This document shows, in pieces, positions 1-49,018 of a stretch of 49,018 nucleotides of DNA. Source of the DNA: a virus. Under the pieces are notes generated by a model. The model made no database searches and had not been told where the DNA came from. It saw only the letters and a list, made by a program, of their open reading frames with translations. Numbering within the stretch: the stretch's first letter is position 1; each line of letters starts with the position of its first letter. The position numbers and the translations under genes are program-made. The stretch covers positions 1 through 49,018 of the IMG/VR virus record IMGVR_UViG_3300046167_000757; one strand, written 5' to 3'.

Positions 1-120
1 GGCACACACACTGGCACACACCCTGTCTCGCCGATGTCCCCCGTCACACGCGGCATGAATCACGGATCATGGTGCATGAATGGCACGCGATGATAGTGAA
101 TTGAGCTGTGAGTAAGGGGG

Positions 121-210
121 CTATTCACCCCGATCCTCCAGATTGACAAGAACCATGCTGAGAAACACAGGGGCCAATAAGACCCCCATGAGAATTGCGA
201 ACTGAATCAT
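121..210 (-). CDS. Very small predicted membrane protein (29 aa)
   Basis: The protein is 29 residues and almost entirely one hydrophobic stretch (starts MIQFAILMGVLLAPVF) followed by a short charged tail ending EDRGE. Its ATG overlaps the stop codon of the upstream leftward gene in the arrangement ATGA, a usual sign of translational coupling. It would sit in the inner membrane. No family is recognised. The support is only the hydrophobicity and the coupled overlap, so the call is tentative. Confidence 0.4.
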   Translation of the reverse strand: MIQFAILMGVLLAPVFLSMVLVNLEDRGE

Positions 211-365
211 GAGTCATGCTCCACGTCTGGGTAGTTGCAGTAGACGGGGTCAGCGTCAGGTTCAAGCCAAGGGTCAGGGTCTGCAAATTCGCAGTGGACA
301 ACTGAGGTATATCCGTCACCTACGAGTAAGCCATTACACTTGGGGCATTGTTGGTCAGGTGTCAT
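207..365 (-). CDS. Small acidic protein with a CxxC motif
   Basis: This 52-residue protein begins MTPDQQCPKCNGLLVGDGY and is acidic in its second half. GGAG sits 5 bases before the ATG, a good ribosome binding site. The CPKC pair followed by later cysteines (HCEF, YCNY) suggests a small zinc-binding knuckle. The gene reads leftward, is first of a coupled pair with the tiny membrane protein downstream, and follows another small leftward gene. The frame across 125-319 in another phase is longer but lacks a ribosome site, so I treat it as a shadow. Function unknown. Confidence 0.55.
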   Translation of the reverse strand: MTPDQQCPKCNGLLVGDGYTSVVHCEFADPDPWLEPDADPVYCNYPDVEHDS

Positions 366-377
366 GATGATCTCCAA

Positions 378-587
378 TTAGAAGGTGATTGCGCCAGCGA
401 TGAAGGCAGTGAGGAACTTGCCGGGGTTGCGCTTGACGGTGTCGACGATGTCGTGAGCGGAAGCAGTGACAGCCATCTTGTATACCTCGGCGGTTGCTTC
501 GCGTTGCTGGTCTTCATCAAGACCCATGAAGTCAAAGGCTTGTTGCATTGATTTGGTGCGTGGGATGTCGAAGTTGTGGAATCTCAT
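378..587 (-). CDS. Small hypothetical early protein (69 aa)
   Basis: A longer frame extends to 620, but AAGGAG stands 6 bases upstream of the ATG at 587, so the protein starts MRFHNFDIPRTKSMQQAF. It is 69 residues. The central part is predicted helical and acidic (GLDEDQQREATAEVYKMA); the end is hydrophobic (GKFLTAFIAGAITF). The neighbouring leftward gene stops just inside its leader (stop at 598-600), so the two are probably cotranscribed. No family recognised. Confidence 0.65.
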   Translation of the reverse strand: MRFHNFDIPRTKSMQQAFDFMGLDEDQQREATAEVYKMAVTASAHDIVDTVKRNPGKFLTAFIAGAITF

Positions 588-597
588 GGTGATCTCC

Positions 598-813
598 TTA
601 TCGGGTGTATTCGAATTCAACGGTGCTGATAGGCCAGCCGTGTTGGTTGCCGTAGGTCATGCAGAGGAAGTCGCGGTGTTGCTCGGCGTCTTCGCGGGTC
701 TCAAAGAGGGTGTCGTGTCCCTCGATGGTGTAACGGACAGCGGTATCGGTCTCGAAGTTGAGCTCGATGGTTGGGTCTTCGTACAGGTCGAATGGAAGGT
801 CAAACTGTTGCAT
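598..813 (-). CDS. Small acidic hypothetical early protein (71 aa)
   Basis: The 71-residue product begins MQQFDLPFDLYEDPTIEL and is acidic with many aromatic residues. GGAG lies 7 bases before the ATG. It is the first gene of the leftward group at the left end and directly follows the divergent control region. The composition resembles small host-takeover proteins, but I do not recognise a family and assign no function. Confidence 0.65.
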   Translation of the reverse strand: MQQFDLPFDLYEDPTIELNFETDTAVRYTIEGHDTLFETREDAEQHRDFLCMTYGNQHGWPISTVEFEYTR

Positions 814-1081
814 GATGTAACTCCAAGTAAGCGAGCGTCATAGCTCACAAACATCAACGGGCAAGCGCGAGGAACGAGTGGTTGAAGGGGGTTACTGACA
901 GACAAGGTTCATGTATATCGACATGCAACAAGGTTCCAAAAACGGAAAAGGGGAAAGGGGTGCGTAACTATCCGGCAAGGGAGACAATGTCTCAGCGATT
1001 CAGAAATAGTTTTCAAATATTTTTTTGCAATATTTTTTTAAGGCCCTATCTTCCAAGGTGAGCTACTTGGGGGGACAGGCC
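814..1081. other. Divergent intergenic control region
   Basis: This 268-bp gap separates leftward genes ending at 813 from the rightward transcription unit. It holds the candidate leftward promoter and a very A/T-rich segment (about 1009-1040) in which AATATTTTTTT occurs twice in tandem around a GC dinucleotide. Such a segment could be a promoter upstream element or a DNA-unwinding region. No convincing coding frame is seen on either strand. Confidence 0.4.
912..939 (-). promoter_or_regulatory. Candidate leftward sigma70-type promoter with overlapping inverted repeat
   Basis: On the minus strand TTGGAA (939-934) and TATACA (917-912) are separated by 16 bases, each matching four of six consensus positions. 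The inverted repeat CATGTATATCGACATG (909-924, arms CATGT/ACATG) overlaps the -10 element and would suit an operator. The predicted leader to the first leftward gene is about 90 bases. Moderate to weak support. Confidence 0.3.
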
Positions 1082-1558
1082 GTGGGATTACGGATCTGTA
1101 CGACGTGTAAAGAAAAGCTACCAGACAACAAATTTGAACAATATCCGTCTGGAACATGGCGCAAGAAATGTACGCCATGCCGCATGCTGCAGAAAAACCG
1201 CAAACGCTACGAAAACATGGGCGGCTCGCATGAGGCATATCTCAGGAATCTTTTCGCAAAGCTAAGGAGCACGCGCAGAAACACACACAGCTTCTCGTTG
1301 ACCGCGGAAGAAGTGCTGCAGCAGTGGGATTTACAGGAAGGAAAGTGCGCGGTATCAGGTGTAGCACTGACTCATCACCTCGATGGGTCAGGCAAGAAAG
1401 AGTTCAACGCATCTATAGACCGCCTAAACAACGACGAAGGTTACTCCAGGGAGAACGTGCGTCTTGTCGCGTATCGAATCAACATAATGCGACACACCTT
1501 ATCCACTGACATGTTCTGGTGGTGGGTCAAGACAATACACGACTACGCTTGTGATTAA
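1082..1558 (+). CDS. HNH endonuclease with N-terminal zinc ribbon
   Basis: The protein carries a CxxC...CxxC zinc ribbon near its start (RICTTCKEKLPD and KKCTPCR) and a C-terminal block with CAVSGVAL followed by ASIDRLNNDEGYSRENV, the signature of phage HNH nucleases. I choose GTG at 1082 because GGGGGG lies 7 bases upstream; a TTG at 1025 in the same frame would add 19 residues but has no ribosome site. The protein is about 158 aa. HNH proteins next to terminase genes assist DNA cleavage at packaging in several phages; free-standing homing nucleases look similar, so either role fits. Confidence 0.75.
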   Translation: MGLRICTTCKEKLPDNKFEQYPSGTWRKKCTPCRMLQKNRKRYENMGGSHEAYLRNLFAKLRSTRRNTHSFSLTAEEVLQQWDLQEGKCAVSGVALTHHLDGSGKKEFNASIDRLNNDEGYSRENVRLVAYRINIMRHTLSTDMFWWWVKTIHDYACD

Positions 1559-1560
1559 AT

Positions 1561-1575
1561 ATTAGTGGGGGTAAT
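1561..1575. promoter_or_regulatory. Dyad operator-like site, copy 1 (one mismatch)
   Basis: ATTAGTGGGGGTAAT matches ATTAG-N5-CTAAT with one change. It lies 8 bp before the start at 1584. It is followed by ATATA as at the copy at 21309. Confidence 0.55.
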
Positions 1576-1583
1576 ATATAGGC

Positions 1584-1862
1584 ATGTCCGATCACACTGA
1601 AGCTTATGCGGTAGAAGGGCTTTTAGAAGCCCTTGTTGGGATCGGACTAAGAGAAAGCGGCCAAGAGGTACTTGTGTACGATGCCGCACGCGTTGAAGAA
1701 CTATTGCAGAGCCGTGGTTACGAGCTCTCGTTGTGGGCGTTTTTACAGGAGCTAGATATAGCTGACCTGGGTGAACGCGCACCTATGTTTGTTTGGTTGG
1801 ACGACGATTTAAAAAATGAAATCACGGGCGGAACTACAGGAGGAAAGTATCGACTCCATTAA
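1584..1862 (+). CDS. Hypothetical acidic protein before the terminase genes
   Basis: This 92-residue acidic protein starts MSDHTEAYAVEGLLEALVG and is mostly predicted helix. Its only ribosome-site-like sequence, GGGGG, lies inside the dyad operator-like site just upstream, so binding there could affect both transcription and translation. The gene overlaps the small terminase start by 47 bp. No family recognised; position suggests a packaging or late-operon role. Confidence 0.6.
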   Translation: MSDHTEAYAVEGLLEALVGIGLRESGQEVLVYDAARVEELLQSRGYELSLWAFLQELDIADLGERAPMFVWLDDDLKNEITGGTTGGKYRLH

Positions 1863-2352
1863 AGATGGGGTTGATCTTACTCACACCGAATTCCAAGCAC
1901 ACATGCCTTACATGGGCGTGCATCATGGAACATTAACCGTGCAGCAGGAAAAGCTCGTCATGCTCGTTGCATCAGGAATGTCCATCAGGGCAGGGTCTCG
2001 TGCTGCAGGTTACAAGAACTACGACTGCGCGTTGAAAGCCATGCGTCGCCCCGAGATGAAAAAAGCGCTCGACTACTTCCGCGAACAAGCGCGGGAGACG
2101 GTGAAGTTCACAATTACCAATGCTCACGGCATGTATATGGAGGCGTACACCGCTTCATCAAATGCCACGGAGATGAAGAACACAACAGATTCACTGGTTA
2201 AGTTGCACGGCCTCGTGCAGCAGGAACCGCAAGCTCAGGTAAATGTGCAGATAAACGCAACGGCTAAGCAGCTGGAACGCCTGTCTGATGAGGAGCTGAT
2301 CAAGATCGCAGGTAAAGAAACGGCTTACTTGGAGCCATCTGTTGCCGAATGA
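1816..2352 (+). CDS. terS: Terminase small subunit (probable)
   Basis: A 178-residue protein directly before the large terminase. Around residues 38-75 it has a helix-turn-helix-like region (LTVQQEKLVMLVASGMS, then AGSRAAGYKNYDCALKAMRR) typical of small terminase DNA-recognition domains. The C-terminal half is helical, fitting oligomerisation. It would recognise the phage DNA and recruit the large subunit to the portal. The ATG at 1816 has no clear ribosome site; AGGAGGA occurs within the first codons, so an alternative internal start is possible. The stop overlaps the large subunit start. Confidence 0.7.
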   Translation: MKSRAELQEESIDSIKDGVDLTHTEFQAHMPYMGVHHGTLTVQQEKLVMLVASGMSIRAGSRAAGYKNYDCALKAMRRPEMKKALDYFREQARETVKFTITNAHGMYMEAYTASSNATEMKNTTDSLVKLHGLVQQEPQAQVNVQINATAKQLERLSDEELIKIAGKETAYLEPSVAE

Positions 2353-3556
2353 AATTATTAAACGTGAGTGTTCTAACTGCAAAACACTGCAGCCAGAAAC
2401 GCTGTTTGCAAACGACATAATCGACACCTGCGTTTACTGCTTAGCCGCTATGGCAGAAGCGCTACCAGCACCACAACTTTCAGAGACAGAAGTCTACGAA
2501 CCGGAGCCGAGGGAGGGCACACTTGAACAAAAAGCTAAAGCAGAGCTGGCGTTACGCATCCTCACACGAAAGCGTCTCCTCCCTTTTGTCGAGCGCTTTA
2601 ACGCCGATTACCAAGCTGGTTGGGTCCATAAAGACATCTGCCAACGGCTGGAGCAGTTCAGTCGCGACGTGGCTGAAAAGAAGAGTCCAAGACTTATGCT
2701 CTTTATGCCACCTCGCCATGGAAAAAGTACGCTGGCGTCAGTTTCGTTCCCGGCTTGGCATCTCGGCAGGCATCCTGAGCATGAATTTATCTCTTGTTCG
2801 TATTCGGGTTCGCTTGCGATGGGCTTTAGTAGGAAAGTCCGTCAACTCCTTCGTGAGCCAACATATAAAACCGCTTTTCAGACGCGTCTGGACAAAGACT
2901 CCCAAAGTGCGGAGGCATGGCTTACTACTGGAGGCGGTGGCTACGTTGCTGCTGGTGTCGGTGGCGGTATCACTGGTAAGGGCGCACACGTCCTTGTCAT
3001 CGACGATCCTGTAAAGAACCGTGAAGACGCTGAAAGTCAGAATAATCGCGACGCTAACTGGGACTGGTATACGTCGACTGCTTATACACGCCTCGCTCCT
3101 GGCGGTGGCGTATTGGTCATTCTCACTCGGTGGCACGACGACGATCTGGCTGGACGACTACTCAAAGCCGGGGCGGAAGGCGGAGACGAGTGGGCCGTCG
3201 TTAAATACCCAGCTATCGCAGAAGAAGACGAAGAGTTCAGGCAGTACGGAGAGGCCCTGCATCCCGAACGCTACGACGTGCCAGCTCTCGAACAGATACA
3301 GAGAGCCGTTGGACCGAGAGATTGGTCGGCCCTCTACCAGCAGAATCCGGTGGCCGATGACGGTGACTACTTCACACGTCAGATGATTCAGTACTACGAC
3401 CCAGAGGATCTCGACTACAACCAGATGCGCTACTACGCAGCATGGGACTTGGCGATCGGTAAGCGCGATCGGAACGACTTTTCAGTTGGCATGGTTATTG
3501 GCGTCGATGAGTACGACCAGCTGTTTGTAATGGACGTGGTGCGTGGCGAAGTTTGA
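2342..3556 (+). CDS. terL: Terminase large subunit, N-terminal and ATPase part
   Basis: The packaging motor ATPase. Residues 123-130 are the Walker A PPRHGKST, 217-222 the Walker B VLVIDD, followed by the coupling motif ILTRWHDDDL. The RNase H-like nuclease begins with AAWDLAIGKRDRNDF. TTG at 2342 is the likely start since GGAG lies 7 bases upstream and the first 34 residues form a CxxC...CxxC zinc ribbon (ECSNC, CVYC), an unusual extension. The frame closes at 3556 after VVRGEV because of an apparent one-base insertion; the nuclease half continues downstream. Confidence 0.85.
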   Translation: MPNEIIKRECSNCKTLQPETLFANDIIDTCVYCLAAMAEALPAPQLSETEVYEPEPREGTLEQKAKAELALRILTRKRLLPFVERFNADYQAGWVHKDICQRLEQFSRDVAEKKSPRLMLFMPPRHGKSTLASVSFPAWHLGRHPEHEFISCSYSGSLAMGFSRKVRQLLREPTYKTAFQTRLDKDSQSAEAWLTTGGGGYVAAGVGGGITGKGAHVLVIDDPVKNREDAESQNNRDANWDWYTSTAYTRLAPGGGVLVILTRWHDDDLAGRLLKAGAEGGDEWAVVKYPAIAEEDEEFRQYGEALHPERYDVPALEQIQRAVGPRDWSALYQQNPVADDGDYFTRQMIQYYDPEDLDYNQMRYYAAWDLAIGKRDRNDFSVGMVIGVDEYDQLFVMDVVRGEV

Positions 3557-3595
3557 CGGTTTCGAATTGGTGGAGCAGATCCTCGACCTCTACGA

Positions 3596-4021
3596 GTGTG
3601 GAAGCCCAGCATCATTGGTATCGAGAAAGGACACATCGAGATGGCCCTCGGGCCGTTTCTCGAGAAGCGTGTCCGCGAGCGTGGCTTTATGAGGCGTACT
3701 TTCAAGGACCTTAAGACAGGACGCAGCGATAAAGAAGCACGAGCACGAGCGATCCAGGGACGGATGCAACAGGGCATGGTGTTTTGCCCAGAGATGAAGA
3801 ATTTACTGGGCCCTTTGGTAGCAGAGTTATTGCGCTTCCCGAACGGCGTACACGACGATCAAGTCGATGCACTTGCTTGGCTCGGTCTGATGATGACCGA
3901 GTTTCGACGTACCAAGCGACCAGTTATACACGCCTCTTGGCGAGATCGCTGGTTCACTTGGAGGCAGAGCGTCACTAAAATCAGCTATGAGCGCATAACA
4001 TGGCATACAAATCAAGGATGA
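3596..4021 (+). CDS. terL: Terminase large subunit, C-terminal nuclease fragment (frameshifted)
   Basis: This frame continues the interrupted terminase: WKPSIIGIEKGHIEMALG and NGVHDDQVDALAW carry the remaining acidic residues of the nuclease fold. Positions 3557-3595 translate in another frame as KFDGFELVEQILDLYE, bridging the two parts. The open frame runs to 4021, but its end is probably wrong: near 3950 and 3978 other frames give LVHLEAERH then KSAMSA and a stop at 3996-3998, one base before the portal ATG. At least four small indels are needed to restore the gene. Sequence error is likelier than decay. Confidence 0.7.
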   Translation: MWKPSIIGIEKGHIEMALGPFLEKRVRERGFMRRTFKDLKTGRSDKEARARAIQGRMQQGMVFCPEMKNLLGPLVAELLRFPNGVHDDQVDALAWLGLMMTEFRRTKRPVIHASWRDRWFTWRQSVTKISYERITWHTNQG

Positions 4022-4319
4022 CGAGCGGCTGAGCAACAGGAAGTAGCTTCCAAGCAGTGGGATCGATATCCGAGCGACGGGATCAACGGCCACCTTGAAT
4101 ACATCGACATGGCAAGAAGTGCGATGACTTCTACCGAGGTGATCAGTGGGACCGAGATGATGCTGCGATCCTAGACAGCGAAGGGCGCCCCGCTCTGACC
4201 ATTAACACGATTCTCCCTACTGTTAATACGATTCTTGGTGAGCAGTCCACACGCAGAGCAGACGTACAGTTCAAACCGCGAAGCGCAGGCGAGAGGCCGT
4301 AGCTCAGACCCTGACCAAG
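4000..4319 (+). pseudogene. Portal protein, 5' part broken by frameshifts
   Basis: ATG at 4000 lies one base after the likely terminase stop. Across this segment, portal-like sequence appears in successive frames: SKQWDRYPSDGINGHLEYI, then CDDFYRGDQWDRDDAAIL, then LTINTILPTVNTILGEQST, ending VAQTLTKLYMQ, which joins the next open frame. Breaks fall near 4022, 4119 and 4292. The order and content match the N-terminal region of P22-type portal proteins, so this is one gene with the following two entries. Confidence 0.7.
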
Positions 4320-5387
4320 TTGTACATGCAAATAGCCGACAACAACAAGTTGGATTGGGTCGAGCAGCAGGTATTCAGCGACGGTTTGATCATGGATGGC
4401 CGTGGCTATTTTGATGTCCGTATGGACTTCAGCGATCACGTTGAAGGCGAGATCCGCATAACCGCCAAAGACCCGCTCGACATTCTGATCGACCCAGACG
4501 CCAAAGACTCAGACCCCAAGAGCTGGAACGAAGTCTTCGAGACTAAGTGGATGACGCTGGACGAGATCGAAGAGCTGTACGGCAAAAAGAAGGCCGAGGA
4601 TTTGCGCTTTATTGCTGAGAACGGATCTGGGTTCGGCAGAGATTCCATTGAGTACGAGGAGAATCGTTTCGGTGATACAGACTCTGCGGACGACTATTTC
4701 GGCGCAGGTGTCCCCGGCGAAGACGAGTACCGCAACGTCAGAGCGCTGCGGGTTATCGAGCGCCAGCACAAACGCATGCACCGTGTTGACTGCTACGTGG
4801 ACCCTAATACAGGCGACACGAGAGATGTACCAGAGAACTGGTCTGACGCTAAGGCCAAGAAGTTCGCTAAGCAGTACGGCCTAGACATTATTAGTAAGGT
4901 GAAGCGGCGAGTCAGGTGGACTGTGACATGCGACCACATCGTGCTGCATGATGACTGGAGCCCGTATAACGATCTCACCATCGTGCCTTTCTTCGCATAT
5001 TTCCGCAGAGGTCGTCCGTTCGGTGTTGTTCGTAACCTTCTCTCTCCACAAGAACAGTTGAACAAAATTGCTAGCCAAGAGCTGCACATAGTTAATACCA
5101 CAGCTAATAGTGGCTGGATGGTGGAAAGCGGATCGCTAGTTGGTATGACTGCTGATGACCTCGAGGAGCATGGTGCTGAGACGGGTCTAGTACTTGAATA
5201 TGCTCGAGGCACTAACCCCCCAGCAAAGATCCAGCCGATCAGATACCTACTGGGCTTGATCGTATCGGTCAAAAAGCCCAGTCCAATATTCAGAGTATCT
5301 CTGGTATCAACGACTCGATGCTCGGTACTGACAAGGCAGAGGTATCAGGTGTTGCTATTCAGGCGAAACAGAACCGTGGCGCGGTAA
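4320..5387 (+). CDS. Portal protein, central part (P22-like)
   Basis: This frame encodes the core of a P22-type portal, the dodecameric ring through which DNA enters the capsid. Recognisable segments are WVEQQVFSDGLIMDGRGYF, KDPLDILIDPDAKDSDPKSW, FFAYFRRGRPFGVVRNL and LSPQEQLNKIASQELHIV, the last typical of this family. The real reading leaves this frame near 5240, where TGLDRIGQKAQSNIQSISG and SMLGTDKAEVSGVAIQ occur in another phase; residues after that point here are artefactual. It lies between terminase and scaffold as expected. Confidence 0.8.
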   Translation: MYMQIADNNKLDWVEQQVFSDGLIMDGRGYFDVRMDFSDHVEGEIRITAKDPLDILIDPDAKDSDPKSWNEVFETKWMTLDEIEELYGKKKAEDLRFIAENGSGFGRDSIEYEENRFGDTDSADDYFGAGVPGEDEYRNVRALRVIERQHKRMHRVDCYVDPNTGDTRDVPENWSDAKAKKFAKQYGLDIISKVKRRVRWTVTCDHIVLHDDWSPYNDLTIVPFFAYFRRGRPFGVVRNLLSPQEQLNKIASQELHIVNTTANSGWMVESGSLVGMTADDLEEHGAETGLVLEYARGTNPPAKIQPIRYLLGLIVSVKKPSPIFRVSLVSTTRCSVLTRQRYQVLLFRRNRTVAR

Positions 5388-5531
5388 TGATACAGGTGCC
5401 GCTGGATAAACCTTGCAAAAACACGACAGTACTTAGCAGAGAAAATTCTGAACCTCATTCAAACCTTCTACACCGAAGAGCGTGTTATTCAGGTCACAGA
5501 CGACAGTGACCCGCTGAAACCTAGAGAGCCT

Positions 5532-6113
5532 ATGGTAGTTAACGAGATGACCCCCGAAGGTCAGATTCTCAATGACTTGACCCTTGGTGAGTACGACGTA
5601 GTTATTGCTACTGCACCTGCGCGCGACTCGTTTGATGAGGTTCAGTTCGCTGAAGCCCTCAACCTTCGCCAAGTGGGCGTGGCTATTCCTGATGACGCGA
5701 TTATTGAGTATAGCCATCTCGCCAAGAAGGGTGAGCTCGCCAAGCGTATCCGTCAGATCACAGGTGCTGAGCCGCCCACACCGGAGCAGGCCGAGGTTAT
5801 GGCGATGCAGCAACAGATGGCTATTCAGAAGTTGCAGCTTGAGATCGCGCAGCTCGATGCAGACGTTAAGAAGACGCAGACCGAAGCCGCACTCAACGCT
5901 GCCAAAGTTCAGGATATTGCCGAGGTTGATCCGCAGGTCAGAGTCGCTGAGCTGCAAGGCAAGATGAGCATGAAGGAGCAGGAGCTCGCGCTTCGTAGAG
6001 AGCTGTCAGCGGCCACAAACGATATCCGTCAAGGACAAACCGAGACATCTGCTGCGACCAAGATAGCCACCACCGCTATGCAGCAATCTCGAAACAACCC
6101 CCAACCCCAATAG
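5532..6113 (+). CDS. Portal protein, C-terminal part
   Basis: The frame beginning at 5532 is the 3' end of the portal gene. The bases from about 5240 to 5531 code for the join (ending LKPREPMVVNEMTPEGQIL) after a further break near 5410. The segment contains LGEYDVVIATAPARDSFDEVQF, the usual portal C-terminal region, then a long helical, Gln/Ala/Glu-rich barrel or coiled-coil tail (for example IQKLQLEIAQLDADVKKTQ). The whole portal, if repaired, is about 700 residues, normal for P22-like portals. Confidence 0.75.
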   Translation: MVVNEMTPEGQILNDLTLGEYDVVIATAPARDSFDEVQFAEALNLRQVGVAIPDDAIIEYSHLAKKGELAKRIRQITGAEPPTPEQAEVMAMQQQMAIQKLQLEIAQLDADVKKTQTEAALNAAKVQDIAEVDPQVRVAELQGKMSMKEQELALRRELSAATNDIRQGQTETSAATKIATTAMQQSRNNPQPQ

Positions 6114-6122
6114 GACTTTGAT

Positions 6123-7151
6123 ATGAGTAAGAAAGAAGAAGCAACAGAAGAAAAAGCACTTGAGTTTGATGTAATGCCAGGGGCTGATAAGCCCGAGGAT
6201 GATGACTCCCCCACATTAGATTTAAGTTTTGAAACACCTGAAGAGGAGCCAGAAAAAGCTGAAGAAGTTGTGGCAGAGGACGAAACGGAAGAGCCCGTTG
6301 CCGAAGAATCTGAGGAAACCGTGGCTGAAGAAGAAAGCGTCGAACAGCCCGAAGAGGGAACTGAACAGGACGACGCAGAAGTAGAAGAGGAAGTTGAGGC
6401 GAAAGAGACCCCGACTCCCGAAGATAAACCAGTAAAGAAGCCGATGGTTCCAAAAGCGCGTTTAGATGAAGTGCTAGCGAAGCAAAAAGCACTACAAAAA
6501 CAACTAGACGAGATAAACGCAGCAAATGAAAAAGCAGAGGAAGCGCCCGAATCTTACGATTTCGATGCAAAAGAGGTCGAATACCAAAATATGGTACTTG
6601 ATGGCGAAACGGAGAAAGCAGTTGCTCTCCGCAGAGAGATCCGAAAGGCCGAACGCGAGCAGTTAGAGTACGAAATGCGCCAAGAAATGAGTCAGACGGT
6701 GAATCAAGACCGCCAGATGACCGCATTACAACAGGCCGCGAACGCTATGGAAGAGGCTTATCCTGTTTTTGATCGCAATTCTGATGATTTCAACGAAGAC
6801 ATCACCAACGAAGTCGTTGAACTGCGCGACGCATTCATGATGAAGGGTTATGAGGCGGTAGATGCACTGTCTCGAGCTGTGAAATACGTCGTTAAAGACC
6901 ATGATTTAGACCAAGCGCAAGAAAGTGCGCCAAGTTTAGCTGGGAAAGCGCAGAAAACTGACGAAGTTGCCAAAAAACGGGCCGAGGTAAACAAAAAGCT
7001 CAAAGCAGCTAAGTCGCAACCGCCCGAGTTACCTGGGGAGAGCTCTGCTGCACGCGGGGAGAAGGCGTTGGACATTAGCAACATGACGGAAGACGAGTTT
7101 AACGCGCTTCCTGATGCAACCATCAAACGATTGCGAGGAGATCTCTTGTAA
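6123..7151 (+). CDS. Scaffolding protein (probable)
   Basis: This 342-residue protein follows the portal and precedes the capsid, the classic scaffold position. Its first 100 residues are extremely acidic (runs such as EEEPEKAEEVVAEDETEEP), the middle is coiled coil (LDEVLAKQKALQKQLDEIN), and the C-terminal 70 residues are basic and helical, which in other scaffolds binds the coat protein. It should guide procapsid assembly and then leave. The start has AGGA upstream and the frame is intact, unlike its neighbours. Assigned from position and composition. Confidence 0.75.
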   Translation: MSKKEEATEEKALEFDVMPGADKPEDDDSPTLDLSFETPEEEPEKAEEVVAEDETEEPVAEESEETVAEEESVEQPEEGTEQDDAEVEEEVEAKETPTPEDKPVKKPMVPKARLDEVLAKQKALQKQLDEINAANEKAEEAPESYDFDAKEVEYQNMVLDGETEKAVALRREIRKAEREQLEYEMRQEMSQTVNQDRQMTALQQAANAMEEAYPVFDRNSDDFNEDITNEVVELRDAFMMKGYEAVDALSRAVKYVVKDHDLDQAQESAPSLAGKAQKTDEVAKKRAEVNKKLKAAKSQPPELPGESSAARGEKALDISNMTEDEFNALPDATIKRLRGDLL

Positions 7152-7462
7152 TGCCTAGTGAAAAAGACTCTCGACTAAAGCGAGCGGGTGTATCTGGCTT
7201 CAACAAGCCAAAACGCACCCCCTCTCACCCGAAAAAGTCGCACATCGTGGTGGCGAAGGAAGGTGATCAGGTCAAAACCATTCGTTTTGGTCAACAGGGC
7301 GTCAAAACCAACCAAACGGCGGGGCAGAGGAAGGCATTTAAGTCACGTCACGGTAAAAACATCGCTAAAGGAAAGATGTCAGCCGCGTATTGGGCCGACA
7401 AAGTTAAATGGTCGCCAAGCAAGACCAAATCACCCTCAAACAAATGGAAAAAAGGAAGCTAG
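7151..7462 (+). CDS. Small basic phage protein (103 aa)
   Basis: A Lys/Arg-rich protein beginning MPSEKDSRLKRAGVSGFNK and containing VKTIRFGQQGVKTNQTAGQ and KSRHGKNIAKGKMSAAYWA. I recall this pattern as a conserved small protein (probably DUF5872-like) beside podovirus capsid genes. The start overlaps the scaffold stop (TAATG), with GAGGAG 10 bases upstream. The strong positive charge, next to an acidic scaffold, suggests binding to DNA or to the scaffold; this is inference. Confidence 0.7.
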   Translation: MPSEKDSRLKRAGVSGFNKPKRTPSHPKKSHIVVAKEGDQVKTIRFGQQGVKTNQTAGQRKAFKSRHGKNIAKGKMSAAYWADKVKWSPSKTKSPSNKWKKGS

Positions 7463-7464
7463 TT

Positions 7465-7584
7465 ATGCCAAACGTAGGTGGAAAGAAGTACCCATACACG
7501 AAAGAAGGCCGCGCGGCGGCAGCTAAGGCAAAGGCAAAGGCTAAGCCCAAAGCCAAGGCCAAGGCTAAGCGTAGGAGCTACTGA
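7465..7584 (+). CDS. Very small Lys/Ala-rich protein (39 aa)
   Basis: The product starts MPNVGGKKYPYTKEGRAAA, then alternates lysine and alanine (AKAKAKPKAKAKAK) and ends RRSY, a histone-H1-like composition. AAGGAAG lies a few bases before the ATG. It sits 2 bp after one basic protein and 4 bp before another, so the three form a compact set. It probably binds nucleic acid and may be packaged with DNA, but no function is known. Confidence 0.6.
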   Translation: MPNVGGKKYPYTKEGRAAAAKAKAKAKPKAKAKAKRRSY

Positions 7585-7588
7585 ACCA

Positions 7589-7984
7589 ATGGCCCGAAAA
7601 GACGAAGCGAAATGGAAGCGCATCGTTGCATCAGTAAAAGCTGGTTCTAAAGGCGGGAAGCCGGGGCAGTGGAGCGCTAGGAAGGCGCAACTGGCTACGC
7701 AGCGGTATAAAAAATCCGGTGGCGGCTATACAGGTCCCAAGACTAAAGAGCAGAAATCTCTTTCGAAGTGGACAAAAGAGAAGTGGGGCACCAAGAGCGG
7801 GAAGAACAGTACACAGGGCAGCAAAGCTACTGGCGAGCGGTACTTACCGAAAAAAGCCCGTGAGTCTTTAAGCAAGAAAGAATACGCCGCTACCTCTCGT
7901 AAGAAGCGTGCTGACACCGCAAAAGGGAAGCAGTTTTCTTCGCAGCCGAAGAAGATTGCAAAGAAAACATCTCGATACAGGTGA
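7589..7984 (+). CDS. Basic phage protein (131 aa), part of a cluster of Lys-rich proteins
   Basis: Starts MARKDEAKWKRIVASVKAG, continues with GKPGQWSARKAQLATQRYK and ends KKTSRYR. The motif combination is common in phage genomes near head genes, though the role is unknown to me. I use the ATG at 7589; a longer frame from 7478 overlaps the preceding small gene and has no ribosome site, whereas AGGAG lies 11 bases before 7589. Together with its two upstream neighbours and the gene at 9453, it gives four small basic proteins flanking the capsid. Confidence 0.7.
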   Translation: MARKDEAKWKRIVASVKAGSKGGKPGQWSARKAQLATQRYKKSGGGYTGPKTKEQKSLSKWTKEKWGTKSGKNSTQGSKATGERYLPKKARESLSKKEYAATSRKKRADTAKGKQFSSQPKKIAKKTSRYR

Positions 7985-7988
7985 GGCC

Positions 7989-8120
7989 ATGGTAGTTACA
8001 GGGTATAAATGGCTTGCTTCATATTATTACCCACGCTAATATGATTTTTACGTCCATCCCTACGACATGGGGTCGGCCCGTAGCCGTAAAAAACGTACTC
8101 CTCGCCTGCAAAGGCGTTAA
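7989..8120 (+). pseudogene. Possible small basic gene interrupted by an in-frame TAA
   Basis: From ATG 7989 (GAGG upstream) the frame reads MVVTGYKWLASYYYPR, stops at TAA 8037-8039, and the same frame continues YDFYVHPYDMGSARSRKKR and TPRLQRR to a stop at 8118-8120. The continuation looks protein-like and basic, like the adjacent genes. The interrupting TAA lies within an operator-like dyad. It may be a real 16-residue gene, a damaged 43-residue gene, or chance. Confidence 0.3.
8026..8040. promoter_or_regulatory. Dyad operator-like site, copy 2 (one mismatch)
   Basis: ATTACCCACGCTAAT differs from the dyad at one position. It lies in the gap before the capsid gene, about 220 bp upstream of its start. 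Confidence 0.45.
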
Positions 8121-8141
8121 ACCTGCCGAGGTCGCACCTCG
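8103..8141 (+). other. Two hairpins in the capsid leader
   Basis: CGCCTGCAAAGGCG (8103-8116) forms a 5-bp stem closed by a GCAA tetraloop. CGAGGTCGCACCTCG (about 8127-8141) forms a perfect 6-bp stem with a CGC loop. Neither is followed by a T run, so they are not intrinsic terminators; RNA processing or stability of the capsid message is possible. The rest of the gap to 8261 has further weak stems (for example TTAGCCG with CGGCTGA) but no supported gene. Confidence 0.4.
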
Positions 8142-8261
8142 TAAATAAGCGCTAGTTCGTTGTCCCACGATACGGGAATACGGATTAGCCGCTCCTTTAA
8201 GTCGGCTGATAAGGCGGCGCGTGCCGCATAAATTATTTCGTCAATTTAATAGGAGGCCATC

Positions 8262-8672
8262 ATGGCTTTAACAAATTTCGGTACGCTTACAGGCGACCAA
8301 CTCCAAACTTGGAGCCGCGACTTCTGGAAAGTAGCTCGCAACCAATCTTTCATCAACCAGTTCGCTGGCACAGGTTCTAACGCTATGGTTCAGCGAGTAA
8401 CTGAACTTACTAAGAACCAGAAAGGCACTAAAGCTAACATCACTTTGCTAGCTGACATGACTTCTGACGGCATCACCGGTGACAATACTCTGGAAGGCAA
8501 CGAAGAAGCCCTTCGCGCGTATGACATCACCATTGAGCTGGATCAGCTGCGTTTCGCTAACCGCATCGCGGGCCGATTGCCGATCAGAAGACTGTTGTTA
8601 ACTTCCGTGAGCAATCTCGTGACGCACTTGCTTATGCAATGGCTGACCGTATGGACCAGTTGGCGTTCTTGA
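8262..8672 (+). CDS. Major capsid protein, N-terminal part (frameshifted)
   Basis: AGGAGG lies 8 bases before the ATG, the strongest ribosome site in this region, fitting a highly expressed coat protein. The sequence MALTNFGTLTGDQLQTWSRD, with KANITLLADMTSDGITGDN and ALRAYDITIELDQLRFANR, resembles N4 gp56/DUF4043-type major capsid proteins. About codon 105 the reading slips: RIADQKTVVNFREQSRDAL and AYAMADRMDQLAFLTL occur one base away, so residues after about 8575 in this frame are wrong. Expected full length is about 380-390 residues, ending at 9403. Confidence 0.8.
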   Translation: MALTNFGTLTGDQLQTWSRDFWKVARNQSFINQFAGTGSNAMVQRVTELTKNQKGTKANITLLADMTSDGITGDNTLEGNEEALRAYDITIELDQLRFANRIAGRLPIRRLLLTSVSNLVTHLLMQWLTVWTSWRS

Positions 8673-9073
8673 CTCTTGTCTGGTGTTGCTTACACTCAAC
8701 AAACAATGGTGCTCTGCGTACTACTTCTGGCACTGCTGGTCATGAGCTTGTCTGATCTGGAGTTTGCTTCAGACGTTTCTGCTCCTACACTGAGATCGTC
8801 ACCGTCGTTTGGGACGCTACTATCGTAGCTGGTGACACTACTGCATTACGCTAGCTGACAAGATCGGCTACGCACATCGTTAACTTGAAGGCTTATGCCA
8901 AAGATAACTACATCCGTGGTATTCGTGGTGCCGGTAACCAAGAAGCTGTTCCACATGTTCGTTACTCCACAGCAGATGGCTGCTCTGAAGCTAGACTCTG
9001 ACTTCCTTGCTAACGTCCGTAACGCTGGTGTTCGTGGCCCAACAACGAGCTGTTTGCTGGTTCTTCTAGCCTG
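8673..9073 (+). pseudogene. Major capsid protein, central part with multiple frame breaks
   Basis: Capsid-like sequence continues in changing frames: SGVAYTQQ, GALRTTSGTAG, SDLEFASDVSAP, EIVTVVWDATIVAGDT, LADKIGYAH, IVNLKAYAKDNYIRGIRGAG, VTPQQMAALKLDSDFLANVR and NELFAGSSSLMVDGVMVHEF. Five or more single-base changes are required to read through. The amino-acid content stays coherent between breaks, which argues for read errors or recent damage rather than an old pseudogene. Confidence 0.7.
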
Positions 9074-9403
9074 ATGGTTGACGGCGTCATGGTTCATGAG
9101 TTCCGACATGTCTTCTCAACTGAAGGCGCAACGTCTGGTGCTTCTGCCAACGCTGGTGCAGCTGGCTACAAGTGGGGTGCTAATGCCACCGTAGACGGAG
9201 CGCGAGCCCTGTTTGTCGGCGCTCAAGCACTGGCTATGGCTGACATCGGTCTGCCTGACATCGTAGAAGACACGTTCGACTACGGTAACCAGCTGGGTAT
9301 TTCGGTAGGCAAGATCTTCGGTCTTCGCAAGCCTAAGTACAACAGTGACATAAACGGCGGCGTAGAAGACTTTGGAGTCATCTGCCTCGATACCGCTCAG
9401 TAA
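9074..9403 (+). CDS. Major capsid protein, C-terminal part
   Basis: This frame gives the intact end of the coat protein: MVDGVMVHEFRHVF, then GAAGYKWGANATVDGARAL, VGAQALAMADIGLPDIVED, FDYGNQLGISVGKIFGLRK and the stop at 9403. DYGNQ...ISVGKIFG resembles the conserved C-terminal region of gp56-like capsid proteins. A strong intrinsic terminator follows 7 bases after the stop. Confidence 0.8.
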   Translation: MVDGVMVHEFRHVFSTEGATSGASANAGAAGYKWGANATVDGARALFVGAQALAMADIGLPDIVEDTFDYGNQLGISVGKIFGLRKPKYNSDINGGVEDFGVICLDTAQ

Positions 9404-9410
9404 AGTCCAT

Positions 9411-9433
9411 GGCCCCCTTCGGGGGGCCTTTTT
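9411..9433 (+). terminator. Rho-independent terminator after the capsid gene
   Basis: GGCCCCC-TTCG-GGGGGCC forms a 7-bp GC stem with a UUCG tetraloop, followed by TTTTT. It should reduce transcription past the capsid gene, raising coat protein relative to downstream genes. Confidence 0.9.
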
Positions 9434-9452
9434 CTCAAGGAGCTTTATACAA

Positions 9453-9839
9453 ATGAGAAACCCGGGCACTAGACGCAGACAAAGAAGGGCAGCTACTCGT
9501 TCTAAGGCGAGGGTTGAACCAAGATCACCTAAGAGGTACTCCAGCGGAATTGCAAGAGCTGCTGCTAGCTCTGGAAGTGCAAATACAAAGACTAATCGTA
9601 ACTACGATGCATCACCGGCACCCGAAACAAAAGGGGGCAAGCGTAATCCTAGGGCTGTCGCGTCAAGCAAGTCGCGAGACGCTACAGGCGGCGTGAAGAC
9701 CAAGGCCGGTACTTATAAGACGTTTAGAAAGGACTCCACAGCAGCGAAGGATTTTAGATCTGCTTTCGCAGCTGCAAGAAAGAAAGGCTACAAGACTTTT
9801 ACTTGGAACGGCAAAAAATACACCACTAAGACTAAATAG
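9453..9839 (+). CDS. Small basic virion-associated protein (128 aa)
   Basis: AAGGAG lies about 10 bases before the ATG at 9453, so the longer frame starting at 9372 across the terminator is not used. The protein begins MRNPGTRRRQRRAATRSKA, is strongly basic throughout and ends with DFRSAFAAARKKGYKTFTW and NGKKYTTKTK, a motif I recall from phage head-associated proteins in which the end forms a short beta hairpin. It lies between the capsid and the head-tail adaptor genes. A head decoration or DNA-binding role is an inference. Confidence 0.65.
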   Translation: MRNPGTRRRQRRAATRSKARVEPRSPKRYSSGIARAAASSGSANTKTNRNYDASPAPETKGGKRNPRAVASSKSRDATGGVKTKAGTYKTFRKDSTAAKDFRSAFAAARKKGYKTFTWNGKKYTTKTK

Positions 9840-9847
9840 GATTTTTC

Positions 9848-10201
9848 ATGAAGATTATCTGCAAGGAGCCTCTCAGAGTCGCCACTCTGTCTGGGGCCGT
9901 AGTGCTATTTGAAGCAGGCGTACCTCGCGAAGTAAGCGAGGAAATCGGGAAAGCAGCATTGGTTATGGGCGCGGACATCGTGTCGGACTCATTAAAAGAA
10001 ACGCCGGTAGCTGCACCGGAAGAAGAGACCGGGGCCGAGAAGACGTTGGCTCAAGTTATGGAAGATATTATCGAGGCGGCGAACCCTGGTGATTTCAAAG
10101 CAGATGGAACGCCAAAAGCTACCGTCGTAAACAAGTATGCAGGGCGTTCTGTCACTACGACAGAACGTGAAGAGGCTTGGGAGCAAGCTCTTAACTCTTA
10201 A
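9848..10201 (+). CDS. Hypothetical head protein (117 aa)
   Basis: Begins MKIICKEPLRVATLSGAVV, a compact beta-rich start, followed by an acidic linker (AAPEEETGAEKTL) and a helical end (VTTTEREEAWEQALNS). The first 45 residues resemble small head-completion or fibre-cap proteins in layout, and the second half could be a separate small domain. It is in the head-tail connector block, 8 bp after the previous gene. No family recognised with confidence. Confidence 0.6.
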   Translation: MKIICKEPLRVATLSGAVVLFEAGVPREVSEEIGKAALVMGADIVSDSLKETPVAAPEEETGAEKTLAQVMEDIIEAANPGDFKADGTPKATVVNKYAGRSVTTTEREEAWEQALNS

Positions 10202-10215
10202 AGCGAAGGGTCTAT

Positions 10216-10896
10216 ATGAGTGTCACAGTAGCAAGCGTTATAGACAGAGTGCAATCGGTGATACAGGACGCCAGTGGCATTCGATGGCCCGAGGCTGAGT
10301 TAATACTGTGGGTTAATGACGCGCAGCGTGAAATTGCGCTGATTAAACCTGACTCTACTGCTACTAACACCACCGTCACACTTGCCACTGGTACTAAGCA
10401 GGACATTCCTAGCTCAGGCAATCGGTTGCTTCGGGTTGTTCGAAACATGTCCGCTGCGTCAAATGGAACGGGCGGCAGAACTATTAGACTAGTTTCCGAG
10501 GAGATTCTGGACGCGCAGACCCCTAGCTGGCATGACCCGGCTGTAACTGGGGATGCAAAACACGGGACTCAAGTGAAGCATTATGTTTATAACGATGAGA
10601 ACCCCCGTAACTACTACGTCTATCCTGGGGTAAGTGGTAACGCTTACATCGAGATCGTTTACTCAGCAAACCCAGCGACTGTCGGCGCAAGTGACAACCT
10701 TGCAATACCTGACATCTTCGGCACAGCCGTAATGAATTACGTCTTATACATGGCTTTCATGAAAGATTCTGAGTACGCAGGTAACGCTCAGCGCGCAGGT
10801 GGTCACTACCAGTTGTTTACAACGGCTGTTGCGGGTAAGGGGCAGATCGATGTCGTGACGAGCCCTAACGCTGATAGCGCAAGGCCGGGAGTATAA
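10216..10896 (+). CDS. Head-tail adaptor protein (DUF6682-like)
   Basis: A 226-residue protein starting MSVTVASVIDRVQSVIQDA, with RWPEAELILWVNDAQREIA near residue 24. This opening helix pair is typical of podovirus gp4/gp11-type adaptors that join portal and tail. Later blocks include VYPGVSGNAYIEIVYSANP and FGTAVMNYVLYMAFMKDSE, characteristic of the DUF6682 family as I remember it. It stands directly before another tail-adaptor-like gene, 2 bp apart. Role: ring below the portal to which the nozzle binds. Confidence 0.7.
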   Translation: MSVTVASVIDRVQSVIQDASGIRWPEAELILWVNDAQREIALIKPDSTATNTTVTLATGTKQDIPSSGNRLLRVVRNMSAASNGTGGRTIRLVSEEILDAQTPSWHDPAVTGDAKHGTQVKHYVYNDENPRNYYVYPGVSGNAYIEIVYSANPATVGASDNLAIPDIFGTAVMNYVLYMAFMKDSEYAGNAQRAGGHYQLFTTAVAGKGQIDVVTSPNADSARPGV

Positions 10897-10898
10897 CT

Positions 10899-11585
10899 AT
10901 GGCTACAACTTACGAGACGCTGCTCCCTGAAATAATGCCGATGGTGCCGGGCTGTCCTGACACCCTAATAGAAAACAACATCCGCGCAGCGGCGATCGAG
11001 CTGTGCGAGAAAGCGCCTGTGTATCAGCAGGAGCTAGACCCTGTCACAACGGTCGCTAACATTTACGAGTACGACTTGGAGCCACCAAGCGGGGCGGTCA
11101 CCCATAAAATACTGTGGGTAACGCATCAAGGGCACGACTTAGAGCCTATCTCTACGGGATTGCTAGAGCAGCGTTTACCGAAGTGGCGGGACGCGAGTAA
11201 TGCGGGTACGCCAAAGTATTTTGTGAAGGTGACGCAGGCCGCGTTCTGGCTCGCTCCAGTCCCAAACGCCACAGAGTCACAGGCGGTCATCCTGCGAGCT
11301 CAACTGAAGCCAACATATACGTCTACCGCCTGTGATGACGGCGTTATGACTGATTACCGCGACGCAATTGTACAGGGGGCACTGTTCCGCCTGTTGCGGA
11401 TGCCCAGTAAGGATTGGACTGATTTTGGTGGCGCACAGGTATACGGCACCCTTTTTCAGCAGAGTATTCAAGAAGCCGAGCGCAGATCGCGCCATGAAGA
11501 TATGCCAATAGCCAGGAAGGTGAATTATGGAGGGTTATACCGCTCCCCCAAGCACTCAAAAAACCGATATGGAAGAGAAGTCTAG
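10899..11585 (+). CDS. Tail adaptor/tail tube-like structural protein (228 aa)
   Basis: Starts MATTYETLLPEIMPMVPGC, with ENNIRAAAIELCEKAPVYQ, a pattern found in podovirus proteins that follow the head adaptor. The C-terminal part is rich in Arg, Tyr and helix (QQSIQEAERRSRHED). It overlaps the next gene by 59 bp. Likely a structural component of the head-tail junction, assigned by position and N-terminal pattern only. Confidence 0.6.
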   Translation: MATTYETLLPEIMPMVPGCPDTLIENNIRAAAIELCEKAPVYQQELDPVTTVANIYEYDLEPPSGAVTHKILWVTHQGHDLEPISTGLLEQRLPKWRDASNAGTPKYFVKVTQAAFWLAPVPNATESQAVILRAQLKPTYTSTACDDGVMTDYRDAIVQGALFRLLRMPSKDWTDFGGAQVYGTLFQQSIQEAERRSRHEDMPIARKVNYGGLYRSPKHSKNRYGREV

Positions 11586-11997
11586 TGACTGGGTTCTCTC
11601 AGATATTAGGTCGCATTGGTACTGGGTTAGGCCAGCGCTTGAAGAAATTATTGATGAAAGTTTGTTTGTGGACCTCATACCCGAAGATGTTTATGCAGCA
11701 TGTAAAGCAGAGGATGCACATCTTTGGGTTTCAGATGTTGGGTTTGTTGTGACTACAGTCACTACAGAGGCATACACCGGGGTGCGCTCTTTACTCTTGT
11801 GGTTCTCGTATGCCCGTCAGCGTGGTGACGCAGTGGGGATTAGCCATTGCGCTTTTTTCGAGCAGGTCGCTCGGGATATTGGCGCTAAGTACCTAGAAAC
11901 AAAAACAGCGAGCGTAAAGCTGGCCGAGTATTTACAGGAGAAAGTCGGTTGGGAGTTAGAGCTCCTTACTTTAAAGAAGGATGTAAGACATGGGTAA
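11527..11997 (+). CDS. GNAT-like internal virion or accessory protein (156 aa)
   Basis: The segment WYWVRPALEEIIDESLFVD then LIPEDVYAACKAEDAHLWV resembles the gp13-like/N-acetyltransferase-fold proteins that stand before internal virion proteins in podoviruses. AGGAAGG precedes the ATG at 11527; a second ATG at 11569 (MEEKSSDW) is possible and would shorten the overlap with the upstream gene. No acetyl-CoA P-loop motif is obvious, so enzymatic activity is uncertain. Confidence 0.5.
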   Translation: MEGYTAPPSTQKTDMEEKSSDWVLSDIRSHWYWVRPALEEIIDESLFVDLIPEDVYAACKAEDAHLWVSDVGFVVTTVTTEAYTGVRSLLLWFSYARQRGDAVGISHCAFFEQVARDIGAKYLETKTASVKLAEYLQEKVGWELELLTLKKDVRHG

Positions 11998-12577
11998 AGG
12001 TCCAGAGAAAGTTAAACCCTCAGAAGCCGAGAAAGTTTCGGCAGGGGTGGCGAAGGCGGAGTACGACCGGTTTAAGCAGCTGTATGACCCTTTGCTGCAG
12101 CAGATGCGTGACAAGTCGATGACTGACGATTACAAGACTACGTTGCGAGGCAGGGCCAACGCCGACACGCAGCAAGCGCTTTCCGGTGGGGGCTTTCAAG
12201 AGACGCAGAGAGTCAATGCAGCGGGCGATCGTTCTGCTGCGATACAAGGTCAGCTTGGTCAAGCAAATGCCGCCGCCAAAGGCATCGAGAACACCATGAA
12301 GACCGGCGTTCTTGGGACTGCTAGGGGACAAGCGGCAGAGGCGCAAGTTGGCCTAGCAAAAGCTTCTCGACTTGGCGCCTCTGAGGCACTCACTAAAGCG
12401 AAAGCCAACCAGCAGGTTTCCGCTGCTAAGTACAGAGCTGGCGGTCAGTTGGCAGGCGCGGTTGCTGGAGGGGCGCTCAACAAGTATCTAGATGCTAACC
12501 CAGATGCGGCAAAGTCAGGTTTTGGTAAGTTCGCGCAAAGCTTTACCGACAACCTTGCGGCGCAAGGAGGTATTTGA
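11990..12577 (+). CDS. Internal virion protein candidate (195 aa)
   Basis: An Ala/Gln/Gly-rich, mostly helical protein: MGKGPEKVKPSEAEKVSAG at the start, SAAIQGQLGQANAAAKGIE centrally, and a hydrophobic Gly/Ala stretch AGGQLAGAVAGGALNKYL near the end. Such composition is typical of podovirus ejection proteins, which leave the virion to form a conduit across the envelope. The start overlaps the preceding stop and its own stop overlaps the next start, so the set is translationally linked. Confidence 0.55.
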   Translation: MGKGPEKVKPSEAEKVSAGVAKAEYDRFKQLYDPLLQQMRDKSMTDDYKTTLRGRANADTQQALSGGGFQETQRVNAAGDRSAAIQGQLGQANAAAKGIENTMKTGVLGTARGQAAEAQVGLAKASRLGASEALTKAKANQQVSAAKYRAGGQLAGAVAGGALNKYLDANPDAAKSGFGKFAQSFTDNLAAQGGI

Positions 12578-13185
12578 TGTCAATCGGAAACATTCCAGAC
12601 GTAGCGGCTATACAGCGCGGCAGCAATCCCACCACTGGCGGAAACCCCTATACAAACGGGCAGATCCCAACAGTGAGCGATCCCGACAAGACTTACGCTG
12701 ACATGACTCGTCAGCAGTATCTCGACTACGTCAATGAATATGGGCAGTTTGAAGAGGATCTGATCAATCAAGCGCAAAATGATACTGGCCTCATCGATCA
12801 GGCGCGCGAGGACGTGGCGGGTGCCCAGCAGATGGCAAGTGATGTTGCACAGCGCAATATCAGTCGTTACGGCGCAAGTCTCACACCAGCACAACAGCAA
12901 GAGATGCAGCGCAGTCTGGGTAGGAGTAACACGCTCGGTGGGATTCAATCTATCTCGGACGCTCGCTTAGCACAGCGCGACGCGAACCAGAGAGCCTTAT
13001 CGGACCTTATTAATATTGGGCAGGGCGTAAATCGCTCGTCTCTGCAGCAGATGGGGTCTGCCGCTGCCGACGCAACTGCTCGGAACAACGCATATACGCA
13101 AGCCAAGGCTGCTTCAAAAGCCCAAACCTACGGAATGATCGGTAGTTTAGGGTCGGCAGCAATCCTCGGCGCGTTTTTACTGTAA
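12577..13185 (+). CDS. Internal virion protein, T7 gp14-like
   Basis: GGAGG lies 7 bases before ATG 12577, which overlaps the previous stop by one base. The 202-residue protein is about the size of T7 gp14 (196). It is Gln/Ala-rich with helical repeats (AQNDTGLIDQAREDVAGAQ, YGASLTPAQQQEMQRSLG) and ends with a hydrophobic segment GMIGSLGSAAILGAFLL, consistent with insertion into the outer membrane during DNA ejection. It is followed by proteins that match gp15 and gp16 in order and size. Confidence 0.6.
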   Translation: MSIGNIPDVAAIQRGSNPTTGGNPYTNGQIPTVSDPDKTYADMTRQQYLDYVNEYGQFEEDLINQAQNDTGLIDQAREDVAGAQQMASDVAQRNISRYGASLTPAQQQEMQRSLGRSNTLGGIQSISDARLAQRDANQRALSDLINIGQGVNRSSLQQMGSAAADATARNNAYTQAKAASKAQTYGMIGSLGSAAILGAFLL

Positions 13186-13194
13186 GGAAAAACT

Positions 13195-15186
13195 ATGAGC
13201 GTTTTAGCAGGTCTTGGTATGGGTTTGGCGGGAGCTGGGGCGGCTATTTCCGCCAGAGACGCGCGCGAACGCGACGAACGACAGCTTGTCCTCAACGAAC
13301 AACAGGGGGCGCGTCTAGCTACTGAAGAACGAGAGCGATTAGACGTAGACGCCGCGAATGGCACCATGACGTTAATTAATAACGCGGGGTTTTGGAACGC
13401 CACTAAGACTCGCATCGACGGCAAAAAGTTATCTGCGGGGCTAGAAGCTGGTGACGCTCAGGCTAGAAGTGTGGCGCTTGGTATTGCCAGATCGAATGGC
13501 TTAATTGATCCCTCAGTAAAAGACGCTAGGTGGGTCAAAGGACCAAACGACGAATGGGTTATTCAGACTTCCAATGAGGACGGCTCATTTGGCGTTATCA
13601 CGTTGGACGGCAGTAACGACCCGAATGCTCCAGTTGCTTCATTTAAAACCCTTGAAGAATTTGTCGACGTAACGAATGAAGCCCTAGCGGACACATTGAG
13701 GATTCAAACGAAATTTGATAATGCTACGGCACTTGAGGCTGAAGGCATCGTGACTGCTGACTACAGGGGGGTTGAAGAAGCGATAGCAGGCTTGCCCCCT
13801 GAGCAACAAATAGCAACAAGAAGAGGCGTAGTAGCAGGCGCTGCACAGATTAAGGACCCAGCTGAGAAGCAGAAGTTTATTGATTCCGTTGCATCCGGTG
13901 AGCCGCCCGCTGAATCCGAAACTCCAGCGCCAGAAAATACTATGACTCCTGATGAGGAGCCTACGCAAGCCCCGCGCCCAAGCCGAGGTCCGCTTGCAGT
14001 TATGGGCGAGCAAGAGCAACGGGGGCTCGACGCTCGCGAAAGACTAAACAACACACGCGCTGAGCGGCGAAGAAGTCAGCTACCTGACGAAATAGCAGCT
14101 GCGGAGGCCGACCTTGCCCAAATTCAAGCAGACTTCGAGGAACGTGGTGTTAAGCCACGACGCCAGGGAGCGAACGGGGAGCTTGAGCATCCCGCTATTC
14201 AACAGCGCAAAGACAAGATTACCGGCTTGAAAGCAGAGATGGCCGAGCTCGAACCCGCAACATTCACCATGGACACCCCTGAGCAGCAGGCGTCTGTCGA
14301 TAAAGTGGTTGAACAAACCAAGGACATGCCGACTGATCAGGTAGTAGAGAAGGTTATGTCCGGCGAAATTACTGTCTCGCCAGAGGAGCAAGCGGCGATA
14401 GCAACACAGCTGCAGCAAGCAGGCGTGGAAACTGTCGCTGACTTGGCAAGCCTTAAAAACAGTAAAGACCGTGCCATGGCTCGGGTAGCGATGATCGCAG
14501 CTGTCGGCGGCACAAGTAATGACAGGGCTCCAGATCGCGCTACTCAACGACAGATGCTGGCTGAAATTAACAACATCTTTGAGACAGGCACCGCATCAAT
14601 GTCTGCGAAAGACGCAACGACCCTAGATCTACAACAGCAAAACGTGGATCTGCGTTTTGCTGAGTTTGAGCGGGCGGTTTATAACGATAGGCGAGACGCA
14701 GTGCAGCTGGCGGCAACGGCTGGCTCGGAAATGCTTAAAGAGTGGGGCAAGATAAAAGAGGAAGAGGGCGATAATTTTGAAGCAGCGATGCGCTTCCTAA
14801 ATACTCAGGCGGCACCCTTTATTAATGAGTATAGAAATAAGCCAGAATGGCTGCAGAAAGCATACAAAGACGCACTAAACCCCGTCGTATCTGAAATTCT
14901 TGCCGCTTATGCCTCGCAAGAGGAAGGCGGTTTGTCTGAGTCTTTCCTATCTATATTCCGTGGGGATATTGACCGCGAGAATATTTCTAAGACCGACTTC
15001 GATCTAAACCGCGTTATGGGCGACTTTACTAACGATGACCCACCAAAGCTGAAGGGTTTCTGGTTTGTAGATTCTGCCGGTATGAAGCTCGACGAGTCTG
15101 TAGAAGCCAAAGTTGTACAGGACCAGGATCAAACGCTTTACGACATATTGGTAATGGCCGCAGTTTCTAATCGGGGTAGGGGCTAA
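13195..15186 (+). CDS. Internal virion protein, T7 gp15-like (663 aa)
   Basis: A long, largely helical protein starting MSVLAGLGMGLAGAGAAIS, a Gly/Ala-rich hydrophobic opening common in these ejection proteins, followed by charged helices. Residues about 230-350 are proline- and charge-rich (ESETPAPENTMTPDEEPTQ), suggesting a linker, then coiled coil (IAAAEADLAQIQADFEERG). Order and length correspond to gp15 of T7-like phages, which with gp16 forms the periplasmic tunnel. The frame is intact and AAGGAA precedes the ATG. Confidence 0.6.
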   Translation: MSVLAGLGMGLAGAGAAISARDARERDERQLVLNEQQGARLATEERERLDVDAANGTMTLINNAGFWNATKTRIDGKKLSAGLEAGDAQARSVALGIARSNGLIDPSVKDARWVKGPNDEWVIQTSNEDGSFGVITLDGSNDPNAPVASFKTLEEFVDVTNEALADTLRIQTKFDNATALEAEGIVTADYRGVEEAIAGLPPEQQIATRRGVVAGAAQIKDPAEKQKFIDSVASGEPPAESETPAPENTMTPDEEPTQAPRPSRGPLAVMGEQEQRGLDARERLNNTRAERRRSQLPDEIAAAEADLAQIQADFEERGVKPRRQGANGELEHPAIQQRKDKITGLKAEMAELEPATFTMDTPEQQASVDKVVEQTKDMPTDQVVEKVMSGEITVSPEEQAAIATQLQQAGVETVADLASLKNSKDRAMARVAMIAAVGGTSNDRAPDRATQRQMLAEINNIFETGTASMSAKDATTLDLQQQNVDLRFAEFERAVYNDRRDAVQLAATAGSEMLKEWGKIKEEEGDNFEAAMRFLNTQAAPFINEYRNKPEWLQKAYKDALNPVVSEILAAYASQEEGGLSESFLSIFRGDIDRENISKTDFDLNRVMGDFTNDDPPKLKGFWFVDSAGMKLDESVEAKVVQDQDQTLYDILVMAAVSNRGRG

Positions 15187-15189
15187 TAA

Positions 15190-18100
15190 GTGGCAGAAGT
15201 CGAACGCGACATACCTCTGTCGGAGGTTTTTGCCAGATCTGTCCAAAGTGGCGCAGAAGGGCTAGCAGCCGACGTAGATTATTTTCAGGCACTCGCTCAG
15301 ACGCTGGTTGGAGCAGATGAAGCTGCTGCTGCGAACATATCGCAAGCCCGTCAAGCCGAAGAGTACACTTCATCAATCATGGGCGACATTCAGTCCTTCG
15401 AGGAGTTTCTCGATCAGCCGACTTTTGGCGGTTTAGTCACACAGGCATTCAAAGCGGGCGGGCAGGTTCTCCCTTCCGCAATCAGTTCGATTGCGGGCGC
15501 AGGGATAGGCGGCATCGCAGCAGTAGCGGGGCGAGGAGTCCTGTCAGCAACAGGTCGTAGCGCAGCCAAGCGCGTTGTTTCTGACTCGTTAAAAAGAGTA
15601 GCAAAAGGCGTCGCTACTCCAGATGAGAGCCAGCTTGCAGACGAGATGTATAAGTACTTTCGGCGCGGAGCACTCGGGGGCGCGTTTGCGTCTGAGTATG
15701 CGCCACTGTCGGGCAGCAATTTGTCCGAAGCATTGGATTCCGGCAAGGAGCTAGATCCAATGCAGGCATTCAGAGCGGCAGTTATTGGTGCGCCGCAGGC
15801 CGCTGTGGGAGTTTTGGGTGAGGTAGGTTTGCTCAAGCTGGTGGGGAACGTAGCCAGTAAACGCGCTGCCAAGGACGGCGGCATCTTCAATCGATTAGCT
15901 TCTGACATTGGCGGCGCTGTTGTAAAGGGCGGAGCAATCGAAGGTGCGACTGAGTTTGTGCAAGAAGGTATTAGCGTAGCTAATCGATTTGACTTAGATC
16001 CCGAGTTTACCGCCGAGGAAGCGAAGCTCCGTTTAGCTGAATCTGTGTTCGCTGGCATCATTGGTGGTGGTGCGGCAGGTGGAGCTGGTGGCACTTTGGG
16101 CGCAGCAGCCGGTGAGTCTAAGCGTATCTTTGCTAAGGCACAGGAAAAACTTTATGAGTCACAAGAACAGCGCGTTGATGAAGAGATTAACGCGGAGCAG
16201 TTTGGTGAAACCGATACGGGAGTAACCACCCCTGAGCCAAAGGTTGACCTTGATGCTCAGCTTGACGCTTTGCATGATAGTAACAGTACAAAGAACGCGG
16301 TTTGGATCGCGGGAGAGCAGGGCAGAGAGCGCTTCCCAGAAGACGGTCGATATGAAGAAGACGGCAAAGTCTTCTACGCTCGATACATACCGGGCCGCGG
16401 GACTATTGTTACTAAAAACGAAGCCTTAGCAGACGAGGTCGTTAAGTCGGGCGCTGACGAACAATCGCTAGCGGTAGCACTGGGGTATACGTCCGAGAAA
16501 GTAGATGGTGCTGACTTGGTGGTAGAGGCACTAGATTACAGAGGCAACGTAGTCTCTGCAGAGCTGACCACCGCAGCTAACCTCGAAGCAGCGAAAACTG
16601 CTGCAGAACAGCTTTCGCCCATCAACCAGTATCGCGTGGTATCAGCAGACCAAGCCCTCGAAGCTCGCAAACGAAAGGTTGAGGATGAAGGTCTCCGCTC
16701 GATGGAGATTGATGACGAGGTTGACGCGGCGTCTCAAGTTGACGAAGGCGAAGAGACTATTGTTGCTAGCTATGCTCGTCGCAATCCTGGCGAGCTATTT
16801 CCTGGCGAGCAGGCCGCGAGAGAAGCGTTTGTAACCGAGTTTGGTAACGACGCCCGCGTAGAGCAGTTTTCTCAGAAGCTGCTTGAAACTGCAGTTGCTG
16901 AGCAAAAAGCAAACCCAAGTTCGATCGTGTCCATTGTCGAGCGCGACGGTAAGTTCGAAGTTGTCCGACAGGATTTCGACAAGCTATATCGTTTTGAGCG
17001 TGAAGGGAAAAGCGAGCGACTCCCGCTGCAGCAGTTTCTTGAGCGACAGGTTGGATACGCGCAGGGAGCACCGGAGAAGTTTCGAAACGCTGTACTTGTT
17101 AGGCCAGACGGTACTACTGCCGAGGTCAGCCTTGTTTCTTTGATAAACGCCGGTCGCTTGCTTGTAGAGGGGCGAGAGGGCACTCAGTTTACGGGCGCAG
17201 GCGGAAACCTTAACGCGCAGCGCGCAGGTATGGCAGAGATGTTTGCGGATCTTGCCATTGAGGGATATGACCTGCAGGACTCCAACGGGGTTAGCCTGCT
17301 GAATCAGGCTAACTACGGCGCAAACGGCCAGTTCACCGGACAGCCTGTTACGGCTGCGGTAGTAAGCGGTAAACCTCAAAACATTAACTTCTTAATGAAC
17401 CGAACCCCGCGCGGCGCTGAGCTTGCGTCTGAGGTACAAGAAACTGTCAGCGAAGTTGGTCCAGTAAACGAGCGTCGAGACTTCGATCCTGAGCTAGACG
17501 CTCGTAACACACCCGAAGAAAACTCCAACGACGTAGCACAGCGAGCCGCTAGTGCGGAAATGGAAACCGAGGAGGTCTCCCTCCAAGAGCCTACTCGCGA
17601 CGAGCGTTTTGGTGGTAGACCAGATCGGCGCACAGGTGCCGCCCCGTCAACTCAGACACCTGTCGATCCAACGCGAGCAAATCGTCCTACAGTCACTTGG
17701 GAAAGCGACCCCCTGGTCAAGGCAATCCACGATCAGTTGCAGGAGCAGCTCAACCTAGAAGAGCGTCCCCTGATCGTTAGTTTTTCTATGCTGCAAAGTA
17801 TGTCTGACGCTGACATACGAAATCAGTATCCACCGAGTGTTGCAGCTGCGATCGTCAACATGCGTACACAGCTTGCAGCGAGATCCGCTGTCTACGGGTT
17901 TTACGACAGTCAGACCAACACAATTGTTGTAAAAGAGACCGGCAATTCTATGCAAGACGCGCTGGTTATAGCGCACGAACTGGGCCACGCGTTGTTTCGC
18001 CAAGAGCAAAGCAAAGGCATGGCTAACCCTGCACTGCGAAAGAGACTAGAAGAAGCCTACAAAAATAGTCCTAAATATAAGAGCTACGAAGCGTATCGAG

Positions 18101-20352
18101 CCGGTCAGAACGCGACAACAGCAAAACTTCTCGGTTTTGAAGAATGGTACGCGGACCAAGTGGCTCGCTGGGCCACGAAGCAGTATATAAATCGACAGGC
18201 CCGCAATTTAACAGAGCGTCACTTTAAAAAATTGGCGAGACGCCTAAAAGATCTGTTCAACAGCATCACACGCGTTAATTTCAAACGCACGTTTGCTAAT
18301 TACGACGTGGTCAACGAGACGTTTGAGCAGTACATCGACGGCATACTGGATTCAGCAGTTGTGCATAACGAGACAGCGAACACCACAACCCTGCAACAGA
18401 CATTAATCCCCGACATTGTGGAACAGACACAAAACATGCCAGGGGCGCGATCTGTTGCACGAGCCTACAGCAAGGTTACAAAAGGCAATCTTGCAAGTGC
18501 GATTCGTAGCGTACTACTCCCTGCAGATAACATTCTACGGAAAGTTGCTGGGGACGAGGTTGCTAATATGTTCTATGTCCGAGCACAGGATTTGGTGGCG
18601 CGAGGCAAGCTGGGGTTCCTGCGAGCGACCAACGTCACTATTGGTCGGTGGAAAAACCGTTTCGAGCGTGAGATTGGTGACATGAGTTCGCCAGAAGTAC
18701 AAGACGGATTTAAAGCGGCTTTTGCGAGTACCCCAACTGCTGAGCTTACTGGTGTACCGCGGCAGATACGAGATTACTTAGAGGCGTTCTACGAAGAATA
18801 TATTGATCCCAGTAATACGGGTATCGGCAAGCGGCTCGATTATTTCCCAATCTCACTAAACCTGTTTGAGATTACAGAGCGTCGCGTAGAGTTTAAGCAG
18901 TTGTTGCTTGATAACGATCCTACGCTCAATGCAAAAACTATTGACGCAGCAATCGACCGCCTTGTGAAGCTCGGTCAGTCTATTGAGGAAGAGCCCGCAA
19001 TAGACCCGACGAACCCGGCAGCTGCCGTCGAACAGGCCATCAAGCTGACAGCAAATATAAAAGATCGAGCTATATTGGGTGACTTCGTAAACGCACCAGA
19101 TGCTGCATTCATCGATTACATGCGCCATGTAATTAAGCGTGTTGAGTTTAACAAAGCCACTGGTGGACCGGAGGCGCTGCAAGCAAGACTAGCGGCGTTA
19201 TCAGACGAAGATCGTAAGACTGCCGAGGACGTGATTAGTAGTTACTTGGGCTATCAAAAGCAGCCGATAGCTCCGTGGATGCGTAAGCTGAACAGCTGGG
19301 GTCAGTTCTTGCAGTTCATTACGATCCTGCCGTTCGCCACTATCGCGTCGCTGCCCGATCTTGCTGGCCCAATTATCAACCACAAGGAGTTTAGCGGGCT
19401 GTGGGTTGGCTTCAAGGAAATTGTGGCGACCGTAAAAAATCGGCAAGAAGCACAGCAACTTGCCAGGGACATAGGGGTTGTTACTAGCGAGACGGTAGCA
19501 AACGCATGGGTAACGCAGGCAGAGCAGGACTATATGGACCCTATGGTTCGGAAGCTGTCAGATGGTTTCTTTAAACTTATCGGCCTCGATTTTTTTACCA
19601 AGTTCAGTCGAGAGTTCGCCTCCAACATGGGCGTGCAATTTCTGATGAACCACGCGCGTAACGAGTTTAATAACCCGAACTCTACCCGCTATCTCGAAGA
19701 GCTTGGGGTTACCGCCGAAGAGATCTTGGCTTGGAACGACGGGGGTAAGAGCTTTGACACCGCCGAAGGGGCCAAGGTCCGTGATGCGTTAGCCCGTTTT
19801 GTTGAGTCCTCCATTATGCGTCCGAATGCCGCCGAGCGACCTGTGTGGGCTTCTGATCCTCGTTTCGCATTAGTGTGGCAGCTAAAAGCGTACTTCTACA
19901 GCTACTACAAAACCATAATGGCCGGTGTGCTACGCGAGGCAAATGCTCGCACTAATGACACAACTGGAATGGCGCAGTTGACAGCAGTTTCATCAATTCT
20001 GTTACTCACCGCAGTGGCAACGATGCCCCTCGCCATGATGGGTATGGAGCTACGTGAGCATGCTAAGAACGGTTTGGCGTGGCTGTTGCCGGGGAAAGAG
20101 GCTGACGACAAGTATTTCCGTTCCGACAAAATGGATTGGGATGATTACTGGTACGAGATCGTCGACAAGTCTGGCTTCTTAGGGCCTATGAGCATGGCTC
20201 GTATGGCGCATCAGAACGCAGAGTGGGGTAACTCAGCCATATTTAGTTTGCTTGGGCCTACCGCAGAAACCATTGAAGAGGTATTTCAGAACGGCTGGCG
20301 TGTAGATAGGACTTTTAACAATCGCCTACTTCCAATATGGAGCCAGTTATAG
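15190..20352 (+). CDS. Giant internal virion protein with metallopeptidase (zincin) motif, T7 gp16-like
   Basis: A 1720-residue protein starting at GTG with AGGGG upstream. Residues about 75-110 and 290-320 are Gly/Ala-rich hydrophobic segments. Residues 929-933 are HELGH within VIAHELGHALF, the HExxH zinc motif, and GFEEWYADQVARW (E984/E985) follows 50 residues later as a likely third ligand. The C-terminal third contains helical domains and a hydrophobic segment near 1597-1618. Position after the gp15-like protein and before lysis genes fits the gp16 role of ejected tunnel protein. No lytic transglycosylase motif is seen, so the peptidase may replace it or process proteins during entry. Confidence 0.65.
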   Translation: MAEVERDIPLSEVFARSVQSGAEGLAADVDYFQALAQTLVGADEAAAANISQARQAEEYTSSIMGDIQSFEEFLDQPTFGGLVTQAFKAGGQVLPSAISSIAGAGIGGIAAVAGRGVLSATGRSAAKRVVSDSLKRVAKGVATPDESQLADEMYKYFRRGALGGAFASEYAPLSGSNLSEALDSGKELDPMQAFRAAVIGAPQAAVGVLGEVGLLKLVGNVASKRAAKDGGIFNRLASDIGGAVVKGGAIEGATEFVQEGISVANRFDLDPEFTAEEAKLRLAESVFAGIIGGGAAGGAGGTLGAAAGESKRIFAKAQEKLYESQEQRVDEEINAEQFGETDTGVTTPEPKVDLDAQLDALHDSNSTKNAVWIAGEQGRERFPEDGRYEEDGKVFYARYIPGRGTIVTKNEALADEVVKSGADEQSLAVALGYTSEKVDGADLVVEALDYRGNVVSAELTTAANLEAAKTAAEQLSPINQYRVVSADQALEARKRKVEDEGLRSMEIDDEVDAASQVDEGEETIVASYARRNPGELFPGEQAAREAFVTEFGNDARVEQFSQKLLETAVAEQKANPSSIVSIVERDGKFEVVRQDFDKLYRFEREGKSERLPLQQFLERQVGYAQGAPEKFRNAVLVRPDGTTAEVSLVSLINAGRLLVEGREGTQFTGAGGNLNAQRAGMAEMFADLAIEGYDLQDSNGVSLLNQANYGANGQFTGQPVTAAVVSGKPQNINFLMNRTPRGAELASEVQETVSEVGPVNERRDFDPELDARNTPEENSNDVAQRAASAEMETEEVSLQEPTRDERFGGRPDRRTGAAPSTQTPVDPTRANRPTVTWESDPLVKAIHDQLQEQLNLEERPLIVSFSMLQSMSDADIRNQYPPSVAAAIVNMRTQLAARSAVYGFYDSQTNTIVVKETGNSMQDALVIAHELGHALFRQEQSKGMANPALRKRLEEAYKNSPKYKSYEAYRAGQNATTAKLLGFEEWYADQVARWATKQYINRQARNLTERHFKKLARRLKDLFNSITRVNFKRTFANYDVVNETFEQYIDGILDSAVVHNETANTTTLQQTLIPDIVEQTQNMPGARSVARAYSKVTKGNLASAIRSVLLPADNILRKVAGDEVANMFYVRAQDLVARGKLGFLRATNVTIGRWKNRFEREIGDMSSPEVQDGFKAAFASTPTAELTGVPRQIRDYLEAFYEEYIDPSNTGIGKRLDYFPISLNLFEITERRVEFKQLLLDNDPTLNAKTIDAAIDRLVKLGQSIEEEPAIDPTNPAAAVEQAIKLTANIKDRAILGDFVNAPDAAFIDYMRHVIKRVEFNKATGGPEALQARLAALSDEDRKTAEDVISSYLGYQKQPIAPWMRKLNSWGQFLQFITILPFATIASLPDLAGPIINHKEFSGLWVGFKEIVATVKNRQEAQQLARDIGVVTSETVANAWVTQAEQDYMDPMVRKLSDGFFKLIGLDFFTKFSREFASNMGVQFLMNHARNEFNNPNSTRYLEELGVTAEEILAWNDGGKSFDTAEGAKVRDALARFVESSIMRPNAAERPVWASDPRFALVWQLKAYFYSYYKTIMAGVLREANARTNDTTGMAQLTAVSSILLLTAVATMPLAMMGMELREHAKNGLAWLLPGKEADDKYFRSDKMDWDDYWYEIVDKSGFLGPMSMARMAHQNAEWGNSAIFSLLGPTAETIEEVFQNGWRVDRTFNNRLLPIWSQL
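15970..15984. promoter_or_regulatory. Dyad operator-like site, intragenic exact copy
   Basis: ATTAGCGTAGCTAAT is an exact match to ATTAG-N5-CTAAT but lies inside the giant virion protein gene, encoding part of EGISVANRF. It may be chance or an intragenic stoperator. Confidence 0.3.
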
Positions 20353-20360
20353 GGGGCCTT

Positions 20361-20762
20361 ATGCTTGAAACACTTATAGGACCAGTCAGCACGTTACTAG
20401 ATAAGTTCATCCCTGACGCGGACGAGCGCAACAGGCTGGCGCATGAGATCGCCACCATGTCGGAGCGCCATGCACATGAGCTGGCGAAAGGGCAGCTTGA
20501 GGTGAACAAGACTGAAGCAGCGCACAAGTCATTGTTCGTTGCTGGCTGGAGACCCTTTGTCGGCTGGACCTGCGCGCTAGCCCTGTTTTGGCACTTTCTG
20601 GGGCTACCCGTAACCCTGTTTTGGACTGCTTACACAGGTTCTGAAGTCCCGGCCTTACCGACTTTTGATATGCAGAGCCTGATGACCGTGTTGTTAGGGA
20701 TGCTGGGGCTCGGCGGACTTCGAACATATGAAAAGTTTAAAGGAGTGCATCGCGACAAATGA
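20361..20762 (+). CDS. Holin, three-transmembrane type
   Basis: The ATG at 20361 has AGGGGG just upstream; an in-frame ATG at 20337 lies inside the preceding gene. The 133-residue product has a charged helix (DADERNRLAHEIATMSERH) followed by GWRPFVGWTCALALFWHF, the hallmark of the 3TM holin family (GTA_holin_3TM), and a last hydrophobic segment MTVLLGMLGLGGLRTYEK. It would make holes in the inner membrane that release the M15 peptidase encoded downstream. Confidence 0.8.
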   Translation: MLETLIGPVSTLLDKFIPDADERNRLAHEIATMSERHAHELAKGQLEVNKTEAAHKSLFVAGWRPFVGWTCALALFWHFLGLPVTLFWTAYTGSEVPALPTFDMQSLMTVLLGMLGLGGLRTYEKFKGVHRDK

Positions 20763-20959
20763 GTCCTGAGACGTTTGACAGGTGGAGAATCATCCCAAGA
20801 TTATTAATTTTGACGATGATGGCTATGACATGGAACACGTTGGACTGGTTCATGTCGCTGCCTGACCCCGACACGCAGCAAGCATCATTAGTGAGTGTCA
20901 TGACGGGAGCGCTCACAGGCGCTTTTGGATTGTTTTTGGGGTCGGGACGAAAAGAGTGA
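20759..20959 (+). CDS. Second small membrane protein of the lysis cassette (66 aa)
   Basis: Starts MSPETFDRWRIIPRLLILT, then hydrophobic residues to WNTLDWFM, a short loop with LPDPDTQQ, and a second hydrophobic helix SVMTGALTGAFGLFLGSG, ending in a positive tail RKE. Two transmembrane segments with a short loop fit a second holin, antiholin or spanin-like helper. Its start overlaps the holin stop (ATGA) and its stop overlaps the peptidase GTG, so the three are coupled. Confidence 0.65.
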   Translation: MSPETFDRWRIIPRLLILTMMAMTWNTLDWFMSLPDPDTQQASLVSVMTGALTGAFGLFLGSGRKE

Positions 20960-21303
20960 GCTATCGATACTTTGATATAGCTGAGTTTGATTGCTCAGAG
21001 ACAGGTGAGAACGACATGAAATCTGAGTTCCTGTTTAGTTTGGATGAGCTGAGAGCGCGATGCGGTTTTTCATTCAAAGTAACGTCAGGTTTTAGATCGG
21101 CAAGACACAGTATCGAGGCTGCTAAGCAGACCCCCGGTTCTCACGCTCAAGGAATTGCTGCAGATATCGCCGTAAGTAATGGCGCGCAGCGTAGAGCGAT
21201 TATTAAACACGCCCTCGACCTTGGTTTTGGGGGCATTGGAGTAGCCAAGACCTTTGTTCACATCGATATCCGTAACTCAGAACCAGTGGTTTGGGCTTAC
21301 TAA
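20956..21303 (+). CDS. Endolysin, peptidase M15A-like
   Basis: A 115-residue protein with H63 and D70 in GSHAQGIAADIAVS and H102 in FVHIDI, the three expected zinc ligands of the M15 family of D-Ala-D-Ala peptidases. Preceding VTSGFRSARHSIEAA is the usual SGxR motif. It cleaves peptidoglycan cross-links at the end of infection. It starts with GTG overlapping the preceding stop and has no signal peptide, so it needs the holin to reach the cell wall. Length is normal for single-domain M15A lysins. Confidence 0.85.
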   Translation: MSYRYFDIAEFDCSETGENDMKSEFLFSLDELRARCGFSFKVTSGFRSARHSIEAAKQTPGSHAQGIAADIAVSNGAQRRAIIKHALDLGFGGIGVAKTFVHIDIRNSEPVVWAY

Positions 21304-21308
21304 ACTTT

Positions 21309-21323
21309 ATTAGTAGTGGTAAT
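21309..21323. promoter_or_regulatory. Dyad operator-like site, copy 3 (one mismatch)
   Basis: ATTAGTAGTGGTAAT lies in the gap after the lysis genes, 22 bp before the tail gene start at 21346. It is followed by ATAATG, like copy 1. Confidence 0.55.
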
Positions 21324-21345
21324 ATAATGTTGCAGAGGAATAACT

Positions 21346-21723
21346 ATGGCGTACTCGGACACAATTAATCTGGTGGTGGGAGATACGCTCCCAGAGGTCA
21401 CTGTGACTCTGCGTGACTCAAATAAAGCTGCGTCTGGGCAAACCCTGGACCCTAACGATTCTGCCACTTGGGACCCAATTAACCTGACGGGCGCGACGGT
21501 TGTTATGCGTATTCGCAAGGTTGGTTCAACCACAGTTGCCAGCACACTAACGATGACACTTTTCAGTCCAGCAACAGCGGGGAAGGCGTTTACAAACTTT
21601 CCTGTTGGAACCCTCAGTGAGGCAGGGCTGTTTGAGGCCGAGGTGGAAATCACTTACAGCAACGGTGGCAAGCAGACGGTTAACGATCTTCTGAAACTCA
21701 AGGTGAGGGACGACTTCGACTAA
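21346..21723 (+). CDS. Tail/baseplate-like protein, BppU_N-like fold
   Basis: A 125-residue beta-rich protein starting MAYSDTINLVVGDTLPEV. NLTGATVVMRIRKVGSTTV resembles the N-terminal Ig-like module of phage baseplate upper proteins. GAGGAA precedes the ATG. It is the first gene after a dyad operator-like site, so it begins the fibre transcription segment. It may anchor the following fibres to the tail. Family assignment is from pattern memory. Confidence 0.55.
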   Translation: MAYSDTINLVVGDTLPEVTVTLRDSNKAASGQTLDPNDSATWDPINLTGATVVMRIRKVGSTTVASTLTMTLFSPATAGKAFTNFPVGTLSEAGLFEAEVEITYSNGGKQTVNDLLKLKVRDDFD

Positions 21724-22619
21724 TGTTGAGGGCTTCATACAGCTTCCAAAAGACACAGGCGTCTGCCGAGCGGACGGCGGTTTCGTTCGCCTCTGATTCT
21801 GTTAATACAGCTCTTCGCGTTTCGTTTGCTGATCTGACGGCAAACCTTGATTACATCAGCTTGGTCGCAAGCTATCTGGTTGTCGCTGAGTCCCTGAACC
21901 GCTACTTAGTTGATACTTTTGCATTTAGCGATCTTGCCAGCCTATCGGTTAGTAAGTCCGCATCTGATTCGTTAGGCGTGACGGAGCTTTCTGTTCTTTC
22001 TTTGCAGAAGTCGTTAACAGAGTCAGTCGGGGTATCCGATCAGTTCACAAAGGTCTTGATTATTAATCGAGACTTTACTGAGTCAGTTGCTGTGTCTGAG
22101 GCAGTCTCTCTGACAGTCTCGTTCGGCAAGTCAGAAGCCATATCTGTTTCTGACCTGACATCGATCAGCGCATCGAAGGGCGAAGCTGATGCAGTGGCGG
22201 TCAGCGAGGCAACGACTCTTCTAGTGGGTAAGTCTCAAGGTGACTCGCTCTCAGTATCCGAGCAGGTATCGAAGGCATTTAGCACTTCACTAACTGATGC
22301 TTTCACTTTAGATGACCTTCTCAATTCAGAGCTTACTCAGACTCTTGATAAGGCTAACGTCTTTGGGGTGACAGAGGTTCTGACCTTCGCCAGCACAAAA
22401 GTTTTATCTGACTCTACATCTATAGCTGAATCGATTGCGATCAGTGCCGCACGTTCAGTAGCAGATACGCTCGCAATGCAAGAGTCTCTGACCGCCCAGT
22501 TTGCTAAGTCCTTGTCTGACTCCACATCAGTATCGGAATCAATCTCCGTAACGCTGATCTCAGGTTCCGGCAGTGTGTTTAACCAAGGCGCATTTAATGC
22601 GTTCGCTTTTAACGAGTAG
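21723..22619 (+). CDS. Repeat-rich tail fibre shaft protein
   Basis: 298 residues consisting of about ten imperfect repeats near 22 residues long, each with a core like KSLSDSTSVSES or KSQGDSLSVSEQ. Ser, Val and Asp dominate, predicting a trimeric beta or coiled shaft. It ends SVFNQGAFNAFAFNE, a terminal motif I have seen in fibre-shaft proteins of this kind. The start overlaps the preceding stop (TAATG). Likely an extended fibre linking the tail to receptor-binding tips. Confidence 0.6.
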   Translation: MLRASYSFQKTQASAERTAVSFASDSVNTALRVSFADLTANLDYISLVASYLVVAESLNRYLVDTFAFSDLASLSVSKSASDSLGVTELSVLSLQKSLTESVGVSDQFTKVLIINRDFTESVAVSEAVSLTVSFGKSEAISVSDLTSISASKGEADAVAVSEATTLLVGKSQGDSLSVSEQVSKAFSTSLTDAFTLDDLLNSELTQTLDKANVFGVTEVLTFASTKVLSDSTSIAESIAISAARSVADTLAMQESLTAQFAKSLSDSTSVSESISVTLISGSGSVFNQGAFNAFAFNE

Positions 22620-22630
22620 GGAGAAACGAA

Positions 22631-23053
22631 ATGTTTCAAGATGGAATGAAAATGAGCGGCAAGCTCACGATCACACTGAACGACAAGGTCGTGCAAGAGG
22701 TCGATAACTTGGTTGTGACTTCGGGCAAAGCGTTTGTTGCTTCCCGAATGATCGGAACAAGCGCCAGTGTCATGAGCCACATGGCTGTCGGTAGTGGATC
22801 TACTGCCGCCGCCGCTAATGATACGGCTCTTGGTAGTGAGCTAGGCCGAACTACTGCGACCGCTAGCGCGTCTGGTGCGGTTGTGACTTACGCCTCAACT
22901 TTTGCCGCTGGCACGGGAACGGGTGCAGTCACTGAAGCAGGTCTCTTCAACGCTTCTAGCTCTGGTGACATGCTCTGTCGCACGGTTTTCTCTGTGGTAA
23001 ATAAAGGCGCGTCGGACTCCATGACGATTTCATGGACGGTTACCGTTTCCTAA
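22631..23053 (+). CDS. Tail fibre-associated protein (140 aa)
   Basis: Begins MFQDGMKMSGKLTITLNDK and has ASRMIGTSASVMSHMAVGS and DTALGSELGRTTATA, a module common in phage structural genes next to fibres. It ends in beta strands (SDSMTISWTVTVS). AGGGAG precedes the ATG. Probably a small structural or collar piece of the fibre apparatus. Confidence 0.6.
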   Translation: MFQDGMKMSGKLTITLNDKVVQEVDNLVVTSGKAFVASRMIGTSASVMSHMAVGSGSTAAAANDTALGSELGRTTATASASGAVVTYASTFAAGTGTGAVTEAGLFNASSSGDMLCRTVFSVVNKGASDSMTISWTVTVS

Positions 23054-23065
23054 GAGGGCTAATCG

Positions 23066-23833
23066 ATGGCGGTTAAGTTTAGTAACAACGCCAAGACGAC
23101 AATCTCAGGTTCGCTGAATACGTCTGCGACGAGCGTCACGGTAGCCGACGCTTCGAACTTCCCTACTCTCGGAGCGGGGGACTACACCTATGCGACCCTC
23201 GCAGAGGTATCAACGCCCGCGAATCTTGAGATTGTCAAAGTCACCGCCATTAACAGCAATACTCTTACTGTCACTCGGGCGCAGCAAGGAACATCTGCCA
23301 GGTCATTCTCGGCGAGCGACTTGTGCGAACTGCGCGTAACGGCTGGCCTCATGGAAGAGGCTATAAGTGATTCTTCAGGCGGCATTTCTTATACCCGAGT
23401 CACGGCTAACCACACGATGGTTTCTGGCACGGGAGTTATTGCTGACACGACGGGGGGTGCGTTTACCGTAACCCTACCGGCCTCTCCGTCTGTCGGTGAT
23501 GAAGTTGCTATTGCTGACGGCGGAAGCTGGGGCGTTGCCTACCTTACGGTGGCTCGTAACGGGTCAACGATTGAAGGGCTTGCGGAAGACTTAACGCTAG
23601 ATGTTAGCGGACTAAAGGTGGGTCTTGTGTATGACGGCACCACTTGGCAGGTATATCCATCAGCGGGAATTTTTGCTGGCGCATCAGGCGGTGCGTTTTA
23701 CAAAAACAATCAGGTTGTCTCGTCTGACGTAACCATACTATCAACCGAAAATGCGATGACCACTGGCCCAGTAAGCGTCAATTCAGGAGTGAATATGACG
23801 ATTCAATCGGGTGCCAGAGTCGTTGTGTTGTAA
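23066..23833 (+). CDS. Tail fibre protein (255 aa)
   Basis: Beta-rich: starts MAVKFSNNAKTTISGSLNT, with VTVADASNFPTLGAGDYTY and VTRAQQGTSARSFSASD (an N-terminal module found in many fibre genes), then a Gly/Val-rich part (FTVTLPASPSVGDEVAIAD) typical of fibre shafts. It lies inside the fibre array. Adsorption role is inferred from context. Confidence 0.65.
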   Translation: MAVKFSNNAKTTISGSLNTSATSVTVADASNFPTLGAGDYTYATLAEVSTPANLEIVKVTAINSNTLTVTRAQQGTSARSFSASDLCELRVTAGLMEEAISDSSGGISYTRVTANHTMVSGTGVIADTTGGAFTVTLPASPSVGDEVAIADGGSWGVAYLTVARNGSTIEGLAEDLTLDVSGLKVGLVYDGTTWQVYPSAGIFAGASGGAFYKNNQVVSSDVTILSTENAMTTGPVSVNSGVNMTIQSGARVVVL

Positions 23834-23843
23834 GGGATAAATA

Positions 23844-24719
23844 ATGTCAAGAATTGCATTAAATGCTAACGCAAGTGGCTCCGGTGTTTTCACTATTGAG
23901 TCGCCCAACTCCGATACAGATCGGACATTAAACCTGCCTGACAAAGCTGGCACGGTTCAGGTCGGTGAGGGTATTGACGATAACGCTACGTCTACTGCTC
24001 TCACTATTACGTCAGGTGAGTATGTGGGCTTGGGAAATGCTGATCCTGTTACTCCGTTTGATGTGACTGCTCGCTCAGGCGCATTCGCAATGGCTATGAG
24101 AGCTAGGTCAAATAATGACTATGCCTTTTTTGGCATGAGGTCTTATGACGGCACAGAAGATTTAGGTGACATTGCGATACTGCGTACAGCGGCAGATACA
24201 GGTCGGATGCTTTTTTATACAAACAACGGCGGTTCCGCGACTGTAAAGATGAGCATTTTGCCTAGTGGCGGGATTACTTTTAACGGCGACACAGCCGCCG
24301 CAAATGCTCTTGATGATTACGAAGAAGGAACATGGACTCCTGCTTTCACACAAGGATTCTCTTCGGTTTCATACCACGCGACCCACTTGTCAGGAACGTA
24401 CACCAAGGTTGGAAATCAGGTTAATTGTTGGTTTTACATATACCTAAACACTTCTACTGGCAATGGAGCGGACATAAAGATTGGGGGGCTTCCTTACAAT
24501 CAACGCCCTAATGTTAGTAGCGGCACTGTTATAAATATTAGGTCAATAGGAAACTCAGGATATAACACCCTAATAAGTGGCAAACACTTACAGTTTTATG
24601 GAGAACCCAGCACCAATTATTTTTATTTGTATAGCGACGGTAGCACGGCCGCATCAGTGTCTGGAGGATCGCCGTCAGGAACGTTTCTTATTGGTTCCTT
24701 GAGCTACCAAGCATCTTAA
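23844..24719 (+). CDS. Tail fibre with receptor-binding tip, copy A
   Basis: Starts MSRIALNANASGSGVFTIE, then LNLPDKAGTVQV and GIDDNATSTALTITSGEYV, a module shared with the fibre genes at 28828 and 30390. After ALDDYEEGTWTPAF comes a different C-terminal domain (from about residue 160), presumably the receptor-binding tip. The DYEEGTWTP junction is common in marine phage fibres. The tip differs from that of the 30390 gene, suggesting alternative receptor specificities. Confidence 0.65.
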   Translation: MSRIALNANASGSGVFTIESPNSDTDRTLNLPDKAGTVQVGEGIDDNATSTALTITSGEYVGLGNADPVTPFDVTARSGAFAMAMRARSNNDYAFFGMRSYDGTEDLGDIAILRTAADTGRMLFYTNNGGSATVKMSILPSGGITFNGDTAAANALDDYEEGTWTPAFTQGFSSVSYHATHLSGTYTKVGNQVNCWFYIYLNTSTGNGADIKIGGLPYNQRPNVSSGTVINIRSIGNSGYNTLISGKHLQFYGEPSTNYFYLYSDGSTAASVSGGSPSGTFLIGSLSYQAS

Positions 24720-24772
24720 CAATTACCCCTCTCAGAGATTGGGGCAGACAGTCCATACCAAAGGAGATAAAC

Positions 24773-25030
24773 ATGGCACTTACAGAATCAGTAGAAGTAG
24801 ACAAGGTAGAAGTCGTAGGCCCGTATAAGGCAGTGCAAGTTCGCACGGCTACGGTTATCTACAGAGACGGCGCAGAAATCTCTCGCGGGTTTCATCGTCA
24901 CGTTATTAGCGCAGGCGATGACTACAGCAACGAGACAGAAGAAGTGCAGGCTATCTGTGCCGCTGTTCACACTCAGGAAGTTATCGACGCTAAGGAAGAG
25001 AATGACGCCGCTAACGCGCCGCAGGGGTAA
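24773..25030 (+). CDS. Small hypothetical protein in fibre array (85 aa)
   Basis: An acidic protein beginning MALTESVEVDKVEVVGPYK, with ATVIYRDGAEISRGFHRHV and an acidic helical end. Similar small proteins occur beside fibre genes of marine phages and may act in fibre assembly. AAGGAG precedes the ATG. The preceding 50-bp gap has CCCCTCTC/GAGATTGGGG pairing without a T run. Confidence 0.6.
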   Translation: MALTESVEVDKVEVVGPYKAVQVRTATVIYRDGAEISRGFHRHVISAGDDYSNETEEVQAICAAVHTQEVIDAKEENDAANAPQG

Positions 25031-25032
25031 AA

Positions 25033-25446
25033 ATGTCTGACCTAAACGTACAAAACTTAAACAGCAAGACAGGCAACTCAGCGATCTCTATTGCTGATAA
25101 CGGCACTGTCTCGTTGTCTACTGCGGCGTCTGGTTCCACCCAAACAGCTAACGCTACAAACTCGACAACTCTGGACTTCAGCACCTATCAGAACTTTGTT
25201 TTGACGCTGACAGGTAACGTCACGCTGGCTAACCCCACGACTGAGGCAGTAGGGCAGTCAGGTTTCATCGTGATGATTCAAGACGGTACTGGTAGTCGCA
25301 CAGTTTCCCTTGGCACTGACTATGAGACTGCGGGTGCTGGCGGACTGACACTATCTACAGCCGCGTCTACTACAGACATCGTGCCTTACGTTGTTGCCGC
25401 AGGTGGTCGCATCTTGTTAGGCGCTCCACAGCTTGCGTTTGCGTAG
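25033..25446 (+). CDS. Tail fibre/adhesin small protein (137 aa)
   Basis: Starts MSDLNVQNLNSKTGNSAIS, is Thr/Ser/Gly-rich and predicted all-beta (FVLTLTGNVTLANPTT, TVSLGTDYETAGAGGL). The pattern resembles short fibre-shaft or cap domains. It lies 2 bp after the previous gene. Confidence 0.6.
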   Translation: MSDLNVQNLNSKTGNSAISIADNGTVSLSTAASGSTQTANATNSTTLDFSTYQNFVLTLTGNVTLANPTTEAVGQSGFIVMIQDGTGSRTVSLGTDYETAGAGGLTLSTAASTTDIVPYVVAAGGRILLGAPQLAFA

Positions 25447-25455
25447 AGGTTAGCT

Positions 25456-28293
25456 ATGGCCTTTGGCTCAGAACAATGGATGTACGCTTCAGGTGGTTTT
25501 TATCCGCATGAGATAGGTAACTCTGCGCGTTTAGACAACGGCGCACTTTTAACCAGAACACCCTCGTCTAGCAGTAATGCGGATACATGGACATGGAGTG
25601 CTTGGGTAAAAAATTGGGGCGTAACCACCGGAGGGTACTTACTGAGTGCAGGCGTTGCGAGTACTAGAGAATTTCTTATTTATTTTGATGGCACAAACCA
25701 GAGATTAAACGTGTACCAGTGGAACGGAGGTATAGAGATTCAGGTAGTTACCTCCATGCAGTTCCGCGATCCATCCGCTTGGTACCACATTGTTGTGGCA
25801 TATGACTCGCCTCAAGCAACAGCATCAAACAGACTTAAAATATACGTCAATGGCGAGCAACAAACTGATTTTGCTTCTGCTCAGTATCCAGCCCAAGGAT
25901 TAGGCAGTCGCGTTGGAACTACTGAGGTGCAGGACATAGGTAGAAACGCTTACAACCAGAACGTCTATTCTAATTTCTATATTACTGAAGTTAATTACAT
26001 TAGTGGTTCTCAATTAGCACCTACTAGCTTTGGCGAAACCAAGGCAGGCACATGGATACCTAAGAAGTACGCAGGCAGTTATGGCAGTCACGATTACTAC
26101 TTACCTTTTAATGATGCTGGGTTTCTTGGTAAAGACGCCTCTACAGTGCTTGGGTCTGAGCTAGTAACCAATGGAACTTTTGATACTAATATTAATAATT
26201 GGACAGCACACAACGGCGCAACTCTTGCTTTTTCAAATAATAGACTGTCTGTCTTTAAAAACCCACTTAGCTCTAATGCTGGCGCGTATCAGGCTATATC
26301 AGTTCAGAGCGGTAGTACATATTCAGTAGAAGCTACTGTAGACAAAGGCACGACCAACGGAGCAAGAGTCGGCATAGAATACACCTTGGGTGGTAGAGAC
26401 GGTGTTGAGACTTCCAGCAATACAGGAGGCCATTTTCAATTTAACTTTACTTCTTCAACAACCGGAACGGTATATGTTAGGTGTTTCATACAAGCGCCCA
26501 ACACAGCTTATTTCGATAACATTTCGGTCAAAGAAATAACAACACAAGGAAATGATTTTACTAGCACCAATTTACTTGTTTCGGATCAAGTGCCAGACAG
26601 CCCGACGAATAACTGGGCTACGTTAAATCCTCTTGGCCCTATGAGGCACGGAGCTAATTATGGCATGGGTACGCAAACCCAAGGCAACTTAACGGTTGCT
26701 TCAACAAGTCAAAGTTATTTTGACGATACTAACTCTACGATATACGTTCCAGATCAAAAGAAGTGGTACTACGAGATTAGGATGGATCAGCTAGACATGG
26801 GCTCTGGTGTTGGTTATGTCCAGTTTAATATTGGCGGGGTTTATCTGCGGATGTGGTATGGAGCCAGCAGTAATACTCAAATTGTTAGTGGCTCTACATA
26901 CAATTATGCCGCGATGAGCAACGGCGACATTCTTATGGTTGCTATTGATGAAGATAACAGCAAAGGCTGGTTTGGATTAAATGGCACTTGGTATACAACG
27001 AGCGGAACGCCAGATCCAGCCGCAGGAACCGGAGCGTCAAGTACTAGCGGAACAGGCATGATAGGCCGAGTTCAAATACGAAGTGGAACTGGCACAAACA
27101 TTGTAACCGCTAACTTTGGTCAAGACTCTAGTTTTGCAGGACAGGCCACAGCACAAGGCAACACAGACGCCAACGGACTTGGTGACTTCTACTACGCACC
27201 ACCAGCAGGCTACCTAGCCCTGTGTTCAGCTAATATGCCTGATCCACCAGCGGCGTTTAACCCTGCCTTAGACGCAAGCCCACAAGATCACTTTAATACT
27301 GTGCTGTACACGGGTAACGGTAGTACAGACAGAGATATTACTGGAGTAGGTTTTCAGCCTGATTGGGTTTGGATTAAAAAAAGAAACGCCGCTAAAAGTC
27401 ACAATCTGTTTGATGTTCTTAGGGGCGCTGGGAAAATGCTTGAAACAAATTCAACTATTGGCGACTTTATCGACACAGACAGGGTTAATGGATTTATTAG
27501 TGACGGCTTTAACTTAGGTAATGATAATGCCGTTAATAACTCTGGTGATACCTATGTCGCATGGAACTGGAAAGCCAGTAATAGTGCTGGATACAACAAT
27601 GACGGCACTATTCAATCTATCGTGTCTGCTAATACTGATGCTGGATTTAGTGTTGTTGCCTACACCGTCCCTTCTGGCGGGGGGTTTTCTGTAGGTCACG
27701 GATTAAACTCTACCCCAAAAATAATTTTGTCAAAAAATCGTGACACCACTTCAAATTGGGATGTGTATAGCGAAGTCATTGGAAATACAAAAAGGTTGAT
27801 GCTAAACCTCACCAACGCCCCTGACACACAGCCAGCATGGAATAACACTACGCCCACCTCTTCTGTTTTTTATAGTGTTGGTGGAGGCTCTTGGCATGGA
27901 GTTGGTAGCCGAATAATAAATTATGTATTTAGTGAAGTAGAAGGCTTCAGCAAGATAGGAAGCTACACAGGCAACGGAAGCGCAGACGGCCCCTTTATCT
28001 ACACAGGGTTTAGGCCAGCTTTTGTGATGATTAAGAATGCTTCAAGTTCATCACAACCTTGGGGTATGTTCGACAATCGTAGAGTTGGATACAACGAGGT
28101 AGTAAATTATTTTCAAGCAAACTCCTCAGATGCAGAAGTCACCAGTATAGGTGGGGTCTTTTATGGTCAACTCGATTTTGTAAGTAACGGATTCAAAATA
28201 AGAGAGACAGACACTTTTTTAAATGGGAGTGGGAACACCCTAATTTACATGGCATTTGCTGAGATGCCCTTCAAATACGCCAACGCGAGGTAA
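25456..28293 (+). CDS. Large adhesin with LamG, carbohydrate-binding and SPRY-like domains
   Basis: 945 residues in several beta modules. Residues about 35-195 have a LamG/concanavalin-like fold (WTWSAWVKNW, YHIVVAYDSP, LKIYVNGEQQTDF). Residues about 230-360 resemble a carbohydrate-binding jelly roll (ELVTNGTFDTNINNWTAHN). The middle is SPRY-like (KWYYEIRMDQLDMGSGVGY). The rest contains repeated GNGSTDRDITGVGFQPDWV and YTGNGSADGPFIYTGFRPA modules as in cyanophage adhesins. It probably binds host glycans. Domain names are from pattern memory. Confidence 0.65.
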   Translation: MAFGSEQWMYASGGFYPHEIGNSARLDNGALLTRTPSSSSNADTWTWSAWVKNWGVTTGGYLLSAGVASTREFLIYFDGTNQRLNVYQWNGGIEIQVVTSMQFRDPSAWYHIVVAYDSPQATASNRLKIYVNGEQQTDFASAQYPAQGLGSRVGTTEVQDIGRNAYNQNVYSNFYITEVNYISGSQLAPTSFGETKAGTWIPKKYAGSYGSHDYYLPFNDAGFLGKDASTVLGSELVTNGTFDTNINNWTAHNGATLAFSNNRLSVFKNPLSSNAGAYQAISVQSGSTYSVEATVDKGTTNGARVGIEYTLGGRDGVETSSNTGGHFQFNFTSSTTGTVYVRCFIQAPNTAYFDNISVKEITTQGNDFTSTNLLVSDQVPDSPTNNWATLNPLGPMRHGANYGMGTQTQGNLTVASTSQSYFDDTNSTIYVPDQKKWYYEIRMDQLDMGSGVGYVQFNIGGVYLRMWYGASSNTQIVSGSTYNYAAMSNGDILMVAIDEDNSKGWFGLNGTWYTTSGTPDPAAGTGASSTSGTGMIGRVQIRSGTGTNIVTANFGQDSSFAGQATAQGNTDANGLGDFYYAPPAGYLALCSANMPDPPAAFNPALDASPQDHFNTVLYTGNGSTDRDITGVGFQPDWVWIKKRNAAKSHNLFDVLRGAGKMLETNSTIGDFIDTDRVNGFISDGFNLGNDNAVNNSGDTYVAWNWKASNSAGYNNDGTIQSIVSANTDAGFSVVAYTVPSGGGFSVGHGLNSTPKIILSKNRDTTSNWDVYSEVIGNTKRLMLNLTNAPDTQPAWNNTTPTSSVFYSVGGGSWHGVGSRIINYVFSEVEGFSKIGSYTGNGSADGPFIYTGFRPAFVMIKNASSSSQPWGMFDNRRVGYNEVVNYFQANSSDAEVTSIGGVFYGQLDFVSNGFKIRETDTFLNGSGNTLIYMAFAEMPFKYANAR

Positions 28294-28298
28294 TACAA

Positions 28299-28823
28299 AT
28301 GGCATGGACATATAACACTAAGGTCATACGCGAAGGCAGAAGCTGGACGAATGATGATGGAATTAAGCATCCCTCTAATTGGGGGTCATGGTCAGAGGAA
28401 GAGAAGACTGAAGCTGGTCTTGTGTGGGTAGATGATCCCGCTCCGTTTGACTCACGGTTCTATTGGGCGGCAGACGTACCCAAAGCACTTGATGACGTAC
28501 ACGAAGTAGACGAAGACGGTGAGCCATTGCTAGATAAAGACGGCGAGCAAGTTGTAACGCTGGGTCTAAAGTCTCAAGAGTGCGCCAAGGTCAAAGCACA
28601 GGCAGGTGGCTTGCTGTCTTCTACTGATTGGTACGTTATACGCAAGTCTGAAACTGACGTTGCTGTACCTGCTGATGTGCTGACTTACAGAGCGGCTGTA
28701 CGCACACACTCAGGTGATCTTGAAAGCGCAATCAACGCTTGTGAAACACACGATGCTTTTGTAGCGCTATTTGAATCGACAGAAGAGCAACCCTCAATAT
28801 TCTCAAACTGGCCCGAGATGTAA
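28299..28823 (+). CDS. Tail fibre assembly-like protein (174 aa)
   Basis: MAWTYNTKVIREGRSWTND at the start and LLSSTDWYVIRKSETDVAV followed by YRAAVRTHSGDLESAI near the end match the pattern of DUF4376/tail fibre assembly proteins of marine phages. It sits between two fibre genes, so a chaperone role for either is plausible. The gene is intact and closely spaced. Confidence 0.6.
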   Translation: MAWTYNTKVIREGRSWTNDDGIKHPSNWGSWSEEEKTEAGLVWVDDPAPFDSRFYWAADVPKALDDVHEVDEDGEPLLDKDGEQVVTLGLKSQECAKVKAQAGGLLSSTDWYVIRKSETDVAVPADVLTYRAAVRTHSGDLESAINACETHDAFVALFESTEEQPSIFSNWPEM

Positions 28824-28827
28824 GAAT

Positions 28828-30390
28828 ATGGCAAAGCTATCTGACTATGTAGACCAAGGCAGTTCAACCGCCGAGATTAAGTTGCTCGACAGCATCACTA
28901 CGTCAGCTACAGCCACTTACGCGCTGACAAAGAACGGAACCGCTTACTCGCCGGACTCTGCTCGCAACCTAATAGTGTCCTTGAATGGAGTGACGCAAGC
29001 ACCTCAAGACGCCTACACAGTGTCAGGGTCTAACATCGTGTTTGATTCTGCGCTGACCAGTGCGGATGTCATCGATTACATTTTAGTCATTGGCAGTGCG
29101 ATAAGCATCGGCACCCCCAGTGAAGGCACCGTTGGTACAGCGCAGATGAGTTATCCGTTGGGTAGCTTTAGCTCTACGGGTATTGATGATAATGCTACGT
29201 CTACTGCCGTCACGATAAATTCTAGTGAATATGTAGGTGTGGGCACTACTAATCCAGCAGACCTAGTAACACTGTCAGGCTCTGGCCCCCAGCCCGCTAT
29301 AAGGCTTATTACTGACGCAGGTACTTATAACGGTGTTTACCACCGCATTTTCCCAGCAGGCGATGGCACTGCTCTTGCTATTTCTGCTGACAAGGGTAAT
29401 AGCGGTGCTGGTAGTTACATTAGGTTTGATGTTGATGATACAGAGCGTATGCGTATTGACGGCTCTGGCAACGTAGGTATTGGTACTACGAGTCCGGTAG
29501 CAGGAACAAAGTTAACGCTTAATGACAGTGCCTTTGGTGGTATGCAGTTTCAAAGTGGTGGCTCTGATTGTGGTTACATTGGCGTAAACACCAACACACT
29601 TTATATAGGTGGCGGCGAAAAAATAGTATTTCACACAGGGAATGCACAAGCTGTTGATGGCTCTAGTCGGATGCGTATCGACAGTAATGGAAAGCTTCTG
29701 ATCAATAGATCTTCTGCTACCGGATCACCTTCAATGCTGTCTCTTCAACAAGTAGGAGGAAATTTTAGTAGCACAACTGTAACTAGAACAGAAATGACAG
29801 GAATTACTCTAGCTGACAATAATGGTTCCAGCAATAAGGGTACTGGTATTTGGTTTGATTCAGGTTCTCTGTTAGCTGGAATAGCATCAGCTAGGGAAAA
29901 TGTAGGAAACTGGGGAACAGATTTAAGGTTTTATACTCACCCCAATACTACCACTAATGTAAGCAATACTTACGAGCGGATGAGGATCACTCCAGCAGGA
30001 CAACTAATTCTCCGTGCTGTGAAAGACGATACAACATCAGACAGTGCAAACATGAACATCAGGTCGGCTGATGGTTTAGTTAGACGAGTTAGTTCAAGTA
30101 GACGTTACAAAAACTCTATTGTTGATTCGCCACACGGACTTAATGAACTGCTTGCGTTACGTTCGGTACGCTACAAAGGGAACAACGACGGCGATAAAAT
30201 TTTTGGTGGTTTTATTGCTGAAGAAGTTCACGAAGCAGGGCTAACTGAGTTTGTCCAATACAACGAAGAAAATGAGCCTGATGCTTTAGCGTATGCACAG
30301 ATGGTAGCTCTTTGCACGAAAGCCATCCAAGAACAACAAGCAATCATTGAAGAACTACAGACCCGACTCTCTGCGTTGGAGGCTAACTAA
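28828..30390 (+). CDS. Tail fibre with C-terminal S74 intramolecular chaperone
   Basis: Starting MAKLSDYVDQGSSTAEIK, with a middle GIDDNATSTAVTINSSEYV module shared with two other fibres and GNVGIGTTSP repeats. The last 100 residues form a Peptidase_S74 chaperone: SSSRRYKNSIVDSPHGLNE carries the usual self-cleavage serine region, then FGGFIAEEVHEAGLTEFV and a final coiled coil EQQAIIEELQTRLSALE. The chaperone trimerises and cleaves itself off. ATG 28828 is chosen over 28771, which overlaps the upstream gene. Confidence 0.8.
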   Translation: MAKLSDYVDQGSSTAEIKLLDSITTSATATYALTKNGTAYSPDSARNLIVSLNGVTQAPQDAYTVSGSNIVFDSALTSADVIDYILVIGSAISIGTPSEGTVGTAQMSYPLGSFSSTGIDDNATSTAVTINSSEYVGVGTTNPADLVTLSGSGPQPAIRLITDAGTYNGVYHRIFPAGDGTALAISADKGNSGAGSYIRFDVDDTERMRIDGSGNVGIGTTSPVAGTKLTLNDSAFGGMQFQSGGSDCGYIGVNTNTLYIGGGEKIVFHTGNAQAVDGSSRMRIDSNGKLLINRSSATGSPSMLSLQQVGGNFSSTTVTRTEMTGITLADNNGSSNKGTGIWFDSGSLLAGIASARENVGNWGTDLRFYTHPNTTTNVSNTYERMRITPAGQLILRAVKDDTTSDSANMNIRSADGLVRRVSSSRRYKNSIVDSPHGLNELLALRSVRYKGNNDGDKIFGGFIAEEVHEAGLTEFVQYNEENEPDALAYAQMVALCTKAIQEQQAIIEELQTRLSALEAN

Positions 30391-31190
30391 TGGCTATTAC
30401 TAAAACACAAGGCCCGTTCTCCCAAGGCATTGACGATAACGCAGATGCTACTGCGATAACTATCAATAGTTCTGAGCAGGTTGGCATTGGTACTACGAGT
30501 CCTACTGACAAGCTACACGTTTCGGTAGGTTCATCGGGCGCATCTGCTCACTCTTATACTGATCTTTTGCTAGAAAGCAGTTCGCACACGGCTATTCAAA
30601 TTTCTGGCCCTAATACAGCAGAGCAGGCAATTTGGTTTGCTGATCCACAAGCATCAACGGCGGGTGGAATTATGTACTACCACCCCCATAACTCTCTGAC
30701 ATTTAGGACGGCAGAAACAAGCCGACTGCGCGTTGATAGTGATGGGTTGAAGTTTGGGAATGATACAGCCGCCTCTAATGCTTTAGACGATTACGAAGAA
30801 GGAACGTGGACGCCAACCATCATTGGGTATAATCAACCCACTCCAGCGTCACAAACATATTCCTCTCAAGTAGGGCGTTACATAAAAGTAGGCCGTCTTG
30901 TTTTAGCGACTTACGCAGTCACTTTTACTAGTAAAGGCAATATGTCTGGTAACTATGTTTTGCTCCAAGGCTGGCCGTTTAATAGGTACGACGTCAATTC
31001 TCATGGCGGCATAGGGTATTTTAATCATATGTCTACGGGTGTGAGTTCTATGTGGTGGGAGCTAACGAACTCAGCCGGTTGGTTGGCTTACGTCAGTACG
31101 TCAGGCAATACCACTTCTACATATATGACAGCATCAGGAATTAGTAACAGCACCATTATTCAAGGCTCCGTAGTCTATTACAGCGCCTAA
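30390..31190 (+). CDS. Tail fibre with receptor-binding tip, copy B
   Basis: Starts MAITKTQGPFSQGIDDNAD, a shortened relative of the neighbouring fibres, with VGIGTTSPTDKLHVS and ALDDYEEGTWTPTIIG followed by a distinct tip domain (residues about 145-266). The start overlaps the previous stop. The junction DNA is nearly the same as in the gene at 23844, giving a likely recombination point for tip exchange. Confidence 0.65.
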   Translation: MAITKTQGPFSQGIDDNADATAITINSSEQVGIGTTSPTDKLHVSVGSSGASAHSYTDLLLESSSHTAIQISGPNTAEQAIWFADPQASTAGGIMYYHPHNSLTFRTAETSRLRVDSDGLKFGNDTAASNALDDYEEGTWTPTIIGYNQPTPASQTYSSQVGRYIKVGRLVLATYAVTFTSKGNMSGNYVLLQGWPFNRYDVNSHGGIGYFNHMSTGVSSMWWELTNSAGWLAYVSTSGNTTSTYMTASGISNSTIIQGSVVYYSA

Positions 31191-31213
31191 CCATGAGATG
31201 ATAAGGAGGCGGC

Positions 31214-31468
31214 ATGAACTGCGTAAAGGATTACCTTGTAAACATTTTGGCGGCAATTAGTCAGCTGTTGAATGCTGCTATTGGGGGGCATCCAAACATG
31301 ACTTTGAGCGCTCGGGCCTATTGTAGTAGAGGCGCGTCAGGTTGGTTTTTGGCGCACAAGATAATAAACACACTATTTTTCTGGCAGCATGATCATTGCA
31401 GGCAATCCTGGGAGCAGGACGAGAAATTTTGCGAAGCACTATGCTGCCACAAAGATACAGATCTATAG
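31214..31468 (+). CDS. Conserved phage protein with GGHPNMTLSARAY motif
   Basis: 84 residues starting MNCVKDYLVNILAAISQLL, then AAIGGHPNMTLSARAYCSR and KIINTLFFWQHDHCRQSW. I have seen this motif set in many small phage proteins near lysis or tail genes, without a proven function. It is Cys/His/Trp-rich and could bind a metal or membrane. AAGGAGG about 6 bases upstream is a strong ribosome site. Confidence 0.65.
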   Translation: MNCVKDYLVNILAAISQLLNAAIGGHPNMTLSARAYCSRGASGWFLAHKIINTLFFWQHDHCRQSWEQDEKFCEALCCHKDTDL

Positions 31469-31482
31469 CTTTGTCTGGTAAA

Positions 31483-31497
31483 ATTAGCTGAACTAAT
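31483..31497. promoter_or_regulatory. Dyad operator-like site, copy 4 (exact)
   Basis: ATTAGCTGAACTAAT is an exact match, in the gap between 31468 and 31532, 34 bp before the next start. Confidence 0.65.
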
Positions 31498-31531
31498 ACA
31501 CGGAACGTATTACAGGAAGGGCGAGTTAACA

Positions 31532-31732
31532 ATGGAAGATCAAAAATATTGGGAGGCGATTAATCGAATCATGACTCATGAAGCAATGTGTGAAGAGAGA
31601 TCTAAAACTATCTTTAATCGTCTAGACAACATAGACACTCAGCTAGCCGGAATGAACAAAAATATGTTTTTGCTGGGTATTACTTTAATTAGCGGTATGG
31701 CGGGCGTTATTTTCACTTTGCTTACTCGGTAA
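31532..31732 (+). CDS. XhlA-like membrane protein with coiled coil
   Basis: 66 residues: a charged coiled coil (MEDQKYWEAINRIMTHEA, TIFNRLDNIDTQLAG) followed by one C-terminal transmembrane helix (FLLGITLISGMAGVIFTLL) and TR. This is the layout of XhlA/haemolysin-type lysis helpers and some spanins. It stands alone among tail genes after an operator-like site. It may help lysis or superinfection control. Confidence 0.6.
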   Translation: MEDQKYWEAINRIMTHEAMCEERSKTIFNRLDNIDTQLAGMNKNMFLLGITLISGMAGVIFTLLTR

Positions 31733-31739
31733 ATAATAA

Positions 31740-33545
31740 ATGGCTTATTTTAAGAGAGACAAGTTTAGCGGCATAGCACCGGGGGTAGCGCCTAATCTTC
31801 TTGCAGAGCAGTTTGGGCAGATCGCAGAGAACATTGACTTTGAGTCAGGGTCTTTGGTGCCGATTAAAAAAGAAGGCTCGGTAGAGCACACGTTCACTTC
31901 TTCGGGTAGTCAAAAGCAATCGATTTACTTTTTTGATAATAGCGCTAACGACGTATGGCTGGGTTGGAATAACGCGGGTGTCAAAGCGGTTGAAGGTCCG
32001 ATTCCTGGTGATAACTTAGATAGGTTGTATTGGACGGGCGACACTTATCCTAAGATGGGTGTCTACTCAACTATCGTGTCTGGTGCTGCATACCCCAATG
32101 TTTCTTATCGGCTTGGCGTGCCAGCACCTTCTGTGCCTTGGACACAGCAGCCGTCAATAGCGTCGGGGAGTATCGACGCTACCGTAACTCCTGAAGATGT
32201 GGCTTATGTAGTTACCTTCGTTACAGCTTATGGTGAGGAGGGGCCACCAAGCATACCGAGTGCCCCGCTCGAAGTTACTTTTTCAACACAAACCGTGACC
32301 GTCCCGCTATCTTCGGCGGGCTCTAGCGGCAATTATAACTTTGGTACGGGAGCGCTAAAGCGCATCTATCGCTCTAATACAGGCTCTGTTAGCACGCAGT
32401 TTCAGTTGGTCGATGAAGTCCCCTTTAGTCAGACTTCTTACACGGACACTAAAACCTCTTCGGTGCTGCAAGAAGTATTGCCCTCTACTTATTGGATCGG
32501 CCCGCCAGATGACAACACGAGTCTGTATCCAGATGGTCAGATGCAAGGTCTTATTGCAGTCGCAAACGGCGTATTAGCTGGTTTTACGGGTAAACGCCTT
32601 TGTCTGAGCGAGGCGTATTTGCCGCACGCTTGGCCTATCTCGTACCGCATCACACTAGCAGAAGACATTGTGGATATAGGTACGACTGCTAACGGCATTG
32701 TTTGTTTGACTAATGGTAAGCCGTATTTTGTAACGGGCGTAGACCCTAGCGCGATGTCTGCGTTGCAGATTGATTTAGCGCAAGCCTGTGTAAACCGCGC
32801 GTCAGTGGTCGACATGGGCGAATATGTTTTGTACGCCGGTCCAGACGGGCTGTGCGCGATATCTGCTACTGAGGGCAGGGTGGTTACGAAAGGGCTTATT
32901 TCAGTTGAGCAATGGAACGCAGATTTTGCCCCCACAACTATCAAAGCGTTTAAGCATGAGGGAACCTACATTGCATTTTTTGAGGACGGCAGTAATCACA
33001 AAGGGTGGGTGTATGACCCGCGCGCTGATGAAGCCGCTATTTCTACGATCACGAGTGAGTACACAGTGTACGGTGGTTACACTGACCCTCGGAACGGCGA
33101 GTTATATATTCTCGACGCTGCTTCGACGGGGGTAAACAGGCGGATACGCAAATGGCGCGGAGATAGTGGGACTAGCTACTCCGATACAAACAAATGTAAA
33201 TGGAAATCCAAAAAGATCGTACTACCACAGCCTGCAAGCATGGCTTGGGTCGGTGTATTTGCAGACGAGTATCCCGGTACAGTCGGCGGCAGTTATGCGT
33301 ATGCACTGCAGATAAAGGTCTGGGCAGATGGCGTTGTTATTGCGGATTATCACATTACAGATAGCGGAAATACTTATTATCAAAACGTGACAACGCCTGC
33401 GTCTGCGGTTAACTCGATTATTAGAGAACCTATAGTACGACTTCCCGCTGTCACTGCCCGTGAGTGGGAAGTGCAAGTAGAGTCACAGTTTCCTGTGCGC
33501 GAAATCTGCCTGTCACAGACAATGGACGAGATTAAATCAGCATGA
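31740..33545 (+). CDS. Tail nozzle/tubular protein (601 aa)
   Basis: Starts MAYFKRDKFSGIAPGVAPN, with an early LLAEQFGQIAENIDFESGS, a typical opening of nozzle/tail tubular B-type proteins of podoviruses. The body is beta-rich with YVVTFVTAYGEEGPPSIPS, LYPDGQMQGLIAVANGVLA and a beta-propeller-like remainder. It would form the tail tube distal to the adaptor. Its size is somewhat below T7 gp12 (794 aa). It overlaps the next gene by 4 bp. Confidence 0.6.
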   Translation: MAYFKRDKFSGIAPGVAPNLLAEQFGQIAENIDFESGSLVPIKKEGSVEHTFTSSGSQKQSIYFFDNSANDVWLGWNNAGVKAVEGPIPGDNLDRLYWTGDTYPKMGVYSTIVSGAAYPNVSYRLGVPAPSVPWTQQPSIASGSIDATVTPEDVAYVVTFVTAYGEEGPPSIPSAPLEVTFSTQTVTVPLSSAGSSGNYNFGTGALKRIYRSNTGSVSTQFQLVDEVPFSQTSYTDTKTSSVLQEVLPSTYWIGPPDDNTSLYPDGQMQGLIAVANGVLAGFTGKRLCLSEAYLPHAWPISYRITLAEDIVDIGTTANGIVCLTNGKPYFVTGVDPSAMSALQIDLAQACVNRASVVDMGEYVLYAGPDGLCAISATEGRVVTKGLISVEQWNADFAPTTIKAFKHEGTYIAFFEDGSNHKGWVYDPRADEAAISTITSEYTVYGGYTDPRNGELYILDAASTGVNRRIRKWRGDSGTSYSDTNKCKWKSKKIVLPQPASMAWVGVFADEYPGTVGGSYAYALQIKVWADGVVIADYHITDSGNTYYQNVTTPASAVNSIIREPIVRLPAVTAREWEVQVESQFPVREICLSQTMDEIKSA

Positions 33546-35206
33546 CAGACGGTCGCCGTAACTCACGGACGCTTGCCCCGACGAAAGTGCCCGGTATACC
33601 AAAACCACCTGCTGGAATTACTCCTGGGCTACAAAAATATTTGAGCAATCTAGCTGAAGCCGTAGAAATTAGACTGGGGCGTAAAGGAGACCCTCGCGAT
33701 CGCGCCGTTACTTTACGCGAGCTGACAGAAAGTGGGTTAGCAAAAGAGTTAACAAATGCGCCTTTCGATCCTAGCAGTCCTGGTTCAGATATAGGCCCCC
33801 CAGACAACGATAATCAGCCTAGTTTGGCCGTGCCACCAGCAGCGTTAGGTTTTACTGCAGACGGGGGTTACTCACAAATTATTCTTGGGTGGGATCTACC
33901 TAACTATTCCAATCACTCCCTGACTGAGATTTGGCGACATACGTCAAATGTGCTGGGTGATGCTCTGCTTGTTGGCGTGCAGATAGGCACGGTATACATA
34001 GATCCAGTAGGTGAGTCTAAGTCTTTTTACTATTGGATTCGCCATGTGAATAACAGTGGTGTAGTAGGTCCTTTTAATGCTAGTTCTGGAACGCAAGCTA
34101 CTACGGCAACGAACACGCAGGCGCTGCTCGACGAGCTTGAAGCAAGTGTTCCGGCGGCGGCATTTGCATCAGAGATTGAGCCTGTAGGCGTAGTAAACTC
34201 TTTGCCTAGTACGTCGGGTTATACAGGCCCGCGTTTGGTTGTACTTATTGCCGATGGCAAGTTGTATCGACTGGTAGGCGGAGCATGGACTAAGGCTGTT
34301 TCTGCGTCAGATGTGACTGGGCAGATAACGGGAGTGCAAATTGGTCAAGATGCAATAACTGCCCCTAAAATTGCAGCTAACGCAGTTACAGCAAGTGAAA
34401 TTGCAGCAAACGCTGTTACGGCTAACGCAATTGCAGCTGGGTCTATTACTGCTGGTGCGATTGCAGCTGGTGCGATTAACGCGCAGAACATTATTGCTGA
34501 CGGCGTGATCATTGGCGACAAGATTGCTGGAAATACCATCCAAGGCAGCAAGATTTTGGCGGGAACTATTGTTGCTGATCGGTTAGCCACTGGTTCGGTG
34601 ACGGCGGATAAAGTAAATACCAATCAAATAATTACCTTTACGGCAAACATAGCTGATGCAGTCATTACTGCTGCGAAAATTCAAAATGCCACCATAACAG
34701 CCGCGAAAATTGGAACAGCTGAAATAGATACGTTGCGTTTAGCAGGCAACGCTGTGACTGTTCCAGAAGGTGATTCAGCAACAATAAACGTGAACTGCGG
34801 AAACTCTTTTGTTTTTTTAGACAGCCAGCTAAATTACTTATCAACGTGGGAATCTTACGCTGTTCCAACGGGGTTGATAATTGGCGCTATGGCTCAGTAT
34901 GTTGGAACGAATACTTCTCTTCAGGCCAGCGGAAACGCCACTGCATACGTCAAAATGACTATTGAGTGGCGGACCAATACAGGCACTTATATTTTAAGCA
35001 CTTCTGATGGAGATAAAACGATTGGAGTAACTTCTGTACGCAAAACCTTTGGTGGAGCGGCTGTAAGCACAACATTTCTTACCCCGCCCTCATGGAGCAG
35101 AGGAGCGCGAATGCGTATACAAGGAAGAAATGAGCATTACAGTGACGGCGCAACAACAAGAAAAGCCTCAAAATATGGATATTTTGTGTTGGCGGCTAAG
35201 CGATGA
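33542..35206 (+). CDS. Central fibre/adhesin with gpJ-type repeats
   Basis: 554 residues. Residues 1-85 anchor; 95-185 a fibronectin type III-like domain (AALGFTADGGYSQIILGWD, KSFYYWIRHVNNSGVVGP); about 270-390 a run of short repeats such as ITAPKIAANAVTASEIAAN and AIAAGSITAGAIAAGAIN, as in lambda gpJ and T1/T5-like central fibres; the C-terminal 130 residues form a beta domain. This fibre type is usual in siphoviruses, so here it is a module from a different tail class. Start overlaps the nozzle gene. Confidence 0.65.
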   Translation: MTDGRRNSRTLAPTKVPGIPKPPAGITPGLQKYLSNLAEAVEIRLGRKGDPRDRAVTLRELTESGLAKELTNAPFDPSSPGSDIGPPDNDNQPSLAVPPAALGFTADGGYSQIILGWDLPNYSNHSLTEIWRHTSNVLGDALLVGVQIGTVYIDPVGESKSFYYWIRHVNNSGVVGPFNASSGTQATTATNTQALLDELEASVPAAAFASEIEPVGVVNSLPSTSGYTGPRLVVLIADGKLYRLVGGAWTKAVSASDVTGQITGVQIGQDAITAPKIAANAVTASEIAANAVTANAIAAGSITAGAIAAGAINAQNIIADGVIIGDKIAGNTIQGSKILAGTIVADRLATGSVTADKVNTNQIITFTANIADAVITAAKIQNATITAAKIGTAEIDTLRLAGNAVTVPEGDSATINVNCGNSFVFLDSQLNYLSTWESYAVPTGLIIGAMAQYVGTNTSLQASGNATAYVKMTIEWRTNTGTYILSTSDGDKTIGVTSVRKTFGGAAVSTTFLTPPSWSRGARMRIQGRNEHYSDGATTRKASKYGYFVLAAKR

Positions 35207-35775
35207 TTAGGGCGGCTGTTTTTTACAATGACTCTGGGGAGATTGTTTCTTGCAAAACAGGAAGCGAAGGAGGGATTTACCTCACGGCAGAGTCGTCTGT
35301 ATTTAACCACATTTTCTTTGAAGATGTTCCTGACACCGACCATAAATATGTCGAGAATGAGCAGTTGGTTGATATGCCAGCTCAGCCCAACGAGTTTTAT
35401 GAGTTTAATTTCTCTACGAAGTCTTGGGATCTGGACTTCTCTCTTGCTCAAGAAGACAAATGGCGTCATATAAAAAAGTCGAGGGACGCAGAAGAATTCG
35501 GCACTTTCGAATGGAGCGGGCACACATTCGACTGCGACGAAGTTAGTCAGAGGCGTATCCAGGGAGCGGTTCAGCTTGCTGCTTTAGATAACACGACAGA
35601 GATGGACTGGACGCTGGCAGATAACTCTAGTCAGACTTTTAACTCTACAGAGCTACAGCAGATTGGGCAGGCATTAGGAGCGCATGTAAACGCCTGCCAC
35701 GTCAAAGCGCGTGATATACGCGCTCAGATTAATACCGCAACTACTGAAGCTGAGCTTGACGTAATCTCTTGGTAA
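35203..35775 (+). CDS. DUF4376-type tail fibre assembly protein (190 aa)
   Basis: The second half (KKSRDAEEFGTFEWSGHTF, DEVSQRRIQGAVQLAAL, MDWTLADNSS and the helical end) is the DUF4376 pattern, found in fibre chaperones and fibre-tip proteins. The first part MIRAAVFYNDSGEIVSCKT is a small beta domain. It overlaps the central fibre stop by 4 bp and closes the late operon, just before the attP region. Confidence 0.65.
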   Translation: MIRAAVFYNDSGEIVSCKTGSEGGIYLTAESSVFNHIFFEDVPDTDHKYVENEQLVDMPAQPNEFYEFNFSTKSWDLDFSLAQEDKWRHIKKSRDAEEFGTFEWSGHTFDCDEVSQRRIQGAVQLAALDNTTEMDWTLADNSSQTFNSTELQQIGQALGAHVNACHVKARDIRAQINTATTEAELDVISW

Positions 35776-35798
35776 TGACGCAATTTTTGACGCAGTTC

Positions 35799-35848
35799 AT
35801 GCAGTAGCATGCAGTAATATGCAGTAGTTCAATGTGTAACATGCAGTA
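35799..35848 (+). repeat. Four helically phased ATGCAGTA repeats
   Basis: ATGCAGTA occurs at 35799, 35809, 35819 and 35841, spaced 10, 10 and 22 bp, that is on one face of the helix. They are candidate binding sites for the excisionase or for an integrase arm domain. Confidence 0.65.
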
Positions 35849-35890
35849 CTAAGTAGCGGTAAGTGGTGGTAAAACAACAACTTACGGCAA

Positions 35891-35910
35891 GATTCCGACC
35901 CGAGCCTCCA
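35891..35910 (+). other. attP core identical in form to a tRNA 3' end (probably tRNA-Cys)
   Basis: GATTCCGACCCGAGCCTCCA reads as a tRNA from the late T-loop: CCGAC is the 3' strand of the T stem, CCGAGCC the 3' acceptor strand, T the discriminator base, then CCA. A T at position 73 occurs in tRNA-Cys and tRNA-Gly; the GGCTCGG partner strand suits tRNA-Cys. The tRNA 5' part is absent, so this is an integration core, restoring the host gene on insertion. Confidence 0.7.
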
Positions 35911-35937
35911 TTCAAATTAGTGTTTGTAAGTCACTGT

Positions 35938-35966
35938 TTTACAGACATAAAAAATCTTGCTATCGT
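35938..35966 (+). promoter_or_regulatory. Candidate integrase promoter
   Basis: TTTACA (35938-35943), 17 bp, then TATCGT (35961-35966) with an extended TG two bases before. About 46 bp separate it from the integrase ATG. It lies inside the attP arm, allowing regulation by integrase or excisionase binding. Confidence 0.4.
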
Positions 35967-36012
35967 TTTCCTCGTGCAATGACGCACTTTTGACGCACTT
36001 CATGAGGAAGAC

Positions 36013-37059
36013 ATGGCATCAATCCGCAATCGGAACGGGCGGTTTTACGCCGAAGTTCGCAAGGCTGGGCATCCAGCGGTTAGCAGAACCTTTGACACTA
36101 AAACCGAAGCTCGTCAGTGGGCGAAGCGGACAGAAGCGGACATTGAGTCCGGCGCTTTGCTGGCACGCAAACAGAGATCTGAAAAGAAGACGACGTTCGG
36201 TCAGTTGATCGATCGCTACATTGAAGAAGTTCATCCTCTTAACAATTTTTGCGAGTCCAAACTTTCTACTTATCGATTGACGCAACGCGAAATCGGTCAC
36301 TACAAGCTGCATGAGATTACAGTAGAGAACGTGCTAGCTTACGGGCGGCAGCGCAGGCTTGGTACAGACGACAAGAAGGGTGTAGCACGAAGCACGCTTA
36401 ATACTCAGCTTCAATATATGGCGGAGCTCGTCGAGTTTGCTCGCATATCATGGGGCATGCCTTTTGAAACAAACCCCGTGAGAGACGCGCGCTACGCTCT
36501 CGCAAAGATGAAGTTGGTGGGTCCTAGTCGCAAGCGTGCACGTAGGCTCGCCGCTGGTGAGTACGAAAAGCTCATGGAAGCAGCCAAAGGGCACTGGATT
36601 TCACACTTCATTGTTATTGCCGTTCACAATGCTATGCGTCTTGCCGAGATTCATCGGCAGACGTGGGAAGACGTGGACTTTGAGAATCGCACGCTTACCA
36701 TTCGTGATCGTAAAGATCCGCAAGAGAAAGAAGGCAACGATGAAACAATCCCCATGCTCCATGAGACATGGACCCTGCTTCATGGTCTATGGTTGTGCAG
36801 CAAGCAGCGCGGAAGAGTTTTCTGCCAGGTTGCTACTGCGGGCGCTGTGTCAGATAAGTTTGCGGATGTAGCGGAGCTGGCGGGTTTTGGGGATTTGCAC
36901 TTTCACGATCTTCGGCACGAAGCGTGTAGTCGTTTGTTTGAACAAAAACTAACGATAGAACAAGTAGCGCTGGTGTCCGGCCATAAATCTTGGGACACAC
37001 TTAAACGCTACACTCAACTAAAGCCTGGGCAAGTTCTTGCTGCTATAGAGGACAGTTAG
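36013..37059 (+). CDS. int: Tyrosine recombinase integrase
   Basis: A 348-residue phage integrase. N-terminal arm-binding domain (MASIRNRNGRFYAEVRKAG), core-binding domain (residues about 60-165), and catalytic domain with R209 (NAMRLAEI), K234 (RDRKDP), H298-R301 (HDLRHEA), H324 (SGHKSW) and nucleophile Y333 (KRYTQL). All the expected catalytic residues are present, so it should be active. GAGGAAG lies about 3-9 bases before the ATG. It integrates and, with excisionase, removes the phage at the tRNA site. Its 3' end overlaps the opposite excisionase gene by 17 bp. Confidence 0.92.
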   Translation: MASIRNRNGRFYAEVRKAGHPAVSRTFDTKTEARQWAKRTEADIESGALLARKQRSEKKTTFGQLIDRYIEEVHPLNNFCESKLSTYRLTQREIGHYKLHEITVENVLAYGRQRRLGTDDKKGVARSTLNTQLQYMAELVEFARISWGMPFETNPVRDARYALAKMKLVGPSRKRARRLAAGEYEKLMEAAKGHWISHFIVIAVHNAMRLAEIHRQTWEDVDFENRTLTIRDRKDPQEKEGNDETIPMLHETWTLLHGLWLCSKQRGRVFCQVATAGAVSDKFADVAELAGFGDLHFHDLRHEACSRLFEQKLTIEQVALVSGHKSWDTLKRYTQLKPGQVLAAIEDS

Positions 37060-37252
37060 TCATTTTGGACTCTAAAAAAGCTGCGACTTCTGGGGTAGGG
37101 AACAGGTATTTCTTCCCGTGTTTTATGTGTGGCAGATCGAGTTTGCCCCGGTTTATTTGACTGTAGACCGATCTAGTTTCTACTTTTAACAGACTGGCTA
37201 TTTCTGGTAGGTCCATAAAAGGACCATACTTGGTTACTAGCAGCTCTTCCAT
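37043..37252 (-). CDS. xis: Excisionase-like helix-turn-helix protein
   Basis: 69 residues with a winged helix-turn-helix of the AlpA/MerR type: MDLPEIASLLKVETRSVYS then GKLDLPHIKHGKKYLFPTP. Such small proteins bend DNA at attP and control direction of recombination. GAGGAG stands 10 bases before the ATG. It is the last gene of the leftward operon and lies tail to tail with the integrase, so early transcription produces excisionase and also runs antisense into int. Confidence 0.7.
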   Translation of the reverse strand: MEELLVTKYGPFMDLPEIASLLKVETRSVYSQINRGKLDLPHIKHGKKYLFPTPEVAAFLESKMTNCPL

Positions 37253-37467
37253 AACTCAGACTCCTCAATTGCTCTTGCTTCGCAGGTCCAAGTTGATCTG
37301 TCGCCGCGAGTGATTACGCCTTTAACGCACATAGAGGGCAAAATTGATCGTGAGGTCCAGAATACGTTGCGGTGTTCTAAATTACTTCTGCTCCAAATTC
37401 GCAGTATGGCTTTTTTGGAGTGCTGCCAAATAACGCTCCAACTAGTAATCCTGTGTAGGTGCTTCAT
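37237..37467 (-). CDS. Small basic hypothetical protein (76 aa)
   Basis: Begins MKHLHRITSWSVIWQHSKK and has two Cys near the end (MCVKGVITRGDRSTWTCEA, LWKSC). It fills the gap between DUF3310 and the excisionase, overlapping both by 16-26 bp. GGAG is 8 bases before the ATG. No family recognised; coding status is moderately supported by its position and tight overlaps. Confidence 0.5.
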   Translation of the reverse strand: MKHLHRITSWSVIWQHSKKAILRIWSRSNLEHRNVFWTSRSILPSMCVKGVITRGDRSTWTCEARAIEESELWKSC

Positions 37468-37690
37468 TTTGTTGCTCCATCGTAGAGGTTATGAGTTTGT
37501 TTAAGTACCAATTTGCCTTGTTAAGGTCTTCGAGGGGTTTGCTTTTGTATTGATATCGCCAAAGATATTTCAGGCAGTTGCCTTTGCAATATCCTTGGAA
37601 TTCAATAGGAGACATGGATGCTTCGATTGCAGTGATACACTCGATGCTGCCAATGTTGTAGTGGGGAGGGTTTTCTACTGCGTCTGACAT
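37442..37690 (-). CDS. DUF3310 family protein
   Basis: 82 residues with the family pattern HYNIGSIECITAIEASMSP, then FQGYCKGNCLKYLWRYQYK and LEDLNKANWYLNKLI. DUF3310 proteins occur in many phages and are sometimes called nucleotide-kinase-like, but the function is not established. GAGGT lies 6 bases before the ATG; a dyad operator-like site lies 18 bp upstream. Confidence 0.8.
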   Translation of the reverse strand: MSDAVENPPHYNIGSIECITAIEASMSPIEFQGYCKGNCLKYLWRYQYKSKPLEDLNKANWYLNKLITSTMEQQNEAPTQDY

Positions 37691-37707
37691 TGCTACCTCA
37701 TGTAGTC

Positions 37708-37722
37708 ATTAGACCCACTAAT
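37708..37722. promoter_or_regulatory. Dyad operator-like site, copy 5 (exact)
   Basis: ATTAGACCCACTAAT (leftward sense ATTAGTGGGTCTAAT), 17 bp before the DUF3310 start, in the gap downstream of the repressor gene. Confidence 0.65.
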
Positions 37723-37773
37723 AATGATACATGTCATGCGACAGTGCAAGATATTAGCTGAGATAATTTAAAA

Positions 37774-38361
37774 TTAATTAATAATGTAGGTGAGTAGTGG
37801 CAGCAGCTTGGCTTCTAGTTCGTTGTTAGGTGGGCATTCGCTGATTTTTACTGCTTCAAGCGGGTCGCTATTTTTACGTTTGATGATATAAAATTCTGGT
37901 ACGCGACCGGGCGTTAGCCTGGGAGTTTTTAGTTTGAACATATTTGAGCACAGCGTCATTTGGCCTTTGAAGCCTATGGGGCGCAGGTCTTTTTCTAATC
38001 TAATAGCGCAGATTGCTTTGTAGTTTTCTTCAGCTACGGTTGCGACTATTCGTCTTCTATACGTAACTTCTGAGTAGTTGGCTGGTGTCTTGGGGTGAAT
38101 GTAAAGAACGGGGACTTTAAAACGGTCAGCTTCTATTGGGTTAAAGTTGGGGTCAATTTCGTGTGGGTCAACTTCAAGGAAGTTTGCTAGCTTCGCTATA
38201 GCTTCGCAGTTTAGCTCCGTTATGTTGTTTAAGTATTGACTAAACGCGCCTTGCGTCCACCCTAGTTTCTCTGCAGCCTGGGCTTGTGTTATTTCTAAGT
38301 CAAACTTTTTACTTTCCCAAATCCTTCGGAGATTTATTACCGCTTTTGGCAGGGTTCCCAT
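37774..38361 (-). CDS. Phage repressor, Cro/CI-type HTH
   Basis: 195 residues. Residues about 19-66 form an XRE helix-turn-helix (LEITQAQAAEKLGWTQGAF, SQYLNNITELNCEAIAKLA). The C-terminal 125 residues are not like the S24/LexA peptidase: no Ser or Lys catalytic motif is visible, though VPVLYIHPKT and RIVATVAEEN suggest a beta-rich dimerisation domain. AGGAGG lies 9 bases before the ATG. It is a good candidate to bind the ATTAG-N5-CTAAT sites. Being in the leftward operon, it may act as an early regulator instead. Confidence 0.75.
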   Translation of the reverse strand: MGTLPKAVINLRRIWESKKFDLEITQAQAAEKLGWTQGAFSQYLNNITELNCEAIAKLANFLEVDPHEIDPNFNPIEADRFKVPVLYIHPKTPANYSEVTYRRRIVATVAEENYKAICAIRLEKDLRPIGFKGQMTLCSNMFKLKTPRLTPGRVPEFYIIKRKNSDPLEAVKISECPPNNELEAKLLPLLTYIIN

Positions 38362-38761
38362 GTATATATCCTCCTGACATACACGTCGTTTCTATGTTCT
38401 TGGCGATTTCTTTAAAAGTAATACCTCGTCTTTGTAGCTCGCCGCTATTGAGAGGGCTATTAATTAGGCTAGGGTCAATAAGCGCTGCGTGCTTGCCCCA
38501 TCCAATTATTAGCGTGGTTAATTGTCCGTAGTTTTGCATCTTTGTCAACCATATGCGTTGTTGTTCTGTAGTGCAATAAGTGACAATTGTACTTTCTCGC
38601 TTTGGAAGTTTGATGTACTTGTATTCAACCCATAAGGAACCGGCGGGTCCACAATAGTAAGCGTCGGGAACGCCGCCGGTATATGTATCGTGGATTTTCC
38701 ATCGATACAGTTCAGCTGGAAGGTGCCGATGCACGGCTTTTATGAAGCCGTGCTCGTTCAC
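38309..38761 (-). CDS. VRR-NUC-like PD-(D/E)XK nuclease
   Basis: 150 residues starting with GTG. The key region is GVPDAYYCGPAGSLWVEYK followed by Tyr-Ile-Lys, with D and E-x-K catalytic residues as in VRR-NUC and phage Holliday-junction-type nucleases. It overlaps the repressor start by 53 bp. The probable role is processing of recombination or replication intermediates. The C-terminal 50 residues are basic and flexible. Confidence 0.65.
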   Translation of the reverse strand: MNEHGFIKAVHRHLPAELYRWKIHDTYTGGVPDAYYCGPAGSLWVEYKYIKLPKRESTIVTYCTTEQQRIWLTKMQNYGQLTTLIIGWGKHAALIDPSLINSPLNSGELQRRGITFKEIAKNIETTCMSGGYIHGNPAKSGNKSPKDLGK

Positions 38762-38767
38762 ACAAGC

Positions 38768-39457
38768 TTATTTATCAAACGGTGTATTTGCATACTGCTC
38801 GTAAATAGCTATTGCGCTTTCGTAGTCTTCTTTTGTAGCCCAGCCTGCTTTGTCGATCTGGATGTTTTGGTATCCAGAGCCGCCTGTTGCTTTAGAGGCT
38901 ACAACTACCGACTTTACGTCCCACACAGTGGCAAAACGGTCGCCGCCGATGTTACGAAGGTTGGTGTTCCAGAGCTTAGAGATCTTAGCTTTGCTCTTGT
39001 TTAGATGGAACATGACAGGTTGCTCAGCTAGTTTGCCTGTTTTGGCATCCTTCATAAGCACCATATGCGCGTGGTTCTCAAAGATCTCATAGTTATCTTT
39101 GTTAGCATCTTCGCTGTTGGCTAAGTGCTCGTGAGCTTGCGCTTCCGTCTCGAAATGGTACGCACGATAGTCAGAGACTTGCGCGCCGAAGGAGGGCTTT
39201 ACTGTCCAGTAACACAAGACAGTAATGTTGAGACAGGTGAACCCTTTCTCAAATCGCTCTCCAGTGACGATGTTGCGGAAGTCACCTGGTCGCCAGTCAC
39301 CGTCACCTTCTGCCACTACTTTTGACATGGGGTGGATCTGTACAACTTGTGGAATAATGATGTTGTTGCCAACATTCTCGTTACCCCGACCAATACCTTC
39401 AAAAGTATCTTTGAGGTGAGCTGGGATTTTGTCTGAGATAATTGCCATATCGTTCAT
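38768..39457 (-). CDS. Putative single-stranded DNA-binding or replication accessory protein
   Basis: 229 residues starting MNDMAIISDKIPAHLKDTF. Beta strands alternate with charged loops (RNIVTGERFEKGFTCLNIT, KPSFGAQVSDYRAYHFETE). The end is acidic and helical (SAIAIYEQYANTPFDK), resembling the acidic tail of SSB proteins. It lies between a nuclease and a helicase in the replication operon. AGGAAA precedes the ATG. Assignment from position and tail only. Confidence 0.45.
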   Translation of the reverse strand: MNDMAIISDKIPAHLKDTFEGIGRGNENVGNNIIIPQVVQIHPMSKVVAEGDGDWRPGDFRNIVTGERFEKGFTCLNITVLCYWTVKPSFGAQVSDYRAYHFETEAQAHEHLANSEDANKDNYEIFENHAHMVLMKDAKTGKLAEQPVMFHLNKSKAKISKLWNTNLRNIGGDRFATVWDVKSVVVASKATGGSGYQNIQIDKAGWATKEDYESAIAIYEQYANTPFDK

Positions 39458-39478
39458 GTTTAAGTTTCCTGTTTTCTA

Positions 39479-39844
39479 TTAAGTAATTCGCATTAATATT
39501 TTGCGAAGATCGCGTTGCTCCACACCAGGTATATCAACGCCTAGAGCCCACAGTTCTCTGCATGCGGTACTCGACAAACGACGTTGCATAATTTCGAAGT
39601 TCTTAGTTTCACTAAGCCAATCGAAAAACTTGTCCCAATCGACGACAGTTGGCACGGTCTCTTCTTTTATGGAGACGGATGCGGCGTCATTGGCTGCTTT
39701 GGTTTGACCTGTACCGTCTAGCGTTGAGACGAGCCTGTAGTCCAGATCACTTTTTTCTTGATTGAGTTCTTTTAGGCGCGTGTTGATTTCGTCTATGGCT
39801 TTTTTATTGGCGACGCGCTCTTCAATGAGTTCACCTAAATTCAT
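39479..39844 (-). CDS. Coiled-coil early protein (121 aa)
   Basis: Begins MNLGELIEERVANKKAIDE with a coiled coil to about residue 40 (INTRLKELNQEKSDLDYRL), then a second domain with VVDWDKFFDWLSETKNFEI. The start overlaps the helicase stop (ATGA), so it is coupled with it. It may be a helicase partner. No family recognised. Confidence 0.6.
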   Translation of the reverse strand: MNLGELIEERVANKKAIDEINTRLKELNQEKSDLDYRLVSTLDGTGQTKAANDAASVSIKEETVPTVVDWDKFFDWLSETKNFEIMQRRLSSTACRELWALGVDIPGVEQRDLRKILMRIT

Positions 39845-41190
39845 GCTGTTTTCCTTAGTTCGTTTAGTCTGTTTAGTACGTTTAGCAAGTCTTCCATTCG
39901 CCCAAGCTTTGTCTGCAGTTTTTCGTAAACGTCAGGCTCCCAGGTATCGCGGGCTGCAATTTGGATAACCTCGGTCTTGTTGGTTTGACCGGCACGGTAG
40001 ATCCGTCGATTAAATTGCTGGTAGTGCTCAGCGTTGTAAGTGGGTGACGCCCAGATAACCGATGTGGCTCGGGTTAGAGTGAGACCATGTCCGGCGGATT
40101 GTGGGTGCGCGAACACAACTTGCAGCTGACCAGATTGCATATGGTCAACAATGTCTTTGCGTTTGTTGGCTGGGGTGCTGCCATCGATGAATGCGTACTT
40201 GATGCCAGCTTTGTCAACGAGCTCTGTTAGCTTTTCGCGCTCATGCCGCCAGTTGAAAGCAACTAGCGAGTGGTCGCGTGCTTGTATTAGGTCTAGCACT
40301 AGCTGGTATCGTGCATCATGCACCACGAGAGCTGCACCATTGTCATCGTAAACAGCGCCAGAACAGAGCTGTAGGAGCTTTTTAACCTTGGCACCAGCAT
40401 GGATAGCGTTAACTGTGCCTTTGCCGGTATACAGCACTGAGTCCTCTGCTAGCGTGTTGTATTGCTCCAGTATCTTTGGCGGCAGATCGACGAGCATGGT
40501 GTGGACTGACTGTTCTGGCATGTCCAAACACTTTTCAAGCTGATACCGCACGTTAATGTCTTTGATAGCTGCAGCAACCATTTCCTGAGCTTCAGGTTTG
40601 TCTTGCCAAATGTTGGCATAGCCGTTGAACACTGGGCTGCACACTTCATTACGGAATGCAAAGAAGCGATGTCCTAAGCGCTCGCCACCATCTATAAGGA
40701 AAGTGGGGTGCCATATGTCTAGTATGGTGTTGCTATTTGGTGTGCCAGACATTGCAATGCGGTATTCGAACTTATTGGCAAGCTTAGCCATGGCTTTGCT
40801 GCGCTGGCTGTCTTTGTTTTTGAATGCAGTAAATTCGTCAATACATAGAGTATCGAAGTCATCGAGCAGATGATCGTTTTTAACTAGCCACTTAACGGCG
40901 TCGTGGTTTGTGATGACAATGTCTACGTCTTCTTTGAATGCTTGGGCACGATTACGGGCATACGCGAGTGTGTACTTTAGACCTGGCTGGAACTTTGTGC
41001 AGTCGTCTCCCCAGCTGGCTCCAAGGATACTGAGGGGTGCGATGACGAGAAGCTTACCTTTACGCCGCTTAGCGTAAGCGTCGAGTACAGAGCGTGTTTT
41101 GCCTGTGCCTGGATCACTTGTGACGAGAACTCTGGGATTATTGAGGATGAACTGTGTGGTTGCGTCTTGATGCTCAAATGGCTTTTGCAT
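39841..41190 (-). CDS. SNF2-like superfamily 2 helicase/ATPase
   Basis: 449 residues. Walker A is TSDPGTGKT (25-32), motif II is IDEFTAFKN, motif III SGTPNSN, and motifs V-VI are GHGLTLTRATSVIWASPT and QFNRRIYRAGQTNKTEV. These define a SNF2/Rad54-type translocase domain pair without extra domains. Phage members of this family take part in replication, recombination or host takeover. The neighbours (nucleases, primase-helicase, polymerase) support DNA metabolism. Confidence 0.82.
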   Translation of the reverse strand: MQKPFEHQDATTQFILNNPRVLVTSDPGTGKTRSVLDAYAKRRKGKLLVIAPLSILGASWGDDCTKFQPGLKYTLAYARNRAQAFKEDVDIVITNHDAVKWLVKNDHLLDDFDTLCIDEFTAFKNKDSQRSKAMAKLANKFEYRIAMSGTPNSNTILDIWHPTFLIDGGERLGHRFFAFRNEVCSPVFNGYANIWQDKPEAQEMVAAAIKDINVRYQLEKCLDMPEQSVHTMLVDLPPKILEQYNTLAEDSVLYTGKGTVNAIHAGAKVKKLLQLCSGAVYDDNGAALVVHDARYQLVLDLIQARDHSLVAFNWRHEREKLTELVDKAGIKYAFIDGSTPANKRKDIVDHMQSGQLQVVFAHPQSAGHGLTLTRATSVIWASPTYNAEHYQQFNRRIYRAGQTNKTEVIQIAARDTWEPDVYEKLQTKLGRMEDLLNVLNRLNELRKTA

Positions 41191-41206
41191 GCTTTATGTC
41201 TCATGT

Positions 41207-41371
41207 TTATTTTCCAATTACTTTCAATGTTTTTTCAGGCACTTCGACAATGACTTCTTCGGGGTCAGGGTCTTCGCCATCGATGTATTCGTCAGCAGGA
41301 GTTAGTTTTAAAAGGAGAGTGCGGCCATCCCATTCGTAGTCATCGAGGTGAAGCTCGACTTTGATCCGCAT
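41207..41371 (-). CDS. Small acidic hypothetical protein (54 aa)
   Basis: Begins MRIKVELHLDDYEWDGRTL and has an acidic second half (DEYIDGEDPDPEEVIVEV). AGGAGG lies 6 bases before the ATG at 41371, an excellent ribosome site, and a dyad operator-like site is 22 bp upstream. It is probably the first gene of a subunit with the SNF2-like helicase, whose start is 17 bp downstream. No family recognised. Confidence 0.7.
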   Translation of the reverse strand: MRIKVELHLDDYEWDGRTLLLKLTPADEYIDGEDPDPEEVIVEVPEKTLKVIGK

Positions 41372-41392
41372 GTGTCCTCCTGACGGTTATGT

Positions 41393-41407
41393 ATTAGCCA
41401 GACTAAT
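41393..41407. promoter_or_regulatory. Dyad operator-like site, copy 6 (exact)
   Basis: ATTAGCCAGACTAAT, 21 bp before the start of the small gene at 41371 and just after the GP88 gene stop. Confidence 0.65.
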
Positions 41408-41408
41408 A

Positions 41409-42107
41409 CTAGTGCTCGAAAAATACAACCCTTTGGTCGCGAGATTCCCAACAAATAGTGCATTCAGCGCAGCTATTTAAGCGTTTTGCTTGCTCAGGGC
41501 AGGGTGTATCTGTTCTGCCAAAGGTGTAGTCATCAGGTCTTCCTTTGACGACTCGCGTGCTAAAAAAAGTAGAAGTATCATCTGAAAAGCGAACACGGCA
41601 TTTCTCCTCGTATTTACGGTTCATTTTTACTATGGCGTAACCAGTCTCAGAAAAAGATCTCTGATGTGTGTAGCCGTAGATGTGTAATGGTTTGTATTTT
41701 TTAAGCATGCTGCGCCACCAGCCAACGTACTCCGTGCTGTGAAAGTCACCTAGTACATGCAGCCGAATCACGAAACCTGCTTCATGCTTCATGGCAAGAG
41801 ATGCTATCTGCTGCTCTAGCATTAGATAGAAGTCTGGATGAGCATGGTCATAGCGCAGCGCGAACGGCATGTTGTTGCCGTAGCAGTTATCCCATTGCTC
41901 GCAATGAGCCGGACAAGAATTGCGTTCTTCTAAGGTCAGTGAGTACATAGGGTGACCTTTCCATTTCCCTTTGGTTATCTTGTTACCGAGCTTCTTGTTG
42001 TTTTTTCCCGGCTTTAGCATGTTTAGCGCGGGCGGCTTGACGCTTTTTAAGTATCTTGTTCTCGATCGGCTGCTTGGTGACTTTAGCTTCACGGCGATTG
42101 ATGTCAT
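41409..42107 (-). CDS. GP88 family protein
   Basis: 232 residues with the GP88-family pattern: CPAHCEQWDNCYGN near residue 70, RLHVLGDFHSTEYVGWW, then IYGYTHQ and CPEQAKRLNSCAECTICWE at the end. The Cys-rich ends could bind a metal. AAGGAA lies 8 bases before ATG 42107. It overlaps the previous gene by 125 bp in a different frame, so an internal start (for example MLKPGKNNKK at 42020) is possible. Function of GP88 proteins is not known to me. Confidence 0.75.
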   Translation of the reverse strand: MTSIAVKLKSPSSRSRTRYLKSVKPPALNMLKPGKNNKKLGNKITKGKWKGHPMYSLTLEERNSCPAHCEQWDNCYGNNMPFALRYDHAHPDFYLMLEQQIASLAMKHEAGFVIRLHVLGDFHSTEYVGWWRSMLKKYKPLHIYGYTHQRSFSETGYAIVKMNRKYEEKCRVRFSDDTSTFFSTRVVKGRPDDYTFGRTDTPCPEQAKRLNSCAECTICWESRDQRVVFFEH

Positions 42108-42300
42108 TACATATTTCCTTTGCTAGTTCGCTTTTAATTTTTCGATCGTATTTATCAACAACTTTTATATGTCCTGGCTTGAGCTTGTAGGTTGACCAGA
42201 AGGCTGCTTCTGGTGGGTCTGTTGCGAGCTCGTACTGGATGTGTGTTCCGTCTGCTCTGACGAAGAAGCATCCGGTGATTCGTCCTTTGCTGTTGAGCAT
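41983..42300 (-). CDS. Hypothetical Lys-rich early protein (105 aa)
   Basis: Begins MLNSKGRITGCFFVRADGT and has a basic helical tail (NKILKKRQAARAKHAKAGK). GAGAG lies before the ATG. It overlaps the small membrane protein upstream by 136 bp and GP88 downstream by 125 bp. The N-terminal 60 residues look like a folded alpha/beta domain (YELATDPPEAAFWSTYKLK). No family recognised. Confidence 0.55.
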   Translation of the reverse strand: MLNSKGRITGCFFVRADGTHIQYELATDPPEAAFWSTYKLKPGHIKVVDKYDRKIKSELAKEICNDINRREAKVTKQPIENKILKKRQAARAKHAKAGKKQQEAR

Positions 42301-42380
42301 TGTGCTTCTCTCTTTTTTTGTATGGCTTTGATAAATAGAAATACTTCTATTGCTGTTAATAAACGTGACAGCCAGATCAT
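42165..42380 (-). CDS. Small membrane protein with Ser/Gln-rich tail, possible overlapping gene
   Basis: ATG 42380 overlaps the preceding stop (ATGA). The first 20 residues (MIWLSRLLTAIEVFLFIKAI) form one transmembrane helix, then KKR and a Ser/Gln/Thr-rich low-complexity tail that overlaps the next gene in another frame. The tail may simply be the other frame of that gene; the coupled start and membrane helix support expression. Confidence 0.35.
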   Translation of the reverse strand: MIWLSRLLTAIEVFLFIKAIQKKREAQCSTAKDESPDASSSEQTEHTSSTSSQQTHQKQPSGQPTSSSQDI

Positions 42381-42547
42381 TCGTCTTTCTCTAGTTGTAA
42401 GCTGATTACAACGACTAGCGCTAAGAGAAAAAAGATTGGTAATACAAAGGTGGTGACGCTTATAAACATTAAATAGATGCTGTAAAAAAGCACGAAAGAG
42501 CAGCCAGCTATGCCAATGTACTGCAGTGTTTTGGTTAGTTTTTTCAT
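42377..42547 (-). CDS. Two-helix membrane protein (56 aa)
   Basis: GAGGT precedes ATG 42547; a longer frame to 42589 would read back through a terminator and is rejected. The product is MKKLTKTLQYIGIAGCSFV, with two hydrophobic helices (FYSIYLMFISV and VLPIFFLLALVVVISL) and an acidic end LEKDE. Inner membrane. It is downstream of the lipoprotein terminator, so may need its own promoter. Confidence 0.6.
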   Translation of the reverse strand: MKKLTKTLQYIGIAGCSFVLFYSIYLMFISVTTFVLPIFFLLALVVVISLQLEKDE

Positions 42548-42560
42548 AAATACCTCAGAT

Positions 42561-42587
42561 AAAAAAAGACCCCGCATAAGCGAGGTC
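42561..42587 (-). terminator. Rho-independent terminator after the lipoprotein gene
   Basis: In the leftward sense GACCTCG-CTTATG-CGGGGTC forms a 7-bp stem (one G-T pair) followed by TTTTTTT. It separates the lipoprotein from the genes below. Confidence 0.88.
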
Positions 42588-42598
42588 AATAGGAGTTA

Positions 42599-42613
42599 CT
42601 TAGTGGGACTAGT
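42599..42613. promoter_or_regulatory. Dyad operator-like site, weak copy (two mismatches)
   Basis: CTTAGTGGGACTAGT, just after the lipoprotein stop and before the terminator. The spacer TGGGA resembles those of other copies. Confidence 0.3.
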
Positions 42614-42614
42614 G

Positions 42615-43445
42615 TTAGTTACATGTAACTATAACTTGACCTTGGGCGTTTGCTGTTGCTACGCAACCTTTCTGTTCAGTTGCCATTATGTCTTTCCATA
42701 CTAGATTGCTAGCAGCTGAGTAATTAAGCCAATTGGAGGTGTTTGCGACCAACCCATTGATCCCAGCAATACCTACGTTTCCTGTAGAGTTAAGACCCGC
42801 AGTGCCCAGGCTAACCGCAGAGTTAAGACCGGCAGTGCCCAGGCTAACCGCAGAGTTAAGACCGGCGGTAGCAATGGATGTATTAGCGTCAAAACCTGCC
42901 TTGCCAAGATCCGTCAAGCTAGTCATGCCTGTAGTACCGAGTGCGACCATGCCATTAACGAACGGCGTGTAGTCCACATTGCCCATCGCAGTCATACCCG
43001 CCGTAGCAACGTCACCAGTGATCTGGTTAGATGAAACGAATGAGCCGTATAACGCCTGCTGGTTAGCTGACTCTGCAGAAATACGTGCAAGATCAACCTG
43101 AGAGTTGTATTTTGCCATTGTCTTAGTGGAATCAGTCTGCATCCACATCATTCCAAGGTTACTTATAGGCGCAGCTAATATTGATGCCCACTGAAAAGCC
43201 TGTGACTGTTGTGGTATTGGCGTAATAGTGGGTGTTTGTGTAAGTGCAAGTGCCATAACTGCAGCGCTGGCTGCTTGCCCGTCACCAGCAGAGGCTATTG
43301 CTGATAAGGCGTCAAACTTAGCTTGTGAAGCAGCAGCATTTGCCTGGGCAGCAGCTTCTACTGCTTGATAATACTCGGTAGTGCTTGACGCACATCCAGA
43401 TATTAGTAGCGTTGCTGCAATTCCAGCTAATACTTTTCGGTTCAT
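42615..43445 (-). CDS. Outer membrane lipoprotein with tandem repeats
   Basis: 276 residues. The signal MNRKVLAGIAATLLISGCAS has a lipobox (LISGC, C18) with Ala at +2, favouring the outer membrane. Ala/Gln-rich helices follow (residues 25-70), then a beta/Gly-rich part with repeated AGLNSAVSLGT units encoded by a 33-bp tandem repeat (42786-42873). GGAGG precedes the ATG. It has its own terminator. Phage lipoproteins expressed early or in lysogens often block superinfection by binding receptor or tail tip; here that is inference. Confidence 0.75.
   Translation of the reverse strand: MNRKVLAGIAATLLISGCASSTTEYYQAVEAAAQANAAASQAKFDALSAIASAGDGQAASAAVMALALTQTPTITPIPQQSQAFQWASILAAPISNLGMMWMQTDSTKTMAKYNSQVDLARISAESANQQALYGSFVSSNQITGDVATAGMTAMGNVDYTPFVNGMVALGTTGMTSLTDLGKAGFDANTSIATAGLNSAVSLGTAGLNSAVSLGTAGLNSTGNVGIAGINGLVANTSNWLNYSAASNLVWKDIMATEQKGCVATANAQGQVIVTCN
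42786..42873 (-). repeat. 33-bp tandem repeat in lipoprotein gene
   Basis: Two full 33-bp units differing by one base (42786-42818, 42819-42851) and a partial third to 42873. They encode the AGLNSAVSLGT repeats, and copy number could change by slippage or recombination. Confidence 0.85.
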
Positions 43446-43460
43446 GACTAACCTCCGTTG

Positions 43461-44228
43461 TTAGCTAATACCCCATTCACATTCGGGATTATCGCCTTTT
43501 CCATAGGAGCACCATCGACATGCTGATTTTGAGGGCGACGGCTCAAAGTCGAATTCACTTGTCATGCGAGTTGCGCGAGCGTGGAAGCCAGGAAGAAACT
43601 GTGTTGCTTCTGCTCTTGTAAAGGTTTTGATGGTTGTTTCACCTTTGTCTAAGTACCACAGTTCGGTTTGTACAAACTCAATTGATGGGTATCTGACAAA
43701 AGTTGCAATGGCATAAAGTAAAGCCTGCTGGCTGTGACCAATCTCATTGCCCCATTTTTTGCCTGTCTTGTAGTCAATGACTCGTGCGCTTTGTTCGTCT
43801 TCTCTTACTAAAGCGTCGAGTTTGATACGAGCCCAAGTTCTACTTTCCATCCATCCACATATTTCCCATTCTTCTGTAAAAGCCCAGTCACCTTCGAGTT
43901 CTACTTTTGCTTCAGCAAACAATGCTCGTAGCGTTTCGAAGTCATCCTTAAACTTTTCTAAGTTACTTGGGAATTCACCTAACGTGCCGTTTACATAGTC
44001 TTCAGCTTCTTGGTGTATTTGCGTGCCTCGATCTGCAGCAGGGCTTGAAGGCTCTTTAATTTTTTTGACACGAGACAGAAACGTGCGGTGAGGGCACTCT
44101 TCAAATACTTTAAGTGCTGAGTATGACCATGCACGGACAGGGCCTAAAGGTGGCTTATCTGACATGATTTTGTCAGCGTCAGGGCGAGTCGATTGTGTCT
44201 TGGCAACGGTCATATTGAAGTCCGACAT
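43461..44228 (-). CDS. Cas4/RecB-like PD-(D/E)XK exonuclease
   Basis: 255 residues of the PDDEXK_1 family. SYSALKVFEECPHRTFLSR opens the domain, RGTQIHQEAEDYV gives the H motif, ARIKLDALVRE and VIDYKTGKKW give D and E/D-x-K, and CRWCSYGKGDNPEC provides cysteines that with the early Cys could bind a 4Fe-4S cluster. It probably degrades or recombines DNA ends in replication. A dyad operator-like site lies 10 bp upstream of the start. Confidence 0.85.
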   Translation of the reverse strand: MSDFNMTVAKTQSTRPDADKIMSDKPPLGPVRAWSYSALKVFEECPHRTFLSRVKKIKEPSSPAADRGTQIHQEAEDYVNGTLGEFPSNLEKFKDDFETLRALFAEAKVELEGDWAFTEEWEICGWMESRTWARIKLDALVREDEQSARVIDYKTGKKWGNEIGHSQQALLYAIATFVRYPSIEFVQTELWYLDKGETTIKTFTRAEATQFLPGFHARATRMTSEFDFEPSPSKSACRWCSYGKGDNPECEWGIS

Positions 44229-44238
44229 AATGTCAGGT

Positions 44239-44253
44239 ATTAGTGTAACTAAT
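44239..44253. promoter_or_regulatory. Dyad operator-like site, copy 7 (exact)
   Basis: ATTAGTGTAACTAAT overlaps the primase-helicase stop codon and ends 10 bp before the nuclease start. Confidence 0.65.
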
Positions 44254-46732
44254 TAGCACGGGTACGCAAGAGCGCATCGTCTTCATTAGTGAAATAAGCC
44301 TTAATAATCGACTGTAATTGCATCTGATTAGCCTTCCAGTCCACAACTACGCCGCGGATGGGGTGTGCGTCACGGCCTGCATCTGCTGCTCGTTTGCGTT
44401 GCACAGACACACGGTTTCTTGTTAATCGCTTTTTAAAGTCAATCGGTGACAGAGGAGGGCGTGCTTCAGTTAGTACGTTGAATACGACTCGTAGTGCATC
44501 AGTAGGGATGATGCTGTAGTTTTTAGCGTGAGCATCTGCAACCCAGCTTTTAACAAAGCGTTGCGCTGCGTCAATTTCTCCTGAGTTCATAACATTTGTA
44601 ATGCGTATATCTAATACGTCGTTGAACCAATCTAAAGATCCCTCTCGCAGTGCTTGGCAAAACTCTTCGAATACGCTGAGTGATGCAGTCTTCATGAGTC
44701 GTTTTGCTTCGTTGTCTACTGGCATTCGCACAAGCGATTCGTTGTATGCAAAAGTTTCTAGTGCTCCAGCGAAATGAAGCAATTCTTTTGGGATATTTTT
44801 GAACTCCGTTACTATTTCTGGGTGCTTATCTAGCAGTTTTTCTTCTTGCCGAGGCGCGATGTTGTATCGTCTATCGCCAGGCTCGATGCGAATTGCGTCT
44901 ACATGGTTCGTCAAAAATATAAAACTGGTGTAGTTTGGGACTTCAACTTGGTTCGATCGCATGCGTCGAATTGTTACTGAAGGCTCAGTGATTTGATTCT
45001 TTAGCTTGTTTGCGACCTTTTGTGCAGCTGTGCTGCTTGCCATATGAAACTCATCTACTACACACACTAATGCGCGCTGCAGGTATGAGTTAAATTGCTC
45101 TTCAAGGTTTTCTAAAGTTTTGACGGGAGCTTGTTCTTCACCGAACAATGGACGAAGTACTTGATAAGCAAACACGCCTTTCCCGGTGCCAGGCACTCCG
45201 CTTAGTACCCAAGCAGTTTTTGCTTTTTCTTTGGTTTGATAGATGTAAGCAAGCCAATTGAAGAAGCGTTCTACTTCTTGCTGTCCATCTCCGAGGATGT
45301 GCCGCATGAGTTTAAAAATAGTGGGGCATTTGTTTTCTATTGTTGTTACATAGCCAAGCTCGATGGGGGCTTCAGGTGTAATGGCGTTGTTCATATACAT
45401 TGTACGTTTGAATGTGTTGATGCGGTAAGGCATCGTAGATAAATCGACGGTCGGTCCAGTGTTTGTTGGATCAAATGACATGTCTGCATCTGGTACAAAG
45501 TCTGGGGCAGGGCGTCCATGTGTTCTCATAAAATCTTCAATCGACTGTCGCGATGTAGGCTTTAGCACCTCAAACTCAGTTATGTTTGGGTTGTAAATAC
45601 CGTTCCAATACGTGTCAGTATTGAAGTCTCGGAAGACAACTGGATATTCTGGTCGGCCTTCTTTTTCCATCTCGCTAGCAAACGTGTCGAAGATCGACTG
45701 ATAGAAATCGCTGTCGGCTTGTTCAATGAGAAATATTGGCTCGCCCTTAAAGTTGTGCATATAAATCGGGTTATCAAGATTGAACCAATACGCTTTGCTA
45801 TCGCCGCCGTTTATGTTGCAGCGGATGTACGGCGCGTTTGTTGTATCTGCAATCACAATAGACATGCGGTCTGGGTTTAACAGCACTTCTTGGGGTTGCC
45901 GATCGATGTCCATTACTTTGATTTTTTCAGTAACCTTTTTAAGCCCGCTGGTTTCTCGAAGCTTGTTCTTGATGACTTGGCTTCTTTCATAAACTTGTTG
46001 AGGGCTGAGATTTGCAACAAGTGCAGCAAGCTGCAGCTGATCGTGTTGTTTGCTAACTAATACAATTCGATCGTCCGCACTGTTAAATGGATCGTTCTTA
46101 TTGTCGGTAAAGGTTGGGGGCGCGATAAAGATAAGTTTGCTGTTGTCGGCTACTGATATATCAAGCGGGTACTTTAGAGACTGTCCGTTAACGCTTAGCT
46201 CTAACTGATCTGCGAATAACGTAGTCGTGTAGTTAACGTGCTGCAGCCAAAGCTTGATTGTTTTTGCAGCTAACGGTACATCCAGCATCATAATGATGTG
46301 CATGCTTATTGCGTCGTTTTTAAAGCCTATGCTTGATGAGGCTTGTGCTACGTAGCTTACGTTCTGCAACTCAGCTGGCATGCATCTCATTAATGCTTCA
46401 GCTATTTGCTTGAACTTCTCACTGTCAATATTCCAGTAAGGCGCAAAGCTGCTGCCAGGGATCTTTATTCCGTCGAAGTCTAAAACCAATAGTCCGCTTG
46501 GCGATGCTTTGTCACTTGCGCCTGCACGGCTTTCTTCTATTAGTTCTCGCTTGAGGTTGCCTTTTAGTAAACAGTTTCCAATAGCTGCGTTATCAACAAC
46601 CGAGCTGTACAGCTCGTCTATTGACGTTACGTCATACTGATAGGAGTTTACTTTTTTGACGTGTGGGTAGGGAGTAAATTTATTTTCACCGTCGTAGTGT
46701 TTGCTCAGTCTAAGGGCCGTTGGCAGCCCCAA
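44249..46732 (-). CDS. Primase-helicase (D5/DUF5906-like SF3 helicase)
   Basis: 827 residues. The N-terminal half has LVLDFDGIK and SSIGFKNDAISMHIIMMLD, consistent with an archaeo-eukaryotic-type primase region. The helicase has Walker A GVPGTGKG (512-519), Walker B VCVVDEFH and the SF3-like FIFLTNHVDAIRIEPGDRR. It would unwind and prime phage DNA. The start is TTG 46732 with AAGG upstream; an ATG 16 bases earlier is in another frame and ends quickly, so the start is not certain. Confidence 0.8.
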   Translation of the reverse strand: MGLPTALRLSKHYDGENKFTPYPHVKKVNSYQYDVTSIDELYSSVVDNAAIGNCLLKGNLKRELIEESRAGASDKASPSGLLVLDFDGIKIPGSSFAPYWNIDSEKFKQIAEALMRCMPAELQNVSYVAQASSSIGFKNDAISMHIIMMLDVPLAAKTIKLWLQHVNYTTTLFADQLELSVNGQSLKYPLDISVADNSKLIFIAPPTFTDNKNDPFNSADDRIVLVSKQHDQLQLAALVANLSPQQVYERSQVIKNKLRETSGLKKVTEKIKVMDIDRQPQEVLLNPDRMSIVIADTTNAPYIRCNINGGDSKAYWFNLDNPIYMHNFKGEPIFLIEQADSDFYQSIFDTFASEMEKEGRPEYPVVFRDFNTDTYWNGIYNPNITEFEVLKPTSRQSIEDFMRTHGRPAPDFVPDADMSFDPTNTGPTVDLSTMPYRINTFKRTMYMNNAITPEAPIELGYVTTIENKCPTIFKLMRHILGDGQQEVERFFNWLAYIYQTKEKAKTAWVLSGVPGTGKGVFAYQVLRPLFGEEQAPVKTLENLEEQFNSYLQRALVCVVDEFHMASSTAAQKVANKLKNQITEPSVTIRRMRSNQVEVPNYTSFIFLTNHVDAIRIEPGDRRYNIAPRQEEKLLDKHPEIVTEFKNIPKELLHFAGALETFAYNESLVRMPVDNEAKRLMKTASLSVFEEFCQALREGSLDWFNDVLDIRITNVMNSGEIDAAQRFVKSWVADAHAKNYSIIPTDALRVVFNVLTEARPPLSPIDFKKRLTRNRVSVQRKRAADAGRDAHPIRGVVVDWKANQMQLQSIIKAYFTNEDDALLRTRAN

Positions 46733-46751
46733 GATAAGTAACCTTCATAGT

Positions 46752-46952
46752 TTAGATTAGTCCCGCTAATATGGTTAGGCAGACTTTTTTTTCCCGAGGC
46801 TCTCGGGTTATTTCTACATTAGAGTCTGCTTCGAATACGATTCTGACTTGGTTTCGGTCTATCCGACCTACCGTCACAGTGGCGACATGCTCACCATCTT
46901 TTGAGAGAGTGACTTTATCGTTGACTTTCCTTGTCAATACGAGTCGTGACAT
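46752..46952 (-). CDS. csrA: CsrA-like RNA-binding regulator
   Basis: 66 residues: MSRLVLTRKVNDKVTLSKD at the start matches the LVLTRKxGxxI opening of CsrA/RsmA, and RNQVRIVFEADSNVEITRE matches the RGNQVRIGIEAP...VHRE core. CsrA is a dimer that binds GGA in RNA hairpins near ribosome sites. Length is near the family's usual 61. The C-terminal region lengthens to KKVCLTILAGLI. It starts one base after the polymerase stop, so is coupled. It may redirect host translation. Confidence 0.8.
   Translation of the reverse strand: MSRLVLTRKVNDKVTLSKDGEHVATVTVGRIDRNQVRIVFEADSNVEITREPREKKVCLTILAGLI
46756..46770. promoter_or_regulatory. Dyad operator-like site, copy 8 (exact)
   Basis: ATTAGTCCCGCTAAT lies in the last codons of the csrA-like gene, 23 bp before the primase-helicase start. 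Confidence 0.65.
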
Positions 46953-46953
46953 A

Positions 46954-48771
46954 TCATTTACTGTAGTTATGGGCGTATCCCCCTTCGGCGTCTAGTGGCA
47001 AATCCTTTGCCCAGTTCGGGGGTGTACACAAGATATCAATTATAGAATTCATTGTAGCATCAGGGTTAGTATTTGGGGCAACTATTACCACTTCATCGTG
47101 AACTGTTAGTGCGACTTGGCCCTCGGTTAATTCATTTTTCAGTTTAAGCATTGCGTCCGTAATTACGATTCTAGACAAAGCTTGGACGACGTTCTCAGTC
47201 AGTCTTCCGCCATAAGTCTTCTCTCTTCCGTTCCTGCCTGTATATACTAATTGTCCTCCTTCGTTTTTTAAGTCCATATATTTCAATGACATAGCGTTTG
47301 GAAGTATTATTTCGTTATTAGTAAATTGTAATATTGAGTAATCTAGAGTGCCGCGTTGCTGTAGCGACATAGCCAAGAAGTTTTCTAGGCGTTTCCAGAG
47401 TATTGGGATTTTGTAATAGGACTGTCGATATTTTGTGACTACGCCCGCGGCCTCGCTGTCTGAGAATTGCAGAGACGGACCAGCTGCTCCGGCGGCAAGT
47501 GTTGCTTGGAACTTTTTTGCGCCCATGCCATAACCAAGACCGAGGATTGCAGTCTTACCTACAAACCGCTCGGTAGGGTGTTCTTGCTTATTAATCGGTC
47601 TGTTGTACACCGCGGCAGCAAAGTTGCTATAGATGTCTTCGCCATGAGCAAATTGCGCTAGCAAGTCGTCTTGACCAGCAAGCCATGCGAGCATGCGAGC
47701 TTCGATGTTGCTCAGATCAGCGACATAAACAAGGTGGTCATCGGGAGCAATCAAAGACTTACGGAGTTCACTACCTCTAGGTAAGTTCTGTAGGTTGAGT
47801 TTGTCTGTGCCTCCGAATCTTCCCGTATGGGCTGCGTAATATCGTAAAGGAGCGGGCAGGGTATCAGTAACAGGATCAGCTGCAGCCAGGAAACGTGTTG
47901 CTCTTGTTTCGTTTATTCTGGATTTTACTGCTACTCGACCGGCCCATATGTGTTTGTGCTCTGGATACATTGCACACATTTGCTTCCAGCCAGCGTCGTT
48001 CTTGCCTAGTGCAGGTATTACTTTGCCTGTCGTTGGGCTTACTTTAGTTGGCGCAGTGATATCAAGGTCTTCTTTGATTGCAGCAGTAAACTTTTGGTTT
48101 GAGGCAAGTACCTTTCTACAATAGCCACTGTTGCTGATTGCTGTCTCACCAGCCATGACTTCTGTTTCATGGTACATGGTGAGCCGTTCCCTATCTATTT
48201 TCAGGACTGGCTCGCAGAACATGGTAGTTGTCAGATCTATAAGATCTAACTCGCTTTGTGGGTAGCCCTCTATTAGCTGTTTGAAAATAGCGTAAGTCAA
48301 AGCAACGTCTTGCCTGCAGTAACCAGCTATTTCTTCTTCTATATCAGGTGGCAGATCGTAAATACCTTTGGCATTTACCAATTCAGTGCCTTTCCGCATA
48401 GTTTCGTCGTCTGGGAAACAACGCTCGCTTGTTGCTCTAAGAGAAGCTGTCTGTCCCGGCCACCATCCCCGTGCCATTGCTGCGGTGTCGTAGTAATAGG
48501 CAGGTTTGATTTTGTAATACTGGGTCAGTATGAAGCCATCAAACGGAGTGTTGTGGCATAAAAGGGCAGTGTTATCCCAGTCGAACTCTGCAAGCGCAGC
48601 TTCAACTTCGTCTTCGGGCACCCAGTATGGTTCGTCTGCGTCTACTTGGAGGCCGACACCCCACACTTTAAACATAGGGTGTCTGATGTATTCCATCGTA
48701 GAGATCTTTTGTAGTGAAACTTGTGTGTCGTAGTAAGTCTCAAAATCAAGAGTTAGGAGCGTCTTGCTCAC
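46954..48771 (-). CDS. polA: DNA polymerase I-type (family A) with 3'-5' exonuclease
   Basis: 605 residues from GTG 48771, which has GAGGT 5 bases upstream; the ATG at 48864 lies inside the overlapping small gene. Exonuclease motifs are LDFETYYD (D9, E11), LLCHNTPFDGF and YCRQDVALTY. Polymerase motif A is DLSNIEAR (D352), motif B is RFVGKTAILGLGYG (K406, Y414) and motif C is HDE (558-560). The residue equivalent to E. coli F762 is L410. It replicates the phage genome. There is no 5' nuclease domain. Confidence 0.9.
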   Translation of the reverse strand: MSKTLLTLDFETYYDTQVSLQKISTMEYIRHPMFKVWGVGLQVDADEPYWVPEDEVEAALAEFDWDNTALLCHNTPFDGFILTQYYKIKPAYYYDTAAMARGWWPGQTASLRATSERCFPDDETMRKGTELVNAKGIYDLPPDIEEEIAGYCRQDVALTYAIFKQLIEGYPQSELDLIDLTTTMFCEPVLKIDRERLTMYHETEVMAGETAISNSGYCRKVLASNQKFTAAIKEDLDITAPTKVSPTTGKVIPALGKNDAGWKQMCAMYPEHKHIWAGRVAVKSRINETRATRFLAAADPVTDTLPAPLRYYAAHTGRFGGTDKLNLQNLPRGSELRKSLIAPDDHLVYVADLSNIEARMLAWLAGQDDLLAQFAHGEDIYSNFAAAVYNRPINKQEHPTERFVGKTAILGLGYGMGAKKFQATLAAGAAGPSLQFSDSEAAGVVTKYRQSYYKIPILWKRLENFLAMSLQQRGTLDYSILQFTNNEIILPNAMSLKYMDLKNEGGQLVYTGRNGREKTYGGRLTENVVQALSRIVITDAMLKLKNELTEGQVALTVHDEVVIVAPNTNPDATMNSIIDILCTPPNWAKDLPLDAEGGYAHNYSK

Positions 48772-48949
48772 TTTTTCTACCTCGTATTTTGCGCGGGATA
48801 AATTCAACCGCGTCTTCATCCCATGCACTAGCGTGCTTAGGCATTTGTTTGATTTTTCCGCCACGTTCTAAAAACTCTTTGGTGTCTTGTGCTATGCGTA
48901 TGCGGTCTAAAACATTCTGTTTTAACTTGTTAGGTTGTTTCCCACTCAT
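48746..48949 (-). CDS. Small basic early protein (67 aa)
   Basis: MSGKQPNKLKQNVLDRIRI, then EFLERGGKIKQMPKHASAW, a motif found in small regulator-like proteins next to phage polymerases, though function is unproven. It overlaps the polymerase start by 26 bp and the upstream partial gene by 20 bp. No strong ribosome site is seen, so it probably relies on coupling. Confidence 0.6.
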   Translation of the reverse strand: MSGKQPNKLKQNVLDRIRIAQDTKEFLERGGKIKQMPKHASAWDEDAVEFIPRKIRGRKSEQDAPNS

Positions 48950-49018
48950 CTGTAAAAACTGCTAGCCCCCGTATGAGTGGGTAATCTTCGGAAAAATGTA
49001 TCCACTCAATGTTGTTGC
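48930..49018 (-). CDS. Partial gene running off the right edge
   Basis: In the leftward sense the last bases read NNIEWIHFSEDYPLIRGL then AVFTDEWETT and stop at 48930-48932. It overlaps the small gene downstream by 20 bp. Only the final 28-29 residues are visible; the start lies beyond the window. The composition is protein-like, but the family cannot be recognised. Confidence 0.5.
   Translation of the reverse strand, partial: NNIEWIHFSEDYPLIRGLAVFTDEWETT

What the first reader, a model, noticed from the sequence alone, without database searches (positions are those of the whole stretch)
1561..46770. Dispersed 15-bp dyad ATTAG-N5-CTAAT, probable repressor operators or stoperators
Exact copies are at 15970, 31483, 37708, 41393, 44239 and 46756; one-mismatch copies at 1561, 8026 and 21309; a weaker one at 42599. 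A fixed ten-base pattern is expected about 0.05 times in 49 kb. All but the copy at 15970 lie in or at the edge of an intergenic gap, and most are within 35 bp of a start codon, in both arms. The half-sites are conserved and the spacer is not, which favours a dimeric DNA-binding protein over an RNA structure. Mycobacteriophage L5 has dispersed repressor stoperators, a known precedent. The HTH protein at 37774 is the natural candidate. Chance matching is unlikely; the ligand is inference.
Basis: partly seen in the sequence, partly recalled or inferred. Interest (0 to 1): 0.88.

Follow-up and report, generated by a model that had tools for sequence, protein, structure and literature searches.

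The report
Genome-wide operators of phage repressor
A temperate phage carries about eleven copies of one short mirror-symmetric DNA switch, mostly near the starts of genes in both halves of its genome, and comparison with relatives indicates that one lambda-type repressor protein uses them to silence many of its genes at once.

Summary
In detail: ATTAG-N5-CTAAT occurs 6 times exactly (shuffle mean 0.01). A weight matrix from relatives supports 11 window sites (a twelfth, 5093, is borderline) and rejects 42599. The unit is a 17-bp dyad, TATTAGY-NNN-RCTAATA, so the spacer ends are conserved. In 67 related contigs 361 sites score high, against 3 in reversed sequence; 71% of 192 non-redundant sites lie within -20..60 bp of a start codon, random places 9.7%. 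TTG sits at one fixed offset in 31 of 136, suggesting a promoter whose -10 box is the right half-site. Best explanation: operators of the HTH protein at 37774, whose DNA-binding domain matches lambda CI. Relatives with altered recognition helices carry altered half-sites before the same genes. In a Motiliproteus genome 17 of 17 near-matches in 4.2 Mb fall within one 60-kb phage-gene stretch. They look like promoter operators rather than L5-type stoperators. Dispersed operators are known (P1, L5, SPbeta); a symmetric lambda-type set kept across this divergent group is a new variant. Binding and repression are inferred, not measured.

The parts
1560..1576 (.). operator site TATTAGTGGGGGTAATA, 7 bp before ORF 1584-1862
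   Evidence: score 22.2, none as high in 40 shuffles
8025..8041 (.). operator site TATTACCCACGCTAATA in the gap before the head-protein ORF 8262-8672 (220 bp from its start)
   Evidence: score 20.9; PHROG major head protein
15969..15985 (.). intragenic site TATTAGCGTAGCTAATC in virion-protein gene 15190-20352
   Evidence: score 18.7; kept in 4 of 8 aligned relatives (G001, G025, G010, G011), absent from G008, G013, G018, G026
21308..21324 (.). operator site TATTAGTAGTGGTAATA, 21 bp before ORF 21346-21723
   Evidence: score 21.3
31482..31498 (.). operator site AATTAGCTGAACTAATA, 33 bp before ORF 31532-31732
31471..31499 (+). example of the proposed superimposed promoter: TTGTCT (31471-31476), 17-bp spacer, TAATAC (31494-31499)
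   Evidence: read from the sequence; family-wide offset statistics
37707..37723 (.). operator site CATTAGACCCACTAATA, 16 bp before the DUF3310 ORF (37442-37690, minus)
37752..37768 (.). second site TATTAGCTGAGATAATT, 45 bp from the previous one, between the HTH stop and the DUF3310 ORF
38507..38523 (.). weaker site TATTAGCGTGGTTAATT, 145 bp upstream of the HTH gene; a site at the same offset in G001, G002, G020, G003, G025, L109, L114
   Evidence: (E=0.05)
41392..41408 (.). operator site TATTAGCCAGACTAATA, 20 bp before the conserved 54-aa ORF 41207-41371 (minus) that precedes the helicase
44238..44254 (.). operator site TATTAGTGTAACTAATT, 9 bp before the PD-(D/E)XK nuclease ORF 43461-44228 (minus), overlapping the stop of the primase ORF
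46755..46771 (.). operator site GATTAGTCCCGCTAATA before the primase-helicase ORF 44249-46732 (minus)
37774..38361 (-). proposed repressor: lambda CI-like HTH domain (residues about 6-76) plus a C-terminal domain of unknown fold
36013..37059 (+). tyrosine integrase (temperate lifestyle)
37043..37252 (-). small HTH_17 protein, possibly an excisionase (inference from size and place)

Best explanation
The dyads are operators. A dimer of the HTH protein encoded at 37774-38361 (minus) places one lambda CI-type recognition helix in each 7-bp half of TATTAGY-NNN-RCTAATA. At most sites the downstream half-site forms the -10 box of a sigma70-type promoter with a short leader (about 10-20 nt at the modal distance), so repressor and RNA polymerase exclude each other. 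About eleven such places over both arms, before replication genes and virion genes alike, are shut directly in the lysogen rather than through a cascade. Shown by computation: the dyad, its placement, its conservation, its co-occurrence and covariation with the HTH gene, and its confinement to one phage-gene stretch in a bacterial genome. Inferred: binding by this protein, the promoters themselves, repression rather than activation, and the role in lysogeny.
For: Chance excluded. 361 sites in 67 contigs (1.29 Mb) vs 3 in reversed sequence; 192 non-redundant: 159 in gaps, 8 at edges, 25 inside genes, random places 7.8/2.2/90%; 71% within -20..60 bp of a start vs 9.7%. A de novo scan of every 5-mer dyad with N0-12 puts this dyad first in 48 of 69 contigs with unique HTH sequences. 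TTG at one offset in 31 of 136 (other offsets mean 2.7, maximum 9), 17 bp before TAATxx. HTH domain profile hits lambda CI (3kz3 8.6e-9, 1lmb 4.3e-7); Foldseek ranks 1, 2 and 4 are lambda CI, rank 3 a lambda-186 hybrid. Contigs covering the locus: 59 of 65 with the HTH have at least 2 sites, 0 of 6 without; for those fetched by primase or helicase instead of by the HTH, 16 of 18 vs 0 of 6 (rows). Clade with helix QSAFSHY[LI][TV] has TA[T/G]TAG..CTA[A/C]TA sites before the same genes. Motiliproteus: 17 of 17 matches within one 60-kb stretch with phage genes; Endozoicomonas: 17 of 20 on one 76-kb contig with phage genes. Integrase gene in the window.
Against: No binding or expression data. Many contigs were fetched because they hold the HTH, so 46 of 46 site-bearing contigs with HTH is partly built in; the Pam3 gp34-like protein is also in 46 of 46 (7 of 9 site-poor), and integrase and HTH_17 genes (42 of 46 vs 2 of 9) and GP88 (33 of 46 vs 0 of 9) associate nearly as strongly as the HTH (46 of 46 vs 4 of 9). 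Site-poor contigs are also the more divergent ones. The HTH gene lies in the same direction and cluster as the replication genes; its own upstream site is weak (E=0.05) and only 16 of 62 class A loci have one of score>=12 within 380 nt. TTG at the fixed offset is in 31 of 136 only, and TAATAT is largely the dyad itself, hence not independent evidence of a promoter. L144 has the HTH but no site scoring 16; HTH-bearing L175 and L177 have none either. The window's integrase has no homologue in the Motiliproteus or Endozoicomonas stretches at E 1e-3. C-terminal domain and induction are unexplained.
Confidence: 0.8

Rival explanations
1. The HTH protein binds the dyads but is a lytic-cycle regulator (Cro-like timer or co-ordinator), not the lysogeny repressor.
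For: Its gene sits within the replication cluster in the same direction; its own upstream site is weak; G012, G013 and G014 carry a 120-aa version with little C-terminal domain.
Against: Sites are spread over the phage-gene stretch of a bacterial genome; the window phage has an integrase; no other CI-like protein was seen among the window proteins scanned, though not all were scanned.
Confidence: 0.15
2. Stoperators: sites that block elongating RNA polymerase inside transcription units, as in mycobacteriophage L5.
For: Sites between co-directional genes; 25 of 192 inside genes; the 15969 site is kept in 4 of 8 aligned relatives.
Against: The dyad is symmetric, clustered just before start codons and has TTG at a fixed offset in part of the cases. 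L5-type sites are asymmetric, oriented and mostly not promoter-associated (PMC6550527 passages).
Confidence: 0.08
3. Binding site of a host regulator, or simply a host promoter element.
For: The right half resembles a -10 box.
Against: All 17 Motiliproteus matches lie in the phage-gene stretch, none elsewhere; three genomes with a related phage locus but no HTH or a divergent one (L174, L175, L178) have 1, 1 and 0 matches in 2.8, 3.4 and 6.4 Mb; the upstream half is not needed for a -10 box.
Confidence: 0.03
4. RNA stem-loops before start codons (translational control).
For: Placement near starts; ATTAG and CTAAT can pair.
Against: At the next pair inward the mismatch C-A (35) is commoner than the pair T-A (19) and about equal to T-G (37) in transcript orientation: the symmetry of a DNA site, no pairing.
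Confidence: 0.02

Closest known systems
Lambda CI repressor and its operators
   Same: DNA-binding domain matches lambda CI by sequence profile and fold; 17-bp dyad over a -10-like box; the lambda operator is also 17 bp and its half-site also begins TAT (recalled)
   Different: About 11-20 dispersed, mostly single operators instead of triplets at two promoters (lambda side recalled); no recognised CI/LexA C-terminal domain in the window protein; HTH gene lies in the replication cluster
Phage P1 C1 repressor operators
   Same: One repressor, 22 operators dispersed over the phage genome repressing lytic genes (PMC8546580 passages)
   Different: P1 operator is an asymmetric 17-mer and P1 lysogens are plasmids (same passages and abstract). 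Relatedness of the two proteins was not tested here
Mycobacteriophage L5 / cluster A repressor and stoperators
   Same: Many dispersed sites whose motif diverges together with the repressor (PMC6550527 passages)
   Different: Asymmetric, oriented, mostly not at promoters; bound by a monomeric repressor (PMC9283540, title and start of abstract in the listing). Here symmetric and before start codons
SPbeta MrpR and the SPBRE element
   Same: Ten binding peaks of one master repressor in promoter regions of one prophage, 15-bp motif (PMC10516654 passages)
   Different: MrpR has a tyrosine-recombinase fold; here a lambda CI-like HTH

Membership tests
Lambda CI-type (Cro/C1 HTH) repressors | HTH domain homologous to CI | tested here: met
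   Pfam HTH_3 2.1e-6; PDB profile hits 3kz3 8.6e-9, 1lmb 4.3e-7; Foldseek ranks 1, 2, 4 are lambda CI
Lambda CI-type (Cro/C1 HTH) repressors | Dyad operator of about 17 bp overlapping a promoter | tested here: inconclusive
   17-bp dyad met; promoter predicted from geometry only
Lambda CI-type (Cro/C1 HTH) repressors | C-terminal S24/LexA-like dimerisation and self-cleavage domain | tested here: not met
   No S24 hit for the window protein at E<=1, no PDB match of note, low-confidence model; relatives L175 and L177 hit Peptidase_S24 below its cut-off (2.7e-4, 1.8e-3)
Lambda CI-type (Cro/C1 HTH) repressors | Binds its operators and represses transcription | not testable with these tools
   No bench data
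L5-type stoperators | Asymmetric site | tested here: not met
   Site is a dyad
L5-type stoperators | Most sites not at promoters | tested here: inconclusive
   71% within -20..60 bp of a start, TTG offset in 31 of 136; promoters not mapped
L5-type stoperators | Blocks elongation | not testable with these tools
   Needs transcript data
Dispersed multi-operator prophage silencing (P1, SPbeta kind) | Many sites of one repressor over the prophage, before many units | tested here: inconclusive
   Site distribution fits; the binder is inferred
Temperate phage | Integrase | tested here: met
   PF00589 1.3e-21 at 36013-37059. A related phage-gene stretch lies within a 1.54-Mb Motiliproteus contig, but without a homologue of this integrase

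The most novel reading that the evidence does not exclude
Operator specificity is frozen across an otherwise fast-diverging phage group. Lambda-type repressors whose DNA-binding domains range down to 40% identity, and whose C-terminal parts are very different or missing, keep the same 17-bp operator, presumably because ten or more operators would have to change together. These phages, from different bacteria, would then form one very broad cross-immunity group, with the TA[T/G]TAG and TAT[A/T]AG variants as escapes through mixed half-sites.
Probability: 0.35. Interest if true: 0.7.

Novelty: new variant of a known kind. Interest (0 to 1): 0.55.

Why it matters
It names a likely immunity repressor and its regulon for a family of temperate phages; the repressor has no relative among 50,697 phage records (tblastn, E 1e-5; very near records may be left out of that search). 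It gives a sequence handle (repressor plus dispersed operators) for predicting cross-immunity and lysogeny from metagenomes, and a natural series of recognition helices with their half-sites. It makes testable whether many operators lock repressor specificity. A genome-sequenced strain, Motiliproteus coralliicola C34, carries such a phage-gene stretch, so tests are possible.

Tried and rejected
RNA hairpin: rejected by the pair table. Stoperators: symmetry and placement against. Site at 42599: rejected (E=8.2). A third dyad class in L144: an artefact of a tandem repeat inside a gene. Class B register: first appeared as ATTAG-N8-CTAAT or TAGTA-N4/N7-TACTA; upstream regions of orthologous genes resolve it to a 17-bp dyad with a changed third base. 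The tally contains overlapping registers, so its class B counts and Fisher values are inflated and not used. The recognition-helix change responsible was not found: class A members also carry S38 or H42 or both, and L162 has Thr at position 45 with class A sites. C-terminal fold: low-confidence model, no PDB relative, no S24 in the window protein. The HTH domain profile in GTDB genome contigs confirmed none of 92 candidate stretches, a false negative, since the helicase search then found HTH-bearing loci there. More lysogens by helicase: 2 of 274 genomes, the Motiliproteus genome itself and one weaker hit not followed. DNA-level matches to phage records: none. Literature string search for ATTAGNNNNNCTAAT: 0 papers; a motif written another way would be missed.

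Rows dropped before counts: the 67 contigs are 63 HTH-bearing ones outside the altered-site clade and L144, plus four HTH-less fragments (G021, G022, G023, G032) added because they hold the motif; motif-poor HTH-less G028 and G030 were left out there. One search left out G030 and sites without a start within -15..60. Duplicate contigs were removed by hand (13 ids; 22 ids), and by length (9 kb, 13 kb) and coverage of the locus.
Full report
Observation. The window is one IMG/VR virus record of 49,018 bases with no near match among phage records. ATTAG-N5-CTAAT is present six times at the stated places. A weight matrix from relatives gives 10 window sites E<=0.03 against 40 dinucleotide shuffles and two at E=0.05 (38507 and 5093); the 42599 copy fails at 8.2. 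I accept 38507, because relatives have a site at the same offset before the HTH gene, and leave 5093, inside a portal-like gene, open. The matrix left the window out but kept its near relatives G001 and G002, so it is not fully independent.

What the site is. From 229 non-redundant sites the unit is TATTAGY-NNN-RCTAATA: positions 2-6 are 92-99% conserved, T1 74%, and position 7 is C or T in 91%. The sites were picked with at least 9 of the 10 core letters, so the core figures are partly by construction; T1, Y7 and their partners are the informative additions. In 67 contigs (1.29 Mb, the window among them; choice of contigs told under Tried and rejected) 361 sites score 16 or more, against 3 in the reversed sequences.

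Where it lies. Of 192 non-redundant sites 159 are in gaps, 8 at gene edges, 25 inside genes; random places fall 7.8, 2.2 and 90%. 137 (71%) lie within -20 to 60 bp of a start codon against 9.7% of random places; 91 of 192 lie 20-39 bp before one. Helicase, nuclease, primase and DUF3310 orthologues keep the site at similar distances in many relatives (whose output was cut), but not in all: in the window's subgroup the site sits before a conserved small ORF upstream of the helicase, and several primase genes have none.

Promoter geometry. Oriented by the downstream gene, positions 13-18 read TAATAT in 59 of 136, TAATAA in 21 and TAATAC in 14. This likeness to a -10 box is largely the dyad itself, since the flank is about as conserved on the left, so it is no independent proof. 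The independent sign is TTG at offset -10 in 31 of 136, against a mean of 2.7 at other offsets (maximum 9), a 17-bp spacer; shared ancestry of orthologous sites may inflate it. Most sites lack an exact TTG. If these are promoters, the site covers the -10 box and much of the spacer, the position of an operator that excludes RNA polymerase.

DNA, not RNA. In transcript orientation the bases at positions 7 and 11 are C-A 35, C-G 33, T-A 19, T-G 37. A hairpin would disfavour C-A; a symmetric protein site predicts C-A equal to T-G, as seen.

The binder. The protein at 37774-38361 has an HTH_3 domain. A profile of 14 such domains finds lambda CI as the best solved structures (3kz3 8.6e-9, 1lmb 4.3e-7), and the predicted structure, confident only for about residues 1-76, finds lambda CI at ranks 1, 2 and 4. 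Gln26 and Gln37, invariant in the 18 sequences, correspond to lambda Gln33 and Gln44, which contact the adenine at position 2 of the lambda operator (recalled, not looked up); A2 is 98% here. Among 69 contigs with unique HTH sequences the scan of all 5-mer dyads put this dyad first in 48 (37 as ATTAG-N5, 9 as TATTA-N7, 2 as ATATT-N9); the other 21 include the altered-site clade, short contigs and some longer ones with only near-matches. Contigs that cover the locus: 59 of 65 with the HTH have at least two sites, 0 of 6 without it. Many of these were fetched because of the HTH. Taking only the rows fetched by primase or helicase, it is 16 of 18 against 0 of 6. In a stricter set of 55 contigs the HTH is in 46 of 46 site-bearing and 4 of 9 site-poor ones (which include L102, L144, L175 and L177, all with divergent HTH or sites). 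It is not the only protein in 46 of 46: the Pam3 gp34-like protein is too, but also in 7 of 9 site-poor ones. Integrase and HTH_17 proteins follow at 42 of 46 and 2 of 9, GP88 at 33 of 46 and 0 of 9. These contigs are related and not independent trials, so co-occurrence alone does not single out the HTH; homology and covariation do more.

Covariation. G027, G029 and G031 have no ATTAG-N5-CTAAT; their HTH reads LGWTQSAFSHYLTEIT instead of LGWTQGAFSQYLNNIT. Before the same genes they carry 17-bp dyads such as TAGTAGCATTACTACTA and TATTAGCTATACTACTA, a changed third base in one or both halves; L099, L101 and L102 agree. In the 8 contigs of this clade the G variant has 44 matches at up to two mismatches (T variant 29; G variant in reversed sequence 0), in the class A contigs 191 against 409 for T (near-duplicate contigs and overlapping registers included). 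Endozoicomonas loci (L172, L179) carry TATAAGC/TATTAGC mixed half-sites with yet another helix. The change of site with change of helix supports the HTH as reader, though S38 and H42 alone do not predict the class.

Bacterial genomes. A helicase profile found 13 loci in GTDB genomes. In Motiliproteus coralliicola C34, 17 of 17 matches (TATTAGCNNNGCTAATA, up to one mismatch) in 4.2 Mb lie between 1,362,364 and 1,422,531 of one 1.54-Mb contig; the reversed pattern has 2 matches. That stretch encodes homologues of the terminase, portal, PolA, primase, helicase and HTH, but none of the window's integrase at E 1e-3; with a looser pattern the fetched 80 kb holds 20 sites (16 in gaps, 4 inside genes, one of these outside the 60 kb), reversed 0. 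In the Endozoicomonas assembly 17 of 20 distinct sites lie on one 76-kb contig with phage genes. Genomes of L174 and L178 (no HTH found) and L175 (divergent HTH) have 1, 0 and 1 matches. Two MAGs show clustering on the phage contig, 8 of 12 and 4 of 7, with 2 and 3 control matches, but their binning is uncertain.

Mechanism. Shown: a 17-bp dyad, position before genes, covariation, confinement to phage-gene stretches. Inferred: binding of the HTH dimer, promoters, steric repression, maintenance of lysogeny. Autoregulation is suggested by a weak site about 145 bp before the HTH start in the window's subgroup and nearer ones in G004, G005, G007, G008, G024, L168, L169 and L172, but only 16 of 62 class A loci have one of score 12 or more; 41 of 62 have one just after the HTH gene. 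How the prophage is induced is open: the C-terminal part has no known fold, differs between subgroups and is short in G012-G014, while L175 and L177 hit Peptidase_S24 weakly.

Known systems. P1 C1 has 22 dispersed asymmetric operators (PMC8546580, passages). Cluster A phages have 20-30 asymmetric, oriented sites, most of them stoperators not at promoters (PMC6550527, passages). SPbeta MrpR shows ten peaks at SPBRE elements in promoter regions (PMC10516654, passages). The present case would work like P1 and SPbeta, with a lambda-type reader and symmetric operators: a new variant of a known kind. The repressor has no relative among 50,697 phage records at E 1e-5.

Limits. All gene calls are from my own simple caller; start codons, and hence distances, carry some error. 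The intragenic site at 15969 is kept in G001 (97% identical protein), G025, G010 and G011, while G008, G013, G018 and G026 lack it; its role is not explained.

Noticed in passing
window 15969-15985: Intragenic copy in the 1720-aa virion-protein gene; kept in G001, G025, G010 and G011 (two spacer codons vary in G010), absent in four other relatives. Possible road-block or internal promoter.
   Followed up: partly
contig G018 (loci L056-L058), contig positions 5805, 7870, 38674, 41608, 42436: A second, unrelated dyad ATAGA-N4-TCTAT occurs 5 times (expected 0.06); no explanation.
   Followed up: no
window 67, 9087, 31569: TCATG-N3-CATGA dyad three times (expected 0.05); also among the top three dyads in G002, G003 and L114.
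   Followed up: no
window 37774-38361 and relatives: Repressors with similar HTH domains carry very different or shortened C-terminal parts, as if sensor modules were swapped.
   Followed up: partly
L144 about 10279-10600: Tandem repeat of 117-bp units inside the ORF 8959-11682.
   Followed up: no
window 41207-41371: Conserved 54-aa ORF of unknown function directly after an operator site and before the helicase in the window's subgroup.
   Followed up: no
L168, L169: Two phage contigs with the same layout of sites and genes are binned into MAGs named Rhodospirillaceae and Planctomycetaceae, so host labels from MAGs are unreliable here.
   Followed up: no

What the first reader, a model, noticed from the sequence alone, without database searches (positions are those of the whole stretch)
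35891..35910. attP core equals the 3' end of a tRNA, likely tRNA-Cys
The 20-bp core reads as tRNA positions from the late T-loop to CCA with T73 and acceptor strand CCGAGCC. Integrases commonly use tRNA 3' ends and restore the gene. It predicts the host attachment site and helps identify the host.
Basis: partly seen in the sequence, partly recalled or inferred. Interest (0 to 1): 0.72.

Follow-up and report, generated by a model that had tools for sequence, protein, structure and literature searches.

The report
Phage attachment site copying tRNA-Cys end
This virus carries a 20-letter copy of the end of a bacterial tRNA-Cys gene next to its integrase gene, so that it can insert there without breaking the tRNA; this names its likely hosts (marine Halieaceae bacteria), and its relatives show the integrase's two DNA-recognition parts being swapped independently in evolution.

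Summary
The finding is right. GATTCCGACCCGAGCCTCCA (35891-35910) is the 3' end of tRNA-Cys(GCA), nt 57-76. Of 89 exact copies in 84 loci of public bacterial genomes, 79 lie in intact tRNA-Cys genes and 10 are tRNA-Cys 3' ends cut by contig ends or displaced. Most named carriers are Halieaceae (OM60/NOR5), and 83 of 140 genomes in that family carry the 20-mer. Ten related viral contigs keep the same core about 100 bp before an 89-97% identical integrase gene. A Luminiphilus MAG shows the predicted attL: chromosome, whole tRNA-Cys, phage arm, integrase.

Around the core is a full lambda-type attP: paired integrase arm sites (TGACGCA) at 35776, 35788, 35980 and 35991, and probable excisionase repeats (ATGCAGTA x4). 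In relatives with the same core and nearly the same integrase, all four arm sites change together (TGACGCA, TGGCACA or GGTACA), at fixed positions, with integrase codons 1-29. Across the wider family, arm sequence follows the N-terminal domain and target tRNA follows the rest of the protein.

A tRNA attP is ordinary. The domain-plus-site exchange is a clean, testable case of something previously only hinted at. Not shown: attR, exact crossover, or any activity.

The parts
35891..35910 (+). attP core, identical to tRNA-Cys(GCA) nt 57-76 (T-loop to CCA)
   Evidence: Exact match to 79 annotated tRNA-Cys genes; invariant in 11 attP sites; junction in L095
35776..35782 (+). putative arm-type integrase site, left arm, outer (TGACGCA)
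   Evidence: Same offset (-115) in all 11 attP; the sequence changes together with integrase codons 1-29
35788..35794 (+). putative arm-type integrase site, left arm, inner (TGACGCA)
   Evidence: Same offset (-103) in all 11 attP
35980..35986 (+). putative arm-type integrase site, right arm, inner (TGACGCA)
   Evidence: Same offset (+89) in all 11 attP, and in the attL of L095
35991..35997 (+). putative arm-type integrase site, right arm, outer (TGACGCA)
   Evidence: Same offset (+100) in all 11 attP, and in the attL of L095; 11-bp pair spacing is typical of the integrase family
35799..35806 (+). putative excisionase (Xis) site X1, ATGCAGTA
   Evidence: Direct repeats at 10-bp steps; a different repeat (ATGTCTA type) in phages with a different xis
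35809..35816 (+). putative Xis site X2, ATGCAGTA
35819..35826 (+). putative Xis site X3, ATGCAGTA
35841..35848 (+). putative Xis site X4, ATGCAGTA
35882..35886 (+). TTACG block invariant in all 11 attP but absent from the tRNA; possible core-type integrase contact
   Evidence: invariant columns of A1; role inferred
35926..35931 (+). GTAAGT block invariant in all 11 attP
   Evidence: invariant columns of A1; role unknown
36013..37059 (+). tyrosine integrase, 348 aa: N-terminal arm-binding domain (three strands 3-27, helix 30-46), core-binding and catalytic domains; R209, K239, H298, R301, H324, Y333
   Evidence: Pfam PF00589 1.3e-21; PHROG integrase 9.6e-49; invariant residues; AlphaFold model; lambda Int and Tn1549 Int among top PDB folds
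37043..37252 (-). putative excisionase (xis), 69 aa, HTH_17; convergent with int and overlapping it by 17 bp
   Evidence: Pfam HTH_17 2.7e-9; PHROG excisionase/regulator 1.2e-6
37774..38361 (-). probable phage repressor (HTH_3)

Best explanation
35776-36012 is the attP site of a temperate tailed phage of Halieaceae (OM60/NOR5 clade; the only junction seen is in Luminiphilus). Integrase bound to the paired arm sites on both sides brings the core to the identical 20 bp at the 3' end of the host tRNA-Cys(GCA) gene and recombines the two. The chromosome then carries tRNA-Cys 5' part + core (a whole tRNA gene) followed by the phage right arm and int (attL), with the displaced 20-bp tRNA end at the far side of the prophage (attR). 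The ATGCAGTA repeats are most likely where Xis binds to drive excision. Status of each step. Shown by sequence: core identity, position, conservation across 11 phages, attL junction, arm-site positions and their co-variation. Inferred: DNA binding by Int and Xis, the recombination reaction, excision. Two DNA-recognition functions of the integrase have evolved separately: the N-terminal domain with the arm sites, and the remainder with the tRNA target.
For: (1) Core = tRNA-Cys 3' end: 79 exact matches in annotated tRNA-Cys genes; 83/140 genomes of the host family contain it, reversed control 0. (2) All 10 viral contigs with the 20-mer have it 102-103 bp before an integrase 89-97% identical, with phage DNA on both sides. 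(3) attL in L095: whole tRNA-Cys, then TGACGCA arm sites at +89/+100, then int at 92% identity; the chromosomal genes upstream are also upstream of tRNA-Cys in up to 8 other family genomes. (4) Arm sites sit at -115, -103, +89, +100 in all 11 attP, but the 7-mer is TGACGCA in 8, TGGCACA in 1 and AGGTACA/GGGTACA in 2, matching three integrase N-termini. L098 vs L096: 39 differences in codons 1-29 against 13 in the other 951 bases (Fisher 3e-35), while the X-site block between is identical. (5) Family-wide: 50 of 94 distinct integrases have an exact 7-mer repeat at 11-bp spacing 5' of int, at most 6 at any other spacing. Arm similarity follows the N-domain given the C-part (partial Mantel r 0.40, P 0.001); same-tRNA targeting follows the C-part given the N-domain (r 0.49, P 0.001) and not the reverse (r -0.10).
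Against: No attR or complete prophage was found; the L095 contig ends inside int and its genome holds one copy of the core. L095 is a MAG contig. No binding or recombination data exist. The X-site/xis correspondence rests on few lineages, and both could simply belong to the same backbone. The Mantel tests use related sequences and an automatic pair finder. attP lacks the first three bases of the T-loop, so a plain 7-bp T-loop crossover as proposed for Ms6 would meet mismatches.
Confidence: 0.93

Rival explanations
1. The 20-mer is a chance match or a remnant, and the true attP lies elsewhere in the window.
For: No attR was found, and no excision has been observed.
Against: Unique, never seen in shuffles; exactly tRNA nt 57-76; invariant next to int in 11 phages while flanking bases vary; attL in L095; no other collected tRNA shares more than 15 nt with the window.
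Confidence: 0.02
2. The TGACGCA pairs are operators for a repressor of int (autoregulation), not arm-type sites needed for recombination.
For: The right-hand pair lies 15-33 bp before the int start codon; a weak promoter-like site lies at 35938-35966 (not above chance).
Against: Matching pairs at fixed positions on both sides of the core, next to the tail gene as well as int; the 7-mer changes together with the integrase N-terminal domain, which is the arm-binding domain in known integrases. The two roles are not exclusive.
Confidence: 0.1
3. The phage infects a non-Halieaceae host that happens to share this tRNA-Cys end (for example Motiliproteus, or the bog or 'Rickettsiales' MAGs that also carry it).
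For: A few exact copies are outside named Halieaceae (L030, L034, L035, L043, L050).
Against: Most named carriers are Halieaceae, and the only junction is in Luminiphilus.
Confidence: 0.07
4. The arm-site differences between phages are gradual coevolution by point mutation, not exchange of a module.
For: Subcluster K1 mycobacteriophages show small stepwise differences of that kind (PMC3203893).
Against: L098/L096: 24 of 29 N-terminal codons differ, 10 of them synonymously, against 1.4% differences in the rest of the gene; sharp borders at codon 29 and at about -99.
Confidence: 0.1

Closest known systems
Mycobacteriophage Ms6 attP (tRNA-Ala, T-loop 'class II' site; PMC1762012)
   Same: Core equals the 3' end of a tRNA from the T-loop; tyrosine integrase beside it; the tRNA gene is regenerated
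   Different: Ms6 shares 26 bases including the whole 7-bp T-loop, where strand exchange is proposed. Here identity starts inside the T-loop (nt 57) and the three bases before it vary freely (CAA, TAA, TCA, TCT), so fully matched exchange must lie at or beyond nt 57
Phage lambda integrase/attP
   Same: N-terminal arm-binding domain, core-binding and catalytic domains with R-K-H-R-H-Y; arm sites on both sides of the core; adjacent xis. Lambda Int is among the top PDB matches
   Different: About 21% identical; lambda attB is not a tRNA; no IHF consensus found in this attP
Subcluster K1 and Pixie/Tweety mycobacteriophages (PMC3203893)
   Same: Paired arm sites flanking a tmRNA or tRNA core; arm sites differ between phages sharing attB, linked to integrase N-terminal residues
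   Different: There the K1 differences are single bases and two residues, and Tweety/Pixie integrases are only 44% identical. Here a whole 29-codon domain and all four sites differ between integrases otherwise 99% identical in DNA
Phage 186 Apl / RDF binding sites (PMC7498355)
   Same: Direct repeats one helical turn apart inside attP
   Different: Different protein (Apl is an outlier RDF); binding here is predicted only

Membership tests
tRNA-targeted phage attP site | Core identical to the 3' end of a host tRNA gene | tested here: met
   20/20 to tRNA-Cys(GCA) nt 57-76
tRNA-targeted phage attP site | Adjacent tyrosine integrase gene | tested here: met
   int starts 102 bp downstream
tRNA-targeted phage attP site | Junction with host DNA that regenerates the tRNA (attL) | tested here: met
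   L095, in a relative with 92% integrase identity
tRNA-targeted phage attP site | Second junction (attR) with the displaced tRNA end | tested here: inconclusive
   Not found; the genome of L095 has one core copy and the contig ends inside int
Arm-binding-domain tyrosine recombinases (phage integrases) | Catalytic R-K-H-R-H and tyrosine nucleophile | tested here: met
   R209, K239, H298, R301, H324, Y333 invariant in 18 aligned integrases
Arm-binding-domain tyrosine recombinases (phage integrases) | N-terminal three-strand plus helix arm-binding domain | tested here: met
   Model: strands 3-7, 10-15, 23-27, helix 30-46, pLDDT about 84 for residues 1-40; Pfam Int_N in 11 of 27 family members, only a weak Arm-DNA-bind_4 match for the window protein
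Arm-binding-domain tyrosine recombinases (phage integrases) | Arm sites bound by the N-domain | not testable with these tools
   Co-variation supports it; binding not measured
T-loop (class II) tRNA integrases | Crossover inside the 7-bp T-loop, as proposed for Ms6 | tested here: inconclusive
   Identity begins at nt 57 (Cys) or 57/58 (Ser relatives); the first three T-loop bases are not shared
Excisionase (RDF) with attP sites | Small HTH protein beside int, and direct repeats at one helical turn in attP | tested here: met
   HTH_17 protein 37043-37252; ATGCAGTA at 10-bp steps; binding untested

The most novel reading that the evidence does not exclude
In this integrase family the roughly 29-residue arm-binding segment and its 7-bp sites form an exchangeable unit that moves by recombination between phages independently of tRNA target choice, and its specificity can be read from a few residues. 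Example: acidic residue 14 goes with CG at unit positions 4-5 (TGACGCA, TGGCGGA, TTACGCC), Gln14 mostly with A at position 5, Lys14 with TGGGACA. The acidic-14 rule is post hoc: 5/5 against 1/17 sequence clusters, P 2e-4. A second sample held no acidic-14 members, so it could not test that rule; it did repeat Lys14 with TGGGACA.
Probability: 0.35. Interest if true: 0.6.

Novelty: new member of a known kind. Interest (0 to 1): 0.45.

Why it matters
It gives a host assignment with a junction behind it for a group of uncultured marine temperate phages; the paper searches made here turned up no described phage of Halieaceae. It also gives a near-isogenic natural experiment (same core, almost the same integrase, three arm specificities) for testing how integrase N-domains read DNA and whether arm specificity can be swapped as a unit, which would matter for designing orthogonal integration tools.

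Tried and rejected
Megablast of the region against the phage collection: no match. Protein search there: only relatives under 60% identity. L018 and L052, whose bases after CCA resemble the phage arm, were checked as possible prophages and hold ordinary chromosomal genes. L063/L070 share the tRNA-Cys site but carry a 30% identical integrase and belong to another element. No IHF consensus in attP; my tRNA-tail regex in that call was wrong and was replaced. Placing the 7-bp overlap: CGG-N7-CCG matches T-stem/T-loop symmetry but the overlap bases differ between attP and attB, so left open. An out-of-sample test of the residue-14 rule yielded no acidic-14 examples. Residue 20 (H/Y) was considered as a specificity determinant and rejected, because both occur with TGACGCA.

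Full report
What was checked. The 20-mer GATTCCGACCCGAGCCTCCA lies at 35891-35910 on the + strand. It is unique in the window even with three mismatches, and shuffles never produce it. The window is a 49,018-base virus record; ARAGORN finds no tRNA in it, so this is a fragment only.

It is a tRNA-Cys end. A scan of 84,980 bacterial and archaeal species genomes gave 84 loci with the exact 20-mer. Of 89 copies, 79 are the 3' end of an ARAGORN-called tRNA-Cys(GCA). The other 10 are tRNA-Cys genes cut by a contig end or displaced 3' fragments, probably left by other elements. The record titles are mostly Halieaceae (Luminiphilus, Haliea, Halioglobus, Parahaliea, Pseudohalioglobus), with a few outsiders (Motiliproteus, two bog MAGs, one MAG labelled Rickettsiales). 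In the family of the Luminiphilus MAG, 83 of 140 genomes have the 20-mer and none has the reversed control.

It is the attP core. It sits 102 bp before a tyrosine integrase gene (36013-37059). All ten viral contigs that contain the 20-mer hold it at that place beside an integrase 89-97% identical, with phage DNA on both sides: the DUF4376 tail-protein gene on the left, int, xis and repressor on the right. The contig of L095 (Luminiphilus MAG, JAQWUD010000033.1) reads chromosome, whole tRNA-Cys, phage right arm with TGACGCA at +89 and +100, then int at 92% identity until the contig ends. Genes upstream of this tRNA are also upstream of tRNA-Cys in up to eight other genomes of the family. That is the predicted attL. 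No attR was found. Four other MAG contigs stop 0-4 bases after this tRNA's CCA (L019, L026, L033, L075), as expected where integrated and empty copies mix in an assembly; this is only suggestive.

Anatomy of attP. The intergenic stretch 35776-36012 is filled by recognisable blocks. TGACGCA occurs twice on the left (35776, 35788) and twice on the right (35980, 35991). ATGCAGTA occurs four times (35799, 35809, 35819, 35841), the first three exactly 10 bp apart. TTACG (35882-35886) and GTAAGT (35926-35931) are invariant in all 11 attP sites. Direct repeats one helical turn apart are what RDF/Xis proteins bind (PMC7498355), and a 69-aa HTH_17 protein at 37043-37252 is the likely Xis.

Arm sites follow the integrase N-domain. 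In all 11 attP the arm sites lie at -115, -103, +89 and +100 from the core start. Their sequence is TGACGCA in eight phages, TGGCACA in L098 (same contig as L007) and AGGTACA/GGGTACA in L102 and L108. The integrase N-termini fall into the same three classes while the rest of the protein is nearly the same. In L098 versus L096, int codons 30-346 differ at 13 of 951 bases and the X-site block (-98 to -27) is identical, yet codons 1-29 differ at 39 of 87 bases (Fisher 3e-35), with 10 synonymous and 14 non-synonymous codons, and the right arm and everything left of -99 differ too. This looks like import of a divergent segment on each side of the core, not point mutation. The AlphaFold model gives the N-terminus the expected arm-binding fold (strands 3-7, 10-15, 23-27, helix 30-46), and lambda Int and Tn1549 Int are among the best PDB matches.

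The pattern is family-wide. Among 94 distinct integrase N-termini from viral contigs, phages and genomes, 50 have an exact 7-mer direct repeat spaced 11 bp within 75 bp 5' of int; no other spacing exceeds 6, and shuffles give 3.65 over all spacings together. Arm similarity follows N-domain identity when the C-part is held constant (r 0.40, P 0.001, n 46). The reverse is weak (r 0.12, P 0.009), and 0.05 without the close family. Sharing the same target tRNA follows the C-part (r 0.49, P 0.001) and not the N-domain (r -0.10). Targets in the family include tRNA-Cys, Ser, Met, Val, Arg, Pro, Lys and Phe. In the free viral contigs the shared block starts at tRNA nt 57 (Cys) or 57/58 (Ser, one at 56), so the T-loop's first bases are not carried by attP. 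This bears on the unsettled crossover position of T-loop integrases (PMC1762012): fully matched exchange must be at or beyond nt 57 here.

Exploratory lead. With arms aligned, the unit consensus is TGnn(A/G)CA. An acidic residue 14 goes with CG at unit positions 4-5 in 5 of 5 clusters against 1 of 17 others. This was seen first and tested on the same data. A further sample held no acidic-14 members, so it gave no real test, but it repeated Lys14 with TGGGACA.

What is known. tRNA attP sites, arm-binding integrases and RDF repeats are textbook. Covariation of arm sites with N-terminal residues was noted in small form for Cluster K mycobacteriophages (PMC3203893). The arm-binding domain's role in mobile-element integrases is discussed in PMC8138268. 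So this is a new member of a known kind, with an unusually clean case of domain-plus-site exchange.

Noticed in passing
L063/L070 (JANSYN010000003.1), L027/L044 (JAUIMF010000001.1), L049, L057: The same tRNA-Cys gene carries other integrated elements: a whole tRNA-Cys and, 4-9 kb away on the same contig in the first two cases, a displaced tRNA-Cys end whose identity reaches back to the anticodon loop. L063 has a different integrase (30% identical). tRNA-Cys looks like an integration hot spot in this family.
   Followed up: partly
L020, L023, L090: A second copy of the tRNA-Cys 3' end lies about 80 bp downstream of the tRNA, preceded by a similar GCGCG...CCGGCC...CATC or CGTC segment in three genomes: perhaps a scar of a past element, or a tiny repeated unit.
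   Followed up: no
L089 (Parahaliea mediterranea TN14-10), 3618-5354: Two tRNA-Cys 3' ends bracket about 1.7 kb: a possible mini-element or remnant.
   Followed up: no
tRNA-Cys of the loci (T-arm GCCGG TTCGATT CCGAC): All 77 tRNA-Cys genes read have a C-A mismatch at T-stem position 50:64; A64 lies within the shared core. Whether a phage-borne core spread this is unknown.
   Followed up: no
window 42763-42869: Three 33-bp-spaced imperfect tandem repeats inside an open reading frame on the - strand.
   Followed up: no
window 35938-35966: Weak promoter-like site (TTTACA-17-TATCGT) between the core and the right-hand arm sites; would let Int or Xis binding regulate int, as for intS of KplE1. Not above the chance count.
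   Followed up: no
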